Below are positions 1-64,000 of a stretch of 64,000 bases of DNA, piece after piece (position 1 is the first letter of the stretch; every line of letters begins with the position of its first letter). The stretch lies in assembly GCA_039111635.1 (NCBI GenBank), contig JBCAQO010000009.1, forward strand, positions 186,001 through 250,000. Reading direction: 5' to 3'. The stretch comes from Heterobasidion occidentale. Lineage: Eukaryota; Basidiomycota; Agaricomycetes; Russulales; Bondarzewiaceae. The position numbers were made by a program, and so were the translations under genes. The notes beneath the pieces were generated by a model, which worked only from the letters and a program-made list of their open reading frames with translations, was not told the DNA's origin and searched no databases.

Positions 1-417
1 AGGTGCGCCACTGCTTCATGATCCTTGACGCTTGTCGCAACCTTATTTTGGCTAACTGGTACACTTATAGCCGAAGGGATGGACTGGGAGCTAGACGCTT
101 GCCGCATTGTATGCTTTCAGATTGTTATTGGTGTATGGACGGCTGTATCGTATCCGACAGTTTATGCAGTCGAGATATCGGAGCAAAATGGGCGATTACC
201 CGTCGCGTTGATCTTGCTCAATGCTCACTTTGGAGCGGAATTCGGGTGAGCGTTGTGCGAGTAAGAGAAGCAGCGGAGAACACGATGCGATCAGAAAGTG
301 TGGGTAGATGGTATCTGTTGTTGCAGCTATCCAATCCTAGACATAATACATCCATAGCGTGAATTACTCGTAGCAATATTGGCGGTGCGCCAATCTCAGT
401 GACATCAATGGAGACCC

Positions 418-3178
418 CTACTCGACTTTTCTTCGTGAAAACTGCATACAAAACGACGATTAGTCGAGCTATAAAGTGATCACACGAAGCACGTACCAGC
501 GTGACAACAGTTCCGTCCTCCAACACCTCTTTCCTGGGCACGAGTTCGTACCCGAATACTTTTGGTAGGATGATGCGCCACGAAGCCCAGTAGAGGACAC
601 CGAAAGCGAGAACACCAATACCGACTAGACAATACAGATAGTAAGGAAGAGGGGGAGTGTCTCCAACTTTGTTCGCAGGGTGGAGGAAGGGCGTGATGAG
701 CACTGCAATCAAGATGGTCAGCAACAAGATGGCAGATACAGGCGATGATGAAGATCGTACAGAAAACAGCCGCCGCCAGGTAAAAGACTGCGAGCGGCAG
801 CCATACTGAGAAGAGATAAAAGTATTTAGTCTCGCTTAAAATTAGGGCTCGTCGCAGCGGCTGTACCTTTGAACGGACGATGGAGCTTTGGCTTTGTCCA
901 CCTCAGATAGAAGAGGCCCTATGATCAAAGAGTTGATATCCAAGCCCAGCAAGAACAAGATGCAGACGCACTAGGACGATGAACAGGTTGAAGATTTGTT
1001 GTGGATAGCCTTCAACATCAAGGATGAAGGGATACGCGACGGATGGTGGAGGCGCGATGATCACGATGACCTGTTCACCAATTTCTTTTCAATCATGATA
1101 TCCTGTATCTGGGCACGCGGGGTGTCACATACCGATGGAATCAGATGGATGATGAGGCCGGGCAAAGGCGACTTGCCAGTTGGCCAGTTGGATGCCCAGA
1201 AACGGTTCCCAAAGGGAAGCGGAACACCTTCTTTTGCCAGCTCCTGGTTGACCCGCGCAGCTGAAAAAGTCTGGGATGCTAATTAGAGACCTGCGAAGGA
1301 TGTGCTGTATCGAGAACAAATCACGCACGACGGTGACGACGTTCTGAACAAGGATCAGTGTTCAAGTACGGTTTAAGAATCACGGAGACTGACCCTGCAC
1401 ATGAAACCCAGATGATGATGAACGACTTTGATTAGCATCTATCAGATGAGATACAAGTAGCGATGGCATACCCCAGAGCACTGTAGAGTTCCGTTAGATG
1501 AATACAGAGATGATCCGACGATAAGGACTTACCTCAATGCAACAAAGACAGAAAGTGCTTTCTGAGCCTTCGTACCGAAAACATTCTTGAAGAATAGAGA
1601 TGCGACAGTGACGCCTGACTTGAGAATCTGTGGCTTCGATGCAGCTCTGCAAATACAAGCATATGTTAGTTCATTCAATCGAAAGTGACTAAGGATATAG
1701 AAGCGACTAACGAAAAATAAGCCACGTTCGCAAGCATATACAGAACAGTGACAAGGCTCAAGCCGAGTGGTCCTGCTATCTTAAGCGTACGAACAGGATT
1801 TTTGACATCGTTCATTACGTAGTTTACGCCCGACCAGCCTGCATAGGCATTGAGGACTTTAAACGTCGCGGTTGCGTACTGGAAGCGTCAATTAGACAGT
1901 AGCAGTTGTTCAGTGACCTCAGGTCAAAGTATGCACGAAAGTTCAGAAACGACGTACGTCGTTGCTGCTATGTGAGCTCCCTGCGAATGCATCGCGGAAG
2001 TTTACATGTGGGTCTTCGATGCGAGTTTTACCAGATAATACTACCCAGCCTGTATGGAACACATATGACCTGAGCATACAGGAATTAAATCATGAAGGAT
2101 GGGGCTGCACTGACCCGTGATAACCACGAACAGGAGGATAAAGATTTTAAGCAATGACAGTGCCTGGTGCTCGCCGTCAGCTCATGTGGAAACAGACAAG
2201 ATAAGAGACTAACGTTCATGAAGTAGACTCCCACTCTGGGAGCAAAGCCATGAAGAAATGTGGCAAAGAAAATCACTAGTTTGCATGAGTACGAGATCAG
2301 CTGTCATTGAATCCCCAGGACTGACCTCCAAGGGCGATACCACGCTCTGTCCAACGATCTGCTGAATGCCCCGCAGCAACCAAGATGCTGCAACATGGTC
2401 AAAAACTAGTGCAGTTGAAATTGATAAGAAGATACTGACTTTGAAGCAAAGACCTGCAGATAGCGTCAGCACCGATGCTAGTATTTTCACCTTGCCGACA
2501 CAGAAGCTAAAGAACTCACGATACACCCAGATGCCGTGAAGCCCAACAGTATAGCCTGCATTGAAAAGATAACGGTGGCCAGATATCTCGGCTTCCGATA
2601 CACGGCCTCGAGATACACCTTCTCTCCTCCCGACCTCGGGAACATCGAGCCAAATTCAAGCCATATGAACAGCCCACAGAAAGAGAGGATGAATCCGAGG
2701 ATCCAGAGCATGAAAGATGCCCCAACTGAGCCGACGGAATTAAGGATAGAAGAAGGTGTGGAGAATATGCCAGTGCCTATGATGCGACCGACACTGGATC
2801 GAGGAACGGTGAGCGGTCGATGCACTGAGAAGCGCGATTGATGTGGTCACTGCTGCGTTGGAAAACGAGTACTCACATTAAGAGAGTGCAGCTAAAGACA
2901 CCCAGATGGCGACCCATGCCCCCAGCAGTGTCTGTCAAAGCATTTAGCAGCCGGTCAGTCCTGAAAGCTACGACAAGGGTCAGATGCATCCGAACATATT
3001 ATCACGTACCTTCTTCGAAAGTGAGCTCGCCGGGGTTGACGACTTCAACGGAGCTGCCATCCTTCGAGTCGACATAATCTCCTTTCTCGCTTCCGCTTTC
3101 CACCGCAGCTGGTATGGCGCTCGCGTGTGCCCCGGCACTGTCCCCGGAGCTCTTGAAGGCGCTCAGAAAGAAAGCCAT
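418..3178 (-). CDS. High-affinity methionine permease (MUP1-like, APC superfamily)
   Basis: Predicted plasma-membrane permease of the L-type amino-acid/methionine permease group; family members import methionine and related amino acids by proton symport. The start at 3178 opens MAFFLSAFKSSGDS. Exons then give DTAGGMGRHLGVFS and the TM1 motif IVGRIIGTGIFSTPSSIL, followed by LEFGSMFPRSGGEKVYLEAV, FKVLNAYAGWSGVNYVMND, VNQELAKEGVPLPFGNRFWA, APPPSVAYPFILDVEGYPQQ and KVFGYELVPRKEVLEDGTVV, all in family order. At least nine introns are needed. Several are clear: GTATGT to AACAG near 1083-1141; GTACG to TTGCAG near 690-748; and a last one near 442-496 that leaves a 24-base terminal exon encoding FSRRKVE and a stop, typical of the family's C-terminus. 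No frameshift is required. The gene stands alone, with no transporter partner beside it. The family assignment is firm; individual exon edges in 1,440-2,480 are less certain. Confidence 0.88.
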
Positions 3179-4139
3179 GGCAGCTGCGATAGGCGTGCTA
3201 TGAAAGCTAAGTGGGATCCCGAGGAAGCGCAGTCCATGCTATCGCTCGAAGACAACCTATTTATAAGAAAAACATGGAGCGCGCAAAGACAATTGCCGCA
3301 TCTGTGTATCGGCACGAGCGATAGGGGGCGCTGACACGCAGAAGTTGATAGTGTTTGCAGACTAAGATGGCGCAAATGTCAGGCATGCTGGCGAAGTCTC
3401 ACGACTTACGAGAAGCCAAAACCGGATGTGAAACTGGGAAACGCCATTTCCGAGAACCGAGTGCTTATCGCAGTAGGTTCGTGCCTCCGTATACGTCGCT
3501 ACCACGAGAATCAAAATGTATCCAAGTCGAGGGGACTGCCCGTCGCAAGAGCGCACAGTGAGCGCACATGTTCACAAGATCCGTCTCACGTGCACACGTC
3601 GCGATCGAGCATATTCCTCCCATCGGACTGAACAAAGTCGTGTCTGTTCGTCAAGTGAAATAACCCTTTTTTTGTAACAATGCTGCTGCCATTGACGTGA
3701 AACTCGTAAGGATTCAAAGGCTTATATTCAAATTTTTCATGACGCCATTGATGAATTGATGATCATAGCCTGTCAGTACGACAAGTAACGGTGTTGCCCA
3801 ATCTCGACAACTTGTCTACAGCGCTCTATAGCGCTCCGCAGCGTTCGGATAAAGGTGCCACAGAGTCAGGATATACAATTGTCAGGTTGCAGATTCGCCG
3901 CAGTCACTGAGCTCATCGTTGGACTTCTGGCAACAATCGTGGAGAAAATGTCGACTTTCAAGGGGCAAGACCGATTTGTTTTGGTGCTTATGGTACCTTC
4001 CACAATTTGTAGAGTCTAGTGCTCGTAGCATCAGAGACCAGGAACATAGCTCATGAGCCTCCATCAATACGCGTTCAGCGCATGAGCCTAGATCAGCCTC
4101 CGCGAATAGGCGTTGTTTCCCCAGCTCTGTGAACGAAGG
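3179..4139. other. Intergenic region upstream of methionine permease
   Basis: This is the 5' flank of the permease gene. It contains a T-run near 3666 and AT-rich stretches around 3715-3760, but no credible coding frame: the frames on both strands are short and lack recognisable domains. It probably holds the permease promoter. No specific binding site can be defended by eye. Confidence 0.5.
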
Positions 4140-4269
4140 TTAATTATGAGATATCCTTGAAAAGTGTGAAAAATGAGAACAACGGCTCAATACTTCGGTT
4201 GTCTGGCATCCGTCTTGGTGTGGGTAATCACTACGATGACGAACACTCACGGAGAGCATTTTTCTGGCA

Positions 4270-4985
4270 TCATTCATACGCACACTCTTTGAATCGTTCC
4301 TCGGACTGAATCTGAAGGATCTGTTTGTCTTCGTGTGGCGCGAAGGGTGTCGATCTTCCAGCTTTGCAGGGCCGTCGTCTACCAAGGAATATCAAGTAAA
4401 CGACGAAGAGAATGCTAGTTGGGCATCGCTCACTAAAAAACGAGACAATATAACCTATTAGCGCAAAACCTATCAGTAGAATGGTTTGCCATAAATCCTG
4501 ATGATGATAGAATTCAACTTTATCACTGCAGACATAGAGTACAAAAGCCCACACGATAGCATCGTCCAATGTACCAGAAACATTCGAAATGCCGATTGCA
4601 GAGAGGATGTCTTCAAATTAAATACTCTCCACTGAGCCACAAATGCAGAGGGTGCTGCCTTATACCTTGAAGGCGGGAAGCGGAAGACATGCAAGATGCA
4701 ACAAAGGAAAGGGCAGCACCCATGACAATAACACGCACGTTTGAACATTTCAGAAAGAATGTACGTTCAGAAGCCGTGACGTCCACACACTGCTCGAGGT
4801 AAAATACGACGCTTTGAACTGACGCACATAGTAGATCGATAGAACACCAACGCACCGATTGACTTAACACCGGACAGGCCAACTGTTGAGAAAGATACAC
4901 GATCTGATAGTACATACATGTCATGGATTTTCATGCCGTCCACTAGAAAAGTCCTTCTGCAGCAATCGATATTAGTCACTGACCA
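4270..4985 (-). CDS. Possible multi-exon membrane protein, unrecognised
   Basis: I do not recognise this gene. On the minus strand, consecutive frames encode hydrophobic segments that could be joined by short introns: VRVIVMGAALSFVASCMS (around 4700), FEDILSAIGISNVSGTLDDA then AIVWAFVLYVCS (around 4530-4610), and TILLIGFALIGYIVSFF (around 4440-4490). The last exon ends in a charged tail at 4270. Repeated hydrophobic stretches followed by a basic and acidic tail suggest a small multi-pass membrane protein. The start and splice sites are unresolved, and the segment lies immediately downstream of the F-box-like gene on the same strand, so it could also be extra 3' exons of that gene or a decayed fragment. 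Confidence 0.25.
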
Positions 4986-4986
4986 A

Positions 4987-6327
4987 TCACCAACTTGTCG
5001 CTGCACAGATGAATAGACGTGAGCAAAGAGTGAGTGCACATAAAGAAATCGTCGACATACGGGTATCTGTCTCTCCCCAGTCCAAACTAGACTTCTTCTC
5101 GAGATAGCCCGGTGCCTCCCTTAGATCCAGATCCCACTCTCGCCCATCTTTCCACCTCTTAAACTCTTCTTCCTCCGTCCACACTTGCTTCCATATCGCC
5201 TCCTTCTTTTCTCTCTTTGATCCTTCATCTGCCCCTGCTTCTATCTCACGCCATTCCTTCGCACGCGAAAAAACGTCTGGTTGACGAGAAGTGATATCGT
5301 CCCATTCTAGCCGCGCTGGCCGGACATAGGGGAGAAGAAAAAATCTAGGGTGCGATGCGCAAAAGCTGAGGATCCTATCCCAGCATGTCAAATAGTAGCA
5401 ATAGCCTTCATGCCCACGAAAGGCTGGGGTACCAAGGCTCAGGACGATCATCTGCAGGTTCCCGCAATCATGTAAAAGCTCCCGTATCTGGGCGGTGATG
5501 TTATGCATTACTCTCTCGGGTTGCGACGCCCTTACAGTGAGCGCAACGTGTGTGAGTGCAGGCAGATCTCGAAGAGAGGATGAATGGAATCCGGTGAGTG
5601 TAGAGGTGTAGAGGTGCGTGACATGACTGAAATAAGATTCGCGGAAGTTGACAGGGTTAGGAAGGCCGAGGTGGAAAATCATGGCAGTGGTCGGTCGAAC
5701 GTGATGTTTCCGCAGCCAGAACGCGTGCGCACCCAGAAGTGGGGCAGTGATGCTGAGGTTCGAAATGTTCTTGAAAGCATTCCCTATAGAACCGAGCATC
5801 TCCTCTATGGAAGGCCGTCGTGCAGGCACCGCAAGCGCCAAGGAGTAAATCGGGAAGGGAGAAACAGGTTTGCGTTGAGACGAAGATGACAGAAACAATG
5901 AGGAGCGTTTGGGAAGAAAGGGGGAGGCAAAAGAGGTCACTTGCTCCGCATTTCGCAGAAGAACATTGTGATAAAGACATGATGAGATCAGCCGTCGGAT
6001 AGAGCTTGATACCAGACAGAGGTTTTTAGCATCTGTGCGATCGGCCACAGCCATGTAGATGAGGATTTCTGTGACCAGTTCGATCGGCAAATTCCTCCAT
6101 ACTTCGACGTTGAGGGATGGCTTTGGTTCGGCAAGACTGTCCAGACTCGCTGGGGGAAGCTCCCACCTGACAGAAGTTTTCGTCAGAAACTCAATCTCTT
6201 TCGTCCAAAACAGAGAAACAGATGGAGGTCCAAGTCCTCTAAATGGAAGAGAAACAGAGCACGGTCGACTCGACAGATGTGCAACTTCGTCGAGCAGATA
6301 GACATGGCCGGAAAATATGCACGGCAA
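4987..6327 (-). CDS. F-box-like domain protein
   Basis: A long open frame of about 446 residues. Near residue 75 the segment VWRNLPIELVTEILIYMAV is a typical fungal F-box-like start, followed by DAKNLCLVSSSIRRLISSCL, the usual second half of the motif. F-box proteins normally hand substrates to an SCF ubiquitin ligase through Skp1; the partner here cannot be inferred. After the motif the protein has a weakly leucine-rich region (FKNISNLSITAPLL, LPALTHVALTVR, LQMIVLSLGTPAF) and a highly charged tail (KREKKEAIWKQVWTEEEEF). A good 5' splice site (GTATGT, near 5061) and GTGCAG acceptor near 5001 suggest that the real C-terminus is spliced into a further exon and that the last 25 or so residues of the uninterrupted frame are intron. 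Unrelated in sequence to the F-box genes of the inverted arms. Confidence 0.65.
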   Translation of the reverse strand: MPCIFSGHVYLLDEVAHLSSRPCSVSLPFRGLGPPSVSLFWTKEIEFLTKTSVRWELPPASLDSLAEPKPSLNVEVWRNLPIELVTEILIYMAVADRTDAKNLCLVSSSIRRLISSCLYHNVLLRNAEQVTSFASPFLPKRSSLFLSSSSQRKPVSPFPIYSLALAVPARRPSIEEMLGSIGNAFKNISNLSITAPLLGAHAFWLRKHHVRPTTAMIFHLGLPNPVNFRESYFSHVTHLYTSTLTGFHSSSLRDLPALTHVALTVRASQPERVMHNITAQIRELLHDCGNLQMIVLSLGTPAFRGHEGYCYYLTCWDRILSFCASHPRFFLLPYVRPARLEWDDITSRQPDVFSRAKEWREIEAGADEGSKREKKEAIWKQVWTEEEEFKRWKDGREWDLDLREAPGYLEKKSSLDWGETDTRMSTISLCALTLCSRLFICAATSW

Positions 6328-7487
6328 TTATCTGATCGAGCAGGAAGCAATACAACACGATCATGCGGATTGATACCTGTCGAGTCGAATACTCTGAACA
6401 GACGTCATTACATCGACGGTCGCAGTGACATGTTGGCTTCTAAGACAGACATGACCAGATGTAAATGTAATTGTCATGCACTACTCAGCTGCCGGCTGTT
6501 CTCAGGTCTTGTAGACCTATATATCTGATGCTCGTCGACCTCCTGATGTGTTGCGCTCTGTGCATACTAGCGGGTGTGAGCAACTTACGTGCGAACAGCT
6601 GGCTTCCTTCCTTGTGGGCTTTTAGTCGTCATTCTTTTGCAACGAGACGTTGAGATTGCTTGTAGAGAGAATGAGAGATGACTAGAGCTCGAAGTTGAAG
6701 ATCAAGGGGAGGATGATCCGGCTGCTTGTGGCTGATGCTTGTGGCAACCACGGTCACACGTGTCATCTGGGAAATGTTGAAATCAATTGCTTTCCCCTTT
6801 ACACATTTCAACAATGCACCACAACCTGTGCGCTATCATACTGATTGTTTGGTTGCTGAGCGCTGAGCATCTATGCGACTCTATAGGTTCCGAGTTGAAC
6901 AATGCAAGCACAAAATTGAAGAGCGGACAATGGCAAGATCACTCCACGTGGGACACACGTGGGGTATAGTCCCGAGTGTGTCTCCCGCTCGAGTTGCCAG
7001 CAGCAACCGTCTCCATTGTCCTCTGCCTCTCAAGGCCATCCCACACGCCTATTGTCTGAAACCCACATATAGTGGCGTTCTCATCTCTCGTTCACTGTCC
7101 GATCCCACCGAGAAGTTGTATTCCTGTCAGCTAGGTGAGTGCATCACAGATATGCGAATAAGACATCGAGCAACCAATAATGGAAAAGTCATCAGCAGTC
7201 ATAACGGAAGGAAATCCGCTGTGGAAGGTATCCCGGGGGGAATAGTGAGTAGAAATGTAGTGAAAAGGTCATAAAAACGTGGCTGATACAGCAGATCATC
7301 AAGACCAACCGTACGATGGGAACTACAGGTAATACAGGGGTGAGCATGAATAGTTCAGAAGTATCGCGGCGTGAGTGGGATACAGTTTAAGAGTGCGGTG
7401 AGGTGGAAGGGAGATACGAAAAACAGGTGAGTATACAACTATCTGTACATGTCGCTTCCACCGGGGACAGCAGCATCATCGACGGAG
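6328..7487. other. Intergenic region between F-box-like gene and HMG-box gene
   Basis: Both flanking genes are on the minus strand, so this stretch is the 3' flank of the HMG-box gene and the 5' flank of the F-box-like gene. Frames of up to 133 codons exist on the plus strand (around 6873-7274) but show no domain, no consistent splice structure and mixed composition. I see no gene, RNA or repeat that can be supported. Confidence 0.5.
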
Positions 7488-9196
7488 TCATGAAAAGTGT
7501 TCGCCAGACATCTGCAGATCATTGTAGCCAAACATCGCAGTGAACGGATCGTGGCCCAGTCTGTCGACATCCATATGCGCTGGGCTACAGTACTGTTCGT
7601 GGGGAAATCCGGGCCCCATGGACTCGACGGTGGCGGCCTTGGGATCATCAGAGTACTTGACGCCCTCAAGCTCGATTGGCGAGAGGCTGCTCAGATCGAA
7701 GTCCTCGTTGAACAATGGCTGTGAACCGTTTGTCCATCCGCCTTTTATCGTCGCAGAGGGCCAGGCGAAAGGCCGATATTCGAATTCGAGCATTTCGGGA
7801 GGACATTGGGATGTGGGGACGTCAGTCATACAGATCGCTTCGTGTTGTTGCCAAATATCGCCAGGGATACCGATCACCTCAAGGGAGGACGTTGGCGTGA
7901 ATGGTCTATCGTCTGGCGAGGGAGGACCCGACGAGCCAGCAGCATATGAGGACACAAGCAGCTGCTGAGAGGGCGCGAACATGCGTTGATCTGGGCATCC
8001 ACCGAACGAGTCAAGGGAAACGTCATTTTTGTTATTGTTATCGACAAAGAACGGCGTCGGGTCGAACGTTCCAACAAAACCCGCCGAGCCCTGCGGACGG
8101 CAACAAGGTGCGCTTAGTCTTTTAGGGGCGTGAGAAGGAGATGCCACCAATACGTACATTGACGTTTGGATCCCAGCCTTGTGGTTCGGGATACGGCTGC
8201 TGAAGGCCATCCGAAGGTGCGAAATCGAAATTGAATCCTCCATTCTGCGCAGGAAAAGGGAACGAAGGTCGCCGTGCGCCTGTTAGGACCATCGAGGGTG
8301 ATGATGGTGTTGACGACATGAAGACGGGCACCGTGATATGCTGCTGATAGGGAGGAGTAGGTGCCGATGCCGCGCGCGGACCTGGACGAACTGATAGTGG
8401 CATGATGAACGAAATCTCACCATCGTCCATCTCTTCATCGTCCGGCTTCTTTCCCTTCCCTTTCAGAGTTGCCGCCTTCTTTCCCTTGACTCGTTGGGGC
8501 CTGTAAACGTAGTTGGGATGCAGCTGCTCGTGCTCCTTCTTCTTCTCCTTGGCGAGTTCCTCCCAGTACTGGCGTTCCTCGGCCGTGAGGGCCTTCCACT
8601 CCCTGCTGATCGCCTTTGAGAGATCGGCCTGTCGTTGCTTCTTGGTTGGCGTGGACGCCTTGTCGCCACCCTCGCCTGCCTCTCCTGCGCCCAGCGCAGA
8701 ATTACGGTCCTCGCAACATTTGCGCCTGAAGAGAATGAACGCGTTCTCTGGTCGCTTGACGTAGTCCTCGTCTCCCTTCTTCGGTCGACGCTCATTGATA
8801 TCGCTGGCTGTAGAGCGGCGCCGGCGGTGCGTCTTGGTGGGAGCGGGCGGTGCTTGTGTAGGCTCCGCGGGTTGGAGGGAAGCATCAGACGAAATGTGCG
8901 AGGAGGGGGTGGGGATCGTTGGTGGGGGAGTGAGCGTGGGCGGTTTGAGCTCGGCCTCAAACGGAGAGTTGGACGGCGAAGATAAAGGAGAGGTCATGAT
9001 ATTAGGGAACGTGAAGGCGCGCGGCGTCGGGGATACGATATTGAACATTGGGGTGTGGACGTAGTCTACGGTCACTTCGAGTGCTGTAGAGGGATCGTGA
9101 GACGGTGAGTGCGATCAGATCGCGTTATCTTCGCTGTGGCATCATAACAGAGTGCTTACATCGAGAGTGTGTATCGCGAGTGCGGTAGGCGGGCAT
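7488..9196 (-). CDS. HMG-box transcription factor (MATA_HMG-type box), copy 1
   Basis: Nuclear DNA-binding protein. The HMG box runs over roughly residues 115-205: YVKRPENAFILFRRKCCEDR, then a Ser/Thr/Gly-rich insert, then QRQADLSKAISREWKALTAE and ERQYWEELAKEKKKEHEQL ending NYVYRPQR. The KRPENAFILFR start is typical of fungal sequence-specific HMG boxes (Ste11/Rox1/mating-type group). A proline/serine-rich N-terminus with a basic HRRRRSTASDINERRPKK patch, a likely nuclear localisation signal, precedes the box, and a low-complexity tail follows. The proposed structure has three exons: a short first exon at 9196 (MPAYRTRDTHS) spliced by GTAAGC to CTACAG into LEVTVDYVHTP, and an intron near 8097-8159 (GTACGT to CCGCAG) into GSAGFVGTFDPTPFF. 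Stop at 7488. If the first exon is wrong the start is M at 9075. A second HMG-box gene lies 17 kb away. Confidence 0.85.
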
Positions 9197-12100
9197 GATG
9201 GATGATGTTCTAGTGAGGACAATGGGGATCGCTGTGGAAGTTATGGAATGGGGAAGGTAGCGGAAACGAAGAACAGTTGGGACTCCTGCTGTGGCAGGAG
9301 GGAGGCTGGTGGGGAAGTGCTCAGGAGAGTTTGGAGGTAACGCTTGTTCTTTTGTCTCGCGAGGACCCGGAGGGCGCTTACAATTGCGTGCAGGTCGCAG
9401 CGGACAAGACAATACGGATGCGCCAAAGCTTTATAGTCTTTGAGCAGATGGCACCTGAGTTCCTCCGAAGACCTCCATCGCTTTCCGTAAGTACTAGATC
9501 TCCAGCCACAGTCTCACTCATTGTTTCTCCCTGATTAGGATCGGCGAGGGCCCTGTTCCCAAATTTTGGTTGGGGTCCTCGCGCGTCGTCTCCATATTTC
9601 TGCCAAATAAGACCAAATACAACAGCCACCTGCCGAATCCCTATTGTCTTGCTCTTGACGAGAAGACGACACATGGATGCCGGCCATCCGGTCGAATTTC
9701 CCCGTGAGACCCAGCTGTTCCGATGACCAGTCCATCCTGTTATCGCCTGCCGCTCTTTTGCTTCCATTTTGCAGCGCCGCGAACTGGATTAAAAAATCGA
9801 CCCGGTATAACCTCCGCACTTTCCGCCGACGAAGCTCGATGTTACTCGTTTTTTCCCTGCTGGCCGACGGATCCGGCTTGTACCTGCTTCTCCGCTGGTC
9901 CCACCGGAGTCACCTCGCAGGCCTGACGCCACCTTAATCTCGCTTTGGACAGTTGGAAATTACGTTGGCCCGCAAAGTCTCCCTGCATTTGGCAAGAGTG
10001 CTCCTGTTGCTCTTGGAGATGCCGCTTACGTCTGAGCGTTCACTTCTGCTCGCCCTTCGAGACTGACTGTTTGCATCGGAGTGGCTGTGTCATTCACTAC
10101 CCTCACGCCTCAAAGCTTGATATTGTTCTCGCCGCCTGGAGAACACGATTTTCTTTCTACTAGCGCTGTAATACCGTCCGTAATACAATCTCGCGGCGTC
10201 TCGAGTCCTGTGGTCCTTCGTCCCAGTCGCCGAGAATTTTTCAAAGCATGTTCGCTCGTATATTACCCGTTGTGTCATTCATCGGTAATCATAAATTCAT
10301 TTTTGTCCGAAATACCTATCTGGGCCATCATCCTCGGCCATATGCGATTAACCCGTGATATAGCTCGATAATGCCGTTCTTTGCACTCTATTCTGACGTC
10401 CATACCGCGTTAGAAGCTTAATATTACGCTGAGCATGTGCTGATAGGTGTTCAGAACGTTCGTACTGACTACACTCGCAATGAGGTGTATTATTCGCTTT
10501 TCCACTCACGGTGACTTGCGAGTGGCTGTGTTGTCTGCCATCAGATTCAGCGGAAACACGTTGAGCGCCGTATATCTTTATCAGCGCTTCAGCGTTCTCT
10601 CATTTCATCTTGCGATGCTACGGTGTTCCCGTGGATGCATCCGCTCGTCCATCACCGCGAGGATCCCGAGCCTTCAGAGCCAAGTATAGCAGGGGCGCGC
10701 TCGTCTCTCGGCGAGTTCGGACCACCTTGAAGTTGTCATACTAGGCACATTAAACGGGTCTTCATCTATACAAAACCTCCGCTTTTTTGTCATATGATGC
10801 TTAACAGCAATGAAAAAAAAGTTAGTCAGAAGATCAAATATTTTTCCCGCAGCTGCCGCGAGGCATACGGAGCACCATACCTGAACTGCTCGCTCACGAC
10901 AGATTGTACCGCTAGGGCCTCATGATATGTGATACCATACAACGCTCCACTATCTGCATATGATATCCCGGCCATCGCTCAACATCTGTTCAAGGAGGCT
11001 ACGGGGACGGGGAGCTCCGAGACTAATCCCCGCCCGCGCGCACTGTTTTGGCTTTGCTATGATGCTCCCACCATCGCTCATGATCCGTTGCGACATATCT
11101 CACGGATTCCGTCCCGACCCACATTTAGATCGATTCCATTCTTCTTGGCCTTTCTAGGCGTAGGTGTCAGATCTGATAGGTTGTCTCGGTGTTACTCTAT
11201 GTCACTGACCTGGGTTAGACAGTCTCCTCGCGCCCCGTGGGCATTTCCCCTCGCCGCCACTCTGCTCAGGACAATCGGGGTTTCAGTGCCTGTATCCTCT
11301 CAATGATCTCGTTCCCTTGACTACGCTGGCATTGGAGCTCATGCCCAAGACCGTCCATCTCGAAGAGCTTGACTTAATTGTTATCGAACCTCTCAATATG
11401 TGCAGGCGTGAGCTATGGCCTTTGGGACAGAAGCTATGCATCGAGGCGTGGGAGTTCATTCGTACGCGGATACTAAACGATAGCTGATGATCATGTTCCT
11501 GCATCACGATTCTACTGGTCCATGCTTCAGTGTTCATGTGCACGCCTTCGCAACATGGCGCTAAAGATACACTGCCTCACCGAAGAACAGCTTTCAAGAA
11601 CCAGTATCCTTCAAATCCAGACCGACGCACCTTTCGCGATACGAATATAGAGACGCATCTGGGGGCCTAGACGCCCCACTGCTCATTCTTTGATACCCTT
11701 AAAATGAATGGATTCCCACCGCTGTTCTTATTATGGGCAAGATTCCCGGCACAGAGTCAAGTTTTCGAGATGTCAATGTCATCAACTTTGGTCGTCTCAA
11801 AATGACTTCTATAGTAGTGATGCGTGGTAGAAATGGAATATTTACCCATACATCCCCGTATTACCCGTCGGCGTACATGTTTCAAAAGGATGTACACTGA
11901 TGAACACCACATCATGACCCTTTGATCACAGTGAGAAGTACCTCGCATCTATGAGCACACATCTGACCATCTTGATGGTCTGACGTTCTGGAATTCGGAA
12001 GCGCTGGGGGCAGTTCTATTCGTGGCGCAGTCTGGTCCGTCGTGGGTCGGTTCAAACTATCGAGCGTGATTAACATAACCCTACGCCCTTCAACATTCTC

Positions 12101-13988
12101 TCACCATCAGCCTCAAATCCGAGCTTGCGCGTCAAAGGACCCTGTTCTGCCCTTCTATATTGAACTACCTGAACCCCGAGGGGACTAGAATTCAGTTGAC
12201 ACTACAAACAGACGCTGAAGGCTGCGACAATGACACTTCAGTGCATTGCTCTTCCCTGCTGTGCCTTCAGCATACGGTCGTATGATTTTATACAGAGGTT
12301 TGGGCCGCATAGCAGCAATCGGAAAGGCTAGGTGACCGTTCATTACGAGATGCTCTCGGCAACTAAAGAGATCAAGACAAGGCGTCCATCGAGATCTAGA
12401 CATTGTTACCTTATCTTATCTCGCCCCAGATTAAGACCATGAGAGTAAGTGCGAGTCGATCGAGGTAAGACATCGGTCCTCATTCAATGGATTACAGCGC
12501 ACTCCTGTGAGTTGCGAGATTATGATGCTCATGTGTTTTCAAGGTGAGGATGCTATGGGTTTAACGGTCATGAAATAGACGCTTATATCACTGCGCCTAA
12601 TGCCGGTCAGCTACGACGAGTTCGGTATCTCGAAATCTAGAAGGAAAAAAAAACCCCGCTTACTCACGAAGCAGTATTATGACAGCTGCCTTCGGTTTCG
12701 AAAGGTCCAACCCCCTTTCTCGTTGCGTAGATTTCTCGCCCTGAACCGCCGGTAGAAGTGACGCCTCAAAGTGAGTCCTGGACAGCATGTTTCACATACA
12801 TACAAGACAAAGCTCACAGAGAGTGCTAGTCTAGTGGCTCAGACGAAGCGGCCCTTTTTACAAGGCAAACCGTTTTGTTAGACCGCCTCTCCCCTGCCCG
12901 GTCCAGTCATGTGGCGATTAGTGCGATGGACCTGGGCAGCGAGGGACAGCGGGGCGAGCCCCGAAGTCCGTGCAGCTGACCACGCGAAAGCCTCGGAGAA
13001 GGGGTATCTTCCGCCAAAGTCTACGCTCTGTACGTTACGATAGCTAATGCGTGGCGCGTGCAATGAGGTCACGGAGGGCGGCTTTGACTAGCATCTGGTC
13101 ATCGGCAGCGACAGTGGCGCCTGAATCGAGTGATTTTGGTCAATACAGGACGAGAGTGTCATTCGATGTACATACATATAATCAATGCACCTTGAAACGT
13201 AAAAGGAGGCGCCTGCTATGAGCAATGTTCAATTGCTTCATACGACAGGCTCGTTGTTGAGTCCACCGAGAGGGAAGGGAGTCACCTTTCCTGAGACACC
13301 CCACCCGCATGGATGGGGCGAAATGCATGGAACCATGACCCGGTAGCTGGATTGTTCGACCTCTGCTAACGGGGACATTCACTCCTACAAAGGAAAGATG
13401 GTCAGATGGACGGCCCCCCTTAGCTTGAATGCCATCATCGCTCGCACCGGGTATTTTCAAAAGAACGGCAGAGAGGAAACTGGGTGAGAAGCTTTGCAGG
13501 GAGTCTGGGGGCCTCCATTCTTCGCACTTGATTGACCAAGTGGGTGCTGAATACGATCTGATGGTTCCGAATCCGTGCGGAGAAAGCTCTTTTGAAAGCT
13601 AAATGAGAGAAAGATTTCTCACCGTGCTTGACTCAGGTGAGATCTTTGCGTTCATCGGTGATGGTCCAAGCGAGCAAAGTAATAGAAACTCCGACACGTG
13701 TCAAGGACGCACGTGAGACCTGCGTAGCGTCACGCGTGGGCTGGGGTACTGTTGAGGTTTGGTTTTCTTTCCTCCTCAGTCCACGCGTCCTCTGCCTTTG
13801 GCTTTGTTCCTGATCGTGTATTATCAGTTGCCGCTTCCTCTGCAGCACCAGGTGCTCACAAGCCTGAATAACTGCTTTTTTTAGGTCATCGTTTTCTCAT
13901 CTCAGGGGACAATCTGCTTAGGAGTCTCAAGCCAGTAGTCTTTCCAAGTGCCGCGGGCTTAACGCAACTTTGTTACACTCATCCCGAG
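9197..13988. other. Gene-poor interval of about 4.8 kb
   Basis: No convincing gene. Frames are short and on both strands. One plus-strand stretch around 11,325-11,485 reads TTLALELMPKTVHLEELDL and then ELWPLGQKLCIEAWEFIRTR, which resembles the leucine-rich body of fungal F-box proteins and could be a decayed fragment; upstream frames are interrupted. AT-rich patches occur around 10,260-10,420 and 10,760-10,850. No terminal repeats, transposase or reverse-transcriptase motifs were seen. Confidence 0.4.
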
Positions 13989-14993
13989 TTGACCAGCACC
14001 GAGATGCCTCGTGGGGTCAAACGCCGTCGATCTCCTTCCCCTGACGATGCGCTGCTCAAGAGAGAACCATCGTCATCTCTTTCACCACCGCCACCTTCGC
14101 CCGTAGTGTTTCCTCCCAAGGCCTCCTCCGCAAAGTCATCTCACAAGGCAAAAAAGCTTAAAATTCTATCCGACTTCACTTCCTCCTCCCCCTTTCTAGA
14201 TTATTCTCACCCTACACGCGAAGAGGCTCAAGATGTCTGTGCGCTTCTTGCGAAGACTCATCCCCAGCACGCAGGCGCCCGCATAGCTCCTTCACCCGCG
14301 GGAAACTCGGCATCGACGTGCGGAAGTGTGTCCAATGTCATCGACTCGCTCATAGGCACTATTCTTTCGCAGAACACGAATGCGGCCAACTCGACATCTG
14401 CCAAACGCAGTCTGGACGCAACGTTCGGATTGCACAACTTCGGTGCTATCGCCGATGCTCCTCGGGAGGACGTGATTGAAGCTATTCGGCATGGTGGCCT
14501 CGCGAACCGCAAAGCCGCTATCATCCAAAATCTGCTGCGCGCGATCTATGTTCGACATAGCACTTACTCTCTCCAGCACCTCGCTTCCCCATCTGTCTGC
14601 GACGCGGCGGCCATGGAAGAACTCGTTTCGTACGATGGCGTCGGACCGAAAACGGCCGCTTGTGTCTTGTTGTTTTGTCTGGGGAGAGATTCATTCGCGG
14701 TGGATACACACATATATCGCCTGACTAGGTTATTAGGATGGGTGCCGCAGAAGGCAGACCGGATCCAGGCGCAGATGCATTTGGACGTGAGGGTACCGAA
14801 GGAGCTGAAGTATCCGTTGCACGTCCTGATGATTCAGCATGGCAGAGCTTGCAAGGGGTGTAAAGCAAACGGGAGAGGTGGTATAGGGGAGTGCATCCTG
14901 AAGGAGTATATGAGGGACAAGAAGAGCGTTAAAAATGAGGTAATCGAGACGGCTATCGAAGGTGCGGCGCGCGTCATGCAGGAACGAGGTTGA
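13989..14993 (+). CDS. HhH-GPD DNA glycosylase (endonuclease III type)
   Basis: Single-exon gene of 334 residues for a base-excision-repair glycosylase acting on damaged bases in nuclear DNA. A disordered, basic N-terminus (RGVKRRRSPSPDD; SSHKAKKLKIL), a likely nuclear signal, precedes the catalytic domain at about 80-300. The domain shows VIDSLIGTILSQNTNAANS, the usual Nth/MutY-like entry helix with TILSQNT; then ELVSYDGVGPKTAACVLLF, the helix-hairpin-helix with the family's catalytic lysine in GVGPKTA; then FAVDTHIYRLTRLLGWV, with the catalytic aspartate in VDTH. The tail HGRACKGCKANGRGGIGEC has three cysteines (C-x2-C-x10-C) rather than the four of the classical 4Fe-4S loop. The start could be M at 13989 or the M four codons later (MPRGVKRRR); the second is the more usual form. 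Orthologues in basidiomycetes are similar in size. The exact substrate range cannot be told from sequence alone. Confidence 0.9.
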   Translation: MTSTEMPRGVKRRRSPSPDDALLKREPSSSLSPPPPSPVVFPPKASSAKSSHKAKKLKILSDFTSSSPFLDYSHPTREEAQDVCALLAKTHPQHAGARIAPSPAGNSASTCGSVSNVIDSLIGTILSQNTNAANSTSAKRSLDATFGLHNFGAIADAPREDVIEAIRHGGLANRKAAIIQNLLRAIYVRHSTYSLQHLASPSVCDAAAMEELVSYDGVGPKTAACVLLFCLGRDSFAVDTHIYRLTRLLGWVPQKADRIQAQMHLDVRVPKELKYPLHVLMIQHGRACKGCKANGRGGIGECILKEYMRDKKSVKNEVIETAIEGAARVMQERG

Positions 14994-16855
14994 CATTCAA
15001 CTGCGTTCAAAGTCGCGGTGAGTTGTGTAGAGGCTCTTATTGATGGGTCCATGTACCATAAAGGCCCAATTTATGTATATTATTGGTCACATCGTTTATA
15101 TGGTGCGTCTCTTTGTGCAGGAGGCGACTGATCATCTCCTATCTGTTCTCCTCGCTTGACAAACGCAGGACCTAATCTCATGCGAGTATCTCATTTCTGC
15201 CTGCTGGTGCCTACCAGAGTACATCTCGCGACTAAATTCTGGATGACTCGACCACGGCATCAAGAACTCATCATTTTGATACTACCGTCAACCAAAAACC
15301 CCTTGTCTTCACTCATGCCAAGCCTCCTTCGGGCCACTCAACGACTTCCCTAAGATTCCTCATGCTTATGCCATTTTGTCGTTCCTTATCGTTCGAGAAA
15401 ACGGCATTCATTGCCGTCAACCATCCGAGCGGATACAACTGTGCTTTGTGTCAGCGAGGTTTTCGCCGGAGCATTTCATCAGATAATTGTTATCATATTC
15501 TCGAAGTTTATCAGTACGCCTCTCGATTGTTGGAGATGGGTTGTGTTATTATTGAACCCCGATATAGGTCACTGCGTATTTCTGCCTGAAAACGGTGTGG
15601 CCCACTGACGCATAACTCTCATACGATGCACAAAGTCCTCATGCGGATGAATTGACATATCGCATGCCTGCTAGACTTCGGCGAATCACTCCCTCTGCAA
15701 ATTTGACGAAGGCCCAAACTTTGACTTCTGGGATATGATCGACCGTTGCCTGGTTTATTGAAGTAAGCAGGTTCGAAATTTTGGGGCTATCATTGAAGCC
15801 ATATACCTGCTCACTGTCATAGATCGCGTTAAATTCAATGAATCTACCACCTTCAACAGAGCTGAGGACGGGTCAACGTGAGTATATAAAATGATGGGAG
15901 AAATGGGATGGCTGAGTTTTGCTTCCGCTCGGAGCCGACACGACGGCCCGACGGGTAGGCAAAATTGTATTCGCTCGCTTTTTCCATATATAGGCACCCG
16001 CCGGCAAACCAGCCCCGTCTCCAAGGCGCAGTTAATTGTTTCTCCTCCACTCGTCTTTTCCTCTTCTACCACTTCAACGATGATTGTTTGCCAAAACTCT
16101 CTTGCAAAGTTCCCAACCCGAAGTGCTCAATTTCACCGCCTTGATCCTGTACTCTGGTCGTAGAGGCGAAGATGCTCATTCCGATGCAGTGTCGTGGCTG
16201 TATGTCCGTGACGCAACCACTTACACCGACACGGCTCCCTCAGACATAGCCCTACTCATATCGATGGGCAAGGAGCTTGGATTGTTCTGTGCGAACTCTA
16301 CTCGGGTACTTCCATCATAGGTCATCGCGGGACGCCTCATGCCTCGCGCCGGCGAACGCGTGGCATTGGCGGCTCAGCTGTGTCGTCTTCGAACCACGAC
16401 TCGTCCTTACTTCTCATCCTCACTCAAAACTCGTTATACCCTTCATAGGGGTGCTGTATGCAGTTCTTGCAATATCGTGGAAGGGTAGATCGAGGCAACA
16501 ACACACGCATGTCAGTTTTACCTTGTTTATCTTCCTTGAGCCAGCTGCACGGAGAGGGCGATCGATTGCTTAATCCTGTCTCCTCAAGCTTTCCTTCCTC
16601 ACCGCCTCCTTTCCTCGTCATCCTGCGTCATCATTCACTTTTAGCTTACGACTTCATTTCTTCATGTCTACAGTGATCGACCAACGAACAACGAGACGGT
16701 ATTGAGGATACTCTCCGGATAAGGAATTGGCACTAAGATCGTAAGGCCTTGTCTATGTACCCCTTAAAACTCGCATCGCATGCGATCTGACGTGTTTCCT
16801 TCAGTTTTCTCCGCTCTTTCGTCTTACTAGTGCATCGTTCATCATTGCAATCGAC
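14994..16855. other. Intergenic interval without a supported gene
   Basis: Between the glycosylase stop and the next start there are only short frames on both strands, none with a domain or a consistent splice pattern. The last 200 bases (16,650-16,855) are pyrimidine-rich, as is common just upstream of basidiomycete start codons. A faint coding-like plus-strand stretch at 16,084-16,318 was not recognised. Confidence 0.4.
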
Positions 16856-19800
16856 ATGTCTCGATCCTCGGGCTTCGGTCAACTGCACCATCAGCTTGAC
16901 TCCAGGCGTTCATTACCAGGCGATTCCCGTAGCACACAACCTATCACTAGACCCCTCCAGGAGCTTTCAATGCAGCGCGAGCCATCCCCTCCGGAAATGA
17001 GCTATCCTACAGGATATGCTCCAGTAAGCGCCATACCGCCGCAATACCATACGTACTCGCCACGTACTCCAAGTCCATTGCCAACACATTTCCTGGAGCC
17101 ACCTCGTGACAGCCCGCGACTCGCTCATGACCTTTTAACAGCACCGTATCCAGCGGATGTTATCGCACTACAGTCGATCAATTCTGAAGTCGTTATTACG
17201 CAGACTGCTTCGCCACCTCAGGTGATCGGACCTTTTTTTTTTTGATTCTCGAAACATCTTGACTCAACGCCACACAGTCTCAAATGCCATTTCTTCGTGA
17301 ACCGGCGCCTCGATCCCGATCAATACCATTGGACGCCACTCCTTTCACTGATCCCTCTTTGAGTGAGGCTGCTCTTTTCCCTGTTCCTAGGCTACAGCAT
17401 CTTCCTTCACTACAGTTGAACGCCATGCGGTTCATTAATTACCCGCAGATACTCGACGACCTGCATCCTTCGCAGCTTATATTTCCCCCTCAACCGCCAC
17501 CAGCACCAGCAGATTCTAATCCGTACAACCCTCTCGCAGCTATGAGCAACACGCCGTTTGGGAACTCTTCGCAGATCGAAATCGCCCGTTCAAATACACC
17601 ATCTACTTCTGGGATGCAGCATCTATCAGCACGAACCGATGACATTTCGTCCATTCCGCCAATGGCACAGAGCGAACTATTGTCCTCGGACTCTATACAC
17701 AGCGCAATCACAGCAATCATTCTCAACTGTCGGCCTTGGGCGTCTTGACTCCTCCTGTATCTGCTACAGGGATAAACACTGTAGCAATCGACCCATCTTT
17801 GCTTGGAACAATCACATACCCTCAAAACTTTCCTCTCGATCTCAGCGCTCCGCAGTCGCAGCCAACTATGGACATTGACACCTATAATCAACGCTCCTCT
17901 AGGGAACAATCCACCTTACCGCCGCAGGCGATATCACATAACGTGCAGCTTGCCTCCCCTCCACCTTCCACCGCCTTTCTTTCCCCTGTGCACGTCAGTA
18001 ATGCAACATCGTTCCATCAGTCGGTTCCTGATGAGCCTTCCCTTCAACCACTTCTGGGCCTATTTTCTCATCCGATCCATGAGAATCCCCATACTCCCCA
18101 CGAGATACCCTCAGAACACTACACCTCTCGGTCAGAGCAATATCCCTCTCATCAGACACCCCAGAATCAGTGGCCTTCTCATCAGTTTCCTGAGGCACCG
18201 CTTGTGGCTCCTCCGCCACCTTCTGGAGAACGTGGTCGCCAACCAAATCAGGAGCATGATCAGCCGCCGCAAGAATATATTTGTCAGCCTGCGACGCAAC
18301 CCTTTCATCGGGTCGTACAGGAGTACAATCCTTTTTCCCAGGTCTTTTCCCAACCAACACCAATTCAGCCCCCTGGACAGCAAAATTCTCTTGAGCTGCC
18401 ACCGCCAGGGCTCGTACCTCCTCCCCAACAGCTTCCCCAACAGCGTTTTGAATCCCTGCTTGCAAGGCCAATCCATGATCCGTCAGAGCACCCCGACAAT
18501 GACGATGAGCCAGCGCCGGCAGTACGGTCACCAACACCAGGAGGTCAGTTCTATCCCCCAAACTCGGAGTACGCAGGGCCTCGGCACATTCACATTCGTG
18601 ATCCGTGGATTCCTACGTCAAATGGTCCCGTTGTTGCTGATTTCAATGCAGACCAGTGGACGAGTCCGTTGATCAATCGTGTACGTTTGCCCGACGATGA
18701 CTCACGCACAGGCCTAAGTGGAGCTATCAGCCCGATACGTCCATTGCCACAGCTCACAGGGCGGTATATGGCCGATTGGAAAGAGCTGAGAAGATGGAAG
18801 AAAGTATGCAAGGCGCAAGACAGAGCACTCACGAAGAGAATGAAGGCAGAGGCCAAGGAGAGAGTGCAAGAAAATGAACGGATAAAACGGGAAGAAAGGG
18901 AAAGGGCGAAGGCAGCAAATATGGGCAGCGTGACCTTGGGCTCGACATCCGTGTCTAATTCAGGAAGGAAGCGGATCACTGTGACGGCTCTGTTCAAAAA
19001 ACGCAAGGGTGTGTTACTGTTTACAAGGCTTCGTGTCTCCTAGTAGAGCTGAGCGCTGAATATTGCATTGCGACACAGATTTGGGTTCAGCCATAGGGAC
19101 CCCGAATACTATCACAGATGCTGATTGGCGAGAGTTTGGTCAATGGGCGCGGCCGCGAATCCGTAACATGCATGTCGACAACATCAGTGAGTTTGGAAGC
19201 TTTCTACATGCGCGCGTCTTATGCAAATACCCTCAGCACCACGCGATCTTCCTCCGAACCTTGTCAGCGTTGAACAGATTTTTCGCAGCCTGACGGGCCG
19301 CAACGGCTCGCCGCACCCGGAAAATTGGGTGCCAGGGCTCCAGCATCCCTCTCTTCCCCCTCGCCCTGCTGCTTTTCCGCCACCAGATCCGACTGCACCA
19401 CCACTCCGGCCTTCTCAGTATACGCTGAACCCATTCTTCAGACACTCGCGCTGGGGCCCGGGCGTGATCCAATGGGACATACGCGCGGAGCCGACGACTG
19501 TGTTCTTCAAGGCGGAACGCGAACGCTCGGGCGAGCCGTGTGTAGTGCCGGTCGGTCTTTCGGATTTTGCGCAGCCGGCAACCCACCCACTTTGCACGTC
19601 GATGCGTATCGCGGCAGTCGTGGACGACGCGGCGAAGACATTTCCTTGGGCGGTAGAAGTGCACAACCCCTTGGGCGTGCGCTGCGAGGACGTGTTCCGA
19701 GCGCTGTCGACTAACTTTAGGCAACGTATCACACGGGAAGAATGGGCGAGCTTGAATGAGGAGCGCCAGGGGCGTGTGGCCAATGCGTGGAAGGAGCGCT

Positions 19801-19979
19801 GTAGGATCCGAGATCAAAGGCTCGCGATCAGACCCCAGGAGACTGTGCGCTGGGGCGCTGGGGCCGATGCTTTGAGGAGAGTGGATTATCTAGGAGACCG
19901 AGTGCGGTTTAGGGGGCTGGAGCCACTCGGAGATGGGGACCCTGAACAGGGATGGATGATGTTCGTCGGGCCGCTCTGA
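16856..19979 (+). CDS. Large proline/glutamine-rich protein with C-terminal DUF6699 domain
   Basis: A long disordered N-terminal part rich in Pro, Gln, Ser and His is followed by a charged helical stretch (WKELRRWKKVCKAQDRALTK to about KREERERAKAAN, near 18,776-18,920) and a C-terminal globular domain from about 19,420. The domain matches the fungal DUF6699 pattern: YTLNPFFRHSRWGPGVIQWD, then PATHPLCTSMRIAAVVDD, FPWAVEVHNPLGVRCEDVF, REEWASLNEERQGRV and ALRRVDYLGDRVRFRGLEPL. DUF6699 is common in mushroom genomes and has no established function. Introns: about 17,221-17,277 (ending CACACAG), 19,009-19,078 (GTGTGT to GACACAG) and 19,188-19,237 (GTGAGT to CCTCAG), the last two joining KKRKDLGSAIGTP and DNITPRDLPP. 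Around 17,650-17,735 the frame must change; a non-obvious intron or a 1-2 base indel is required. Two separate genes are possible, but the splice phases favour one. Confidence 0.7.
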
Positions 19980-22200
19980 CGAGTATACGGGTGTGGCAGT
20001 GTGTCCGGTGAGCAATGAGGCTCTTTATTTCGTCTAACCAGTTCGCGCTGTTTTCTGTTCATCTCTATTTTCTTTGGGCTTTGTCTCCTTTCACGTGCTT
20101 CGTTTTGTACTGTTATGTCTTGGCTTCCATTTTGCTTTCACCATGTTGTCGTCGCCATGAGTCTACACCACTTCTCACCTCACAGCTTCCAATCAGGTGT
20201 TATCTTCTGCTGTCTAACTCTGTTTGTTTTGCATCTTTTATTTTGAACATATATGGGCATCGTCTACTTTACATTCTCGTGGCGCCTTACACACTGCAGC
20301 TGTTCGCCTCATGACAGCCGCGTGCTCAGGAAAGTTAGAAATCAATTGAGCAGCAGTATCTCCAGCTGGAGAAATCCATGCAGCCCGGCGGCGTGTTGCA
20401 CGTAGCACAGTCCTCGGATAGCGCGGCACGAGCCTCCGCTGTCGTTCCAAGTCGGGTCCATGATCCGCATGCCACTGCACATTGCGGATATCCTTACTTG
20501 TCTCGTAGCTTGTTTTCTTGGAGGAGCAAGCTTGCGGACCAGCTTGCGGTGATCCGTACTCCAAAAGCGGGCACGGCGCCGGCTCGTCAAAAAAGGCGCT
20601 TCATGCGTGATCGAAAATCAGCACGGATGGCATCGAGCGGCGTGCGGGACGTCGGACCGAGGCGTTGATCGCTGCTGGGAGACGGATTTGGGCACCTGGT
20701 TCAGAATTGAGCGGGTCCCAACGTCTTGAGGCCCCATGCCTGAAGTTCCGAACCGAAGTCAAAGCGATGCGGAATCAAAATAGAGTTGGTAGGATCAGCG
20801 GTCGAATGATCCGTAGAGGAAGCAGTCTGCAGAAAACTGGAGTTCATGTGATATCAGAGCGGCGAGCGGGGAATGCAAGGGTATGCAGGGTATCGAAGCG
20901 CTGGTGGTGAACATGGAGAATCAGTCTCGAGGCCGCGGAGGCCGTCTGGCATCAGTATCAGCCAGCATTGACGAACCAGGTCAAGGCGGTACCAATTCTT
21001 CAGATGACCTGGCTGACACGGACGGGTCATACTGATATCCGAGTAAAATGAGGATGGAGGACAGATAGGTGACCATGCTCCGGTTCAGGGGAACACAGAT
21101 TCTGTGCATTGGGCATAGGGTGCACGGATCTGTGGTGTCTTTTCTTCCGGAGCAAAGATGCCTGTTATAGAGTCAACGGTGATCTCGGAGCGAAAAAGCC
21201 AGGAGGTGAAAGGACGGGGAAGGTCAAAGTACTCGCATATGGCTCGGAACGTTATCTGATCGCAACTCTCACATCTCGCTCTCGGGGAAGAAAGCATCGA
21301 CGTACCTGAACGTTTGGGAATTCGGTCAGGATTACAAACCTGACGAAGCGGTGAGAACGGCGCGCGGCAGAGCGACACCAGCATACGTACACCGAGAAGT
21401 CAGGTGAAAAAAATGAGGCAAAGTCGCCAGTCTCAGCGGACGTAAATTCCATTCCGCTGTAGACAAACAGCCGGTGGAGCTGAGGAGTTTTCCTCCGGTT
21501 GCGATAAGCAAGGGATCCGTGTGACCCATGACAAAATGGGGCAGGCTGGCCTCTCACGTCGCTCTTGCTTGATTTCTTGGGTCAAAAGACAAGATGAGGT
21601 CTAGTTCCGGTATTCAGCGTCCCAAGATAGTTTGATATTTGGTGGTGTTACTGGGTAATGCATGAAACTCGATCAATGACGTGTCAAGTGTATCTGAGCA
21701 TGGGAGTCGTCCATGAGGCGCTAGTAGGTAAGTAAGGCTTTCAGAAGCAAGTAGTGGCCACTCAACGTCAAAGTAGGGCTTCGGGACGCCAACACGGAAG
21801 GTTTGAACCAGCTCACAGTCACTCTCAGCGACGGCGCGGACGCAGATTGCATCGAAATCTTATCGACGACGACGATGATATGCCTCCGCCTCGGTGAGAT
21901 AAGATATTACATAATCACGCGATTTTCCCCGCCCGATCGATCGCTGGCAAATTGGTGAACCTACCACTCCTTGCCACCGTCCTCTCCTCTTTGAAGCGAA
22001 CTGCTTCATGAATCTCCTCAAAGCTGGAGAAAACTCTCTTGCGATCTAGTAAAACCTTGGACTCGGTGCTTCTCCTCCTCTCTTAGGCTCTACGCGCCTT
22101 GGATGTTCGCACCGGGGAGAAAAAAAACAGTTCCACTGTCTGGACACCTGCCGACCTTAATTCACGGCTCCCTCGGGCATCGAGAAATCACGCCCTTGCT
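19980..22200. other. Intergenic interval, 3' of the DUF6699 gene
   Basis: The first few hundred bases (T-rich, 20,015-20,280) look like 3' untranslated sequence. Beyond that only short, domain-less frames occur on both strands. No RNA gene, transposon or repeat is recognised. Composition shifts toward high GC near the right end, at the edge of the 22-32 kb island. Confidence 0.4.
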
Positions 22201-23494
22201 TCTGATTTAATCACCGCTGCAAGGCTCAAGGTAAGCAAATACTAGGTGCCAGCGGTCCCGCCATCCGTGCTCCTGCTGTTCCCGAAGTTCGAAGGAAGGC
22301 TCCATGATGATGTCGCATCGCTGCCTTCCCCACTCTTCCTATTTCCGAGAAAGCAGGGGAACGTTCTACCAAAACCCTTTTCGGCCGCCCGTCTCGCAGC
22401 TTGCAGCAGAGAACTCGAGCGAGCGTGCGTTAGCTCAGGGGCACGCCGGGCCCGTGAGTCGTCTCGTGGGTCCAGACGCGCCTCCGTGTGGCCAAAATTG
22501 AATATGGTCCGTCGGGCTCCCACTTGAATTCAAAAGCGTCACTGGGAACCTTTCGCTCGCGTCCAACGGTTCGCACACGCATTCGGGGGTGCGTTCGCGT
22601 GCTTCCAATCGCTTCCACGCCCGGCTTTGTCGATGCCTGCTCGGGCGTCTTGTGCTCAGGCGTGCTCGGGAGCGCAGGCAGCTAGAAGGGACACTCCGTT
22701 CCATGGACTGGCGCACGCAGGATAGGCGCGCACGTATCTATACCGGAGCGCGCCGTGCGCAGACAATAAGAGCCAACCTTTGCCACCGCGAGGAGAGCGG
22801 GCGCCCAGGATTCATGTAAGTACGGAAAGGTCAAGAACGCTGGGCTCACTCGCGTCGCCTCGGCGCGTGCCTTGCCTGTCCAGCGCCCCCGAAGCTCCTG
22901 CGAATGCCCATAGCCCTGCCCGCGCGGCTCAGCACCCATGACTCGTCGCGTCAACGGTCATCAGAGCTCACCGCCGACCGAGGACTGTCACCGAGTGCCC
23001 GCAAAAGGGCATCCTTGTATTCCGCTATCTGAGGTAACAGGCGGTGGGTAAGTTGGCCCTCCTTCCCACCCCAAATTCAAACCTTAACTCTGGGAACCCC
23101 TTCCTCCCGCCGCACCGACGCCGCGCCAGCAAGTGGTTCGACCTTGCTGAGGGTACCAGATTTGACACGAGTTGAGTTTTGGGAATGGGGAGGCCGCTCG
23201 GTGGGGGTCGTGCGAGCGAGGGTGTAATAGGGACCGTGTGGCCACCTTACAAGATATTTTCTATTTTTTCACTTATTCTCAACCGCACGACGATGTAAAT
23301 AGCACGCGAGGCGCGGAGCCGTCGCTACCAAGATTGTTCGCTATATGATTCGCAACACGATCGGTCGGTGTTAATTCCGTCGCAGTCCAATCGTCCCATG
23401 ACGAAACAGAGGTTCATAGCTGGCGCGATCGCGTCTACCTCGGGGTCGCAGAGGGCCACAGACGCACGAAGAGGTGCGCGCCTCGCGGCAGACG

Positions 23495-23535
23495 CGTGCA
23501 CCGTACATACACGCACACGTACACACACACGCCGA
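23495..23535. repeat. AC/CA-rich microsatellite-like tract
   Basis: An imperfect run of ACAC and ACGC dinucleotides on the plus strand (TACACGCACACGTACACACA and its continuation). It lies in non-coding GC-rich DNA and explains Thr/His-rich spurious translations across it. Confidence 0.6.
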
Positions 23536-25654
23536 GTCAAAAACCAGTGCACGCGCCGTACACGCGCGCACGCACGCCGGGGCGAAGCGCAGGGGGGCAG
23601 CAGTCGTGGGCCGCGATCTGGCATCTGGCAGCACACCGAGGTCAGATGGCCACGTCTGCGCGAGGCGGCGCAGAAGGCGCGCAGGGAACGTGGTGGTGGG
23701 GTGGCACGCGTCGCGGGCACGTTTACATCACCGGCGCGAGATAAACTTGGCTTCGGAGGGCTTCGGGCGAGCCTCGAATCAGCGTGGGAGATGCGGGACC
23801 GCGCGCGAGCGCGGGGGCGCGGGAGCTGATAGGAGCGGCGGCGGGAGAGGTTGAAGCGGGTTACATTGCGTACATGTGTAGAGTACATACGACGTACGGT
23901 GCATGGACATATGTAGAGGGGGGAGCAGAGCGATTGGGGGAGGATCAGCGCGAATCAGACGGAGATGGAGTATCAAATGGGAAGAGAGGAACGAGGTACA
24001 TACACGCATGTGCCGAGAGTGACAACGAGGCGGCGGGGGGAGGACAAATTGGCAGAAAGGATGGGAAGGATCTGGGCTGGCCAGGTCTGGGCCACAACGG
24101 ACAGATGGAGCGAGAGGGTGGCGGCAGGGGCGTACGTACAGCGGAGCATACACGTTGGGTACAAGGGGTAGAGATGCTTACTACGAACGCGGGACGTGGA
24201 ACGAACAATAGAGGGGGCGGGGGAAAGGAGGAGGATGAGGAGGGGGAGACGCCGAGGACCTGACGGGCCCGAGGAGCGGCGCGATCGGCGGGCTGAGCTG
24301 GGCATAGCGGCATATGATATGGGAGAAAGGGAACAGGATGTATGAACGGGGCGGCGCGAGCAGGAGAGAGAACGCAGACAGGGACGAGACTGGATTCGGG
24401 GCCGGAACGGAGATGGGGAGGACGGACGCAAATGGAGAGATGGAGACGAAAGTGTAAGTGAGACAGAGATAGACACAAAAGCACGGATGGGGGTGTGATG
24501 ATGATGGGGTGGGACAGAAATAGAGGTAGCGACAACGACGGAGACGGGGACGGAAACAAAGACACACAGAAACAGCAGCAGGGACGACGAAGGCAGCTCG
24601 ATGACCCCTGCCTCTCGGAGCATGGGTCATACCAAGTAGACCGTGCCCGACGAAAAACCACAACCGCATCCGTCGAACCAAAGGCGGAAGACCGCCAACG
24701 CGATGGGCATCCAGCGGTCGCGGGGGTCCACGCAACGACACACACGCACGGACACACACACGCCCACGGCAAGTCATCGAGGCAGGCGAGCGAGCTGCCT
24801 CAGGGAACCACTCTGATCCGAGCCGCGTGAATACATGCATGATCGGACGATAGGCCATCGGAGTGGCGGTGGCGGTGCCCCCATCTACAGGCGCGGATTC
24901 ATTCGCCCACACGCCCACACGGCGCCCGCGCGCCCCAAAGAGGCGCACAATGAGGCCGCATGGGGTGCGCCGAAGCGCGACGACCGCGCGCGATGAGGAG
25001 GAACAAAGAGGAGCTGACTTGGAGAGAAGACGCGGAAGCAGGCGAGGAAGGGAAGAAGAGGCGACATATTAGGAGGACAATGTCGTTGATCCGGGTGAAG
25101 ACATGATGCGAGCAACGGCATGCGATGACGGCGGACGGCGGAAGGATGATAGGCGACGGGAGAGGCTGCGTACGCGTGATAGTCCACGGGTGTATGCGCG
25201 CGAAGCAGGAAGGTAAGTAAGATGACGATCGTCGATGGATCGGCAATCGAGAACAGATCGATGAGTGTTGGGCAGTCAAAATCGAGAAATCGTGTATCGG
25301 GGTGCTGCGAGGTAGAGATTCATATGAGACGCGTGTGATGTGATGTGATGGGAGGTTCGGCGTGGCCATTGATGCCCGACCGGAGCAAGAAAGACATAAC
25401 TATGATACAATGCGCAATACGCAGCCGAGGCGATCCACGATCCAGAAACATACAATAGATATCGATTTCCATTCCGCTTCCGTGTTTCGAGGCCCTCTAA
25501 TTTTTTTTTGATGCTTTTTTGTGTTGTTCTGTCTAGTTCTGTGGTCGTACGACGAGAGAGAAAAGCTGAGATCGAGACGAAGCTGAGACTGGGATCGCGA
25601 CCGGGACGAGGGAGAGCGAGCGGAGACGCGTATAGACGGCGGAAAACGAGAACG

Positions 25655-25690
25655 AAAGCGCGAGACGAGACGAGACGAGACGAGACAGCG
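25655..25690. repeat. GAGAC pentanucleotide repeat
   Basis: About five tandem copies of GAGAC/GACGA on the plus strand, flanked on both sides by degenerate versions (again near 25,775-25,800). It sits a few hundred bases past the stop of HMG-box gene 2. Confidence 0.65.
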
Positions 25691-25947
25691 GGAGAGGAGA
25701 GACACAGAGTCGCGAGGACGGTTTGTCGGAAAGGAGACGCATAGACCTATTAGTACACAGACAACGAAACGAAACGCGACGAGACGAGACGCGGCGAGAC
25801 AGCGAGGAAACCAAGACCGAGACCTGCGAACGAACAAACGAGCCGCGACGCGGTCAACAAGCACGAAGCACAAGCACGCAGCACGTCGAGCAGAGAGAGG
25901 GAGAGAGAGGGGGGACTCACATTCGTCCAACCACCGCGCGCCGCATA

Positions 25948-28398
25948 TCAGGCGTATGCGCCCGCGACGCCGCCGTACACGGGCACCCCAACCCCACCAA
26001 CCCCAACCCCAACCCCAACACAGCCGCCGCCGCCGCCGCCGCCGAAGAGTCCGCCGCCGAGCCCAAAGCCGACATCGAGCCCTTCGTAGCACGCACCATA
26101 CGGATGACACGCGTACGCCCCCGCCCCCGCCCCCGCCCCACCATGTCCCATCTCCACGCCCATCTCCATCTCCATCTCCACGTCCGCGCACACGTCCAGA
26201 TCCCCAACAAATCCCGCACAAGCGGGACCATACCCGCCGGCGCCCTTAACGCCCCACACCCCCCCGCCGTCGTACAAGCCGTACCCACCAGCGTCAGCGC
26301 CGACGACGCCTCCCGTGCCTAGGCCGGGGCCGCCAGCCCAGTCCTGCAACGACGACCAGGTGGAGAGGTACCCCGCGGGCGTAAAGCCGTCCGGTGCAAG
26401 CGGCGCCTCGGCCCAGCACTCCCTCCCATCCAGACACTCGAGCGCAGGCGGGAGCACCGTCGGCGCGAACGGCGAGCGAGGCGAGCCTAGCGAGGTGGCA
26501 GGTGACATGGGGCTCATCGATGCAGTGGGCGACATGGGGCTCATCGATGCAGCGGGTGACATGGGGCTCATCGAAGCAGCGGGCGACATGGGGCTCATCG
26601 ACGCAGCGGGCGACATGGGGCTCATCGAGGCAACCGAGCGGAGACGCGGGCGCGGGCGCGAGCGGGGACATGAACGTGGCCAAGGGCGCGCCGCAGGCGC
26701 AGACGCGGCGCGGCGGAACATAGCCGTGAGCGGGATACCGAGGTCGCGCGTCGTCGGTGCCATCGCCGAGGTGCCTGCGTCAGCGAACGACGCGGCGGAC
26801 GTGCGCGCGTCGCGCAGAGTCGGCGACAGGAACGGTGACGCCGAGCGCGCCTTGATGAGCACCGCGGGGCCAAGAGCGACGTCTGCCGCTGCTGCTGGTC
26901 CTTCGGCGCCAGTAGCGGCGGTGCCGTCGACGGCAGGCCGCCGCGCGGCGTCCCACGCGCCGACGGCGGCCTCCAGTGCGCGGCCGTGCAACCCGCGCGC
27001 GACGAGGCGCGCGATCTGTGCGCACCTGCGCTCCGTCTCTTGTTTCCTCTGCTCCGCCGCGTGCGCCGCCTCCTCTTCCGCCTCCTGCTCGTGCTGCTGC
27101 TGCTGCTGATGGTGGTGGTGGTGCTGCTGCTCGCGCTCAGCCTGCGCCGCCTCGACGCGCGTGCTGATGGCATCTGCACCGGCGTCAAGTTTGGCGTCGG
27201 GTTGAGCGTGGGGTCTAGCGTCGGCGTCGGCGTCGGCGTCGAGAGCGGGAACGATGGTGCGCCGCGTGCGCCGCGCGCCGTCCTTGACCTTCGCCTTCGC
27301 CTTGACCTCGAGCGCGCGTGCGCGCGCCGCGCCCTTCGCCTTCCTCTTCGCCTGCGCGCGCTTCCCTCCCCCGCCCCCACCTTGTCCTTGCGCGTCCCGC
27401 GCCCACCCGCGATCGGGCGGCGGCGGCGGAGAAGGAGGGGGAGGGAGATGGGGGGATGGAGGGGGGGATGGAGGGGGCGGAGCGTGCGCGGGGGGGCGGA
27501 AGCGCCAGTGGGGGTAGCGCGCGCGGTGGGCGGCCTGGGCGCGGACGGCCTCTGCTTCCCAGTGGGCGCGCTCGGGCTTGGGGAGGGCTTTCCAGACGTG
27601 GGCTGCGGGCGGGGGCCGTGAGCGGGCGCAGATGGGAGTGAGAGGGTGAGGGTGAGGGTGAGGTGGAGGTAGAGGTAGAGAAGGTGAAGGTGAAGGAGAG
27701 ACGGAGGCGGAGGCGGAGGCGGGGACTCACCGACGATCTTGGAGAGCGTGCTGTGGTTGCCCTCGACGCGGCCGGGGACGCGCTCGCTGCGGATGAAGGA
27801 CGAGCGGAAGAGGATGAAGGCGTTCGGCGGGCGCGGGATGTACGACGCGTCGCGCTTCTTCGCACCGGCAGTCGTGGTGGGGATGGGCGTGTAGTTGTAC
27901 GTGGGCGGAGGGGGAGGGGGAGGGGAGGCGTCGGAGTCGGGGACGGGGGTGATGTACGCGCCGCCGATGGGGCTGGCGTCAGGGTATGGGTCGGGGTCGG
28001 GGTCAGGGTCGTCGGAGAGCGTGGATGGCGCGGGGGAGGCCTGCCAGCGCCAGCTGTCCAACGGGCGCGGGCGCGAGGCGGGGCGGATCTTGGCGGTCGC
28101 GCGGGGCTCGAAGCCGCGTGGGGCGGGGCGCGGGCGCAGGCCTTCGCGGGCGGAGGAGAAGGAGGAGAAGGAGGCAGAGGAGGGCGGGGCGGTGCTGTAT
28201 GCGAGCGGGGTGAAGTCTGCGGAGAAGGTGCATGTCATGGAGGACATCGGTGTCGAGGTCAGGGTTGGGGTTGGGGTGAGGGAGAGGGGATATGGGGAGG
28301 GGGGGCGGTCGACGAGCGGGGGCATGCCGTCTGCGGAGGGGGAGTGAGACGATGGGAGGGACGGAAGGAGGGGGAGGGGACTGACCGTCGTCGTCCAT
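25948..28398 (-). CDS. HMG-box transcription factor (MATA_HMG-type box), copy 2
   Basis: Nuclear DNA-binding protein in a GC-rich island. The start at 28398 (MDDD) is spliced by GTCAGT to CTCCGCAG into GMPPLVDRPPSPYPL; a further upstream exon ending in ACTCCGCAG is possible. The HMG box is at about residues 165-235: SYIPRPPNAFILFRSSFIRS, then NHSTLSKIVA, an intron at 27,603-27,730 (GTGAGT to CCCGCAG), then HVWKALPKPERAHWEAEAV and AQAAHRARYPHWRFRPPA. Downstream, in one open exon to 25948, follow Pro-rich and Lys/Arg-rich segments (KRAQAKRKAKGAARAR), an AD repeat, a His/Gln-rich run and a short charged helix (EQEAEEEAAHAAEQRKQETE), five copies of SMSPMSPAA, and a Gly/Ala/Val-rich tail. The conserved box was found by translating the only frame that continues it across the intron. 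Target genes are unknown; the box resembles, but is clearly diverged from, that of the gene at 7.5-9.2 kb. Confidence 0.85.
26504..26638. repeat. 27-base coding minisatellite, 5 copies
   Basis: Five tandem 27-base units beginning GACATGGGGCTCATCGA on the plus strand, differing at a few positions. The length is a multiple of three, and on the minus strand the array encodes the nonapeptide SMSPMSPAA repeated in the C-terminal part of the HMG-box protein. Unit boundaries are exact to within a few bases. Confidence 0.9.
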
Positions 28399-28465
28399 GT
28401 TGATGGGGCTAGGGATGGGGATCGCGGACGTGTAGGCGTCTGCGGAGTGGAGAGAGGTACGGTCA

Positions 28466-28490
28466 GCGATGCGATGCGATGCGATGCAAG
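28466..28490. repeat. GATGC pentanucleotide repeat
   Basis: About four to five tandem GCGAT/GATGC units just upstream of the HMG-box gene 2 start region, possibly within its 5' UTR or a 5' intron. Confidence 0.65.
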
Positions 28491-29924
28491 GAGGAGGAGG
28501 AGGGGACGCTAAGTAGCGGGGGTAGAGGGCGAGTGCCGCGTCGGCAGAGCACTGGCTTTATTCTCTTCTGGGCAGCGCGATGCTGGCATCGACTCATCGA
28601 CCCCGCGTCCAAGTATAGCTTCCAGGCGCTCACCTCCTCAGATCTGATAGCACGGCTCACGACCCGCGGGTGGACGTGTGTGCTGGGATGCGGTGTGCAC
28701 CGCCTGCGAGACACGGCGACACGACAGGAAGGGAGAGAACTAGAGTTAGAGATGCGGACGCCTGCTGGGGCGTGCGTTGCCAGCTGCTGGGGCCACACGT
28801 ACCAAACACCCAGCTACTGTAGTACGCACGCCGCCTCGACTCTCACACTCTCACACCCGAACCGAACCGACTCGGCTTGACGATCAGCACGCAGTCTTGT
28901 GGCGGCGGGCGCAGTGGCGCTTGCGCCCGTTGGTGTGGCGCGGACAGCCCTTCGCTGTCAGTCCAGAGAACACGGTGAGAACGCCCGGCCCGACTCCCAT
29001 GTCGCTTGCCTCCCGTCGACGGACTGTCCAGTTCCGCCCCCGCTCGCGAACGACTCGCAGCGAGTCCCGTGACGCCGTGCGTGCGTGCGTGCGGGCGCCT
29101 CGAGGCGCTCGCTCGCGTCCGCCGTACGTGCGACGAGACTGCACCCGCGTCCGCATTTCACTTCCATCACATCGCATCGCATCACGAGCTTCATCGCGCC
29201 TAGCTTCATCACCGTCCCAGCGCGTCCGCTTTCGTGCGCTCCTTTGTGCGCTCACCCATCCATCCGACTTCATTTCGCCTGTTTTTCATCTCGGGCACGA
29301 CCCCGTCACACAGGGACCCCCATGGACCTCCGACCTGCGAATCGCTGACGACGCCCGCGGTCGTTCCCCTGCATGCGTTCATCATGGCGTCATGCATCGT
29401 TGCAGTTCGTTCCCCCGCGCGTCCGAAGAACCTCGTGTCGTTCTATTTTCTGCACGTCTCCTACGGCGTCGGCGGCCGACGCCCTTGCGTCGTCTGCGTC
29501 CCCATCACCCTAACCCCACTTGTCTGCGTATCCTGCTCGATGCTCTTCCCCGTGCGAGGCGCGCCACGCAGCGCGGCCATACCACTGCACGCGCGTCGAG
29601 GATTAGGCGCGCTCGTCGAGAATCACCGCGCATGCGGACCCGGGCGCGCCCGAGCGCGGGGGCTCGCAGGGCGGTCGGTACGGCGGCGGGCGCGGCATTC
29701 GTCTTTGTAAATCTTCTCCTTGAACGGACGAGCGAGCGAGCATCCGACCTGCCGCGGCCGCCTTGAGCGTCACTGTCGCGACTATGACCGCATCCCGACA
29801 TCCCGCTTCACGACATGCCGATCACGGCACGCCCTCTCCGCCACCACGCGTCCCGCCCATACGCGCCCCCACTTCGATCGCACGCACCGCACGGCCCTCC
29901 TCGCGCCCGCGCCGCCTCGCGTCG

Positions 29925-30760
29925 CGATCGCACACCCAGGCTCTACCGCCACCGCGCATCCCCGCCCCGCCCCGCAACGACTCGCGTCCCGTCCCACGAC
30001 GACCCGCGACGCTCCCTTGCGCCTTCCCCGTGCCCGTCCACTCTCCACCCGCCCTCCAACCCGCGCTCGCCGCTCGTCGAACCGCGTCCAAGCGCGCGCA
30101 TGAGAATCGCCGAGGACCGACATACCCGCGCGACGAACCCGAGCCCGAACACCAAGCGTGCGTGCGCCGTTGCGCCCCACGGCCGCCGCGCGGGCCTGCT
30201 GTGCGGTGTGGCGTGCTGGCCCTCGTCGGCCGCCGCGGACGCCCGCGGACGATGGTGCGATGCCGGCGCGGGGATCGGCGCGCGTCTCGCGTCGCGATCG
30301 CGCACTCTTTCCCGCCCCCATGCGTTCCCACCATGCACCCGCGTCCCGACCCCCACCCGACCCGCGACGACCCGCGACGGCCTGCGACGGCCTGCGACGC
30401 TCCCCGGCGCCTTCCCTGCGCTCGTCCGCCGTCCACCGTCCACCCTCCCTTCCTCCAACCCGCCCTCCGTTCGCCGAAGCGCGTCCGCGTCCAGGCACGC
30501 GCCTGTCGATAGACGAGCACCGGCGTGCGCGCGCGTAGAACCCGACACGAACGCGTGCGTGCGTGCGCCGCGCGACCGGCCGGGTGCCGCTGACGGCCGC
30601 CGACGGCGCGCGCGCGCGAGATGGGAAGCAGGGAAGCGGGGAAGCGGGGCTGGAGCGCGGCGTGGGCCACCACGGACGTCCGCGAACGATGGTACGATAC
30701 CGGTGTCGGTGTCGAAGGTCGACCAGCGCGGCGCGGGGATCGGCGCGCCTCGCTGCGACG
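29925..30760. repeat. Imperfect GC-rich tandem duplication (two units of about 360-440 bases)
   Basis: Unit A (about 29,925-30,285) and unit B (about 30,287-30,760) share an ordered series of blocks: TCGCGTCGCGATCG, GACCCGCGAC, GCGCCTTCCC, TCCAACCCGC, a GTGCGTGCGCCG block, a GGCCGCCG block, then GACGATGG or AACGATGG, and GGGGATCGGCGCG. Spacing between blocks differs by insertions and deletions. It is non-coding as far as can be seen. Confidence 0.65.
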
Positions 30761-31118
30761 CTCTGCATACGTCTGCTCCCGTATGAAGGCACCTGCGAGC
30801 GCTCGGGCGGACCGACCTCGCCCCGCGCGTGTCCGCGGACGATCGTCGTTCGTCGTTTAACCTTCGACGGTTTTGCAACCGAAGCGGAAGCGCGACGGGT
30901 TGCGTGCCTGGCTCGAGGCGTGTACGTTCGCGCCGATGCTTGCTTGCTGGACGGCGGGAGAACCGCACGCTGAGCCGCCGGGATGCGCGATCTACGTCGC
31001 TGCTTTGGTCTTCATCTCGGTCTCTCTTTGGTCGAGCGGCGCTGGACGCGCGCGTCAGTACGGTGCCGCGTCTTGTCCCTATTCTGCGCACTTGCGTATA
31101 TGTGTGCTTGTGGTGCGC

Positions 31119-31405
31119 TCGGTGCTCTCGGAGTGCGCGCGCGCGGGTGCCGGGCGTGGCGTCGTCGCGAACTGGGTCTGGGTCTGGGATTGGCTTTGTC
31201 GAGCACTGTGTCGGCCTTGCGGATCTCGATGCGCGACGGCTCTGTGTTCCCGCCCTCGACGTTCCGTGTCTCTATATTCGTTCGTCTCGTCTCTGTTTTT
31301 CTCACATGCGCATGCATGCCTGCGGTGCTCTCGGGGTGCTAATCTGGGTCTAGGATTGACTCTGTCGAGTATCAGCCTTGCGGATCCTGACGCGCGGTAG
31401 CTCTG
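31119..31405. repeat. Imperfect repeat pair of about 85-125 bases
   Basis: A first copy (31,119-31,243) and a second (31,322-31,405) share, in order, CGGTGCTCTCGG, CTGGGTCT, GGATTG, CTGTCGAG or TTGTCGAG, GCCTTGCGGATC and a short block ending GCTCTG. The second copy lacks about 40 bases present in the first. They lie in non-coding DNA at the right shoulder of the GC-rich island. Confidence 0.7.
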
Positions 31406-31478
31406 AGGCCCTAGGCCGTCGCCCACGAGATCGTGTCTCCGCTGGTCCTGTATATGGCCTGAAAATACCAAGGCCCGT

Positions 31479-31499
31479 GCCACTGTGGGCCACAGTGGC
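31479..31499. repeat. Perfect 10-base inverted repeat with one-base centre
   Basis: GCCACTGTGG and CCACAGTGGC flank a single central G, giving a 21-base near-perfect palindrome in non-coding DNA at the edge of the GC-rich island. Such a site could bind a dimeric protein or be chance. Confidence 0.7.
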
Positions 31500-32587
31500 G
31501 ATATATCACTTTCGGCGATAGGAGGGTCGACTGGCGGCCGCGCCGCAAGCTCTGATTTGATGGATGGGTCTGCAAGCGCTCCTGTGGCCTCTTTCGTTGA
31601 GTACCGTGCTGTCTATCTCGATCGTGTCAATGTATCTTCAGCCTTCTTGTACTCGGTGCGCTGGCTGTCATCCGTGTCACAGCCAGTCAGATGGCGCACA
31701 TTCCGACCGATTCCGTCGCAAGTGCATGCACAACAGTGGAATTTGCATTCTGTGGGCATGGCGCGGGGCTGTGTGCCTCCTGCGTCTCGTACATCATGCG
31801 CACCATCGCTCTCACGAAATACAGGCCCTGTCTGTCCACAGCCTACCCCGCAACGGTTGAGATATTCGACACTCCCAGGACTCGAGCGGGATACGCAACG
31901 CGCCCGACGTCGTCTCTCCCCCGGCCGGAAATTCGACAATCTCAACCTCGTCGAGGACTGGACGGTCAAGTTCGAGTTTCACTGCGACGGCGCGCTCATT
32001 CGCCGGCAGTGGGTTCTGCGTTGACGTCCTCGACTGCGCGTGCGACGTCGTACCCGAGCATGCCGTGCGACGCGCACCCGTCAGCCAGATCAGCCCAAGA
32101 CGTCCTCGGGCGCTTGCGTGGGCTCGCGCTCTCAATATTTCACGCTCTTTTATTGCGTACGAGTACATTGTATTCGGTTGTTGTAATCGTACCATGACAT
32201 ACATAATTTTTGTACTTCGTGCGTACTTCTTCTCTCTTGCACCTCCGGAGAACTGGAGGCGCTGTCAGAATGCGAGAGACGTAGATATTCGATGCGTCTC
32301 ATTGATCATTTTCTAAGTCTGTATTTGAATCTAATTGCGGCGTGCCGCATGCCTAGACTAGTTACAAGTAGTGTGTATGCTACGCTAATGAATGTTATGT
32401 CTCCCGAACTGTCCTGTGCGCCGCAATCATCGATCATTGATAGACAGGCACTTCGACATTTCGCGATGAAATCGCTACGACCTAATGATTTTGTGAATGT
32501 CTGATTGCATATTGCAATGCGGCACCAAGGAGGGTAGATATTCACCATAGACAGCATCGCACTCGACGTGGCTTCTCGTTGTTCCGG

Positions 32588-34249
32588 TCATTGTTCCGGC
32601 CATTGGGCTCTCCTGAGTCGAGTCACCTTTGGGACAAATTCTTTGAGTCGACCTTTCAAGTCTGATTTGCCAATGCCTCCGAAATAGCTTATTCTGGTCA
32701 CTGCAGACAAGCGCTTCGTTCGCGTCTCTCTGCCAGACCCCGGACCAGAAGCTCGCCGAGGAAATCCTTGTTACCAGTCGTGTCGGCGTCGTCGCTGTCC
32801 GAATCGTATATGGTCTGAAATGAATCCAGACGGGCACCCAAGGTAATATAGCGCAGGAGAGGAAGATCGGTGCAGCCACAGCATCGACGGATGAACTGTT
32901 AATCTCTGCCGCGCTGTCGTTTGTGATGGGACCCCCAGCCAACGCGTTTTCCACGAAGGAGAACGAGCTCCTGATGCCTACGTAGATATTTTTGAGGGAA
33001 GGAAGACGTTTCGACAGACTTCGCCAAGCGACGGTAGTAAGCACGGATTCTTCATCTTGAAATAGATACAAGCATGATGCTTTGTCAATGTGAAGAATCC
33101 CCAGTGAAAGATCTAGCCAATCTTGGACCTTCGAATCCGCTACAGTACTTTGCCATCAAGTGAATGTCAACATTCGGCTTTATCTGGGTCATAGACATTG
33201 TTACCGGGAGCGCAAAGCGACAGCACCATCCCTTGATCCTGATCGCGGACCAGGTGAAGTCAACATGTAGGGAGTGAAGAGGCTCGGTGTTAAGAGTGAG
33301 TTTCGGTAGTAAGTCGGTGTCAGAGATAGGTCCAAGATGAACCTTCACATGCTCCATTGTAGGAAGGTCGAGTATGGGAATTAACTTGACCACGGCATGA
33401 CGGTCAATAATCTGGAGGGATCGAAGCCGCGGGAGTGAGATGGGTTGATTCATGAAGGACTCGGGGATGGTAATCAGGGAGTCCTGAAGGTCCAGGGTTT
33501 CGAGCTTTGGCATCCTCTTGAGCGCCTGAAGAAGTTCCTCTGAGACTGACTCAGTATTTTGTGCTCTGTAAGTCATTTTCACCTGCAGGCTGACCAGTGA
33601 TGCAAGGGACATCGCTGTCCAGCTGGGAATAACGTTGGACAAGCGAAGATGCTGAAGACAAGGAGTGTCGCCAATAGATAGATAACATTGCATTCGAGAC
33701 GCAAAGATAATAGTCAGAGACCGAAGAGACGGGGCGCTCTGATTCACGACCAATGGGAAACACGCATGTGAATACGTTAACTCGAGATTGCAGGACCACG
33801 AACGATGTATATTAGCGAGCGCCATCCGTAAAAGTTCGGAGCCATGCGAACTGCCGGATGTATTGATGCTAATCGATATTGGCACCTCCTTCGATCGGCT
33901 CAATTGTATCTCTGAAAATCGAGGGAGCGTCCCGATCTCGCTTGCCCAGAGGCAAGGTTCCTCCAACGCCGCTTGCCTCCAATACCGGCAGACTGAAGTG
34001 ACTGTTAGGTAGGCTGTAAGTCATTTTGCGGAGACGAACATCCAAGGAAGGGCCTACTGCACCTTTGATGAGCTGCTCGAGCGATATGAAGCGAAAACAG
34101 TGTGCTAAGACCTCGGGAGGGAGAACATTGACAGGAGCAAAAGCGTTGTGTTTGACCGAGAACAACTGCTGGAATCGCTTGAGAGCATCTATTTCTCGGC
34201 ATATTTGTGCCTGAGCTCTGTCAGCATGATCCGAAATTTGAAGAGACAT
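32588..34249 (-). pseudogene. F-box/leucine-rich protein, left-arm copy, frameshifted
   Basis: From the ATG at 34249 the first exon gives MSLQISDHADRAQAQICREI, and the F-box start is VNVLPPEVLAHCFRFISLEQ; an intron at about 33,996-34,064 (GTGCAG to CACTTCAG) joins LIK to VCRYWRQAALEEPCLWASEI. A leucine-rich body follows (SLTIIFASRMQCYLSIGDTP; LKRMPKLETLDLQDSLITIP; LRSLQIIDRHAVVKLIPILD). Compared with the right-arm copy it carries a 2-base deletion near 33,167, which ends the frame at 33,085, and a 1-base deletion near 32,859; the expected C-terminus ending AQWPEQ is at 32,588. F-box proteins act as SCF ubiquitin-ligase receptors. A truncated product of about 365 residues with an intact F-box could still be made. 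Confidence 0.8.
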
Positions 34250-34422
34250 AGGAGGTTGATACGATTTTTGAAGATGAGCGGCAAGGAAAGACGACAAAGA
34301 AACACTGTGATTTAGGAACGTGAGTTGAGCTCAAAGGGATTTTGAGCAAGGCATCATTCACCTGCCTGATTGTGAACACGGTTCATCTCCTGGCAGTTGT
34401 GATACTGGTGATACAGATATCT

Positions 34423-34787
34423 TTATCTCTGGAGGACGGCGAGAAGAAACAATTCACCTGTTATGCCCACGGTTCGCCAGTGATGACAGACAGCTGCAGC
34501 TGAGAAGGATGTCAGAAGATAATTGAATTATCGCCGCGGATTGTGAGCATAGTGGCTTACCATGAGCCAGCTCTCTTGTAGACAAAAACGAGAAAATTTG
34601 TTTCAATATTGGAAGTGGGAGGGAAGCAGCGGTGAAAGCATGTTCCGCTTCGCTTTGATTGCTTCGATGATCTGTAAGAGCTCTGACATGTCTCTATCAA
34701 GGTCTTGCACGCATCGCTGGCTGAGACGGCGTTGTCCAATTCGGCAAGTCTGCTATCCAGTAAGGAGAACCACGGCAACGATGACAT
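34423..34787 (-). pseudogene. Tiny F-box gene, left-arm copy, frameshifted
   Basis: Starts MSSLPWFSLLDSRLAELDNA and matches the right-arm tiny F-box gene, but lacks one base near 34,700 (in the ACKIIDRDMSELL region of the other copy) and one near 34,630 (in LSPAASLPLP), so the frame is lost before the F-box. The intron and second exon are still recognisable (VCHHWRTVGITGELF) and the equivalent TAA is at 34,423. Both lesions are inferred from alignment to the other arm. Confidence 0.75.
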
Positions 34788-35603
34788 GGTCCTAACAGGA
34801 ATCATTGGTTCAGATCGATCGTCTGCATACACACGGCGCTTTCGCTCACATGGCTTTTGAGCAGGATGCGCTTGACGATGGCAAGCTGCTGTAGGAGATA
34901 GTGATGAGGGAGGGAGTAGCAAGGTTGGGGTCAGAACGTGTCACCGACGCGGCGTTGAAACTCAATGACGGATGGTTGGCAGTGTTAGGAGTAGAGGTAT
35001 GAGAAGCCCCTTGAATGAATGTATCGCAGGACGACTAGAAAGTGAGAGATTCCGGTGGTATCAAACCAGTCATGAAAGAAGTCAACGAGGTGAAGAGGTA
35101 GAGTCATACTAGAGTCGTGCAGAGTCGGCCAGTGGCGCTGTCTGGCGCTGTCTTCCACCATTCACCACTCATCCACCTCCGTCCACACTATCATCGATCT
35201 CAAATGAACGATCATTTTTCGCTCAAGACGAAGCTCAAGCTCTCAAGCATGGACAATTTTCTCATATTTCCTCATTGAATCCATACATCTCTTCCAGCTA
35301 TAATCTTGCCGACAGCTAGCGACTTCGGAATCCCAACCATGCGTGCAAGACACCAAACGTAGCTGGCCTTTTGGTGTTGCTCGCCGTCGGATCGATTCGG
35401 ACGCAGATGTAGACGCTTGCATATAACACAGGCAATATCTGCAACAAAGAAGCAATGTGAGAAAGCAGCATGATCTCGACGCCATCATAGGAGTGGAGCC
35501 GCGATGGCTGGAGCCATATGGCAGGGAGAACACAGGCAAGATAAAGGCAATACTCGCCTCGTCTTCTTCTCCTTTCGCTGACTATCCACACGCCCTTTAT
35601 CCA
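34788..35603. other. Spacer between tiny F-box and C2H2 genes (left arm)
   Basis: No gene. The part at 35,360-35,600 is strongly conserved with 61,150-61,400 in the other arm although neither is clearly coding; it lies just 3' of the zinc-finger stop and may be 3' UTR. The part at 34,920-35,230 has no obvious partner in the other arm. Confidence 0.5.
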
Positions 35604-36799
35604 TCATCTGCTACCTTCAGTCACATCCGGACGAAAGTGTTGTTCTCGGTGTATGCGGAGAACGTCCGATCGAGTGTATCTTTTCTTGCATATCTCGCAT
35701 CTGAACCTCGGCTTCGCATGCGGGATCGTCGTGGACAAGTGACGCTTCAATGAGTCTGCATCCGAGAAATAGGTCTTGCACTCTTTGCACCTGTGCGTGG
35801 TTGTTTCGACATTGATCCCCGTGCAACCTTGCGTCTGTGCCCAGATTGGCTGTTGGGGGTGATACCCTTGGAATAACGCCTGTACGGCTTCAGGGATGCA
35901 TCCGTTTACGGGGATCTCCCCTTGGATGGGTTTCCTTGATCTGTGGGTTTTATATCCAAGGTATTATCCTCGGAGCTGTAGGTGCCCGCAGGTCCGACTA
36001 CATGTCCCTCTGTGCGGGATGGGATGCCTCGCATTGGTGACTGTGTGGACGCTCCAGCATCGTCGTTGGAACTGAGAAGTTCCAGATGAGGAAGGATCTT
36101 GCGAAACGGTCGTTGAGGCAGCATCCCCCGTCTCCCGTCATCATCGTGCCTCTTGTAACGCTCAGAGGTCTCGGGCGAGTGCATCTCTGTGCAGGGGAAC
36201 TTGGGCATCACGACCATAGCCCCATGTGCGGCAGGGGGCCACAATGGGTAAGGGCCTGCGGCCTGCGGCGACTGCTGCACCTCTACGGCAGTATACCCAG
36301 GGGGTGGGCCTGGAGGGGGTGGGTAGTACGGGCTGACCGATCTGTCTTGCTCTGGCGGTAGCGAATCAGCATTGGCAATGTGAAAGCTGACGAAGGCCAC
36401 TCACCGTGCGCGGAGCCCTGCGCGGATGGCAAACTTCCGTAAACATTCTCCATGGCCGGTCGTATACACGGGTGAGATGACTGCGGATAATGCGTGGCGC
36501 TTTGACTGCCACTGTGCCATCGCAGGGGTGGGATGAGGCCGACTTGGTACCGAATTGAGTGGCGTGGTGTCCACACGGAAATCCTACGAACGGAAACAGG
36601 TAAGCATCTCCCTGAAAATGAAGTGCGACCGTACTACTGTATTGTATTGAAGGGTCAAATGTTGCGTTGTACACATTGTGGCATATTGCGTGCCACCGCT
36701 GGTGGGTATGGTGGCGAAGACGACCTGATGCTCCGGTGGCACAGGCATCCCTTCCTCATAGTATAGCCGAGGAAATTGTGGTTGGTGTGGGTATGACAT
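35604..36799 (-). CDS. C2H2 zinc-finger protein (left arm, readable copy)
   Basis: Probable nuclear DNA-binding protein. The start at 36799 reads MSYPHQPQFPRLYYEEGMPV. An intron near 36,614-36,664 (GTACGG to TTCGTAG) joins LQYNTV to DFRVDTTPLNS; another near 36,349-36,409 (GTGAGT to AGACAG) joins IRAGLRAR to SVSPYYPPPPGPPPGYTAV. The middle is Pro/Gln/Ser-rich. Near the C-terminus are two tandem C2H2 fingers: HRCKECKTYFSDADSLKRHL followed by a second His, and RFRCEICKKRYTRSDVLRIH followed by EQH. The stop is at 35,604. Between about 35,890 and 36,010 the frame must shift once; the responsible intron is not resolved, so the gene is probably, not certainly, intact. The other arm carries a copy deleted for the fingers. 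Confidence 0.7.
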
Positions 36800-36960
36800 G
36801 GCTGTAGATGAAGGAAATTGACGGTGGGGGGTGGCTACCTAGGTGGTGGTTGAAACCCTTCGCGCGCTGTTCTTTTTGGCTTGTAACCGAGTGGACGTAA
36901 CAGTGGCAAAAACACCTGCTTCTCAGGCTTTGCCACAGGACTAAACGGAACAATATGCTC

Positions 36961-38791
36961 CATTTGCGATTGGCTAGTCCTACTGGAAACCTGCGGCAGC
37001 GATGTACGTATATGTGCATCTTTGTATCCTCGCGCGCGAAAAGCAAAATGTCCCCTTAGGACTGAAACAATTCCCGTCGTTATATACACGTTGTTGGTCC
37101 TTTAACCTCATGCTCTGTTCGATATCATCTGTAGCCTTCGGTTCGCCTATCAGATCGTTCTGTGATCATTGGGTCCCACGATTTTGATGTGCATAAGGTG
37201 AGGACATCTTGTGTGCGACTGGCGGTGGTCCTTTTGAAGCTGACAATCATCCCAGGACCTGAAGGCATTCAGGTCATTGTAGGTATTCAAACTTCAAACT
37301 CTACCTCTTTCAACGCTCGGCTGGGATCCAAAGGATCCATCCTCGCTCAAACAGCGCTCTTTTTTGGTTCAATCTGCTGCATGCACCCAGAAATTTACTG
37401 TTGGTTGGCAGAAATGCCCAAGCCACACGATGACAATTCTCTCAAGATGTCAAAAATCGTAGAGATTTGGGTCCTCTCTACTAGACCTGATCCTGGTCAC
37501 GGCAATGCGACGTTTGTTCTTGATTGGAACTGATTTTCCGTCTTGAAGGACTCCTGGTGAGACTGCCGGCGAAACCTGGAAAACAATATCTGCTACTGTT
37601 GGGCACCCTTCATAGCGGCAGAGCTACTCATGAATGTATCGTGATATCTCAAGCCCGGCATCAGACTTCGTCCCTGGCCTAGCATGATGCTATTCATGAT
37701 GTCGAAAGTTTCTTGTGAGATTTCGCCTGTCTAGGTATGATGCATGACGTTTAATGCCATCCTCGTAAAGCATTGGAGAATCTAGAGCTATCTTTTGTGC
37801 TTCATCTCTCCGTTCTGTTCGCCGCTCGAGCCATTTCTCGGCGAGTCGCACGACATCCTTGATAAGGCCCACCAAGAACACAACTTTGCAAACATTCACG
37901 ACAAGGTGTTTGTTGCGTTCCAAAAGGCCGAAGCACGTTTGTTTGATCAACCTCCCGGCGATACCCCATACACAGTGTATCGGTAGCAGGAGGAACCAAG
38001 ACTAATAACAGACAACGTTGGCCTAGGAATGTGCACCCTTTGATCACCACCACCGTCCATTGTTGCCACAGGAGCAACGTCGTTTGTCTCTCTTTCAGCT
38101 TTTGGCCCAAGCTATCAAACGATCTCCTGACCCTCGACCAGCCGCCGACGCTGCACCCGCCATCGAGATAGGGATAGTTCAAATACCTCCTGGAATGACG
38201 ACCGCGACTACCTATCAGAGGATGAGAAATTCACCGGCGGCGGCAGCGACTGCGTTGGCGAAATTCTTTTTATAAGCGCTAGCTGGAAGAAAATGGGGGA
38301 TCGCTTGAAAATTGTCCTCCCTTACATTGCAATTGTACGAGGGCCATAGTGAAACGGTGATGAGCATCTAAATTTGTTTAGGTGGAAATAAAGGTCTGGC
38401 ATTTGACTCTAATGACTCCGAGGCACCCTACTGCCTTCACCTTTGATGACGCCCCGCTCAATGCGGAAGACCTGTTACGTGATACAGCTCACCCGTAGAC
38501 ACCCCCCTCCTATCTCAATAGTCTTGCCCCCCGCACGACAGAAAGACCGGGCCTTGGATGAGCCTTTAATCACTCGGTTTCTGACCGGACACTAGCTACT
38601 CGTACTTACGCCGCCACTGGCATTTTGCTGCGCGGGATATAAATATTTTATTTTTATGATATTTTTTCATTTTCATTTTTAAATGGACTCCGAGGCGCTT
38701 CGGCAGCAGCCGAGGCCCTACATCCAGAAAGTTTGGCCCTTTGGCTGCTCTCAGCTTGATCGATCTGATCAAGGCCATTAATTGTCTGGCC
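36961..38791. other. Interval between left arm and kinase-like gene
   Basis: No recognised gene. Frames of 60-126 codons exist on both strands at 37,162-37,533 and 37,690-38,275 (for example the minus-strand segment MNYPYLDGGCSVGGWSRVRR), but none shows a domain or persuasive splice structure. An A/T-rich tract lies at 38,640-38,690, upstream of the casein-kinase-like start. Confidence 0.4.
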
Positions 38792-40873
38792 ATGTCATTC
38801 AAACTCGGGGATTTGATAGGATCTGGTGGCTATGTGAGTCGTTGACTGCTCCGTCGATTTCTCATCCGCACTCACACATCCCTATTGCCAGGCCCAAGTC
38901 TACCGTGCCCTCGATCCACAGAATACTCCTCTCAACGTCGCCATCAAAAAGTCTCGCGCTTCCACCCGTCTCAGACGCACGCATCTGAAGCACGAGGTGC
39001 GTGTGCTCCATGTTTTGAGAGGGCATCCGGCCATTCCGCGCGTGGTTGCCTATGGTCACTTAGAGCACTTTGAATATCTGGCGCTAGAGCTCCTGGACCA
39101 GTCTCTGGACGATGTGGTGCCAAAGCAGGGGATGGAAGTGAAAATGGTGGCTAGGATCGCGATCCAACTCGTACGTCACCTGAACATCATGATATGAAGA
39201 GCAATTTTCATCCCGCTTCCATCCCTTCCAGCTTTCTGCCCTCGAGTTCGTTCATTCGCACGGGCTTGTACATAGAGACATCAAACCGTCGAACGTCCTT
39301 CTCACACTCGACCAACCGCCGATACTGCGCCTCATCGACTTTGGTATCGCGCGACCCTTTCGCACTGGAATTCCCGCTCGACGCGAGCCCACGTTAGAGA
39401 GGCTGAATATTGCTGGGACACTTGACTGGGCTAGTATCAATGCTCATCTCGGTTATGGTGTGCATCCTACTCTGAACCTTCGTAGCAAACAATATTGACG
39501 ACCCCTAACGCAACAGACAGCTCGCCACGTGATGACATTGAATCCCTCGCATATACTCTACTGTTTCTACTCCGCGGAGGCCTTCCATGGCAGCGATAAA
39601 ATTCCCGCGGCTGCACGCGCTTCGGAGCAATGAAGCAGATAAGGGAGAAGAAAATGAAATGGACCGGGCTCGCGGTTGGGTGAGGGAAAGCCAAAGGAGT
39701 TCGGAGACTTACTAGATTATGCGAGGGCGCTAGGATTCGAGGACAAGCCAGACTATGAGAGACTAAACAAAGGCTTTGAACGACTTGCCGGAGAGTCGAC
39801 AGAGGGTCTCGAATTTTGTGAGTTCACTCTTTCGCCTGCCCTCACCTCCTTCTCCAAGCTAAAATATTGCAGCTTTGGAGAGTCAAATAGCAGCCTGCAC
39901 TTCACCGCTTGTCGAACACTCTCTAGGCCCCGCACCGGTCACTCCCGGAGAACTTGTGTATATGCAGATCCATTCTCGCCTCAGCATTGAGGGTTATACC
40001 GCTCAGGTTACGGACGCCTCCCATTGGGATGACCCATCCTTTTCTGAACCAGAGTGGCAAATGAAGAGGTGGCCTGCGGTCGTGCTGAATGTCAAGGCGC
40101 AGAAGTATTGGTCCGTGATGGTGTTGCCGCTCAGAAAAGGTGCAGTAATAGACGAGACAGAGCAGGATTTGGCGATTCGAGTGTCACCTCAAAGCTACGG
40201 AGGTGACGAGCAGTGGCCATGGAGGAGACGATCGCGTACGCGTGCCCGCTTGTGGAAACTTTTACATGTCTTCCTGACCAAGTGAGCATTTTGTCGCGCG
40301 CTCCCCATAATAGCCATACTGATCTTGAGCCGACATCACCTAGCCCATCATCAGCCGAACACCGTGGTTCCTCTCCGCCGCAGAATGCAAAGCGCTTTTG
40401 CAGCTTTTTTCCCACACGTCCAAATCTAGGCCTCTATCGCCTGCTGATCGACTGAGGATGCACATTCGCACAAGGCGGTTTACCCATTTTTCTCTGTATT
40501 CTCGCCGGTGGTAGATCCCCTCTCTGAAGCAGCGGCCAATGATGTCGCATGGCACGACGAGCGAGGTTGGCTAGACGAGCTCGCGAGAGTCGTGAAGAGG
40601 CGTACCTTGGAAGCTGGATGGGCTTGGTCAAATTGTACGACAGCCGTGGTGGCCGTGCAACAAGATCAGAATATCACGGAGTCGTCGCCCAGCGATAGCA
40701 ATATGGACCCGGACATGACCACGTGGTGGCCGTTGGGCGGGAGGGATGTCTCGGTCACGTTGGACAGCGGGCCCAAGAGGGAACAGGGAACAGGCGAGGA
40801 TGATTTGGATCCAAGTATCGCGCGCATCGACAAAGTCATCCCGCGCGACCGACCTCGGCGTCAGGCATGTTGA
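38792..40873 (+). pseudogene. Casein kinase 1-like protein kinase, damaged
   Basis: The N-terminal two thirds of a Ser/Thr kinase domain are intact. Exon 1 reads MSFKLGDLIGSGGY; an intron (GTGAGT to TTGCCAG) leads to AQVYRALDPQNTPLNVAIKK, with the ATP-binding lysine. Then come RVLHVLRGHPAIPRVVAYGH, LEFVHSHGLVHRDIKPSNVL with the catalytic Asp, and LRLIDFGIARPF with DFG. Two more introns (about 39,171-39,231 and 39,461-39,519) keep the frame to [24 protein letters not shown] follows WQR at 39,597, although the same frame beyond it still reads as kinase (MKQIREKKMKWTG), and an extra base near 39,680 is needed to enter GKPKEFGDLLDYARALGFED. A further frame change near 40,200 precedes the low-similarity tail ending at 40,873. 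CK1-type kinases phosphorylate acidic Ser/Thr sites. Unrecognised introns or sequence errors are the alternative to decay. Confidence 0.65.
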
Positions 40874-41861
40874 AGGCGACCAGGCAGACCTTTGTATGCT
40901 AGCGCGCTAATGCCTCGGTCATGGTACATCGTGTGTTGCGCGCATACTCGATGGTGGTGCTAGATGGCTGTGATAGGGAGCTCAGAACATGCGAGTCTTT
41001 TTTGTGGCTGCTATGCATGTTTTCCTTGATTCATTCTTCTATAGATTCAGAGACCGAGTTGAAGTCTGTGGCACACAGACTTACAGATACAAGAGTCATA
41101 CTCAGGGTGCTGTTTCCTGGGTTGAACGTCGGATCTCGTGAATCGTGTCGTTGTCATAGGTTGCGGGAGGTGCGCTCAAACGACTTATAAGCACATACGT
41201 TGTCATACTTCCTCATGTTTTACTACAGAAAAAAATGCCATCCCAGGCGCTTGTCACGTCAGAGTGAGTTGTTGTTGTTGTTGTTGTTGTAGGGATTCGT
41301 TGAGGTTCAGCAAGGGCTGCATACTCGTGGACACGGACAGCCAACCTTTATTCAACCCACCCACCATTGCATCGCGCCCGTAACTGTTCCAGGCCGATGT
41401 ATGTGCAATTCTTGTCGTGATGATCGGCAAGTGTCTACACACTGTCTACATTTCGCCGCTCGTATCAAAAGCTCGAGGCTGTGAGCCACGTACGTGATAT
41501 CTTCCAACAGGGAATTGGCAGTGGAACGGCCGTAGGCAGAATATGAGCCTTGGCAGCGATAAGGATTGCAAGAGTGTCGGCGAGTTGTGTGCGCAACACC
41601 GAGGCTGCCAAGCCCCGTGAGCGGTTGATCGAAGGCACCGGCGGTCGGATCTGGAGTCCGGATCTAGGTCTGCGAGCGCTTGCCGCCAGTTGCCGCCATC
41701 CGCCGACGCCCAATTCAGTTATCATCACCACCTCCGCCTTTTTTCTTTGTGCCGTCCTCCCTCTTCCCCTCACCCCCCCTCTCTCCTCGTCTTCGTGCAG
41801 GGACATCCCCGTCTGTCCTTTCGACGCCAGTCACTCCCTTCCGAGCCTTTGTACGACGATC
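40874..41861. other. Intergenic region upstream of amino acid transporter
   Basis: Contains a TTG trinucleotide run (about seven units, near 41,270-41,290) and a pyrimidine-rich tract at 41,725-41,800 close to the transporter start, probably part of its core promoter or 5' UTR. No coding frame is supported. Confidence 0.5.
41269..41291. repeat. TTG trinucleotide microsatellite
   Basis: About seven perfect GTT/TTG units on the plus strand in the 5' flank of the amino acid transporter. Confidence 0.8.
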
Positions 41862-44272
41862 ATGGAGAAAAATTTGAGCCCCAGCCCCAGCCCCACTCCC
41901 CCTGCCTACCTCGATGTCGACCACGAAAAGGCCCAGAAGCGCGCCACGATCGACATCGACGTCGACGCTTTTGACCAGGCCACAGGAAGCGGCAACGCCG
42001 ACGAGCATATCAACTACCGCAGCATGGGGTGGATCAAGGCTGGTGCGCTCATCATGGCTGAGGTGCGCATCCTCCCTCTCTTTTTTCTTCTCTTCCTTTG
42101 ATCCCTTCGCTCTGCGGCCGCCAGATCTCGCCAGGGCGCAACTGACATTTCATGGTATCTTTAGACGATTGCGCTTGGGATTCTAAGCTTCCCGTCTATT
42201 TTCCATAGGCTCGGGATGTTTGGAGGGGTGCGTAAATGCGCTTTGTTATTCTGTCTTCGCTCACCGGAAGGTCTTCTTGGCCTATTTCATCTTTACCGTT
42301 CTTCAATGCATGGCGGAATCAGGTCTTCACCACCGTCGCTTTCGCTCTCCTATCATGGCAGACCGGCTATGTCCTCGTCAAATTTAAAATGAACCGTGCG
42401 TCTATCCTCCTTCTATGTTCGTCATCCTTGTTTGCTGACATTCTGTCTCTCCCCGATGCCGACCCTGGCGCTACATCATTCACCCATTCTGCGCACCGCT
42501 GGTTCCACCTACTGATTCTGATTCTCCATCACAACGGCCCTTGTGCGCAGATCCGGGCGTCATGAACTTCGCGGATGCAGGCCAGGTAGTTGCGGGTCGG
42601 TGGGGCTTCTGGGTGTTCGGTACGATGCTCACAGTCAAGGTGCGTACACTTCATCGCATGACTCTATCATTCTCGATGAAACTGATGTGATAATGTGATA
42701 TATATTCTACTTGTTCGTTTACCCCTTCCGCCGGCGTCCCTGACAGTCGGTGTTCATTGCCGGCTCACACGCGCTATCGGGTTCAATTGCGTTGAACAAC
42801 ATTTCGAGCCACGCGATCTGCAACATCGCATGGGCAGTCATCATCGCGTTCATCTCCTTCCTGTACGCCGTTGCACTGCATTTGCGTCATGTAATCTGAC
42901 GCGGTACCTGTGCGCCTTTCTGACAGTCTGACCGTGCCCCGCACGTTCGAGAAAGTGTCCTACATCTCATTCGTGTCGGTCACCGCAATTCTCACAGCGT
43001 GTCTCATCACCATCATCGCGAGCGGTGTCCAGCAGGATGACGACCTGCCTAAGTTTCCGTCCAAGGGCCCCGTCGAATGGCATGCATTCGAGAACCATGG
43101 ACTGACGGACACGATTAACGGTGCGTCTATATGCTTGGGTATATATGTTACTACGACGGGTCGGAGAACTGACCGCGTTTCATTTTTCAGCATTGACGAA
43201 CATCATTTTTGCTTACGGCGGACATGTTGCTATCTTCTCATTTGCGTCCGAAATGCGGAATCCTGCCGATTTCAAGTACTCGCTCGCGCTCGTGCAGACT
43301 GTTGCGACCGTGTTTTAGTGCGTCCTACTCCTTTCTTTTGACATGGAAGTTGTACTGACTCGCGATATTGTTTTTGTGACAAATCAGCATCATCGTCGGC
43401 GCCACGATTTACAAGTTTGGAGGGCAGTACGTCACATCGCCTGCACTGACGATGACGTCCAAGCCCGTGCGCATCACTGCTTAGTACGTTCTTCCCATTC
43501 TGCACGGCGTCCTCTCTCACCATGTTTTCCTTTTTTCACTATCCGCAGCGCCATCGCACTCGTCTCCATCAGTGCGTCCCTTTCTTCTGATGCTGTGCTC
43601 GAGCGAGCAATCTCTGATGATCTTCCGTCCTCCTCGTGTAGTCATCTCGGGCGTCGTTGCATCGTACATCGCCGCCAAGTTTATTTTCCTGACGCTCTTC
43701 CGGGGCACACCGCGTTTGACGTCGCGCTCGCTGCGAACGTGGGGCGTGTGGATCCTGATATGCGCGTGTATCTGGACGGCCGGGTTCATCATCGCCGAGC
43801 TCATTCCGGTGCGTTGGCAGCCTGTTTTCATCTGTGCGCGAGCGTTGTCTTGATATCAGAATTCTCTGCAGTTCTTCTCGGACCTGCTGTCGATCATTTC
43901 GTCAATCTTGACTGTATGGTTCACGTACGGCTTGTCGGGCGTGCTGTGGCTGTACGACCACGGTCCGCGCGGGGGTAAAGGTTACTCAGGGTACTTCAAG
44001 AACAAGAAGACGATCGCGAACTTCATCGTCAGCGTGTTTGTGGTGCGTCCGTGCCATCGATGATATCTGTTTTTGTTGTGTTCATGGTATCGTGATGGTA
44101 GATTGTTATGTCGGCAGCGATCATGGTGCTGGGGATATACTCCTCAATCAAGAGTATCTCGGATAATGTACGTGCTGTTGATGCCTCTTTTCTTTCCTCA
44201 CGCTGAATGTTTGGATTTCCTTAGTACGCTAGTGGCGCATACAGTCACCCCTTCTCGTGCGGCACCCTCTAA
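41862..44272 (+). CDS. AAAP-family amino acid transporter
   Basis: Multi-pass membrane permease of the amino acid/auxin permease family (fungal Mtr/AVT-like branch), expected to move neutral amino acids across the plasma or vacuolar membrane. The ATG at 41862 opens a hydrophilic N-terminus (MEKNLSPSPSPTPPAYLDVD), then INYRSMGWIKAGALIMAE and, after an intron, TIALGILSFPSIFHRLGMFG, the conserved first transmembrane region. Further exons give FTTVAFALLSWQTGYVLVKF, NFADAGQVVAGRWGFWVFG, IAGSHALSGSIALNNISSHA, VEWHAFENHGLTDTINALTN, IIFAYGGHVAIFSFASEMRN, VGATIYKFGGQYVTSPALTM, WILICACIWTAGFIIAELIP and FTYGLSGVLWLYDHGPRGGK. The last exon is short (YASGAYSHPFSCGTL, stop 44,270-44,272). About eleven introns, most GTGCGT/GTACGT-type with a YAG acceptor, are implied. 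No lesion was seen; this gene appears intact between damaged neighbours. Confidence 0.88.
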
Positions 44273-46393
44273 GCGGGGCGACCTCACCGAACGGATGACG
44301 ACCCTTGACGACTTTCTTGACGGCCTTGGCTTCCACACACAGTATATGATGCCCGGGAGGAGATAGGAAAAGCTTGACTGCAGCATGTTGTTATCTGTCT
44401 ATGGGGTGTGTACGATCTAACGTATTGCTTGGTATACTTGTGTGCGGGAGGGGCAGCGACCCGCCCGAGGCGTGTGTAGTAGGTGTGTCGGGATTCGTTT
44501 TTCTTGGCCTGTACTCGACATCAGACGGGCAGGCGAACATGATGGATACCTCATGGTCAGGTCTCTAGAAGTGTGATGGATGCACGACAGTCGAAAGAAA
44601 GAGATGGGATGTTCCTTCATAGCCACGTCAGACACAGCTGGATGCCTCGGCTGATGCCGACAACGTGGCTGGCTGTGCCGTTTGATTGCCGTTATGATGT
44701 GGTGGCAGCTCAATTTTCCTGTCCTCGAAGACAACTCTTCAAACGCCCACATTCAGTGCACATTCCCGATCGGGAACTATGGCCACCATCTGGGTCGCCG
44801 ATTTGACGCTGGAGGGTGCCCAACAAGTGCCCAACATAGCCCAGGGAACCCGCCAAACGCGGGCTAGCATCGGTCATTGGACAATGTACGACAAGCAATA
44901 AGCGCTAAGCAGCGAAGACAGAGGCTTGCAAGGTGCGACAGATGCCATCTCTTGCAAATCACGTGCGTACGTGGCGTACGTGACGTACAGCGAGCACTCT
45001 TCTCGCATCAGGTACGTGCGTGCGATTCAATTGGCTAGTTGCTGATGCGAGTGCGAGTGCGGCTGCGCGCCCGATCAATGGAAGCTTTGCTAACGCCGAC
45101 ACCTGAGGCCTGAAGTTCTACAAAGGGGAGTCGGTCCCGTGAATGTGTCGCTCGATGTAGGTACACGCAAGAATAGATCGCACTGCATCATCCCGTTCGG
45201 CGAGCTCGGATTAGTCGAGCTCGTGGGCTAGGCTCGGCCAGGACCTATAACTAGTCATCAAATCCTCATTAGGCTCACGTCGAACGTTCGGTGCATAGTA
45301 TGGGGTTTGATATTTGGAAGAACTTTCCGGATGGGATAGGATGGGATCCGAGAAGGTGCGACATCAACGAGGGCGGAGAGTAATCTGGAAACGTGTACCT
45401 AGCCGCCTAGCGTGATCCTCGAAGATTGCCAGCGTCAGAACAGATATGTAAGCTTCGATGTTCCGTTAGATGAGAAGATGGACCGCGGCAGTCGTATATA
45501 GCGTGTGCTGATCCCGACGCGTTGCCTGGTGACTTGTGATGTACATCCACTGTATCCCACTCGGATCGCCGAGGGCAGGTGTACCTGCGCTGGAGCATTC
45601 TGGACGAAGGAGATGACAGAGTATTGATATGAAGGTAACTCCCTTGACCGGCGCTTACATTGCCAACCTGGATCGTATGCTGAGCTGTATATATTTGATT
45701 CGTGGGGTGCTGGCGTGGCAACTGATGACTTTGGTCATCCTGCCGTCCTGCCGTCTGTTCATCAAAGCAAGTCGATTGAGCTCTTCCTAATCCAGCAGAC
45801 ATCGCGAGGCTCAGGCTCAGGTACGAATTCATATAAATTACTCACTTATGTACGTGCATCTGTTGTCCGTCCAACTGTATCTAGCTGAAACATTCGCCCT
45901 ATCGCTCATCCGTACGACAGCTGTATGATTTGGACATGATCGTGTTTCATAGCGTGTGGTTCTTGACGCTGACATCGGGCAGTGCTGATTGCTTGATCGA
46001 CTCCTGGAAGAGGAACAAAGATGGGTCGGCGGAGTAGAGAGAGTGTAGTACTGGCGATGGCACCGCCTGCGGGGGCGTGGGCATGTTGAAACGTCGAGGA
46101 AGAGACTGGAAGAGGTGGTGGAGCGTTGCAAATGGGTTTGCCTCCGGGGGAAGGCTTCGGCGCGCTCCGAGAGTGAGAGAAGGCTCATATATCGCCGTCC
46201 TCTCGGTGTCAATTAGCGTCCATCCGTGCCTTCTCAAATATACGTAATTAATTCATCAATCCACCATGACACTCTTGATAATCCGTCCTCCTCCTCCTCC
46301 TCTTGCTTCACATTCGAGCGGTCATCACTGCTCAAACGCACAACTTCTCCTCTTTGCGAACCTCTTTCTCGTCCTTGGAATTGAGCGCGCTCC
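44273..46393. other. Intergenic interval between transporter and metacaspase array
   Basis: About 2.1 kb with only short, unrecognised frames, including minus-strand ones at 45,407-45,832 and 45,838-46,237. Small palindromic patches occur near 44,960-45,000 (repeated GTACGTGRCGTAC-like words) and 45,198-45,225 (CGAGCTCG twice). No RNA gene or transposon is identified. Confidence 0.4.
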
Positions 46394-48721
46394 ATGGCTC
46401 CGGTGACCAAACATGGCGATGGGGCTGTAGAGGCCTGTGCTGGTGAGGGACCGTATGTGAGCGTGGAGAGAGAGTGGCGGACATTCTTCAGGACGATCAA
46501 ATTCACGCGAAGGAGGATCGTAGCTCGTCACGTCGGAGACGGCGACGTGCGCTGCTTATAGGCATACGGTATGAGCGGGTCGAGCAGTGGGACACCCTAG
46601 ACAAGACTCACGAAGATGTCGATACGTTCCGACGTTTACTCCTTGGTATGTTTCACAAATTCTATGAATCTTATCGAGGAGGACTTTATTTATTACTATG
46701 ATTAGACGTCTATGGATACAATGCCGAGGACATGATTGTCATGAAGGACGATGTCAAGTCTTCCTCGGAACTGGTGCCGACGCAAGTGAATATCGTGAGT
46801 TGACAATCATGATCTGTCTCCTTTCGATCTTCATCAGCTCTGATTGATATTTTGATCTTTTACGGTCTTGCCTCAGAGGCGCAAATTACGATGGCTCGTA
46901 AACGGTGCTCGATCAGACGACCGCTTCATTCTTTTATGTATGTGCATTTTATTTTATTTTTTCCATTGAAAAAAATTGAACACTTCTGTGACTTTCAGTC
47001 GCTGGTCATTCCACTCAACAGGATGCGCGAGATGACCTAGAGGAGGACGGGCAGGACGAAGGTGATACACTGCCGTAGGTCTTCTGGGCCCGATTTCGAG
47101 CTAACGAATCGCCTGTATAGTCATGATCACAAGTGACGGGGAGATGATTGTAGATAATGTGCGCAACATCTTCATTCAAGACTATGTCTGGGAAACTAAC
47201 CAACAATAACAGGAGTTAAAGAAAACTCTTGTCGACCCTCTACCACCAGGTTGCAGCTTGACCGTGGGTCCAATTCTTTGAGCCTGGAACTGGGATTATG
47301 TTCCTTGTACTGAAACCTTTGCAAGGCTATTTTTGACACGTGCCATTCTGGGACTATCCTGGACTTGCCGCATCATCATTGCAACAGGATCTATGTTCCA
47401 TGGATGTCAAAGAGCAGGCGCAAGACTAGAACAATGTATGAATCGATAAGTGCGTCCTACGACTCGCACCACCCGTCTTCACTGTTGAGCCTTTATCCCT
47501 TATCAGCGCGTCGCATGGCAGCTCGTATGTGCTGTTCAATTTGGTGAGGCAGGCAGACGCTGATTACTGTCCATTCACTAGTAGTAGGGAAGAATCATAG
47601 CGCCTCAAGCTCCGGCTCTGCACACTCAACAGCATCTTCTCACGTCACGGCGCAGACGCGACTCAGCATAGACACTCAAGTTTTCATCTCTTCTGCTCTC
47701 TCGACAGCACTAGAGAAGGCACCATCTCGCTCAGATGGTCTTTTCTCACTTCCGCAGAGCCCTTCATCCACTGCTGATAGATGGACATCTACGTCCAACA
47801 ATTGGCCCCTCATGGCCGAAGATCCATATGCGGACATCGAGAAGAAACACACCTCTCCACCCAAGAGGGGTTCCGTCAGTTCTGTCAGTTCCTCGAAGCG
47901 GGCGTTTAACAGTATCTGGGATGCGACGGTTGGGTACTCGGCACTGCTCGCGTCGCCGCTTGTGTCGTCCCCAATGCAATGCGAGAGCCCCCAGTCGCGA
48001 TTCCCATGCTCGGGCTGGTGTGAGCCGTCCACCGTGCCCTGCGCAAACATTGTCCGTGACGTTTGTTCGATGTCTACGACCACCTTGGGAGCTTATTATA
48101 TGTTCCGTTTTCCTTAATGTGTCTTTCGCGGTGTCCTTTAGGTCTCACTTTCTGCGTGCGCAGACAAGCAGTTAGCATGGGATGGTCCGAATGGGTCCAT
48201 GACGCAGGTGAGTCCTGGTGTCTCCGTCCTCGACCTAATCGCTGATCATCCTGTCATGATAGGCACTCTGCCAGTATCTCAGTACGTAGTCAATCATCAC
48301 AGATCTTCCTAGTCGCTCATCACGGCGGTCTTTCCAGGAGATCATAACTACCCAACCTACTTTGAGCTGATGACGCACATCAAGTACAATCTCATCATTT
48401 TTACTATTTGCGGTGTTTTGACGGCCTCATCTCTAGCTACAATATGCATAAACTCTCGCGGGCACTGCACGAGTGGACGCGTAACGCGAAAAAGGAGGCG
48501 AGACAGGATGTCAATGGGGAGATGAATGTATTTCAGACTCCTGTCGTGCGTCTCTCTCTGGGAACTACTCGTGTAGATGCTGATGGATCTCTTTTCAACG
48601 TCTGCAGCTAAGCAGCTTGGTCAAATTGGTAAGATATTGTGCCCATATACGTTCCATTTGAAAGGGTCACCTGTAACTTACATGACCGTTTCAGGACATG
48701 GACGACAGATTATCACTCTAA
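46394..48721 (+). CDS. Metacaspase (peptidase C14), tandem copy 1
   Basis: Cytosolic caspase-fold cysteine protease; metacaspases cleave after Arg/Lys. The domain begins RRRRRALLIGIRYE and DKTHEDVDTFRRLLL; after an intron comes DVYGYNAEDMIVMKDD. The histidine segment is RFILLFAGHSTQQ (His codon 47,007-47,009), then DDLEEDGQDEVMITSDGEMI and LVDPLPPGCSLT, and the cysteine segment AIFDTCHSGTILDLPHHHCN (Cys codon 47,341-47,343). A variable linker with CSGWC follows, then VSLSACADKQLAWDGPNGSM, YPTYFELMTHINYNMHKLSR, GEMNVFQTPV and the short last exons LSSLVKL and DMDDRLSL with the stop at 48,719-48,721. About ten introns are implied. The first exon is uncertain: the first in-frame codons lack an ATG, so the start shown (46,394) is provisional. 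The substrate is unknown. Confidence 0.8.
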
Positions 48722-50166
48722 CAATGCAGGACTCTATCCTCCTCGAACCTTTATATACACCTCAATCACCTCAGTATTACCCTCATGACCTTGATATATC
48801 TATGATTTTAGAATCACATTTTATCATTATTGCTTCCTGCTCACGACTACCACCCCTGTCTCATTTATAGCTGTCCCCCTTACTGTGCACATATGTATTC
48901 CTATGAGACGATACAATTCAATACCTAACCGTGCCACTACTTCATTCGTTACCTATTCTTATATCTCTGGGTTGGACGTATTCTTAGTCTCACGAGACGG
49001 TTGCTTATTTTACTCGTATTGTCTTTGTCTGTGGCAATGTCAATCTTTGGGATGACATACGAGCGGTGCCTTCGCAAAATGAATGTCACGTGGACTATGT
49101 GAGTGAGGAGCGCGGAGTGGTCAGGTTCCAGACGTGGCGTCAGTCCATCATCATATCTTTGCACGACACACAATCTCAGGGAATCATTCTGACACTGAGA
49201 AGTATTGTTCTGAAAGGTCGTATCCGAAGAAGCACGATATTGCACGGAAGCGTGTAAGGTGAAACACTTTCTTCTACCTTCGACTTGAAAATAGGTCTCG
49301 GTCCCGGGAATGTATCATAAGGAAGGGTTACTGCAGTGGGATGCGGTCTAAGTGCATCATGTCGGAAGTGCGTAACCCCTATCCAGATACGGAGCACTGA
49401 ACATACTGATCCAATTCCACACTCCAAGTACTCTCGATTACCACGAACCAGTCGCAACCGAACAAGGTTGACGCCGACAGATATGAAGCCAGTGATAGAT
49501 TTAGTAGGCTTTCGTGTCCGTGTCATCCCATGCCCGACATTGCGATTGCCCGATAAACACAACATTCCATCTCTATTCCGAGCGATACTGATACTATGCG
49601 GTCTAGAAGTACGATGACTTCGCTCAGCGCTCCGCGCGATTCTGATCTAGAGAGCATCTAACTATGTTTAAGGTGACGAATCACGGTCTTTCCCATACAG
49701 AACGTTGCTCACGCTGTGCCAAAACACCTGTTGCAGTGCATTATACATGGAGTGCGCACAGGCCTACCTACTCGTACAGCATAAGTACAGCAGATCGCTG
49801 ACTTCTCGACGTCGGCGTTGTCATACCACCATTGAATCTGAATCCTGGCATTGTCCTCATCATGCAAGTGTCAAAGCATCAGGGCGATCGCCATCATTGA
49901 ACTATATTTACTCGTGAGCCTCGGAATTGACACCCGGGCATGTGTCGTATTCATGGTTTGCGCCATACCTGCATGGGTAATTTGGCGTCGCAGAATGATT
50001 CTGCCCATTTGATTCGTATATATACACTCATGCTACCGCGCTTACCCGTCATCACTCACCTCTCTTCTCTCATACAGAACTTGGAAACATTATATCTATC
50101 TATTCTTCATTCACGCCTTAACAGATTACTGCGGTGTCAAAGACGTGGTGACGAACATACCAGCTC
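48722..50166. other. Interval between metacaspase copies 1 and 2
   Basis: AT-rich in the first 300 bases, as in 3' flanks. Frames at 49,176-49,565 (minus) and 49,336-49,617 (plus) overlap antisense and are unrecognised. No remnant of a fourth metacaspase was found by looking for the LLIGI, AGH or CHSG segments. Confidence 0.45.
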
Positions 50167-52173
50167 ATGACTATTGAGGATAACACGATCATGGGATCCG
50201 GCGTCGAGACGGGCGGCAGATGTGTCGACGCTCTCCATGGGAGGCGGAGAGCGTTGCTTATTGGCATCTGCTACGAGCAAACGCCAGACTGGGGCACTTT
50301 AAGTATGCCGCATAAGGACGTTGACAGATTAAAAGGACTACTGATCGGTATGACAATCACCTGAATTTGATTCTATCACACTGACAGTGCTGGAAATAGG
50401 GACGTATAATTATCGCTCCGAGGATGTGTATGTCATGAAGGACCATGAGTCGACTCGTGCTGGCCTTAGACCCACAAGGGCTAACATCGTGGGAGCTCTC
50501 TGTGATCATGAACAGTGTTCAGCACTCACGGTCTCTAGATTCGGATGCTTCATCAGCTCGTGCATGATGCCAAGGCGGGTGACCGGTTTGTGTTTCTATG
50601 TATGTACAATTGGTCGACAATTTTTCGTCGTTCGGATCTGATCATTTTATCCAGTCTCTGGTCACTGTGATCAGCAAATCGCCCGGCATGACCTTCGCGA
50701 AGAGGATGGTCAAGATGAAGGTGCGTTAAACCACTCCATAATACCTACGCAATAGCCAATAGTTTCTCTCTGTACCCCTTAGCTATCATCACCTGCGACA
50801 ACAGAAAAATCATTGATAACGTGTGGCTGTCTTGTTTGTTGGAGATTGTTGCCCGTCCTTATATAACCCACAGAGGTTGAGGAAAATTCTTGTGAACAAT
50901 TTGCCGTCAGGAAGTAACCTCGTGGTGTGTGTTGTTTCGTCCGTTGGCGTACCATCACGAAACTGAGCATGTCTAACAGGCCATCTTCGATACTTGTCAT
51001 TCCGGCACACTGCTCGACCTTCCGCATTATCATTGCAATCAACTTTACGTACCTTGGATATCCCGTTCTCACCGCACGAGCAGCACGTTGCGTGCCGCGA
51101 ACAGTGAGTCACTATCTTATATTTGTAGCGATTTCTTTTTGATACATTCTCCATCTTAGAGCGCCGGTATGAAATCAGTACGTTACGTTTTGTTTTATCT
51201 TGATCCTGCGGCTGACCATTGAGTGTCTGACAGCGACACCGATAAGGCAAGGTAGCGCGGCACCGTTGTCATCTTTGACCAATCGACAAACGCTTCGAAT
51301 CGACACAGCGATTATTCCTGGCCCATACTTAGTCAGTCTTGGTACAGCATCAGAGACCTTGCTCTCTGCGTCGGGAAAACAGAACGAGACAAACAGCCCT
51401 TCCGTCACTGATATCACGATGTCTCACTGGAGCGTCAGATCTCATATGCTACCGTCCGCCATGCATTGTGACTCTCCTTCTTCTTATCTGGCATGCAACG
51501 GATGGTGCGAGCGGATGAACGATGATAATGCAAATGTTGTGAGTGATATCGTCTTATTTGTATATCAGCTCAATTCTGAATACCTGCCAGGTATCGATCT
51601 CTTCGTGTACAGATCTACAAACGACTTGGGAAGGAAGTGACGGATCGACTATGACCGCGGTGGGTAACCAATTTGTACGCTGAATACGTAAATACTAATG
51701 TCAGCCCCCAGGCTATTTGTACATATCTTTGTACGTCGACTAGTTTGGAGTGTCGAGTCGAGACTGATGAGATTATTTGTGTGCTCAGCATGCCACAAAA
51801 AAACGTCTTACAAGAATCTCATGACTAACATCAAGTGAGTCTGAATCTACTCTTCGATCCCTGCCTCATCATTCATCGTACAACACAGTTTCGATCTACA
51901 TACTCTATCTCTTGCATTGCACGATTGGACGCGCCAGCAATTGAAGGCTCGCGCTACCAATTTCGAAGGGGAGATGAATGTCTTCCAGGAACCCGTCGTA
52001 TGTTCAGATTCTGGTCTCTCATACCTTCCGTTGACTGATTTATATTTATATTGTTTGAATGGTGCTTACAGCTCAGCAGCCTTTCAAAACTAGTACGTTC
52101 CATCTCTGCTGTGGCACTGCCAGAACACACTCACAATCTTCAATAGAACATGGATGACCTCTTGATTCTCTAA
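50167..52173 (+). CDS. Metacaspase (peptidase C14), tandem copy 2
   Basis: The ATG at 50167 opens MTIEDNTIMGSGVETGGRCV, then HGRRRALLIGICYEQTPDWG and MPHKDVDRLKGLLI. After an intron at 50,349-50,400: TYNYRSEDVYVMKDHESTR. The histidine segment is DRFVFLFSGHCDQQIARHDL (His codon 50,663-50,665), then EEDGQDEAIITCDNRKIIDN and RLRKILVNNLPSGSNLV. The cysteine segment is AIFDTCHSGTLLDLPHYHCN (Cys codon 50,995-50,997). Further on are CNGWCERMNDDNANV, VSISSCTDLQTTWEGSDGST, YKNLMTNINFDLHTLSLAL, GEMNVFQEPV and the closing exons LSSLSKL and NMDDLLIL, stop 52,171-52,173. The intron order matches copies 1 and 3, so the three arose by tandem duplication. Both dyad residues and the acidic EEDGQDE stretch are kept, so an active protease is expected. 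No frameshift is needed, though the exon around 51,710-51,790 is less certain. Confidence 0.82.
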
Positions 52174-52701
52174 ATTTACCTCACGTCGCCCTGCTGGTTT
52201 TTTGTTTGATCGCGCGCTCAAACATCCGCTGCTTCCTTCGCTCCATCTCAAAATGTTTATGCGTTTATCCTGTATATGATGCCAGTTAACTATTATATAA
52301 CATACATCTCCATGTATACAAACCTTATCATAATATGTTTATGCCGCAAAACTCAGGCCTCAAGGCCTTATCATGTCAGACTTATAGGATGGACGCGAAA
52401 GGTTTGTTCTGTCCTCGTGTGACGGAACCGCGCTCCCATATTCCAGCGTTGCATCCGAATCCCTGTTCATGTCCTCGCTCTGTTTTGCGGGCATTCGAAG
52501 AGTCCGGAGCTGGAAAGCATCTTTGGCTAGTTGGCAAGTGATTCCGCCCATGGCCCAGTTTCGTTCTAAGTACTTACTAGCAATACACGGGCATGGTCGC
52601 ACAGCCCCGTCCACATCCTGTACAGGTTAAAAGGAATTCGAGAGGTGACTCAGTCTCTCTTGCCTTTTCCCTCTTGTGACCGAAGGCTACGATCTGACTC
52701 G
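52174..52701. other. Interval between metacaspase copies 2 and 3
   Basis: Short spacer of about 530 bases; AT-rich near 52,250-52,350. Nothing is recognised in it apart from likely 3' and 5' flanks of the neighbouring metacaspases. Confidence 0.5.
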
Positions 52702-54695
52702 ATGCCTCCGATCATCTCCAGGTTTATCAGACCTTCGTTTCAAGCGATCTCACATCAAGGCAGGAGGAAAGCCCTCCTCATTGGTATCAACTACAAATGG
52801 AAGAATTCAGAAGACTTCATGCCGCTCGACGGTCCTATAAACGACGTGGAGGAGATGAGAAAGGTTCTGCTAGGCAAGTGACCGGCGCTGCTTCTGTCCT
52901 CCTTTTCGAGGCCTGACATCGCCAGAATGCAACTACTGACCCTTGCATTGCAATGCACTATCAGAACTCTATGGATATCGGGATGAAGATGTCGTCGTCA
53001 TGACCGATGACGATGAAGCCGAGAATACATCCAGCAGATGGCCTACGCGTTGTAATATTGTATGTAACCGTGTTCGGATCAGAAATTTGCTGACAAGTGT
53101 CACCGACAGATCGTCGCGATCCAACAGCTTGTACATAGCGCGCGTGCTGGAGACTCGTTGGTCTTTCACTGTGCGCCGTATCAGCTTCCATTATTGGCTC
53201 GATCTGACTGTGGCTATGCAGATGCCGGGCACTCATGGCAAACCAACGCGACATTGGATCAAAATGAGGAGGACAACATGGACGAGGGTATGATCAAGGG
53301 CATCCTCAATGCGATATTGTGTCTTGATTTCCTCATGATAGTCCTCATCACATGCGATCTTGAATGGATCTTGGATGACGCAAGTAGCATCAGCACAACA
53401 TCCCATGCCTTGAAACTAACCATATCAATGTGCAGGACCTGCGGAAGTACCTGGTCGACCCCCTTCCTTCCAGGAGCAGGTTAACAGTACGTTGACAATC
53501 GATCTGGGCTCTGTTTTATAATTACCTGTTTTGTCGTTCGCCCAAATTCGCAAAAAAGGCCATCTTTGATTCGTGCCATTCTGGTACTCTCCTGGATCTC
53601 CCTCACTACCACTGCAATGACTTTCTGACCCGAATATCTTCACATCGTACGTTTCGATATAATTATACGTGTTTGCGTCTTGACATCTATCCCGTATCAC
53701 AGCAATAGCGAAATCTGACCCTCGCATGCTCAATTCTAAGGAACGTTCACAGACGCTTCCTGTACATACTCTGTCTAAACACCTCAATGGGCCGCCGAGG
53801 ACTTGGGGTCGGAGGATATTCCAATCGAGAATAGTCCGGCTCCGGAATGTAGTTGGGGCGATCATTCGACTGAAGCAAGTCACGAAGAAGCTGGATATTG
53901 GAGCTGTCTCCCCGACTCAGACAGGGGGCACCTCTTTCCCAGAACGACAGCCTAGATGCACCAGACATTGTAGGTATACATACGTGGAGGACGGGCCTGT
54001 CGTCGTACGTGGTTATTATCCTGTTATTGTTGACTTGACTTAGTACCAAGCCACGTTTACAGATCTCAATATCGTCTTGTGCCGATCACCAGCTAGCATG
54101 GGAGAACCGTAAACGTCAAGGAGCAATGACAGCAGTAAGCACGGTCTCCGGATATGTTGATCCGTTCATTTTATCAAGCAGCCGCATCTACCCCAGGCGC
54201 TTGTGCGCATCTTGAGTATGGTTAATACCTCTATCACACGAAATGAACATTCAACGATGATTGATTCGATCAGGACAGAATCCCTCGATCACTGTCGCCG
54301 ATCTCAAACAAAGCCTGAGGTAATTTTCGATTACTTTAGACGGGGTGTGGTAACAAGTGTTGATTGGGATCCAGAAAATGTCTGTGGGACGCCGCCTTCG
54401 AGCGGCACATATATTTCCTTCGGGAAGGCAAGAAACAAGCGGCGCTGGCGTCCGAAAGTTTGGAGAATTCTCGAATTTGGCTTGACTTTGATGTGCAATC
54501 ACCGCAAGTATGTATATGTAAACATGTACTACTCTTGGATTTCTGGCTAACCGTAGTGCTGTGTAGTTGGGAAGTCTGCGGCGATTGGTACGTCCTGAGG
54601 TCTTGAGGTCAAACTTCTTGTCAGTGTCACTGAGCATTGATTTGCAGTCGCATACTGAGCAGTTCATCGCTGAGCATGAAGGAAGCATACATTGA
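52702..54695 (+). CDS. Metacaspase (peptidase C14), tandem copy 3
   Basis: The ATG at 52702 opens MPPIISRFIRPSFQAISHQG and GRRKALLIGINYKWKNSEDF, then PINDVEEMRKVLL. The first intron appears to start with GC (GCAAGT near 52,875) where copies 1 and 2 have GT at the same place; it joins to ELYGYRDEDVVVMTDDDEA. The histidine segment is GDSLVFHYAGHSWQTNATLD (His codon 53,230-53,232, formed across an intron), then QNEEDNMDE. The cysteine segment is AIFDSCHSGTLLDLPHYHCN (Cys codon 53,574-53,576). The linker is longer and more basic than in the other copies (LNGPPRTWGRRIFQSRIVRL). It ends with ISISSCADHQLAWENRKRQG, EGKKQAALASESLENSRIWL, LGSLRRL and SHTEQFIAEHEGSIH, stop 54,693-54,695. Both catalytic residues are present. 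Exon edges after 54,000 are moderately certain. Confidence 0.8.
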
Positions 54696-55360
54696 CTTCC
54701 TGGACCGCCATTGCACTACTTGAGTGGCAACCATTTGATCCCTTCCATATCATTTTACCTAGTGGAATGATGGCTTCCCCGTGTCTCATCCTCTCTGCAT
54801 CTATCTGTTCTTTCTTTCAACTTGATACCCTGATACCGCTTTCTTGGTCTTGAATTTTCTACTCATCACAAAGTCATGTACTTGCACCTCACCGTTTCCT
54901 TCTTGGGAAATCAGCAATGAAATTTAGCTTCCATTGGATAAAGAAACCGATTTATTCGCACAGACCTCATACACAAGCGCCGATAGCATATTAAAATAGA
55001 AGGGTGATAATGAGATGGTGTGGTCAACAGTTCTCAGAGGTCATGGCCTCAATCTCTTACAAGCTACATCACACTTGCAACACGAAACATCGTAAGGTCC
55101 CCCCCCCCCATTTACTGATGAAGGAGTCCAGCGACAGCGAAGTTCTTGCATCAAGGTGTAGCACAATGTTCAATCCAAAAAAGTTCTTGATACAGCATCG
55201 AATTCTATTGAAACAAAAAGCAACGTGGTATAACGATTACACAGCACAGTGACATGGTAACATGCTCGACAGCATGGCAAAGCTTGGTGATATGGCATAG
55301 CAGAAACGACAGTGCACTTGAAAATTGACCACTCACTCTCAACAGACAGGATGGAGGCCC
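54696..55360. other. Convergent 3' spacer
   Basis: Lies between metacaspase copy 3 (plus) and a kinase-like gene (minus), so it holds two 3' flanks. It includes a short poly-C run near 55,100 and AT-rich sequence at 54,900-55,000. No gene is seen. Confidence 0.5.
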
Positions 55361-57217
55361 TTAGTAAACGAAAGGCTCCATGTTCAGCTCCCCTGTAGCG
55401 CGATATAACTCATCACCCCAGCCCGCGTCGTATTCTGACATTTTATCCTTGGAAGGGTCGTATAACTCGCTTCGCCCAAAATCGATGACACGGTACGAGG
55501 GCGTCTTCATGGAACGCTCTTCCGGAGGTCTTGTTAGCGGACCAGGTTGGACGAGCACATTGCGTTGGTAGAATGAGTTATGTATGTAGTCGTTGATGTG
55601 CAGGCGTCGGAGCATTGAATAACACAATATCCTAGAAGCAAAGCGTGCGAAGGTCAGTCTCGATTGCGGTTTGGTCAAATTCGATTGCCACTTCTTATCG
55701 ACATGGAAATCTTTGCTCGTCACAATAGGAATTCCACAATGCTCCATGAGCAAGATAGGGCTAAGTCGTTCAATGAATGCCTTCATCGCTGCCCTAGCCT
55801 CCTCACTCTCGCTTCTGAACGCTTCCTCATCGAAGACAGGTTTGTAGTATCCGTAAAACTTGGGCACTATAGCGCATGCCGGGACGGGTGTCTTGATCGG
55901 CGGCATCATGTTAAGTCCGCACCAATCCTCCTGAAGATGTTTCGGGAACGATGCATATATGTGAGCCTCATTCTCCAGATGTTCCCGTGCTTCTGAATCT
56001 GGATCTGACATCTTGCAGGCGACGGACACCTCCCCAGTTAGCGTGCATGCAGAAAGTGGTTTGGGTAGTGTCAAAGCAGAGAGATAGACGCTCGAGTGAT
56101 GCCCTACTCCAAGCATGCCGCCGGCAGAGAGACGCATATAGGCCACACGCGGTTCTGTCTGTCTTGACTTTTCGCTTTTGTCATCAAGTGAGGCGGATGT
56201 CGAAGATTCATTACTGGCGTCTGTCAGACAAGCTTAGACGGCTATCAGCGGTAGTATTCGTCTCAGATACTTACCAGTGTCTGTATCAGGGGAGCTCGGC
56301 GTTGGCAAAACACGGTTGAATTTAATCCAGTTCGCCGCAAGAGTGGAACGGACATCAGCATCGAGCGCGGAGTAGGAATTAGCGACCGCCATTTGATCGG
56401 AGCCCTTGACAAGGAGCACATCGGGAAAGTACTGAGGCGGAATGAATTCTTCGAGAGCAGGTGGTGACCGTTTCACTTTGAGAGAATATAGGTTCCGTTT
56501 ATTCGCGCGGTAACTATCGTCATCACTGGGTGATATATTGGTGTTATCAAGATCTATTTCCGATGTAGATTTCAAGGAGTTAGACTAAATAGCCTGATCC
56601 AAAAACAAATTTGATGTTGACTTGCCTGTGCTACCAGGAACATCTTCGAGTGTCGTTGTGCCATCTGTGTTGGGAGTTGTCGACGATCGCTGGTCAGAGG
56701 AGCAAGATATCGAGTAAATTATGATACCTTCGGACTTCGAAACCTCGTCTAAGACCATGGTTGTGCGATACGTATTCGCATTGGCTTCCAGATCTGCTAG
56801 AGTAACAGACTCCTGATCCATATCCTCGTCGGGGTCAATTATGCGCTCGTAGCAGCTGTCATCATAATAACTGCAACCCTCGTCGATAATCCCAAGGTCA
56901 TTTTCAGGCTGCAAATGCTTTGGCATCTTCAACTTCAGCAGTGGCCACGGTCGCATCAGACGCGGCTCCGGCTCCGGATCGTGCTCTTCGTTGGCATAGT
57001 TCTCCCCAAATTCTTGGATCATGCTGCGAGACCAGACTGTCATGACTCTCATCCCGCTCTGACGTTCTATCCAAAAGAAATCGTTGATTGAGTGGCCCCA
57101 GATCATCCCATTCGGTGTCCGTTTTCCGATCGGTGCCTTGCGCTTGTCAAGGAACGGGCCTTTGGGGTCACGGGCCCACTGGTTATATATGAAGATCGTG
57201 GGCTGTTCGGAAGGCAT
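55361..57217 (-). CDS. Fungal protein-kinase-like protein, left member of divergent pair
   Basis: An N-terminal conserved region of unknown role (IFIYNQWARDPKGPFLDKRK, GKRTPNGMIWGHSINDFFWI, VWSRSMIQEFGENYANEEHD) is followed by PPALEEFIPPQYFPDVLLV and a kinase-like domain. The glycine loop is MLGVGHHSSVYLSALTLPKP; the candidate ATP lysine is in VSVACKMSD; then FPKHLQEDWCGLNMMPPIKT, IVPKFYGYYKPVF and LSPILLMEHCGIPI. The catalytic-loop equivalent is DYIHNSFYQRNVLVQPGPLT, where the usual HGD/HRD appears as HNS, and the metal-binding segment is YRVIDFGRSELYD. Two introns (about 56,585-56,634 and 56,219-56,272, both canonical) connect three long exons without lesions. Start at 57217, stop at 55361. 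The loss of the loop aspartate suggests a pseudokinase or altered chemistry; the family is common in mushroom genomes and its function is unknown. Confidence 0.75.
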
Positions 57218-58235
57218 ACATTCGGGAGGAGAGAGAGATTTTCACGAGGAAGTCTGGAGGGAGATGCAAGGTTTGAGTCAAAGACAGGAACGGGAGGTGC
57301 GATCACGTGTGGGCGGCGACTCGAGATGCCCAAATCGGGAGGACGCGTGAATGGCCTTGGATAGTCAGCCGGTGATCCTGTAATGTAGAAAGAGTGCGGG
57401 AAGTCTGCTAATATTGGTCACTGCATATTTCTATCATGAAGATTATGACTTAGAATTCACATTGTATTCTCCACGTAAAGAAGATAATGAAAATGCTCAG
57501 TGACCAAGACACCGACATGTGGGTTCTTGGATATTCAAGTTCCATAATACCAACGTCTCACAGAACGCAGACAGGTAGCATGTCTTCCTAACATCGATAA
57601 GATACAAGGTCATGAAATCATATACGATGCTGAGCATTGGATACTCGGGACATACCTTGCTGGAATCCTGCCACTGAGCACAGTGTACAAGCTCATGATA
57701 ACATGGTATGCAGGCGTCGGTGAGGACAGCAGAGAGGAATTGTGAATCCCTGTAACGGAAGAATACAGTTCTCGCTTGGGCTTATGCCAGCCTATCTAAC
57801 GTGGGTATTATACCACTTGTACCGCGCAAATATTCATTGGCTGACGAACAGGCCATGAAGTCATCAACAGGTAACACACGAACGGGAGATACAGAGCGCA
57901 CCTCTAACAACGAGCTCATAAGCCTGAACGTACTCCGAAGCGTGAATAGATATATTATTGTTCTCACAAGACGACTTGGCTCGAGGGTTACGACATAGTC
58001 GGCGGACATTGAACGAGTTGCCAGATCATGTGGAATCGGCTATCGCCGACATAAGGTTGACGCCTTGTGACGCACGCGTACCGTGATGTGACCATACGCG
58101 TTTTCTCAATAAAGCCTCGAGCTGTAGCAGAGCCACAGACTAAGTCTTGTCTTCGTAGACTTATCACTGCGCCCCTCACATCTATTGACTTGACACATAT
58201 CCTCTCCATTCGTGTTCTTTATATCTCCTTCTTCA
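57218..58235. promoter_or_regulatory. Shared upstream region of the divergent kinase-like pair
   Basis: About 1 kb separates the starts of two head-to-head paralogues, so both promoters should lie here. Short domain-less frames occur on both strands. A pyrimidine-rich stretch at 58,195-58,233 precedes the right-hand start. No symmetrical element linking the two sides was found by eye. Confidence 0.4.
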
Positions 58236-59941
58236 ATGACACAGATCATGAATCAACCAACTCGGTTTGTCTACCAATGGTGGCCGCGCCACCCAAAAGG
58301 CCCGACTCTTCGAAAGGAACACGCGCCTACAGGATACCGAACTCCCAACAGAATCATCTGGGGGCACTCCGTGGGTGATTTCTATTTTATTCAGCGTGTA
58401 CCCAACACGGATGTCGTGACGATCTGGTCGCGAAGCATGATCAAAGAGTTCGGAGAGAATTATGCTAGTGAGGCGTTCGAGATGGAGCCTCACCCACGGA
58501 AACGCAGGCCATGGCCTTTGTTGAAACTTCCCAAGGGACCAACGTTGGATTATCACTATGGTATCCCCGATGAGGGCTCGGAGCATGGAGGCTGCTATGA
58601 GCGGATTGTAGACGATGAAGAAGGAGATCACGCCACAGACAGACCGTTAAAACATAGTCATGAGGACTTGAAGGCTGAGTTGACCGGTATGCATTGATCT
58701 CCGTTCCATTATCAACACGCTTTGATCGTTTTTTATATATAGGTGCTCATGAGGGGGACCACAAAGTTTTGGCGGAGATGCCTCCAGCGTTGGAAGAGTT
58801 CATCCCAAACGAATATCTCCCCGATATACTTCTTGTTGAGGATACTCAAAGGAGAGCGATCAACCTTTCCTACCACGTTCCAGACGGCGAGACGTGCATG
58901 AAGTTGTCCTCAATGCCTTTGAAATACAGGCGGGTTCTTCCTTCCTTTGAAGACCCTGAGAGCACCACAAAGCATCAAGAAGGTCAGTCACATGCCCTGC
59001 TGCAGACGATATACTGCTTCTTTGCGATTTCCTGACTCGAATGTCGTAGATGAAAAGGTAACAACGACGGGAAAAGGACAAAAAGAAGACAAACCTGCGC
59101 GCAAGCTCCGCGTGGCGCGCCTGCGTCTCCAAGCTGAGAATAAGCTTGGTTCCGGCCATCACTCCGATGTCTATCTGGCTCCATTGGAGCTTCCGAAGCC
59201 TCTCACCGCGCGCACGCCGTCTGGTGCAGTTGCTGTTGCGGCGAAGCTAGCTTATCCACGACGTGAGGCACGAACTCTGCTTGAGAACGAGGGCAGCGTC
59301 TACAATGTGTTTCCGCGACACCTGCAGGAAGAGTGGTGCGGGTACAACCTCGTTCCGCCTATCAAACACCCCGTCCCCGTTGGCGCCGTCGTGCCAAAGT
59401 TCTTTGGCTACTATAAGCCGATTTTCGACCCGAATGACCTACATGTTTCAGATGAAATAAAGCAAGAAATGCGCCACTGCATCGAGGGACTCAGCCCGAT
59501 CCTGCTTATGGAATACTGCGGCCAGCCCATCGAATCTAGTGGATTCTCCTACGACGACAAGTCGGTGTCTCCTCTCCTTCGAATTTTAGACTCCGCTGAC
59601 GTCTTCCGATTGTGGCTAGGATGGAATGCTTTTCCCTCCTCCAACGTTTGCACCACGAGGACTTCCTCCAGAACTCATTCTACAAACGTAATATCCTCGT
59701 CCAGCCCGGCCCGCTGACAGTTCCGCCTGTACAGCGTTCAGTCAAGCGGCCCTCATTCCGTATCATCGACTTTGGTCGTACGGAAGACTGGGGCGCCATA
59801 ATCGACAAGGTGAAGCGCGAGAACAGTGCCAAGGATGTTGCTGAGATCCTCGCAATAAAGCGGGACGCGCTCCATTTTGACAAGCAGCACGAGTCCAAAG
59901 GAGCCTGGGAGGAGCTATCAATGGACGATTACAATTATTAG
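58236..59941 (+). pseudogene. Fungal protein-kinase-like protein, right member of divergent pair, probably frameshifted
   Basis: Paralogue of the gene at 55.4-57.2 kb. MTQIMNQPTRFVYQWWPRHP opens the same N-terminal region (GYRTPNRIIWGHSVGDFYFI; VWSRSMIKEFGENYA pattern read as IWSRSMIKEFGENYASEAF). An intron at about 58,690-58,741 leads to MPPALEEFIPNEYLPDILLV, and another at about 58,981-59,050 to the kinase-like part: NKLGSGHHSDVYLAPLELPK, VAVAAKLAYPRREA, FPRHLQEEWCGYNLVPPIKH, LSPILLMEYCGQPI. Near 59,611 the reading frame must shift by one base to reach ARMECFSLLQRLHHEDFLQN, SFYKRNILVQPGPL and FRIIDFGRTEDW, ending at 59,941. The left paralogue has no intron here. An intron starting GTCGGT and ending GGCTAG (about 59,562-59,620) would also restore the frame but would remove a conserved helix. 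The loop reads QNS where active kinases have an HxD-type Asp. Confidence 0.65.
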
Positions 59942-60419
59942 GATGCATGATCAACGGTAACCTACCTCTGATTTTGGTGTGATACGTTTGGATGTTGTAT
60001 TTGCTATCATTTTGCTTTGTTACTGCAGCCAACCGGTAGCGGTCAAGGCTTTGTCGCAGCCGATGGAAATTCTGCACTCGCCAGGACAAGGTATCAGAAT
60101 GCCGTCAAATCGTCCCTTGGCAACATTTAAGTGTCACCGTACCTAGCATGTTGGCTGTAGGAGAATGGTGATAATTTGGTCTGTTAGAAGGATAGCTGCA
60201 GATAAAACCGTACAGGAACTCACATCATTTAGCTATGAGCGAGTCGCCTCGCCCCATACAGTAAATGCATGATGCAAACAACGGCGCTTAGTCCGAGACT
60301 TGACGCTACGTGGGAAGTCATTCCCAGCCATTTCCAACGGCGGCAGTATCGGAAAGAGATGCTAGGACCGTGATAGTGTCTGCGAATGTTAGATTCAAAG
60401 TCCCTTCGAATTCAAGCAG
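59942..60419. other. Spacer between kinase-like gene and right inverted arm
   Basis: About 480 bases containing the 3' flank of the kinase-like gene. No gene is seen, and no similarity to the corresponding side of the left arm (36,961-37,400) was detected by eye, so the duplication's inner edge seems to fall near 60,420. Confidence 0.5.
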
Positions 60420-60572
60420 ACTGTCTCTATTGAGTTCTGTGGCAGAGCCTGAGAAGCAGGCAATCTTGCCATTGTTACGTCCACTCGGCGACAAGCTAAA
60501 CAGAGCTACAGGGAGGGTTTTGACTGCTACCTAAGCCACCACCCCCATCGTCAGCTTCTTTGATCTATAGCC

Positions 60573-61150
60573 ATGACTGCCGCAATTGCCTCGGGTATAC
60601 TGTGAGGAAGGGATGTCTGTGCCACTGGAGCATCAAGCCGTCTTCACCACCGTGCCCACCAGCGGTGGCACGCCATGTGCTACAATGTACACAACGCGAT
60701 ATTCGGCCTTTCAATATAAAACAGCAGTACGGTCGTACTTTGATTTGCAGGGAGATACTTACCTATTTCCATTCGTGGCATTTCTAGGCGGACACCACGC
60801 CACTCGATCCAGTACCAGGAAGATCTCATCCCTCCTATACGATGGCACAGTGGCAGTCAAATCACTCCACGCAATATCTGCAGACGTCTCACCCGTATAC
60901 ACGACCGGCCATAGGGAATGTCTGCGGGGGATTGCCATTCGCGCAGGGCTCCGCGCACGATGAGTGGCCCTCGTCAGTTTTCACATGGCCAATGCTGATT
61001 CACTACGGCCAGGGCTAGATAGACTAGTCAGCCCGTACTACCCACCCCCTCCAGGTCCACCCCTGGGTGCAATGCAAGAAAAGGTACACTCGATCGGACG
61101 TTCTCCGCATACACCGAGAACAGTACCTCCTCCCAGAAGTAACTGAAGGT
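60573..61150 (+). pseudogene. C2H2 zinc-finger gene, right-arm copy, deleted for fingers
   Basis: Matches the left-arm C2H2 gene from its ATG, but an 11-base deletion just after the ATG (near 60,577-60,590) throws the frame into a stop, and a deletion equivalent to left-arm 35,693-36,298 (about 605 bases) fuses SPYYPPPPGPPLG directly to QCKKRYTRSDVLRIHREQY. This removes the first finger completely, the first cysteine of the second finger, and the middle of the protein; the last histidine of the second finger is also changed to tyrosine. No zinc-binding domain remains. Confidence 0.85.
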
Positions 61151-61801
61151 CGCAGATGACGAATAAGGGGGTGGGGATAGTGGGCGAGTGGAGAAGACGC
61201 GGCGACTATTGCTTTTATCTTGCCTGTATTCTCCCTGCCATATAACCCCACGCATGGGACTCCGTTTCATACCATCGCGTCGAGATCGTGCGGCTTTCTC
61301 ACACATTATTGTCCTAGAAATTTCCAGTATTGTATTACAGTGTCCACGTCCACGTCTGCGTCTGAATCGATCCGAGGAGAGCAGAGCAAACAGTCAGCGC
61401 GCTGCGTATTCGGAAGGTACTAGTTGCTAGCGGTGATGAAACTGAGCTGGAAGAGGCGTGAGGGTGTGGTGTGGATGTCTAGTAGACCTGAGCCCTGTTT
61501 CGAGCAAACAGAGTCAGATTGATGATGTTCAACGTGCGTCGTGCGACAATCGCACAGAATAAGTGAGACCGAGCTGAACGCTGTGCGTGGCACGAGCGGG
61601 ACTTATCCGGGCCGGAGACCCTGCCTTCGCAGTTGCCTTCGCAGGTCTTCGCACCTTACCCAGTACAGTCCTTCCCTCACTTTTCACTGCCTCCTACTTC
61701 AGCTTTCGCCATCGTCAAGCCCACCCCACTTGGAAATTGTGAGCGAAAAGCCCCATGTGTACGTAGACAATCGTTCCGAACCAATAATTCCTGTCAGGAC
61801 C
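61151..61801. other. Spacer between C2H2 remnant and tiny F-box gene (right arm)
   Basis: The first 250 bases are conserved with left-arm 35,360-35,600 on the opposite strand; the rest is diverged. Frames here overlap the F-box start but begin in non-conserved sequence. No further gene is supported. Confidence 0.5.
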
Positions 61802-62162
61802 ATGTCATCGTTGCCGTGGTCCTCCCTTATGCATAACCGACTTGCCGAGTTGGACGACGCCGTTCCAGCCAGCGATGCGTGCAAGATTATTGATAGAGAC
61901 ATGTCAGAGCTCTTACAGATCATCGAAGCAATCAGAGCGAAGCGGAACATGCTTTCACCCGCTGCTTCCCTCCCACTTCCAATATTGAAACGAATTTTCT
62001 CGTTTTTGTCTACAAGAGAGCTGGCTCACGGTACGCAACGCTTTGAATCCACAATAACGGTTCAACTACCTTCTAACATCGTTTTCAGCTGCAGCTGTCT
62101 GCCGTCACTGGCGAACCGTGGGCATAACAGGTGAATTGTCTCTTCCCGTCCTCCAGAGATAA
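61802..62162 (+). CDS. Tiny F-box protein, right-arm copy
   Basis: Two exons joined by an intron at 62,031-62,088 (GTACGC to TTTTCAG) encode about 100 residues. MSSLPWSSLMHNRLAELDDA begins a coiled N-terminus typical of agaricomycete F-box proteins, then the F-box: SPAASLPLPILKRIFSFLST, RELAHAAAVCRHWRTVGI. The frame closes after GELSLPVLQR at TAA 62,160-62,162, without the leucine-rich body normal for this family, which is usually several hundred residues. The same stop position is kept in the left arm, so the truncation predates the duplication. It may be a stable F-box-only protein or the stub of an ancestral gene that the downstream F-box/LRR gene now follows. Confidence 0.6.
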
Positions 62163-62335
62163 AGATATCCTTATCACCAGTATCATAATTGTCAGGCGAT
62201 CAACCGTGTTCACAATCGGGCAGGTAAACGATTCCTTGCCCAAAATCCCTCCGAGCTCAACTCACGTTCCTAAATCACAGTGTCTCTTTGTCGTCTTTCC
62301 TTGCTGCTCATTTTCAAAAATCGCATCAACCTCCT

Positions 62336-64000
62336 ATGTCTCTTCAAATTGCGGATCATGCTGATAGGGTTCAGGCACAAATAGGTCGAGAAATAGATGA
62401 TCTCAAGCGATTCCAGCAGGTGTTCTCGATCAAGTATAACGCTTTTACTCCTGTCAATGTTCTCCCCCCCGAGGTCTTGGCACACTGTTTTTGCTTCATA
62501 TCGCTCGAGCAGCTCATCAAAGGTGCAGTAGGCCCTTCCTTGGATGTTCGTCTCCGCAAAATGACTTACAACCTACCTAACAGTCACTTCAGTCTGCCGG
62601 TATTGGAGGCAGGTGGCGTCGGAGGAACCCTGCCTCTGGGCAAGCGAGATCGGGACGCTCCCTCGATTTTCAGAGATACAATTGAGTCGATCGAAGGAGG
62701 TGCCAATATCAACCAGCATTAATACATCCGGCAGTTCGCATGGCTCTGAACTATTAAGAATGGCGCTCGCTAATATACATCGTTCGTGGTCCTGCAATCT
62801 AGAGTTAGCGTATTCACATGCGTGGAAAACATTGGTCGTGAATCAGAGAGCGGCCTTGCTTCGATCTCTAACTGTCATCTCTACGTCTCTGATACCCCTT
62901 CATCTATCTATTGGCGACACCCCCTGTCTTCAGCACCTTCGCTTATCCGACGTTATCCCCAGTTGGACGACGATGTCTTTGGCAACGCTGGTCACCCTGC
63001 AGGTGTAAACGACTTACAGAGGAGAAAACAGCAGATCCGTCTCAAAGAAATTGCTTCGGGCGCTCAAGAGGATGCCAAAGCTCGAACAACTTGATATCCA
63101 GAACTCCCTGGGCGCCATCCCCAAGTCCTTCATGAATGAATCGATTTCACTTCCGGGGCTTCGATCACTCCAGATCGTTGACTGTCATGCCACGGCCAAA
63201 TTAATACCCATTCTCGACCTCCCTCCAATGGAGCGCGTGAGGGTTCAGTTTGGACTTCTGTCTGGGACCGACTTGCTACTAAATTTCACTATAAACACAA
63301 AACCTCTTCGTTCCCTGCATGTTGACTTCACCTGCTCCGCGATCAGGATCAAGGGATGGTGTCATGACTTTACATTCCCGATACACATGTCTATGACCAA
63401 GGAAAAGCCGACTATTGACGTCCGCTTGCAATGGCCGAGCACTGCGGCGAATCAACTGATGGCCCGAGAAAGGCTTGGTCTCGCGCTGGAGACCCTTCAC
63501 GTTAGTAAAGCTTCATGCTTATATCTAGTTCAAGATGGGAAATCCGTGCTAAATGCCGTCCCTTGGCGAAGCCTGTCGGAACGTCTTCCTTCCCTCAAAA
63601 AAGTCTACATAGGTATCAAAAGCTCGTACTCCTTCGTAGAAAATGCGTTGGCTGGGGGTGCCATCACAAATGACAGGGCGTCAGAGGTTAACAGTTCATC
63701 CGTCAATGCTGTGGCCGCACCAATCTTCCCTAGCTTGCGTCATGTTACCCTGGGTGCCCGTCTAAATTCATTCCAGATCTCATACGAAGCGGACAACGAC
63801 GACGCCGACAAGACTGATAACAAGGATAGTCTCGGAGAACTTCTGATCCGGCGTCTAGCAGAAAGACACGAACGAGGCGGCTTGTCTGCACTGATTAACA
63901 TAAGCCATTTCGGTGGCATAGGCAATTCAGACCTGCAAAGTCGACTCGAAGAATTTGTCCCGACTGTGACTCGACTCAAGAGAGCCCAATGGCCGGAACA
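62336..64000 (+). pseudogene. F-box/leucine-rich protein, right-arm copy, nonsense-mutated, 3' end cut by window
   Basis: The ATG at 62336 gives MSLQIADHADRVQAQIGREI and the F-box VNVLPPEVLAHCFCFISLEQ; the intron at about 62,535-62,591 joins LIK to VCRYWRQVASEEPCLWASEI. The body follows the left-arm copy closely but a TAA at 63,006-63,008 replaces the codon that is AAA in the left copy. Past the stop the frame stays open to the window end (LQIVDCHATAKLIPILDLPP; VDFTCSAIRIKGWC; GIKSSYSFVENALAGGAITN; LEEFVPTVTRLKRAQWPE), including the regions where the left copy is frameshifted. So a single base change separates this copy from an open frame of about 535 residues. It could be a recent null allele or a sequencing error. 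Confidence 0.75.

What the first reader, a model, noticed from the sequence alone, without database searches (positions are those of the whole stretch)
32588..64000. Large inverted duplication enclosing a 23 kb accessory locus
A block of about 4.4 kb (C2H2 gene, tiny F-box, F-box/LRR) occurs at 32.6-37.0 kb on the minus strand and at 60.4-64.0 kb on the plus strand, with the same order and many conserved non-coding stretches. The inner edges are about 23.5 kb apart. The arms have diverged, so this is an old inverted segmental duplication and not an assembly echo. Such a structure can promote inversion of the enclosed region by recombination between arms.
Basis: seen in the sequence. Interest (0 to 1): 0.75.

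Follow-up and report, generated by a model that had tools for sequence, protein, structure and literature searches.

The report
Old, decaying inverted gene duplication
A block of about four to five thousand bases with three regulatory-type genes was copied in mirror orientation 23,000 bases away on one chromosome of what looks like a mushroom-type fungus; most of the gene copies are now damaged, and this looks like ordinary genome evolution, not a working DNA switch.

Summary
The inverted repeat is real. Arm A is window 32123-36980 (-), arm B 60395-64322 (+), ending 322 bases past the window; inner edges are 23.4 kb apart. Identity is about 85% in the main block and 78-80% in two inner pieces. 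A spacer no longer aligns and arm B lacks 601 bp of the C2H2 gene. A DNA search with 32588-37000 found only the two arms in the 45 Mb assembly. In a large F-box/LRR family (54 matches, a lower bound) the arms are 75% alike, the other 52 at most 38%. Two putative introns are kept, so DNA, not mRNA, was copied. Four of six gene copies look broken. Two stretches of the F-box genes (140 and 218 bp) are 97-98% identical; permutation says this clustering is not chance, and one duplicate pair of similar divergence about 285 kb apart lacks it. I read this as patchy gene conversion, with selection as the main rival. Nothing shows that the enclosed 23 kb inverts; repeats at reported Candida albicans inversions have median identity 98.3%. 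New member of a known kind; low interest.

The parts
32123..36980 (-). Arm A of the inverted duplication (4.86 kb)
   Evidence: blastn and alignment
60395..64000 (+). Arm B of the inverted duplication; continues to window-equivalent 64322 (contig C9:250322), 3.93 kb in all
35607..36800 (-). C2H2 zinc-finger gene in arm A (two fingers in frame 35607-35963; whole gene not modelled, ends approximate)
   Evidence: Pfam zf-C2H2 E=3e-9; 28 matches in the genome incl. itself
60590..61160 (+). C2H2 gene remnant in arm B, 601 bp missing at 61063; of the zinc-finger exon only the last 29 residues still match
   Evidence: gap list; match at C9:247070-247156 (query 91-119)
34560..34790 (-). Short F-box-like gene, arm A, first exon with two 1-nt gaps relative to arm B (34701, 34633)
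   Evidence: no Pfam F-box match to 34560-34940, label is by eye
61802..62160 (+). Short F-box-like gene, arm B, open frame of about 100 aa in two exons around an intron 62031-62088 (model by eye)
   Evidence: no Pfam match to 61526-62131
32700..34249 (-). F-box/LRR gene, arm A; frame closes early after a 2-nt gap at 33157 (371-aa model); further 1-nt gaps at 32859 and 32713; 5' of the RNA is at 34249, low end approximate
   Evidence: LRR PF25019 E=8.8e-7, F-box-like E=0.0052 (below cut-off); gaps; model
62336..64000 (+). F-box/LRR gene, arm B; in-frame TAA at 63006-63008, otherwise open to a TGA at window-equivalent 64002
   Evidence: F-box-like E=5.2e-4 (below cut-off); 1 TAA
61890..62030 (+). 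High-identity tract 1 (3 differences in 140 aligned sites), starts inside an exon
   Evidence: 3 of 139 to 62029
62493..62710 (+). High-identity tract 2 (6 differences in 218 aligned sites), holds the longest identical run (78 bp, 62493-62570) and a putative intron
36981..60394 (.). Enclosed 23.4 kb
38838..40900 (+). Protein kinase gene inside the enclosed segment (ends approximate)
   Evidence: Pkinase E=8.5e-13 for 39193-39495, over cut-off
47314..54100 (+). Three tandem metacaspase-like genes (DxCHSG-type exons in frames starting 47314, 50977, 53496); name rests on a recalled motif and one weak hit
   Evidence: motif seen; caspase domain E=0.0011, below cut-off, for 52570-52878; no Pfam match to the three motif exons; 47.3/51.0 exons 62-68% alike; 47.3/53.6 DNA 77% over 62
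55113..57324 (-). Orphan gene K1 ('kinase-like' by eye only); 86% DNA copy K3 at C9:526527-528767
   Evidence: no Pfam match
58194..59938 (+). Orphan gene K2, inverted older paralogue of K1 (about 50% aa)
   Evidence: no Pfam match, no PDB match for 59037-59582

Best explanation
A DNA-level segmental duplication put a block of about 5 kb (C2H2 gene, short F-box-like gene, F-box/LRR gene) at a second place 23 kb away in inverted orientation in one fungal lineage (two copies shown; a single event is inferred). The copies then diverged to about 80% identity over most of their length, and four of the six gene copies took apparently disabling changes (shown in this assembly: frameshifts, one stop, one 601-bp deletion). 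Meanwhile short ectopic gene-conversion events re-homogenised two stretches of the F-box genes (inferred from clustered identity at third-codon and intron sites). The arms have no demonstrated role and look like by-products of turnover in a large F-box family. Inversion of the enclosed segment is mechanically possible, but it is not shown and is probably rare at this divergence.
For: Inverted arms in collinear order. DNA search with 32588-37000 found only the two arms (it skips simple repeats and very common words). 75% aa between the arms versus 22-38% for the other 52 of 54 matches. Two putative introns at the same places in both arms. Lesions. dS 0.43, 0.41 and 0.33 in 62701-63005, 63009-63428 and 63456-63731, against 0.11 in 62574-62700 (only about 30 silent sites) and 0.20 in exon 1, 62336-62521. 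Clustering over 586 third-codon and intron sites: a run of 62 identical sites, 1 of 5000 shuffles as long; least diverged windows of 60, 90 and 120 sites, 0 of 5000 each. Over all 2638 sites the 100/150/200-column windows were matched by 1, 0 and 0 of 2000 shuffles and the 78-bp run by 3 of 2000 (1 of 2000). The K1/K3 pair (12.7% divergence against 15.0%, about 285 kb apart) shows no clustering: 625, 752 and 365 of 2000, run 362 of 2000.
Against: The putative intron 62031-62088 lies between near-identical exons (3 of 140 and 3 of 60 differences) yet differs at 19 of 58 sites, which fits exon constraint better than one continuous tract. dN/dS is below 1 (0.20-0.52), so selection acted for at least part of the history. 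No dS was computed for tract 1, and the control is a single pair. Without a relative the direction, number and date of events are unknown. The lesions rest on one assembly without reads and on gene models made by eye.
Confidence: 0.65

Rival explanations
1. The same old inverted duplication, but the near-identical stretches reflect purifying selection on the F-box parts (and perhaps splicing signals), not gene conversion.
For: dN/dS 0.20-0.33 upstream of 63005 against 0.51-0.52 downstream; the intron 62031-62088 is diverged between conserved exons.
Against: dS in 62574-62700 is 3-4 fold below that downstream, though on about 30 silent sites; a 49-bp putative intron inside tract 2 has 1 difference; the short F-box gene in arm A is frameshifted yet nearly identical; tract 1 starts in the middle of an exon (13 of 87 sites differ before 61890, 3 of 140 after).
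Confidence: 0.25
2. The arms act as a recombination pair that flips the enclosed 23 kb, giving two orientations in the population, perhaps changing expression of edge genes.
For: Inverted geometry and 23 kb spacing lie within the range given for inversions between inverted repeats in Candida albicans (4.1-102.6 kb for 9 cases, 7 of them only predicted; passages of PMC6591007); two tracts of 140 and 218 bp at 97-98% and a 78-bp identical run.
Against: Overall identity is 78-85% against a median of 98.3% in that study; the DNA search with arm A found no third copy that could be a second haplotype; no strains available here.
Confidence: 0.06
3. Assembly artefact: an alternative haplotype or misjoined contig placed in reverse.
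For: No reads were available to check.
Against: 395 of 2638 sites differ in the main block and 38 gaps separate the arms; similarity stops at all four edges; no N in 134 kb; only two copies found.
Confidence: 0.03
4. The block is a mobile element or was carried by one, inserted twice.
For: Two copies with definable ends; another duplication on the same contig (K1/K3).
Against: No further copy found; no transposase-like domain in the seven arm frames scanned (four of arm A, three of arm B); no terminal repeats evident by eye at the four edges (not tested systematically).
Confidence: 0.04

Closest known systems
Long inverted repeats with ORFs in Candida albicans (PMC6591007, passages seen)
   Same: Inverted duplicates with ORFs on one chromosome, kilobase arms, tens of kilobases between them
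   Different: Those at the nine reported inversions have a median identity of 98.3% and some inversions were examined by PCR and sequencing; here the arms are 78-85% identical and no inversion is shown
Ectopic gene conversion among paralogues in one region in Aspergillus flavus/oryzae (PMC12844118, abstract and outline seen)
   Same: Partial conversion between linked paralogues, together with stop codons and deletions
   Different: That case rests on two species; here only one genome, so conversion is inferred from within-pair clustering
Expanded F-box/LRR families of Agaricomycetes (recalled; searches gave listings, no paper on this was read)
   Same: Large family (54 matches) with duplicates and relics
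   Different: Nothing apparent; the organism itself was not identified by any search

Membership tests
Inverted segmental duplication | Two copies of multi-kilobase DNA in opposite orientation on one chromosome, with intergenic sequence and introns included | tested here: met
   (introns are models by eye)
Inverted segmental duplication | Not a dispersed high-copy repeat | tested here: met
   only the two arms matched 32588-37000
Paralogues with gene conversion | Clustered identity at third-codon/intron sites beyond uniform divergence | tested here: met
   single control pair K1/K3 negative; the diverged intron 62031-62088 speaks against a simple tract
Paralogues with gene conversion | Within-species similarity exceeding orthologue similarity | not testable with these tools
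   no relatives held for this genome (note)
Invertible segment driven by inverted repeats | Both orientations found among strains or haplotypes | not testable with these tools
   one assembly only; no third copy of the arm in it
Invertible segment driven by inverted repeats | Nearly identical arms | tested here: not met
   78-85% overall, two tracts of 97-98%
F-box/LRR protein genes | F-box and leucine-rich repeats | tested here: inconclusive
   LRR model over its cut-off in arm A; F-box-like below cut-off in both arms; the genome search with PF00646 listed 16 places, none on this contig (the F-box here is split by a putative intron)

The most novel reading that the evidence does not exclude
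The 32-64 kb stretch is a recombination-prone, cell-death-related accessory locus: three tandem metacaspase-like genes, orphan gene duplicates and F-box genes held between inverted arms that exchange sequence by gene conversion and occasionally flip, keeping alternative haplotypes for recognition of self and non-self.
Probability: 0.03. Interest if true: 0.6.

Novelty: new member of a known kind. Interest (0 to 1): 0.2.

Why it matters
As it stands it is a clean small example of how a large fungal gene family turns over: an inverted duplicate of several genes, unequal decay of the copies, and apparent patchy conversion next to a duplicate pair of similar divergence that shows none. It would matter more only if population data showed that the enclosed segment flips or is absent in some strains.

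Tried and rejected
Mobile-element origin: held unlikely, no further copy found. One-sided RIP-like mutation: the 395 differences in the main block are 271 transitions and 124 transversions, balanced in both directions (arm A/arm B: G/A 76, A/G 65, C/T 63, T/C 67), so no one-sided C-to-T signature. Co-duplication of the orphan genes with the arms: the protein-level self-comparison showed no K-like match beside arm A's inner edge, so the inner inverted K1/K2 pair is taken as a separate, older event. Arms near the distant K3 copy: none in the 40 kb fetched around it. Telomere: (TTAGGG)4 has no exact match in the assembly, which says nothing either way. Protein search with the arm A F-box/LRR frame gave 1 hit at E<=1e-5 among 1205 candidates (28% identity), so no name or species clue. 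PDB search with a K2 frame gave nothing at E<=1. Papers: seven searches were seen as listings only; of PMC6591007 passages were seen, of PMC12844118 the abstract and outline. None of the titles listed in those seven searches is about this locus. The labels 'metacaspase-like', 'kinase-like' (K1-K3) and 'mushroom-type fungus' rest on recalled motifs and family knowledge, not on a firm call; the PF00656 search of the genome (9 matches) and the PF00646 search (16 matches) list no place on this contig.

Full report
What is there. The window is contig C9:186001-250000 of a 45.05 Mb, 159-contig assembly with no relatives held. Self-comparison shows one strong inverted pair. With flanking sequence added, the pair runs from 32123-36980 (minus) to 60395-64322 (plus), the last 322 bases lying outside the window. 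Order and orientation mirror each other: C2H2 gene, short F-box-like gene, F-box/LRR gene, reading outward from the enclosed segment. Identity is 84.6% in the main block and 78-80% in the two inner pieces. The arms are interrupted by 601 bp missing from B and by a spacer with no similarity that BLAST detects.

Copy number and age. A DNA search with 32588-37000 matched only the two arms in the assembly. The F-box/LRR frame has 54 protein-level matches, a lower bound; the other arm is 75% identical and the remaining 52 are 22-38%. So the arms are a private pair within a large family. Silent divergence downstream of the high-identity tracts is 0.33-0.43, an old event; no rate is available to give years.

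State of the genes. Arm A: the two-finger C2H2 frame is open (whole gene not modelled), the short F-box gene has two 1-nt gaps, and the F-box/LRR frame closes early after a 2-nt gap. Arm B: the C2H2 gene lacks its middle, the short F-box gene is open, and the F-box/LRR frame has one in-frame TAA at 63006. Four of six gene copies thus look broken. These are readings of one assembly and could be affected by sequencing error or unrecognised introns.

Gene conversion. Differences are not spread evenly: 3 of 140 sites in 61890-62030 and 6 of 218 in 62493-62710, but 34 of 332 in 62161-62492, 242 of 1284 in 62711-64001 and 43 of 214 in 61673-61889. In 62574-62700 dS is 0.11 on about 30 silent sites, against 0.33-0.43 downstream; exon 1 (62336-62521) is 0.20. 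A 49-bp putative intron in tract 2 has 1 difference. Shuffles reached the observed clustering in 0 to 1 of 5000 (586 third-codon and intron sites) and 0 to 3 of 2000 (2638 sites). As a control, the K1/K3 pair at about 285 kb distance with 12.7% divergence showed none (365 to 752 of 2000 for windows, 362 of 2000 for the run); it is one pair only. Against a simple reading, a putative intron between two conserved exons differs at 19 of 58 sites. I take patchy conversion as more likely than selection alone, between 2 and 3 to 1.

Enclosed and flanking content. Inside are a protein kinase gene (E=8.5e-13), a weak LtrA-like membrane frame (E=0.0074, below cut-off), three tandem exons with a metacaspase-like DxCHSG motif (motif recalled, seen; a caspase-domain hit at E=0.0011, below cut-off; no Pfam match to the three exons), and two orphan genes in inverted orientation (about 50% aa). 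I call these kinase-like by eye only: the K1 and K2 frames scanned match no Pfam model. Their family shows three places in the genome, all on this contig. K1 has an 86% identical copy about 285 kb away in the same orientation. Apart from that and four short matches (38-117 bp) around 38.4-38.7 kb to other contigs, DNA searches of the enclosed segment found no further copies. Outside arm B lie a BTB-like frame (E=9.4e-4, slightly below cut-off) and ribosomal protein eL8 (E=3.5e-41 to a solved chain), so the duplication sits near a core gene.

Does it flip? Homologous recombination between inverted arms would invert the enclosed segment. In Candida albicans nine inversions (two examined by the authors, seven predicted) of 4.1-102.6 kb had breakpoints in long inverted repeats, 8 of 9 in repeats with ORFs, median identity 98.3% (PMC6591007, passages). 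Here only short tracts reach 97-98%. The same tracts, if they are conversion tracts, show that the arms have exchanged sequence in the past, but conversion does not require crossover. No evidence for a second orientation was obtained, and none could be with one genome.

Verdict. The interpretation as an old inverted duplication holds; its suggested consequence is untested and unlikely to be frequent. The finding is an ordinary product of gene-family turnover with one modestly interesting detail, the apparent conversion tracts.

Noticed in passing
window 26000-31500: A GC-rich island (61-76% per 500 bp, against about 50% further out) near arm A's outer edge, with long overlapping frames on both strands and a 27-bp tandem repeat at 26504-26632; the minus frame 26622-28325 holds an HMG-box-like stretch by eye but no Pfam match.
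   Followed up: partly
window 55113-57324 and contig C9:526527-528767: Orphan gene K1 with an 86% copy (K3) about 285 kb away on the same contig; the three places found in this genome are all on this contig. K1 and K2 frames match no Pfam model; K3 was not scanned.
   Followed up: partly
window 55364-57241 and 58194-59938: A second, older inverted duplicate pair (K1/K2, about 50% aa) lies inside the enclosed segment beside arm B.
   Followed up: partly
window 47314-54100: Three tandem metacaspase-like exons on the plus strand with a DxCHSG-type motif; Pfam support is weak.
   Followed up: partly
window 38436-38657: Short dispersed repeat: 117 bp at 93% on C2:280252-280368, and shorter matches on C4 and C7.
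   Followed up: no
window 62571: The putative acceptor of the F-box/LRR intron reads AA in arm B and AG in arm A; an in-frame AG lies 12 bases downstream in both.
   Followed up: no
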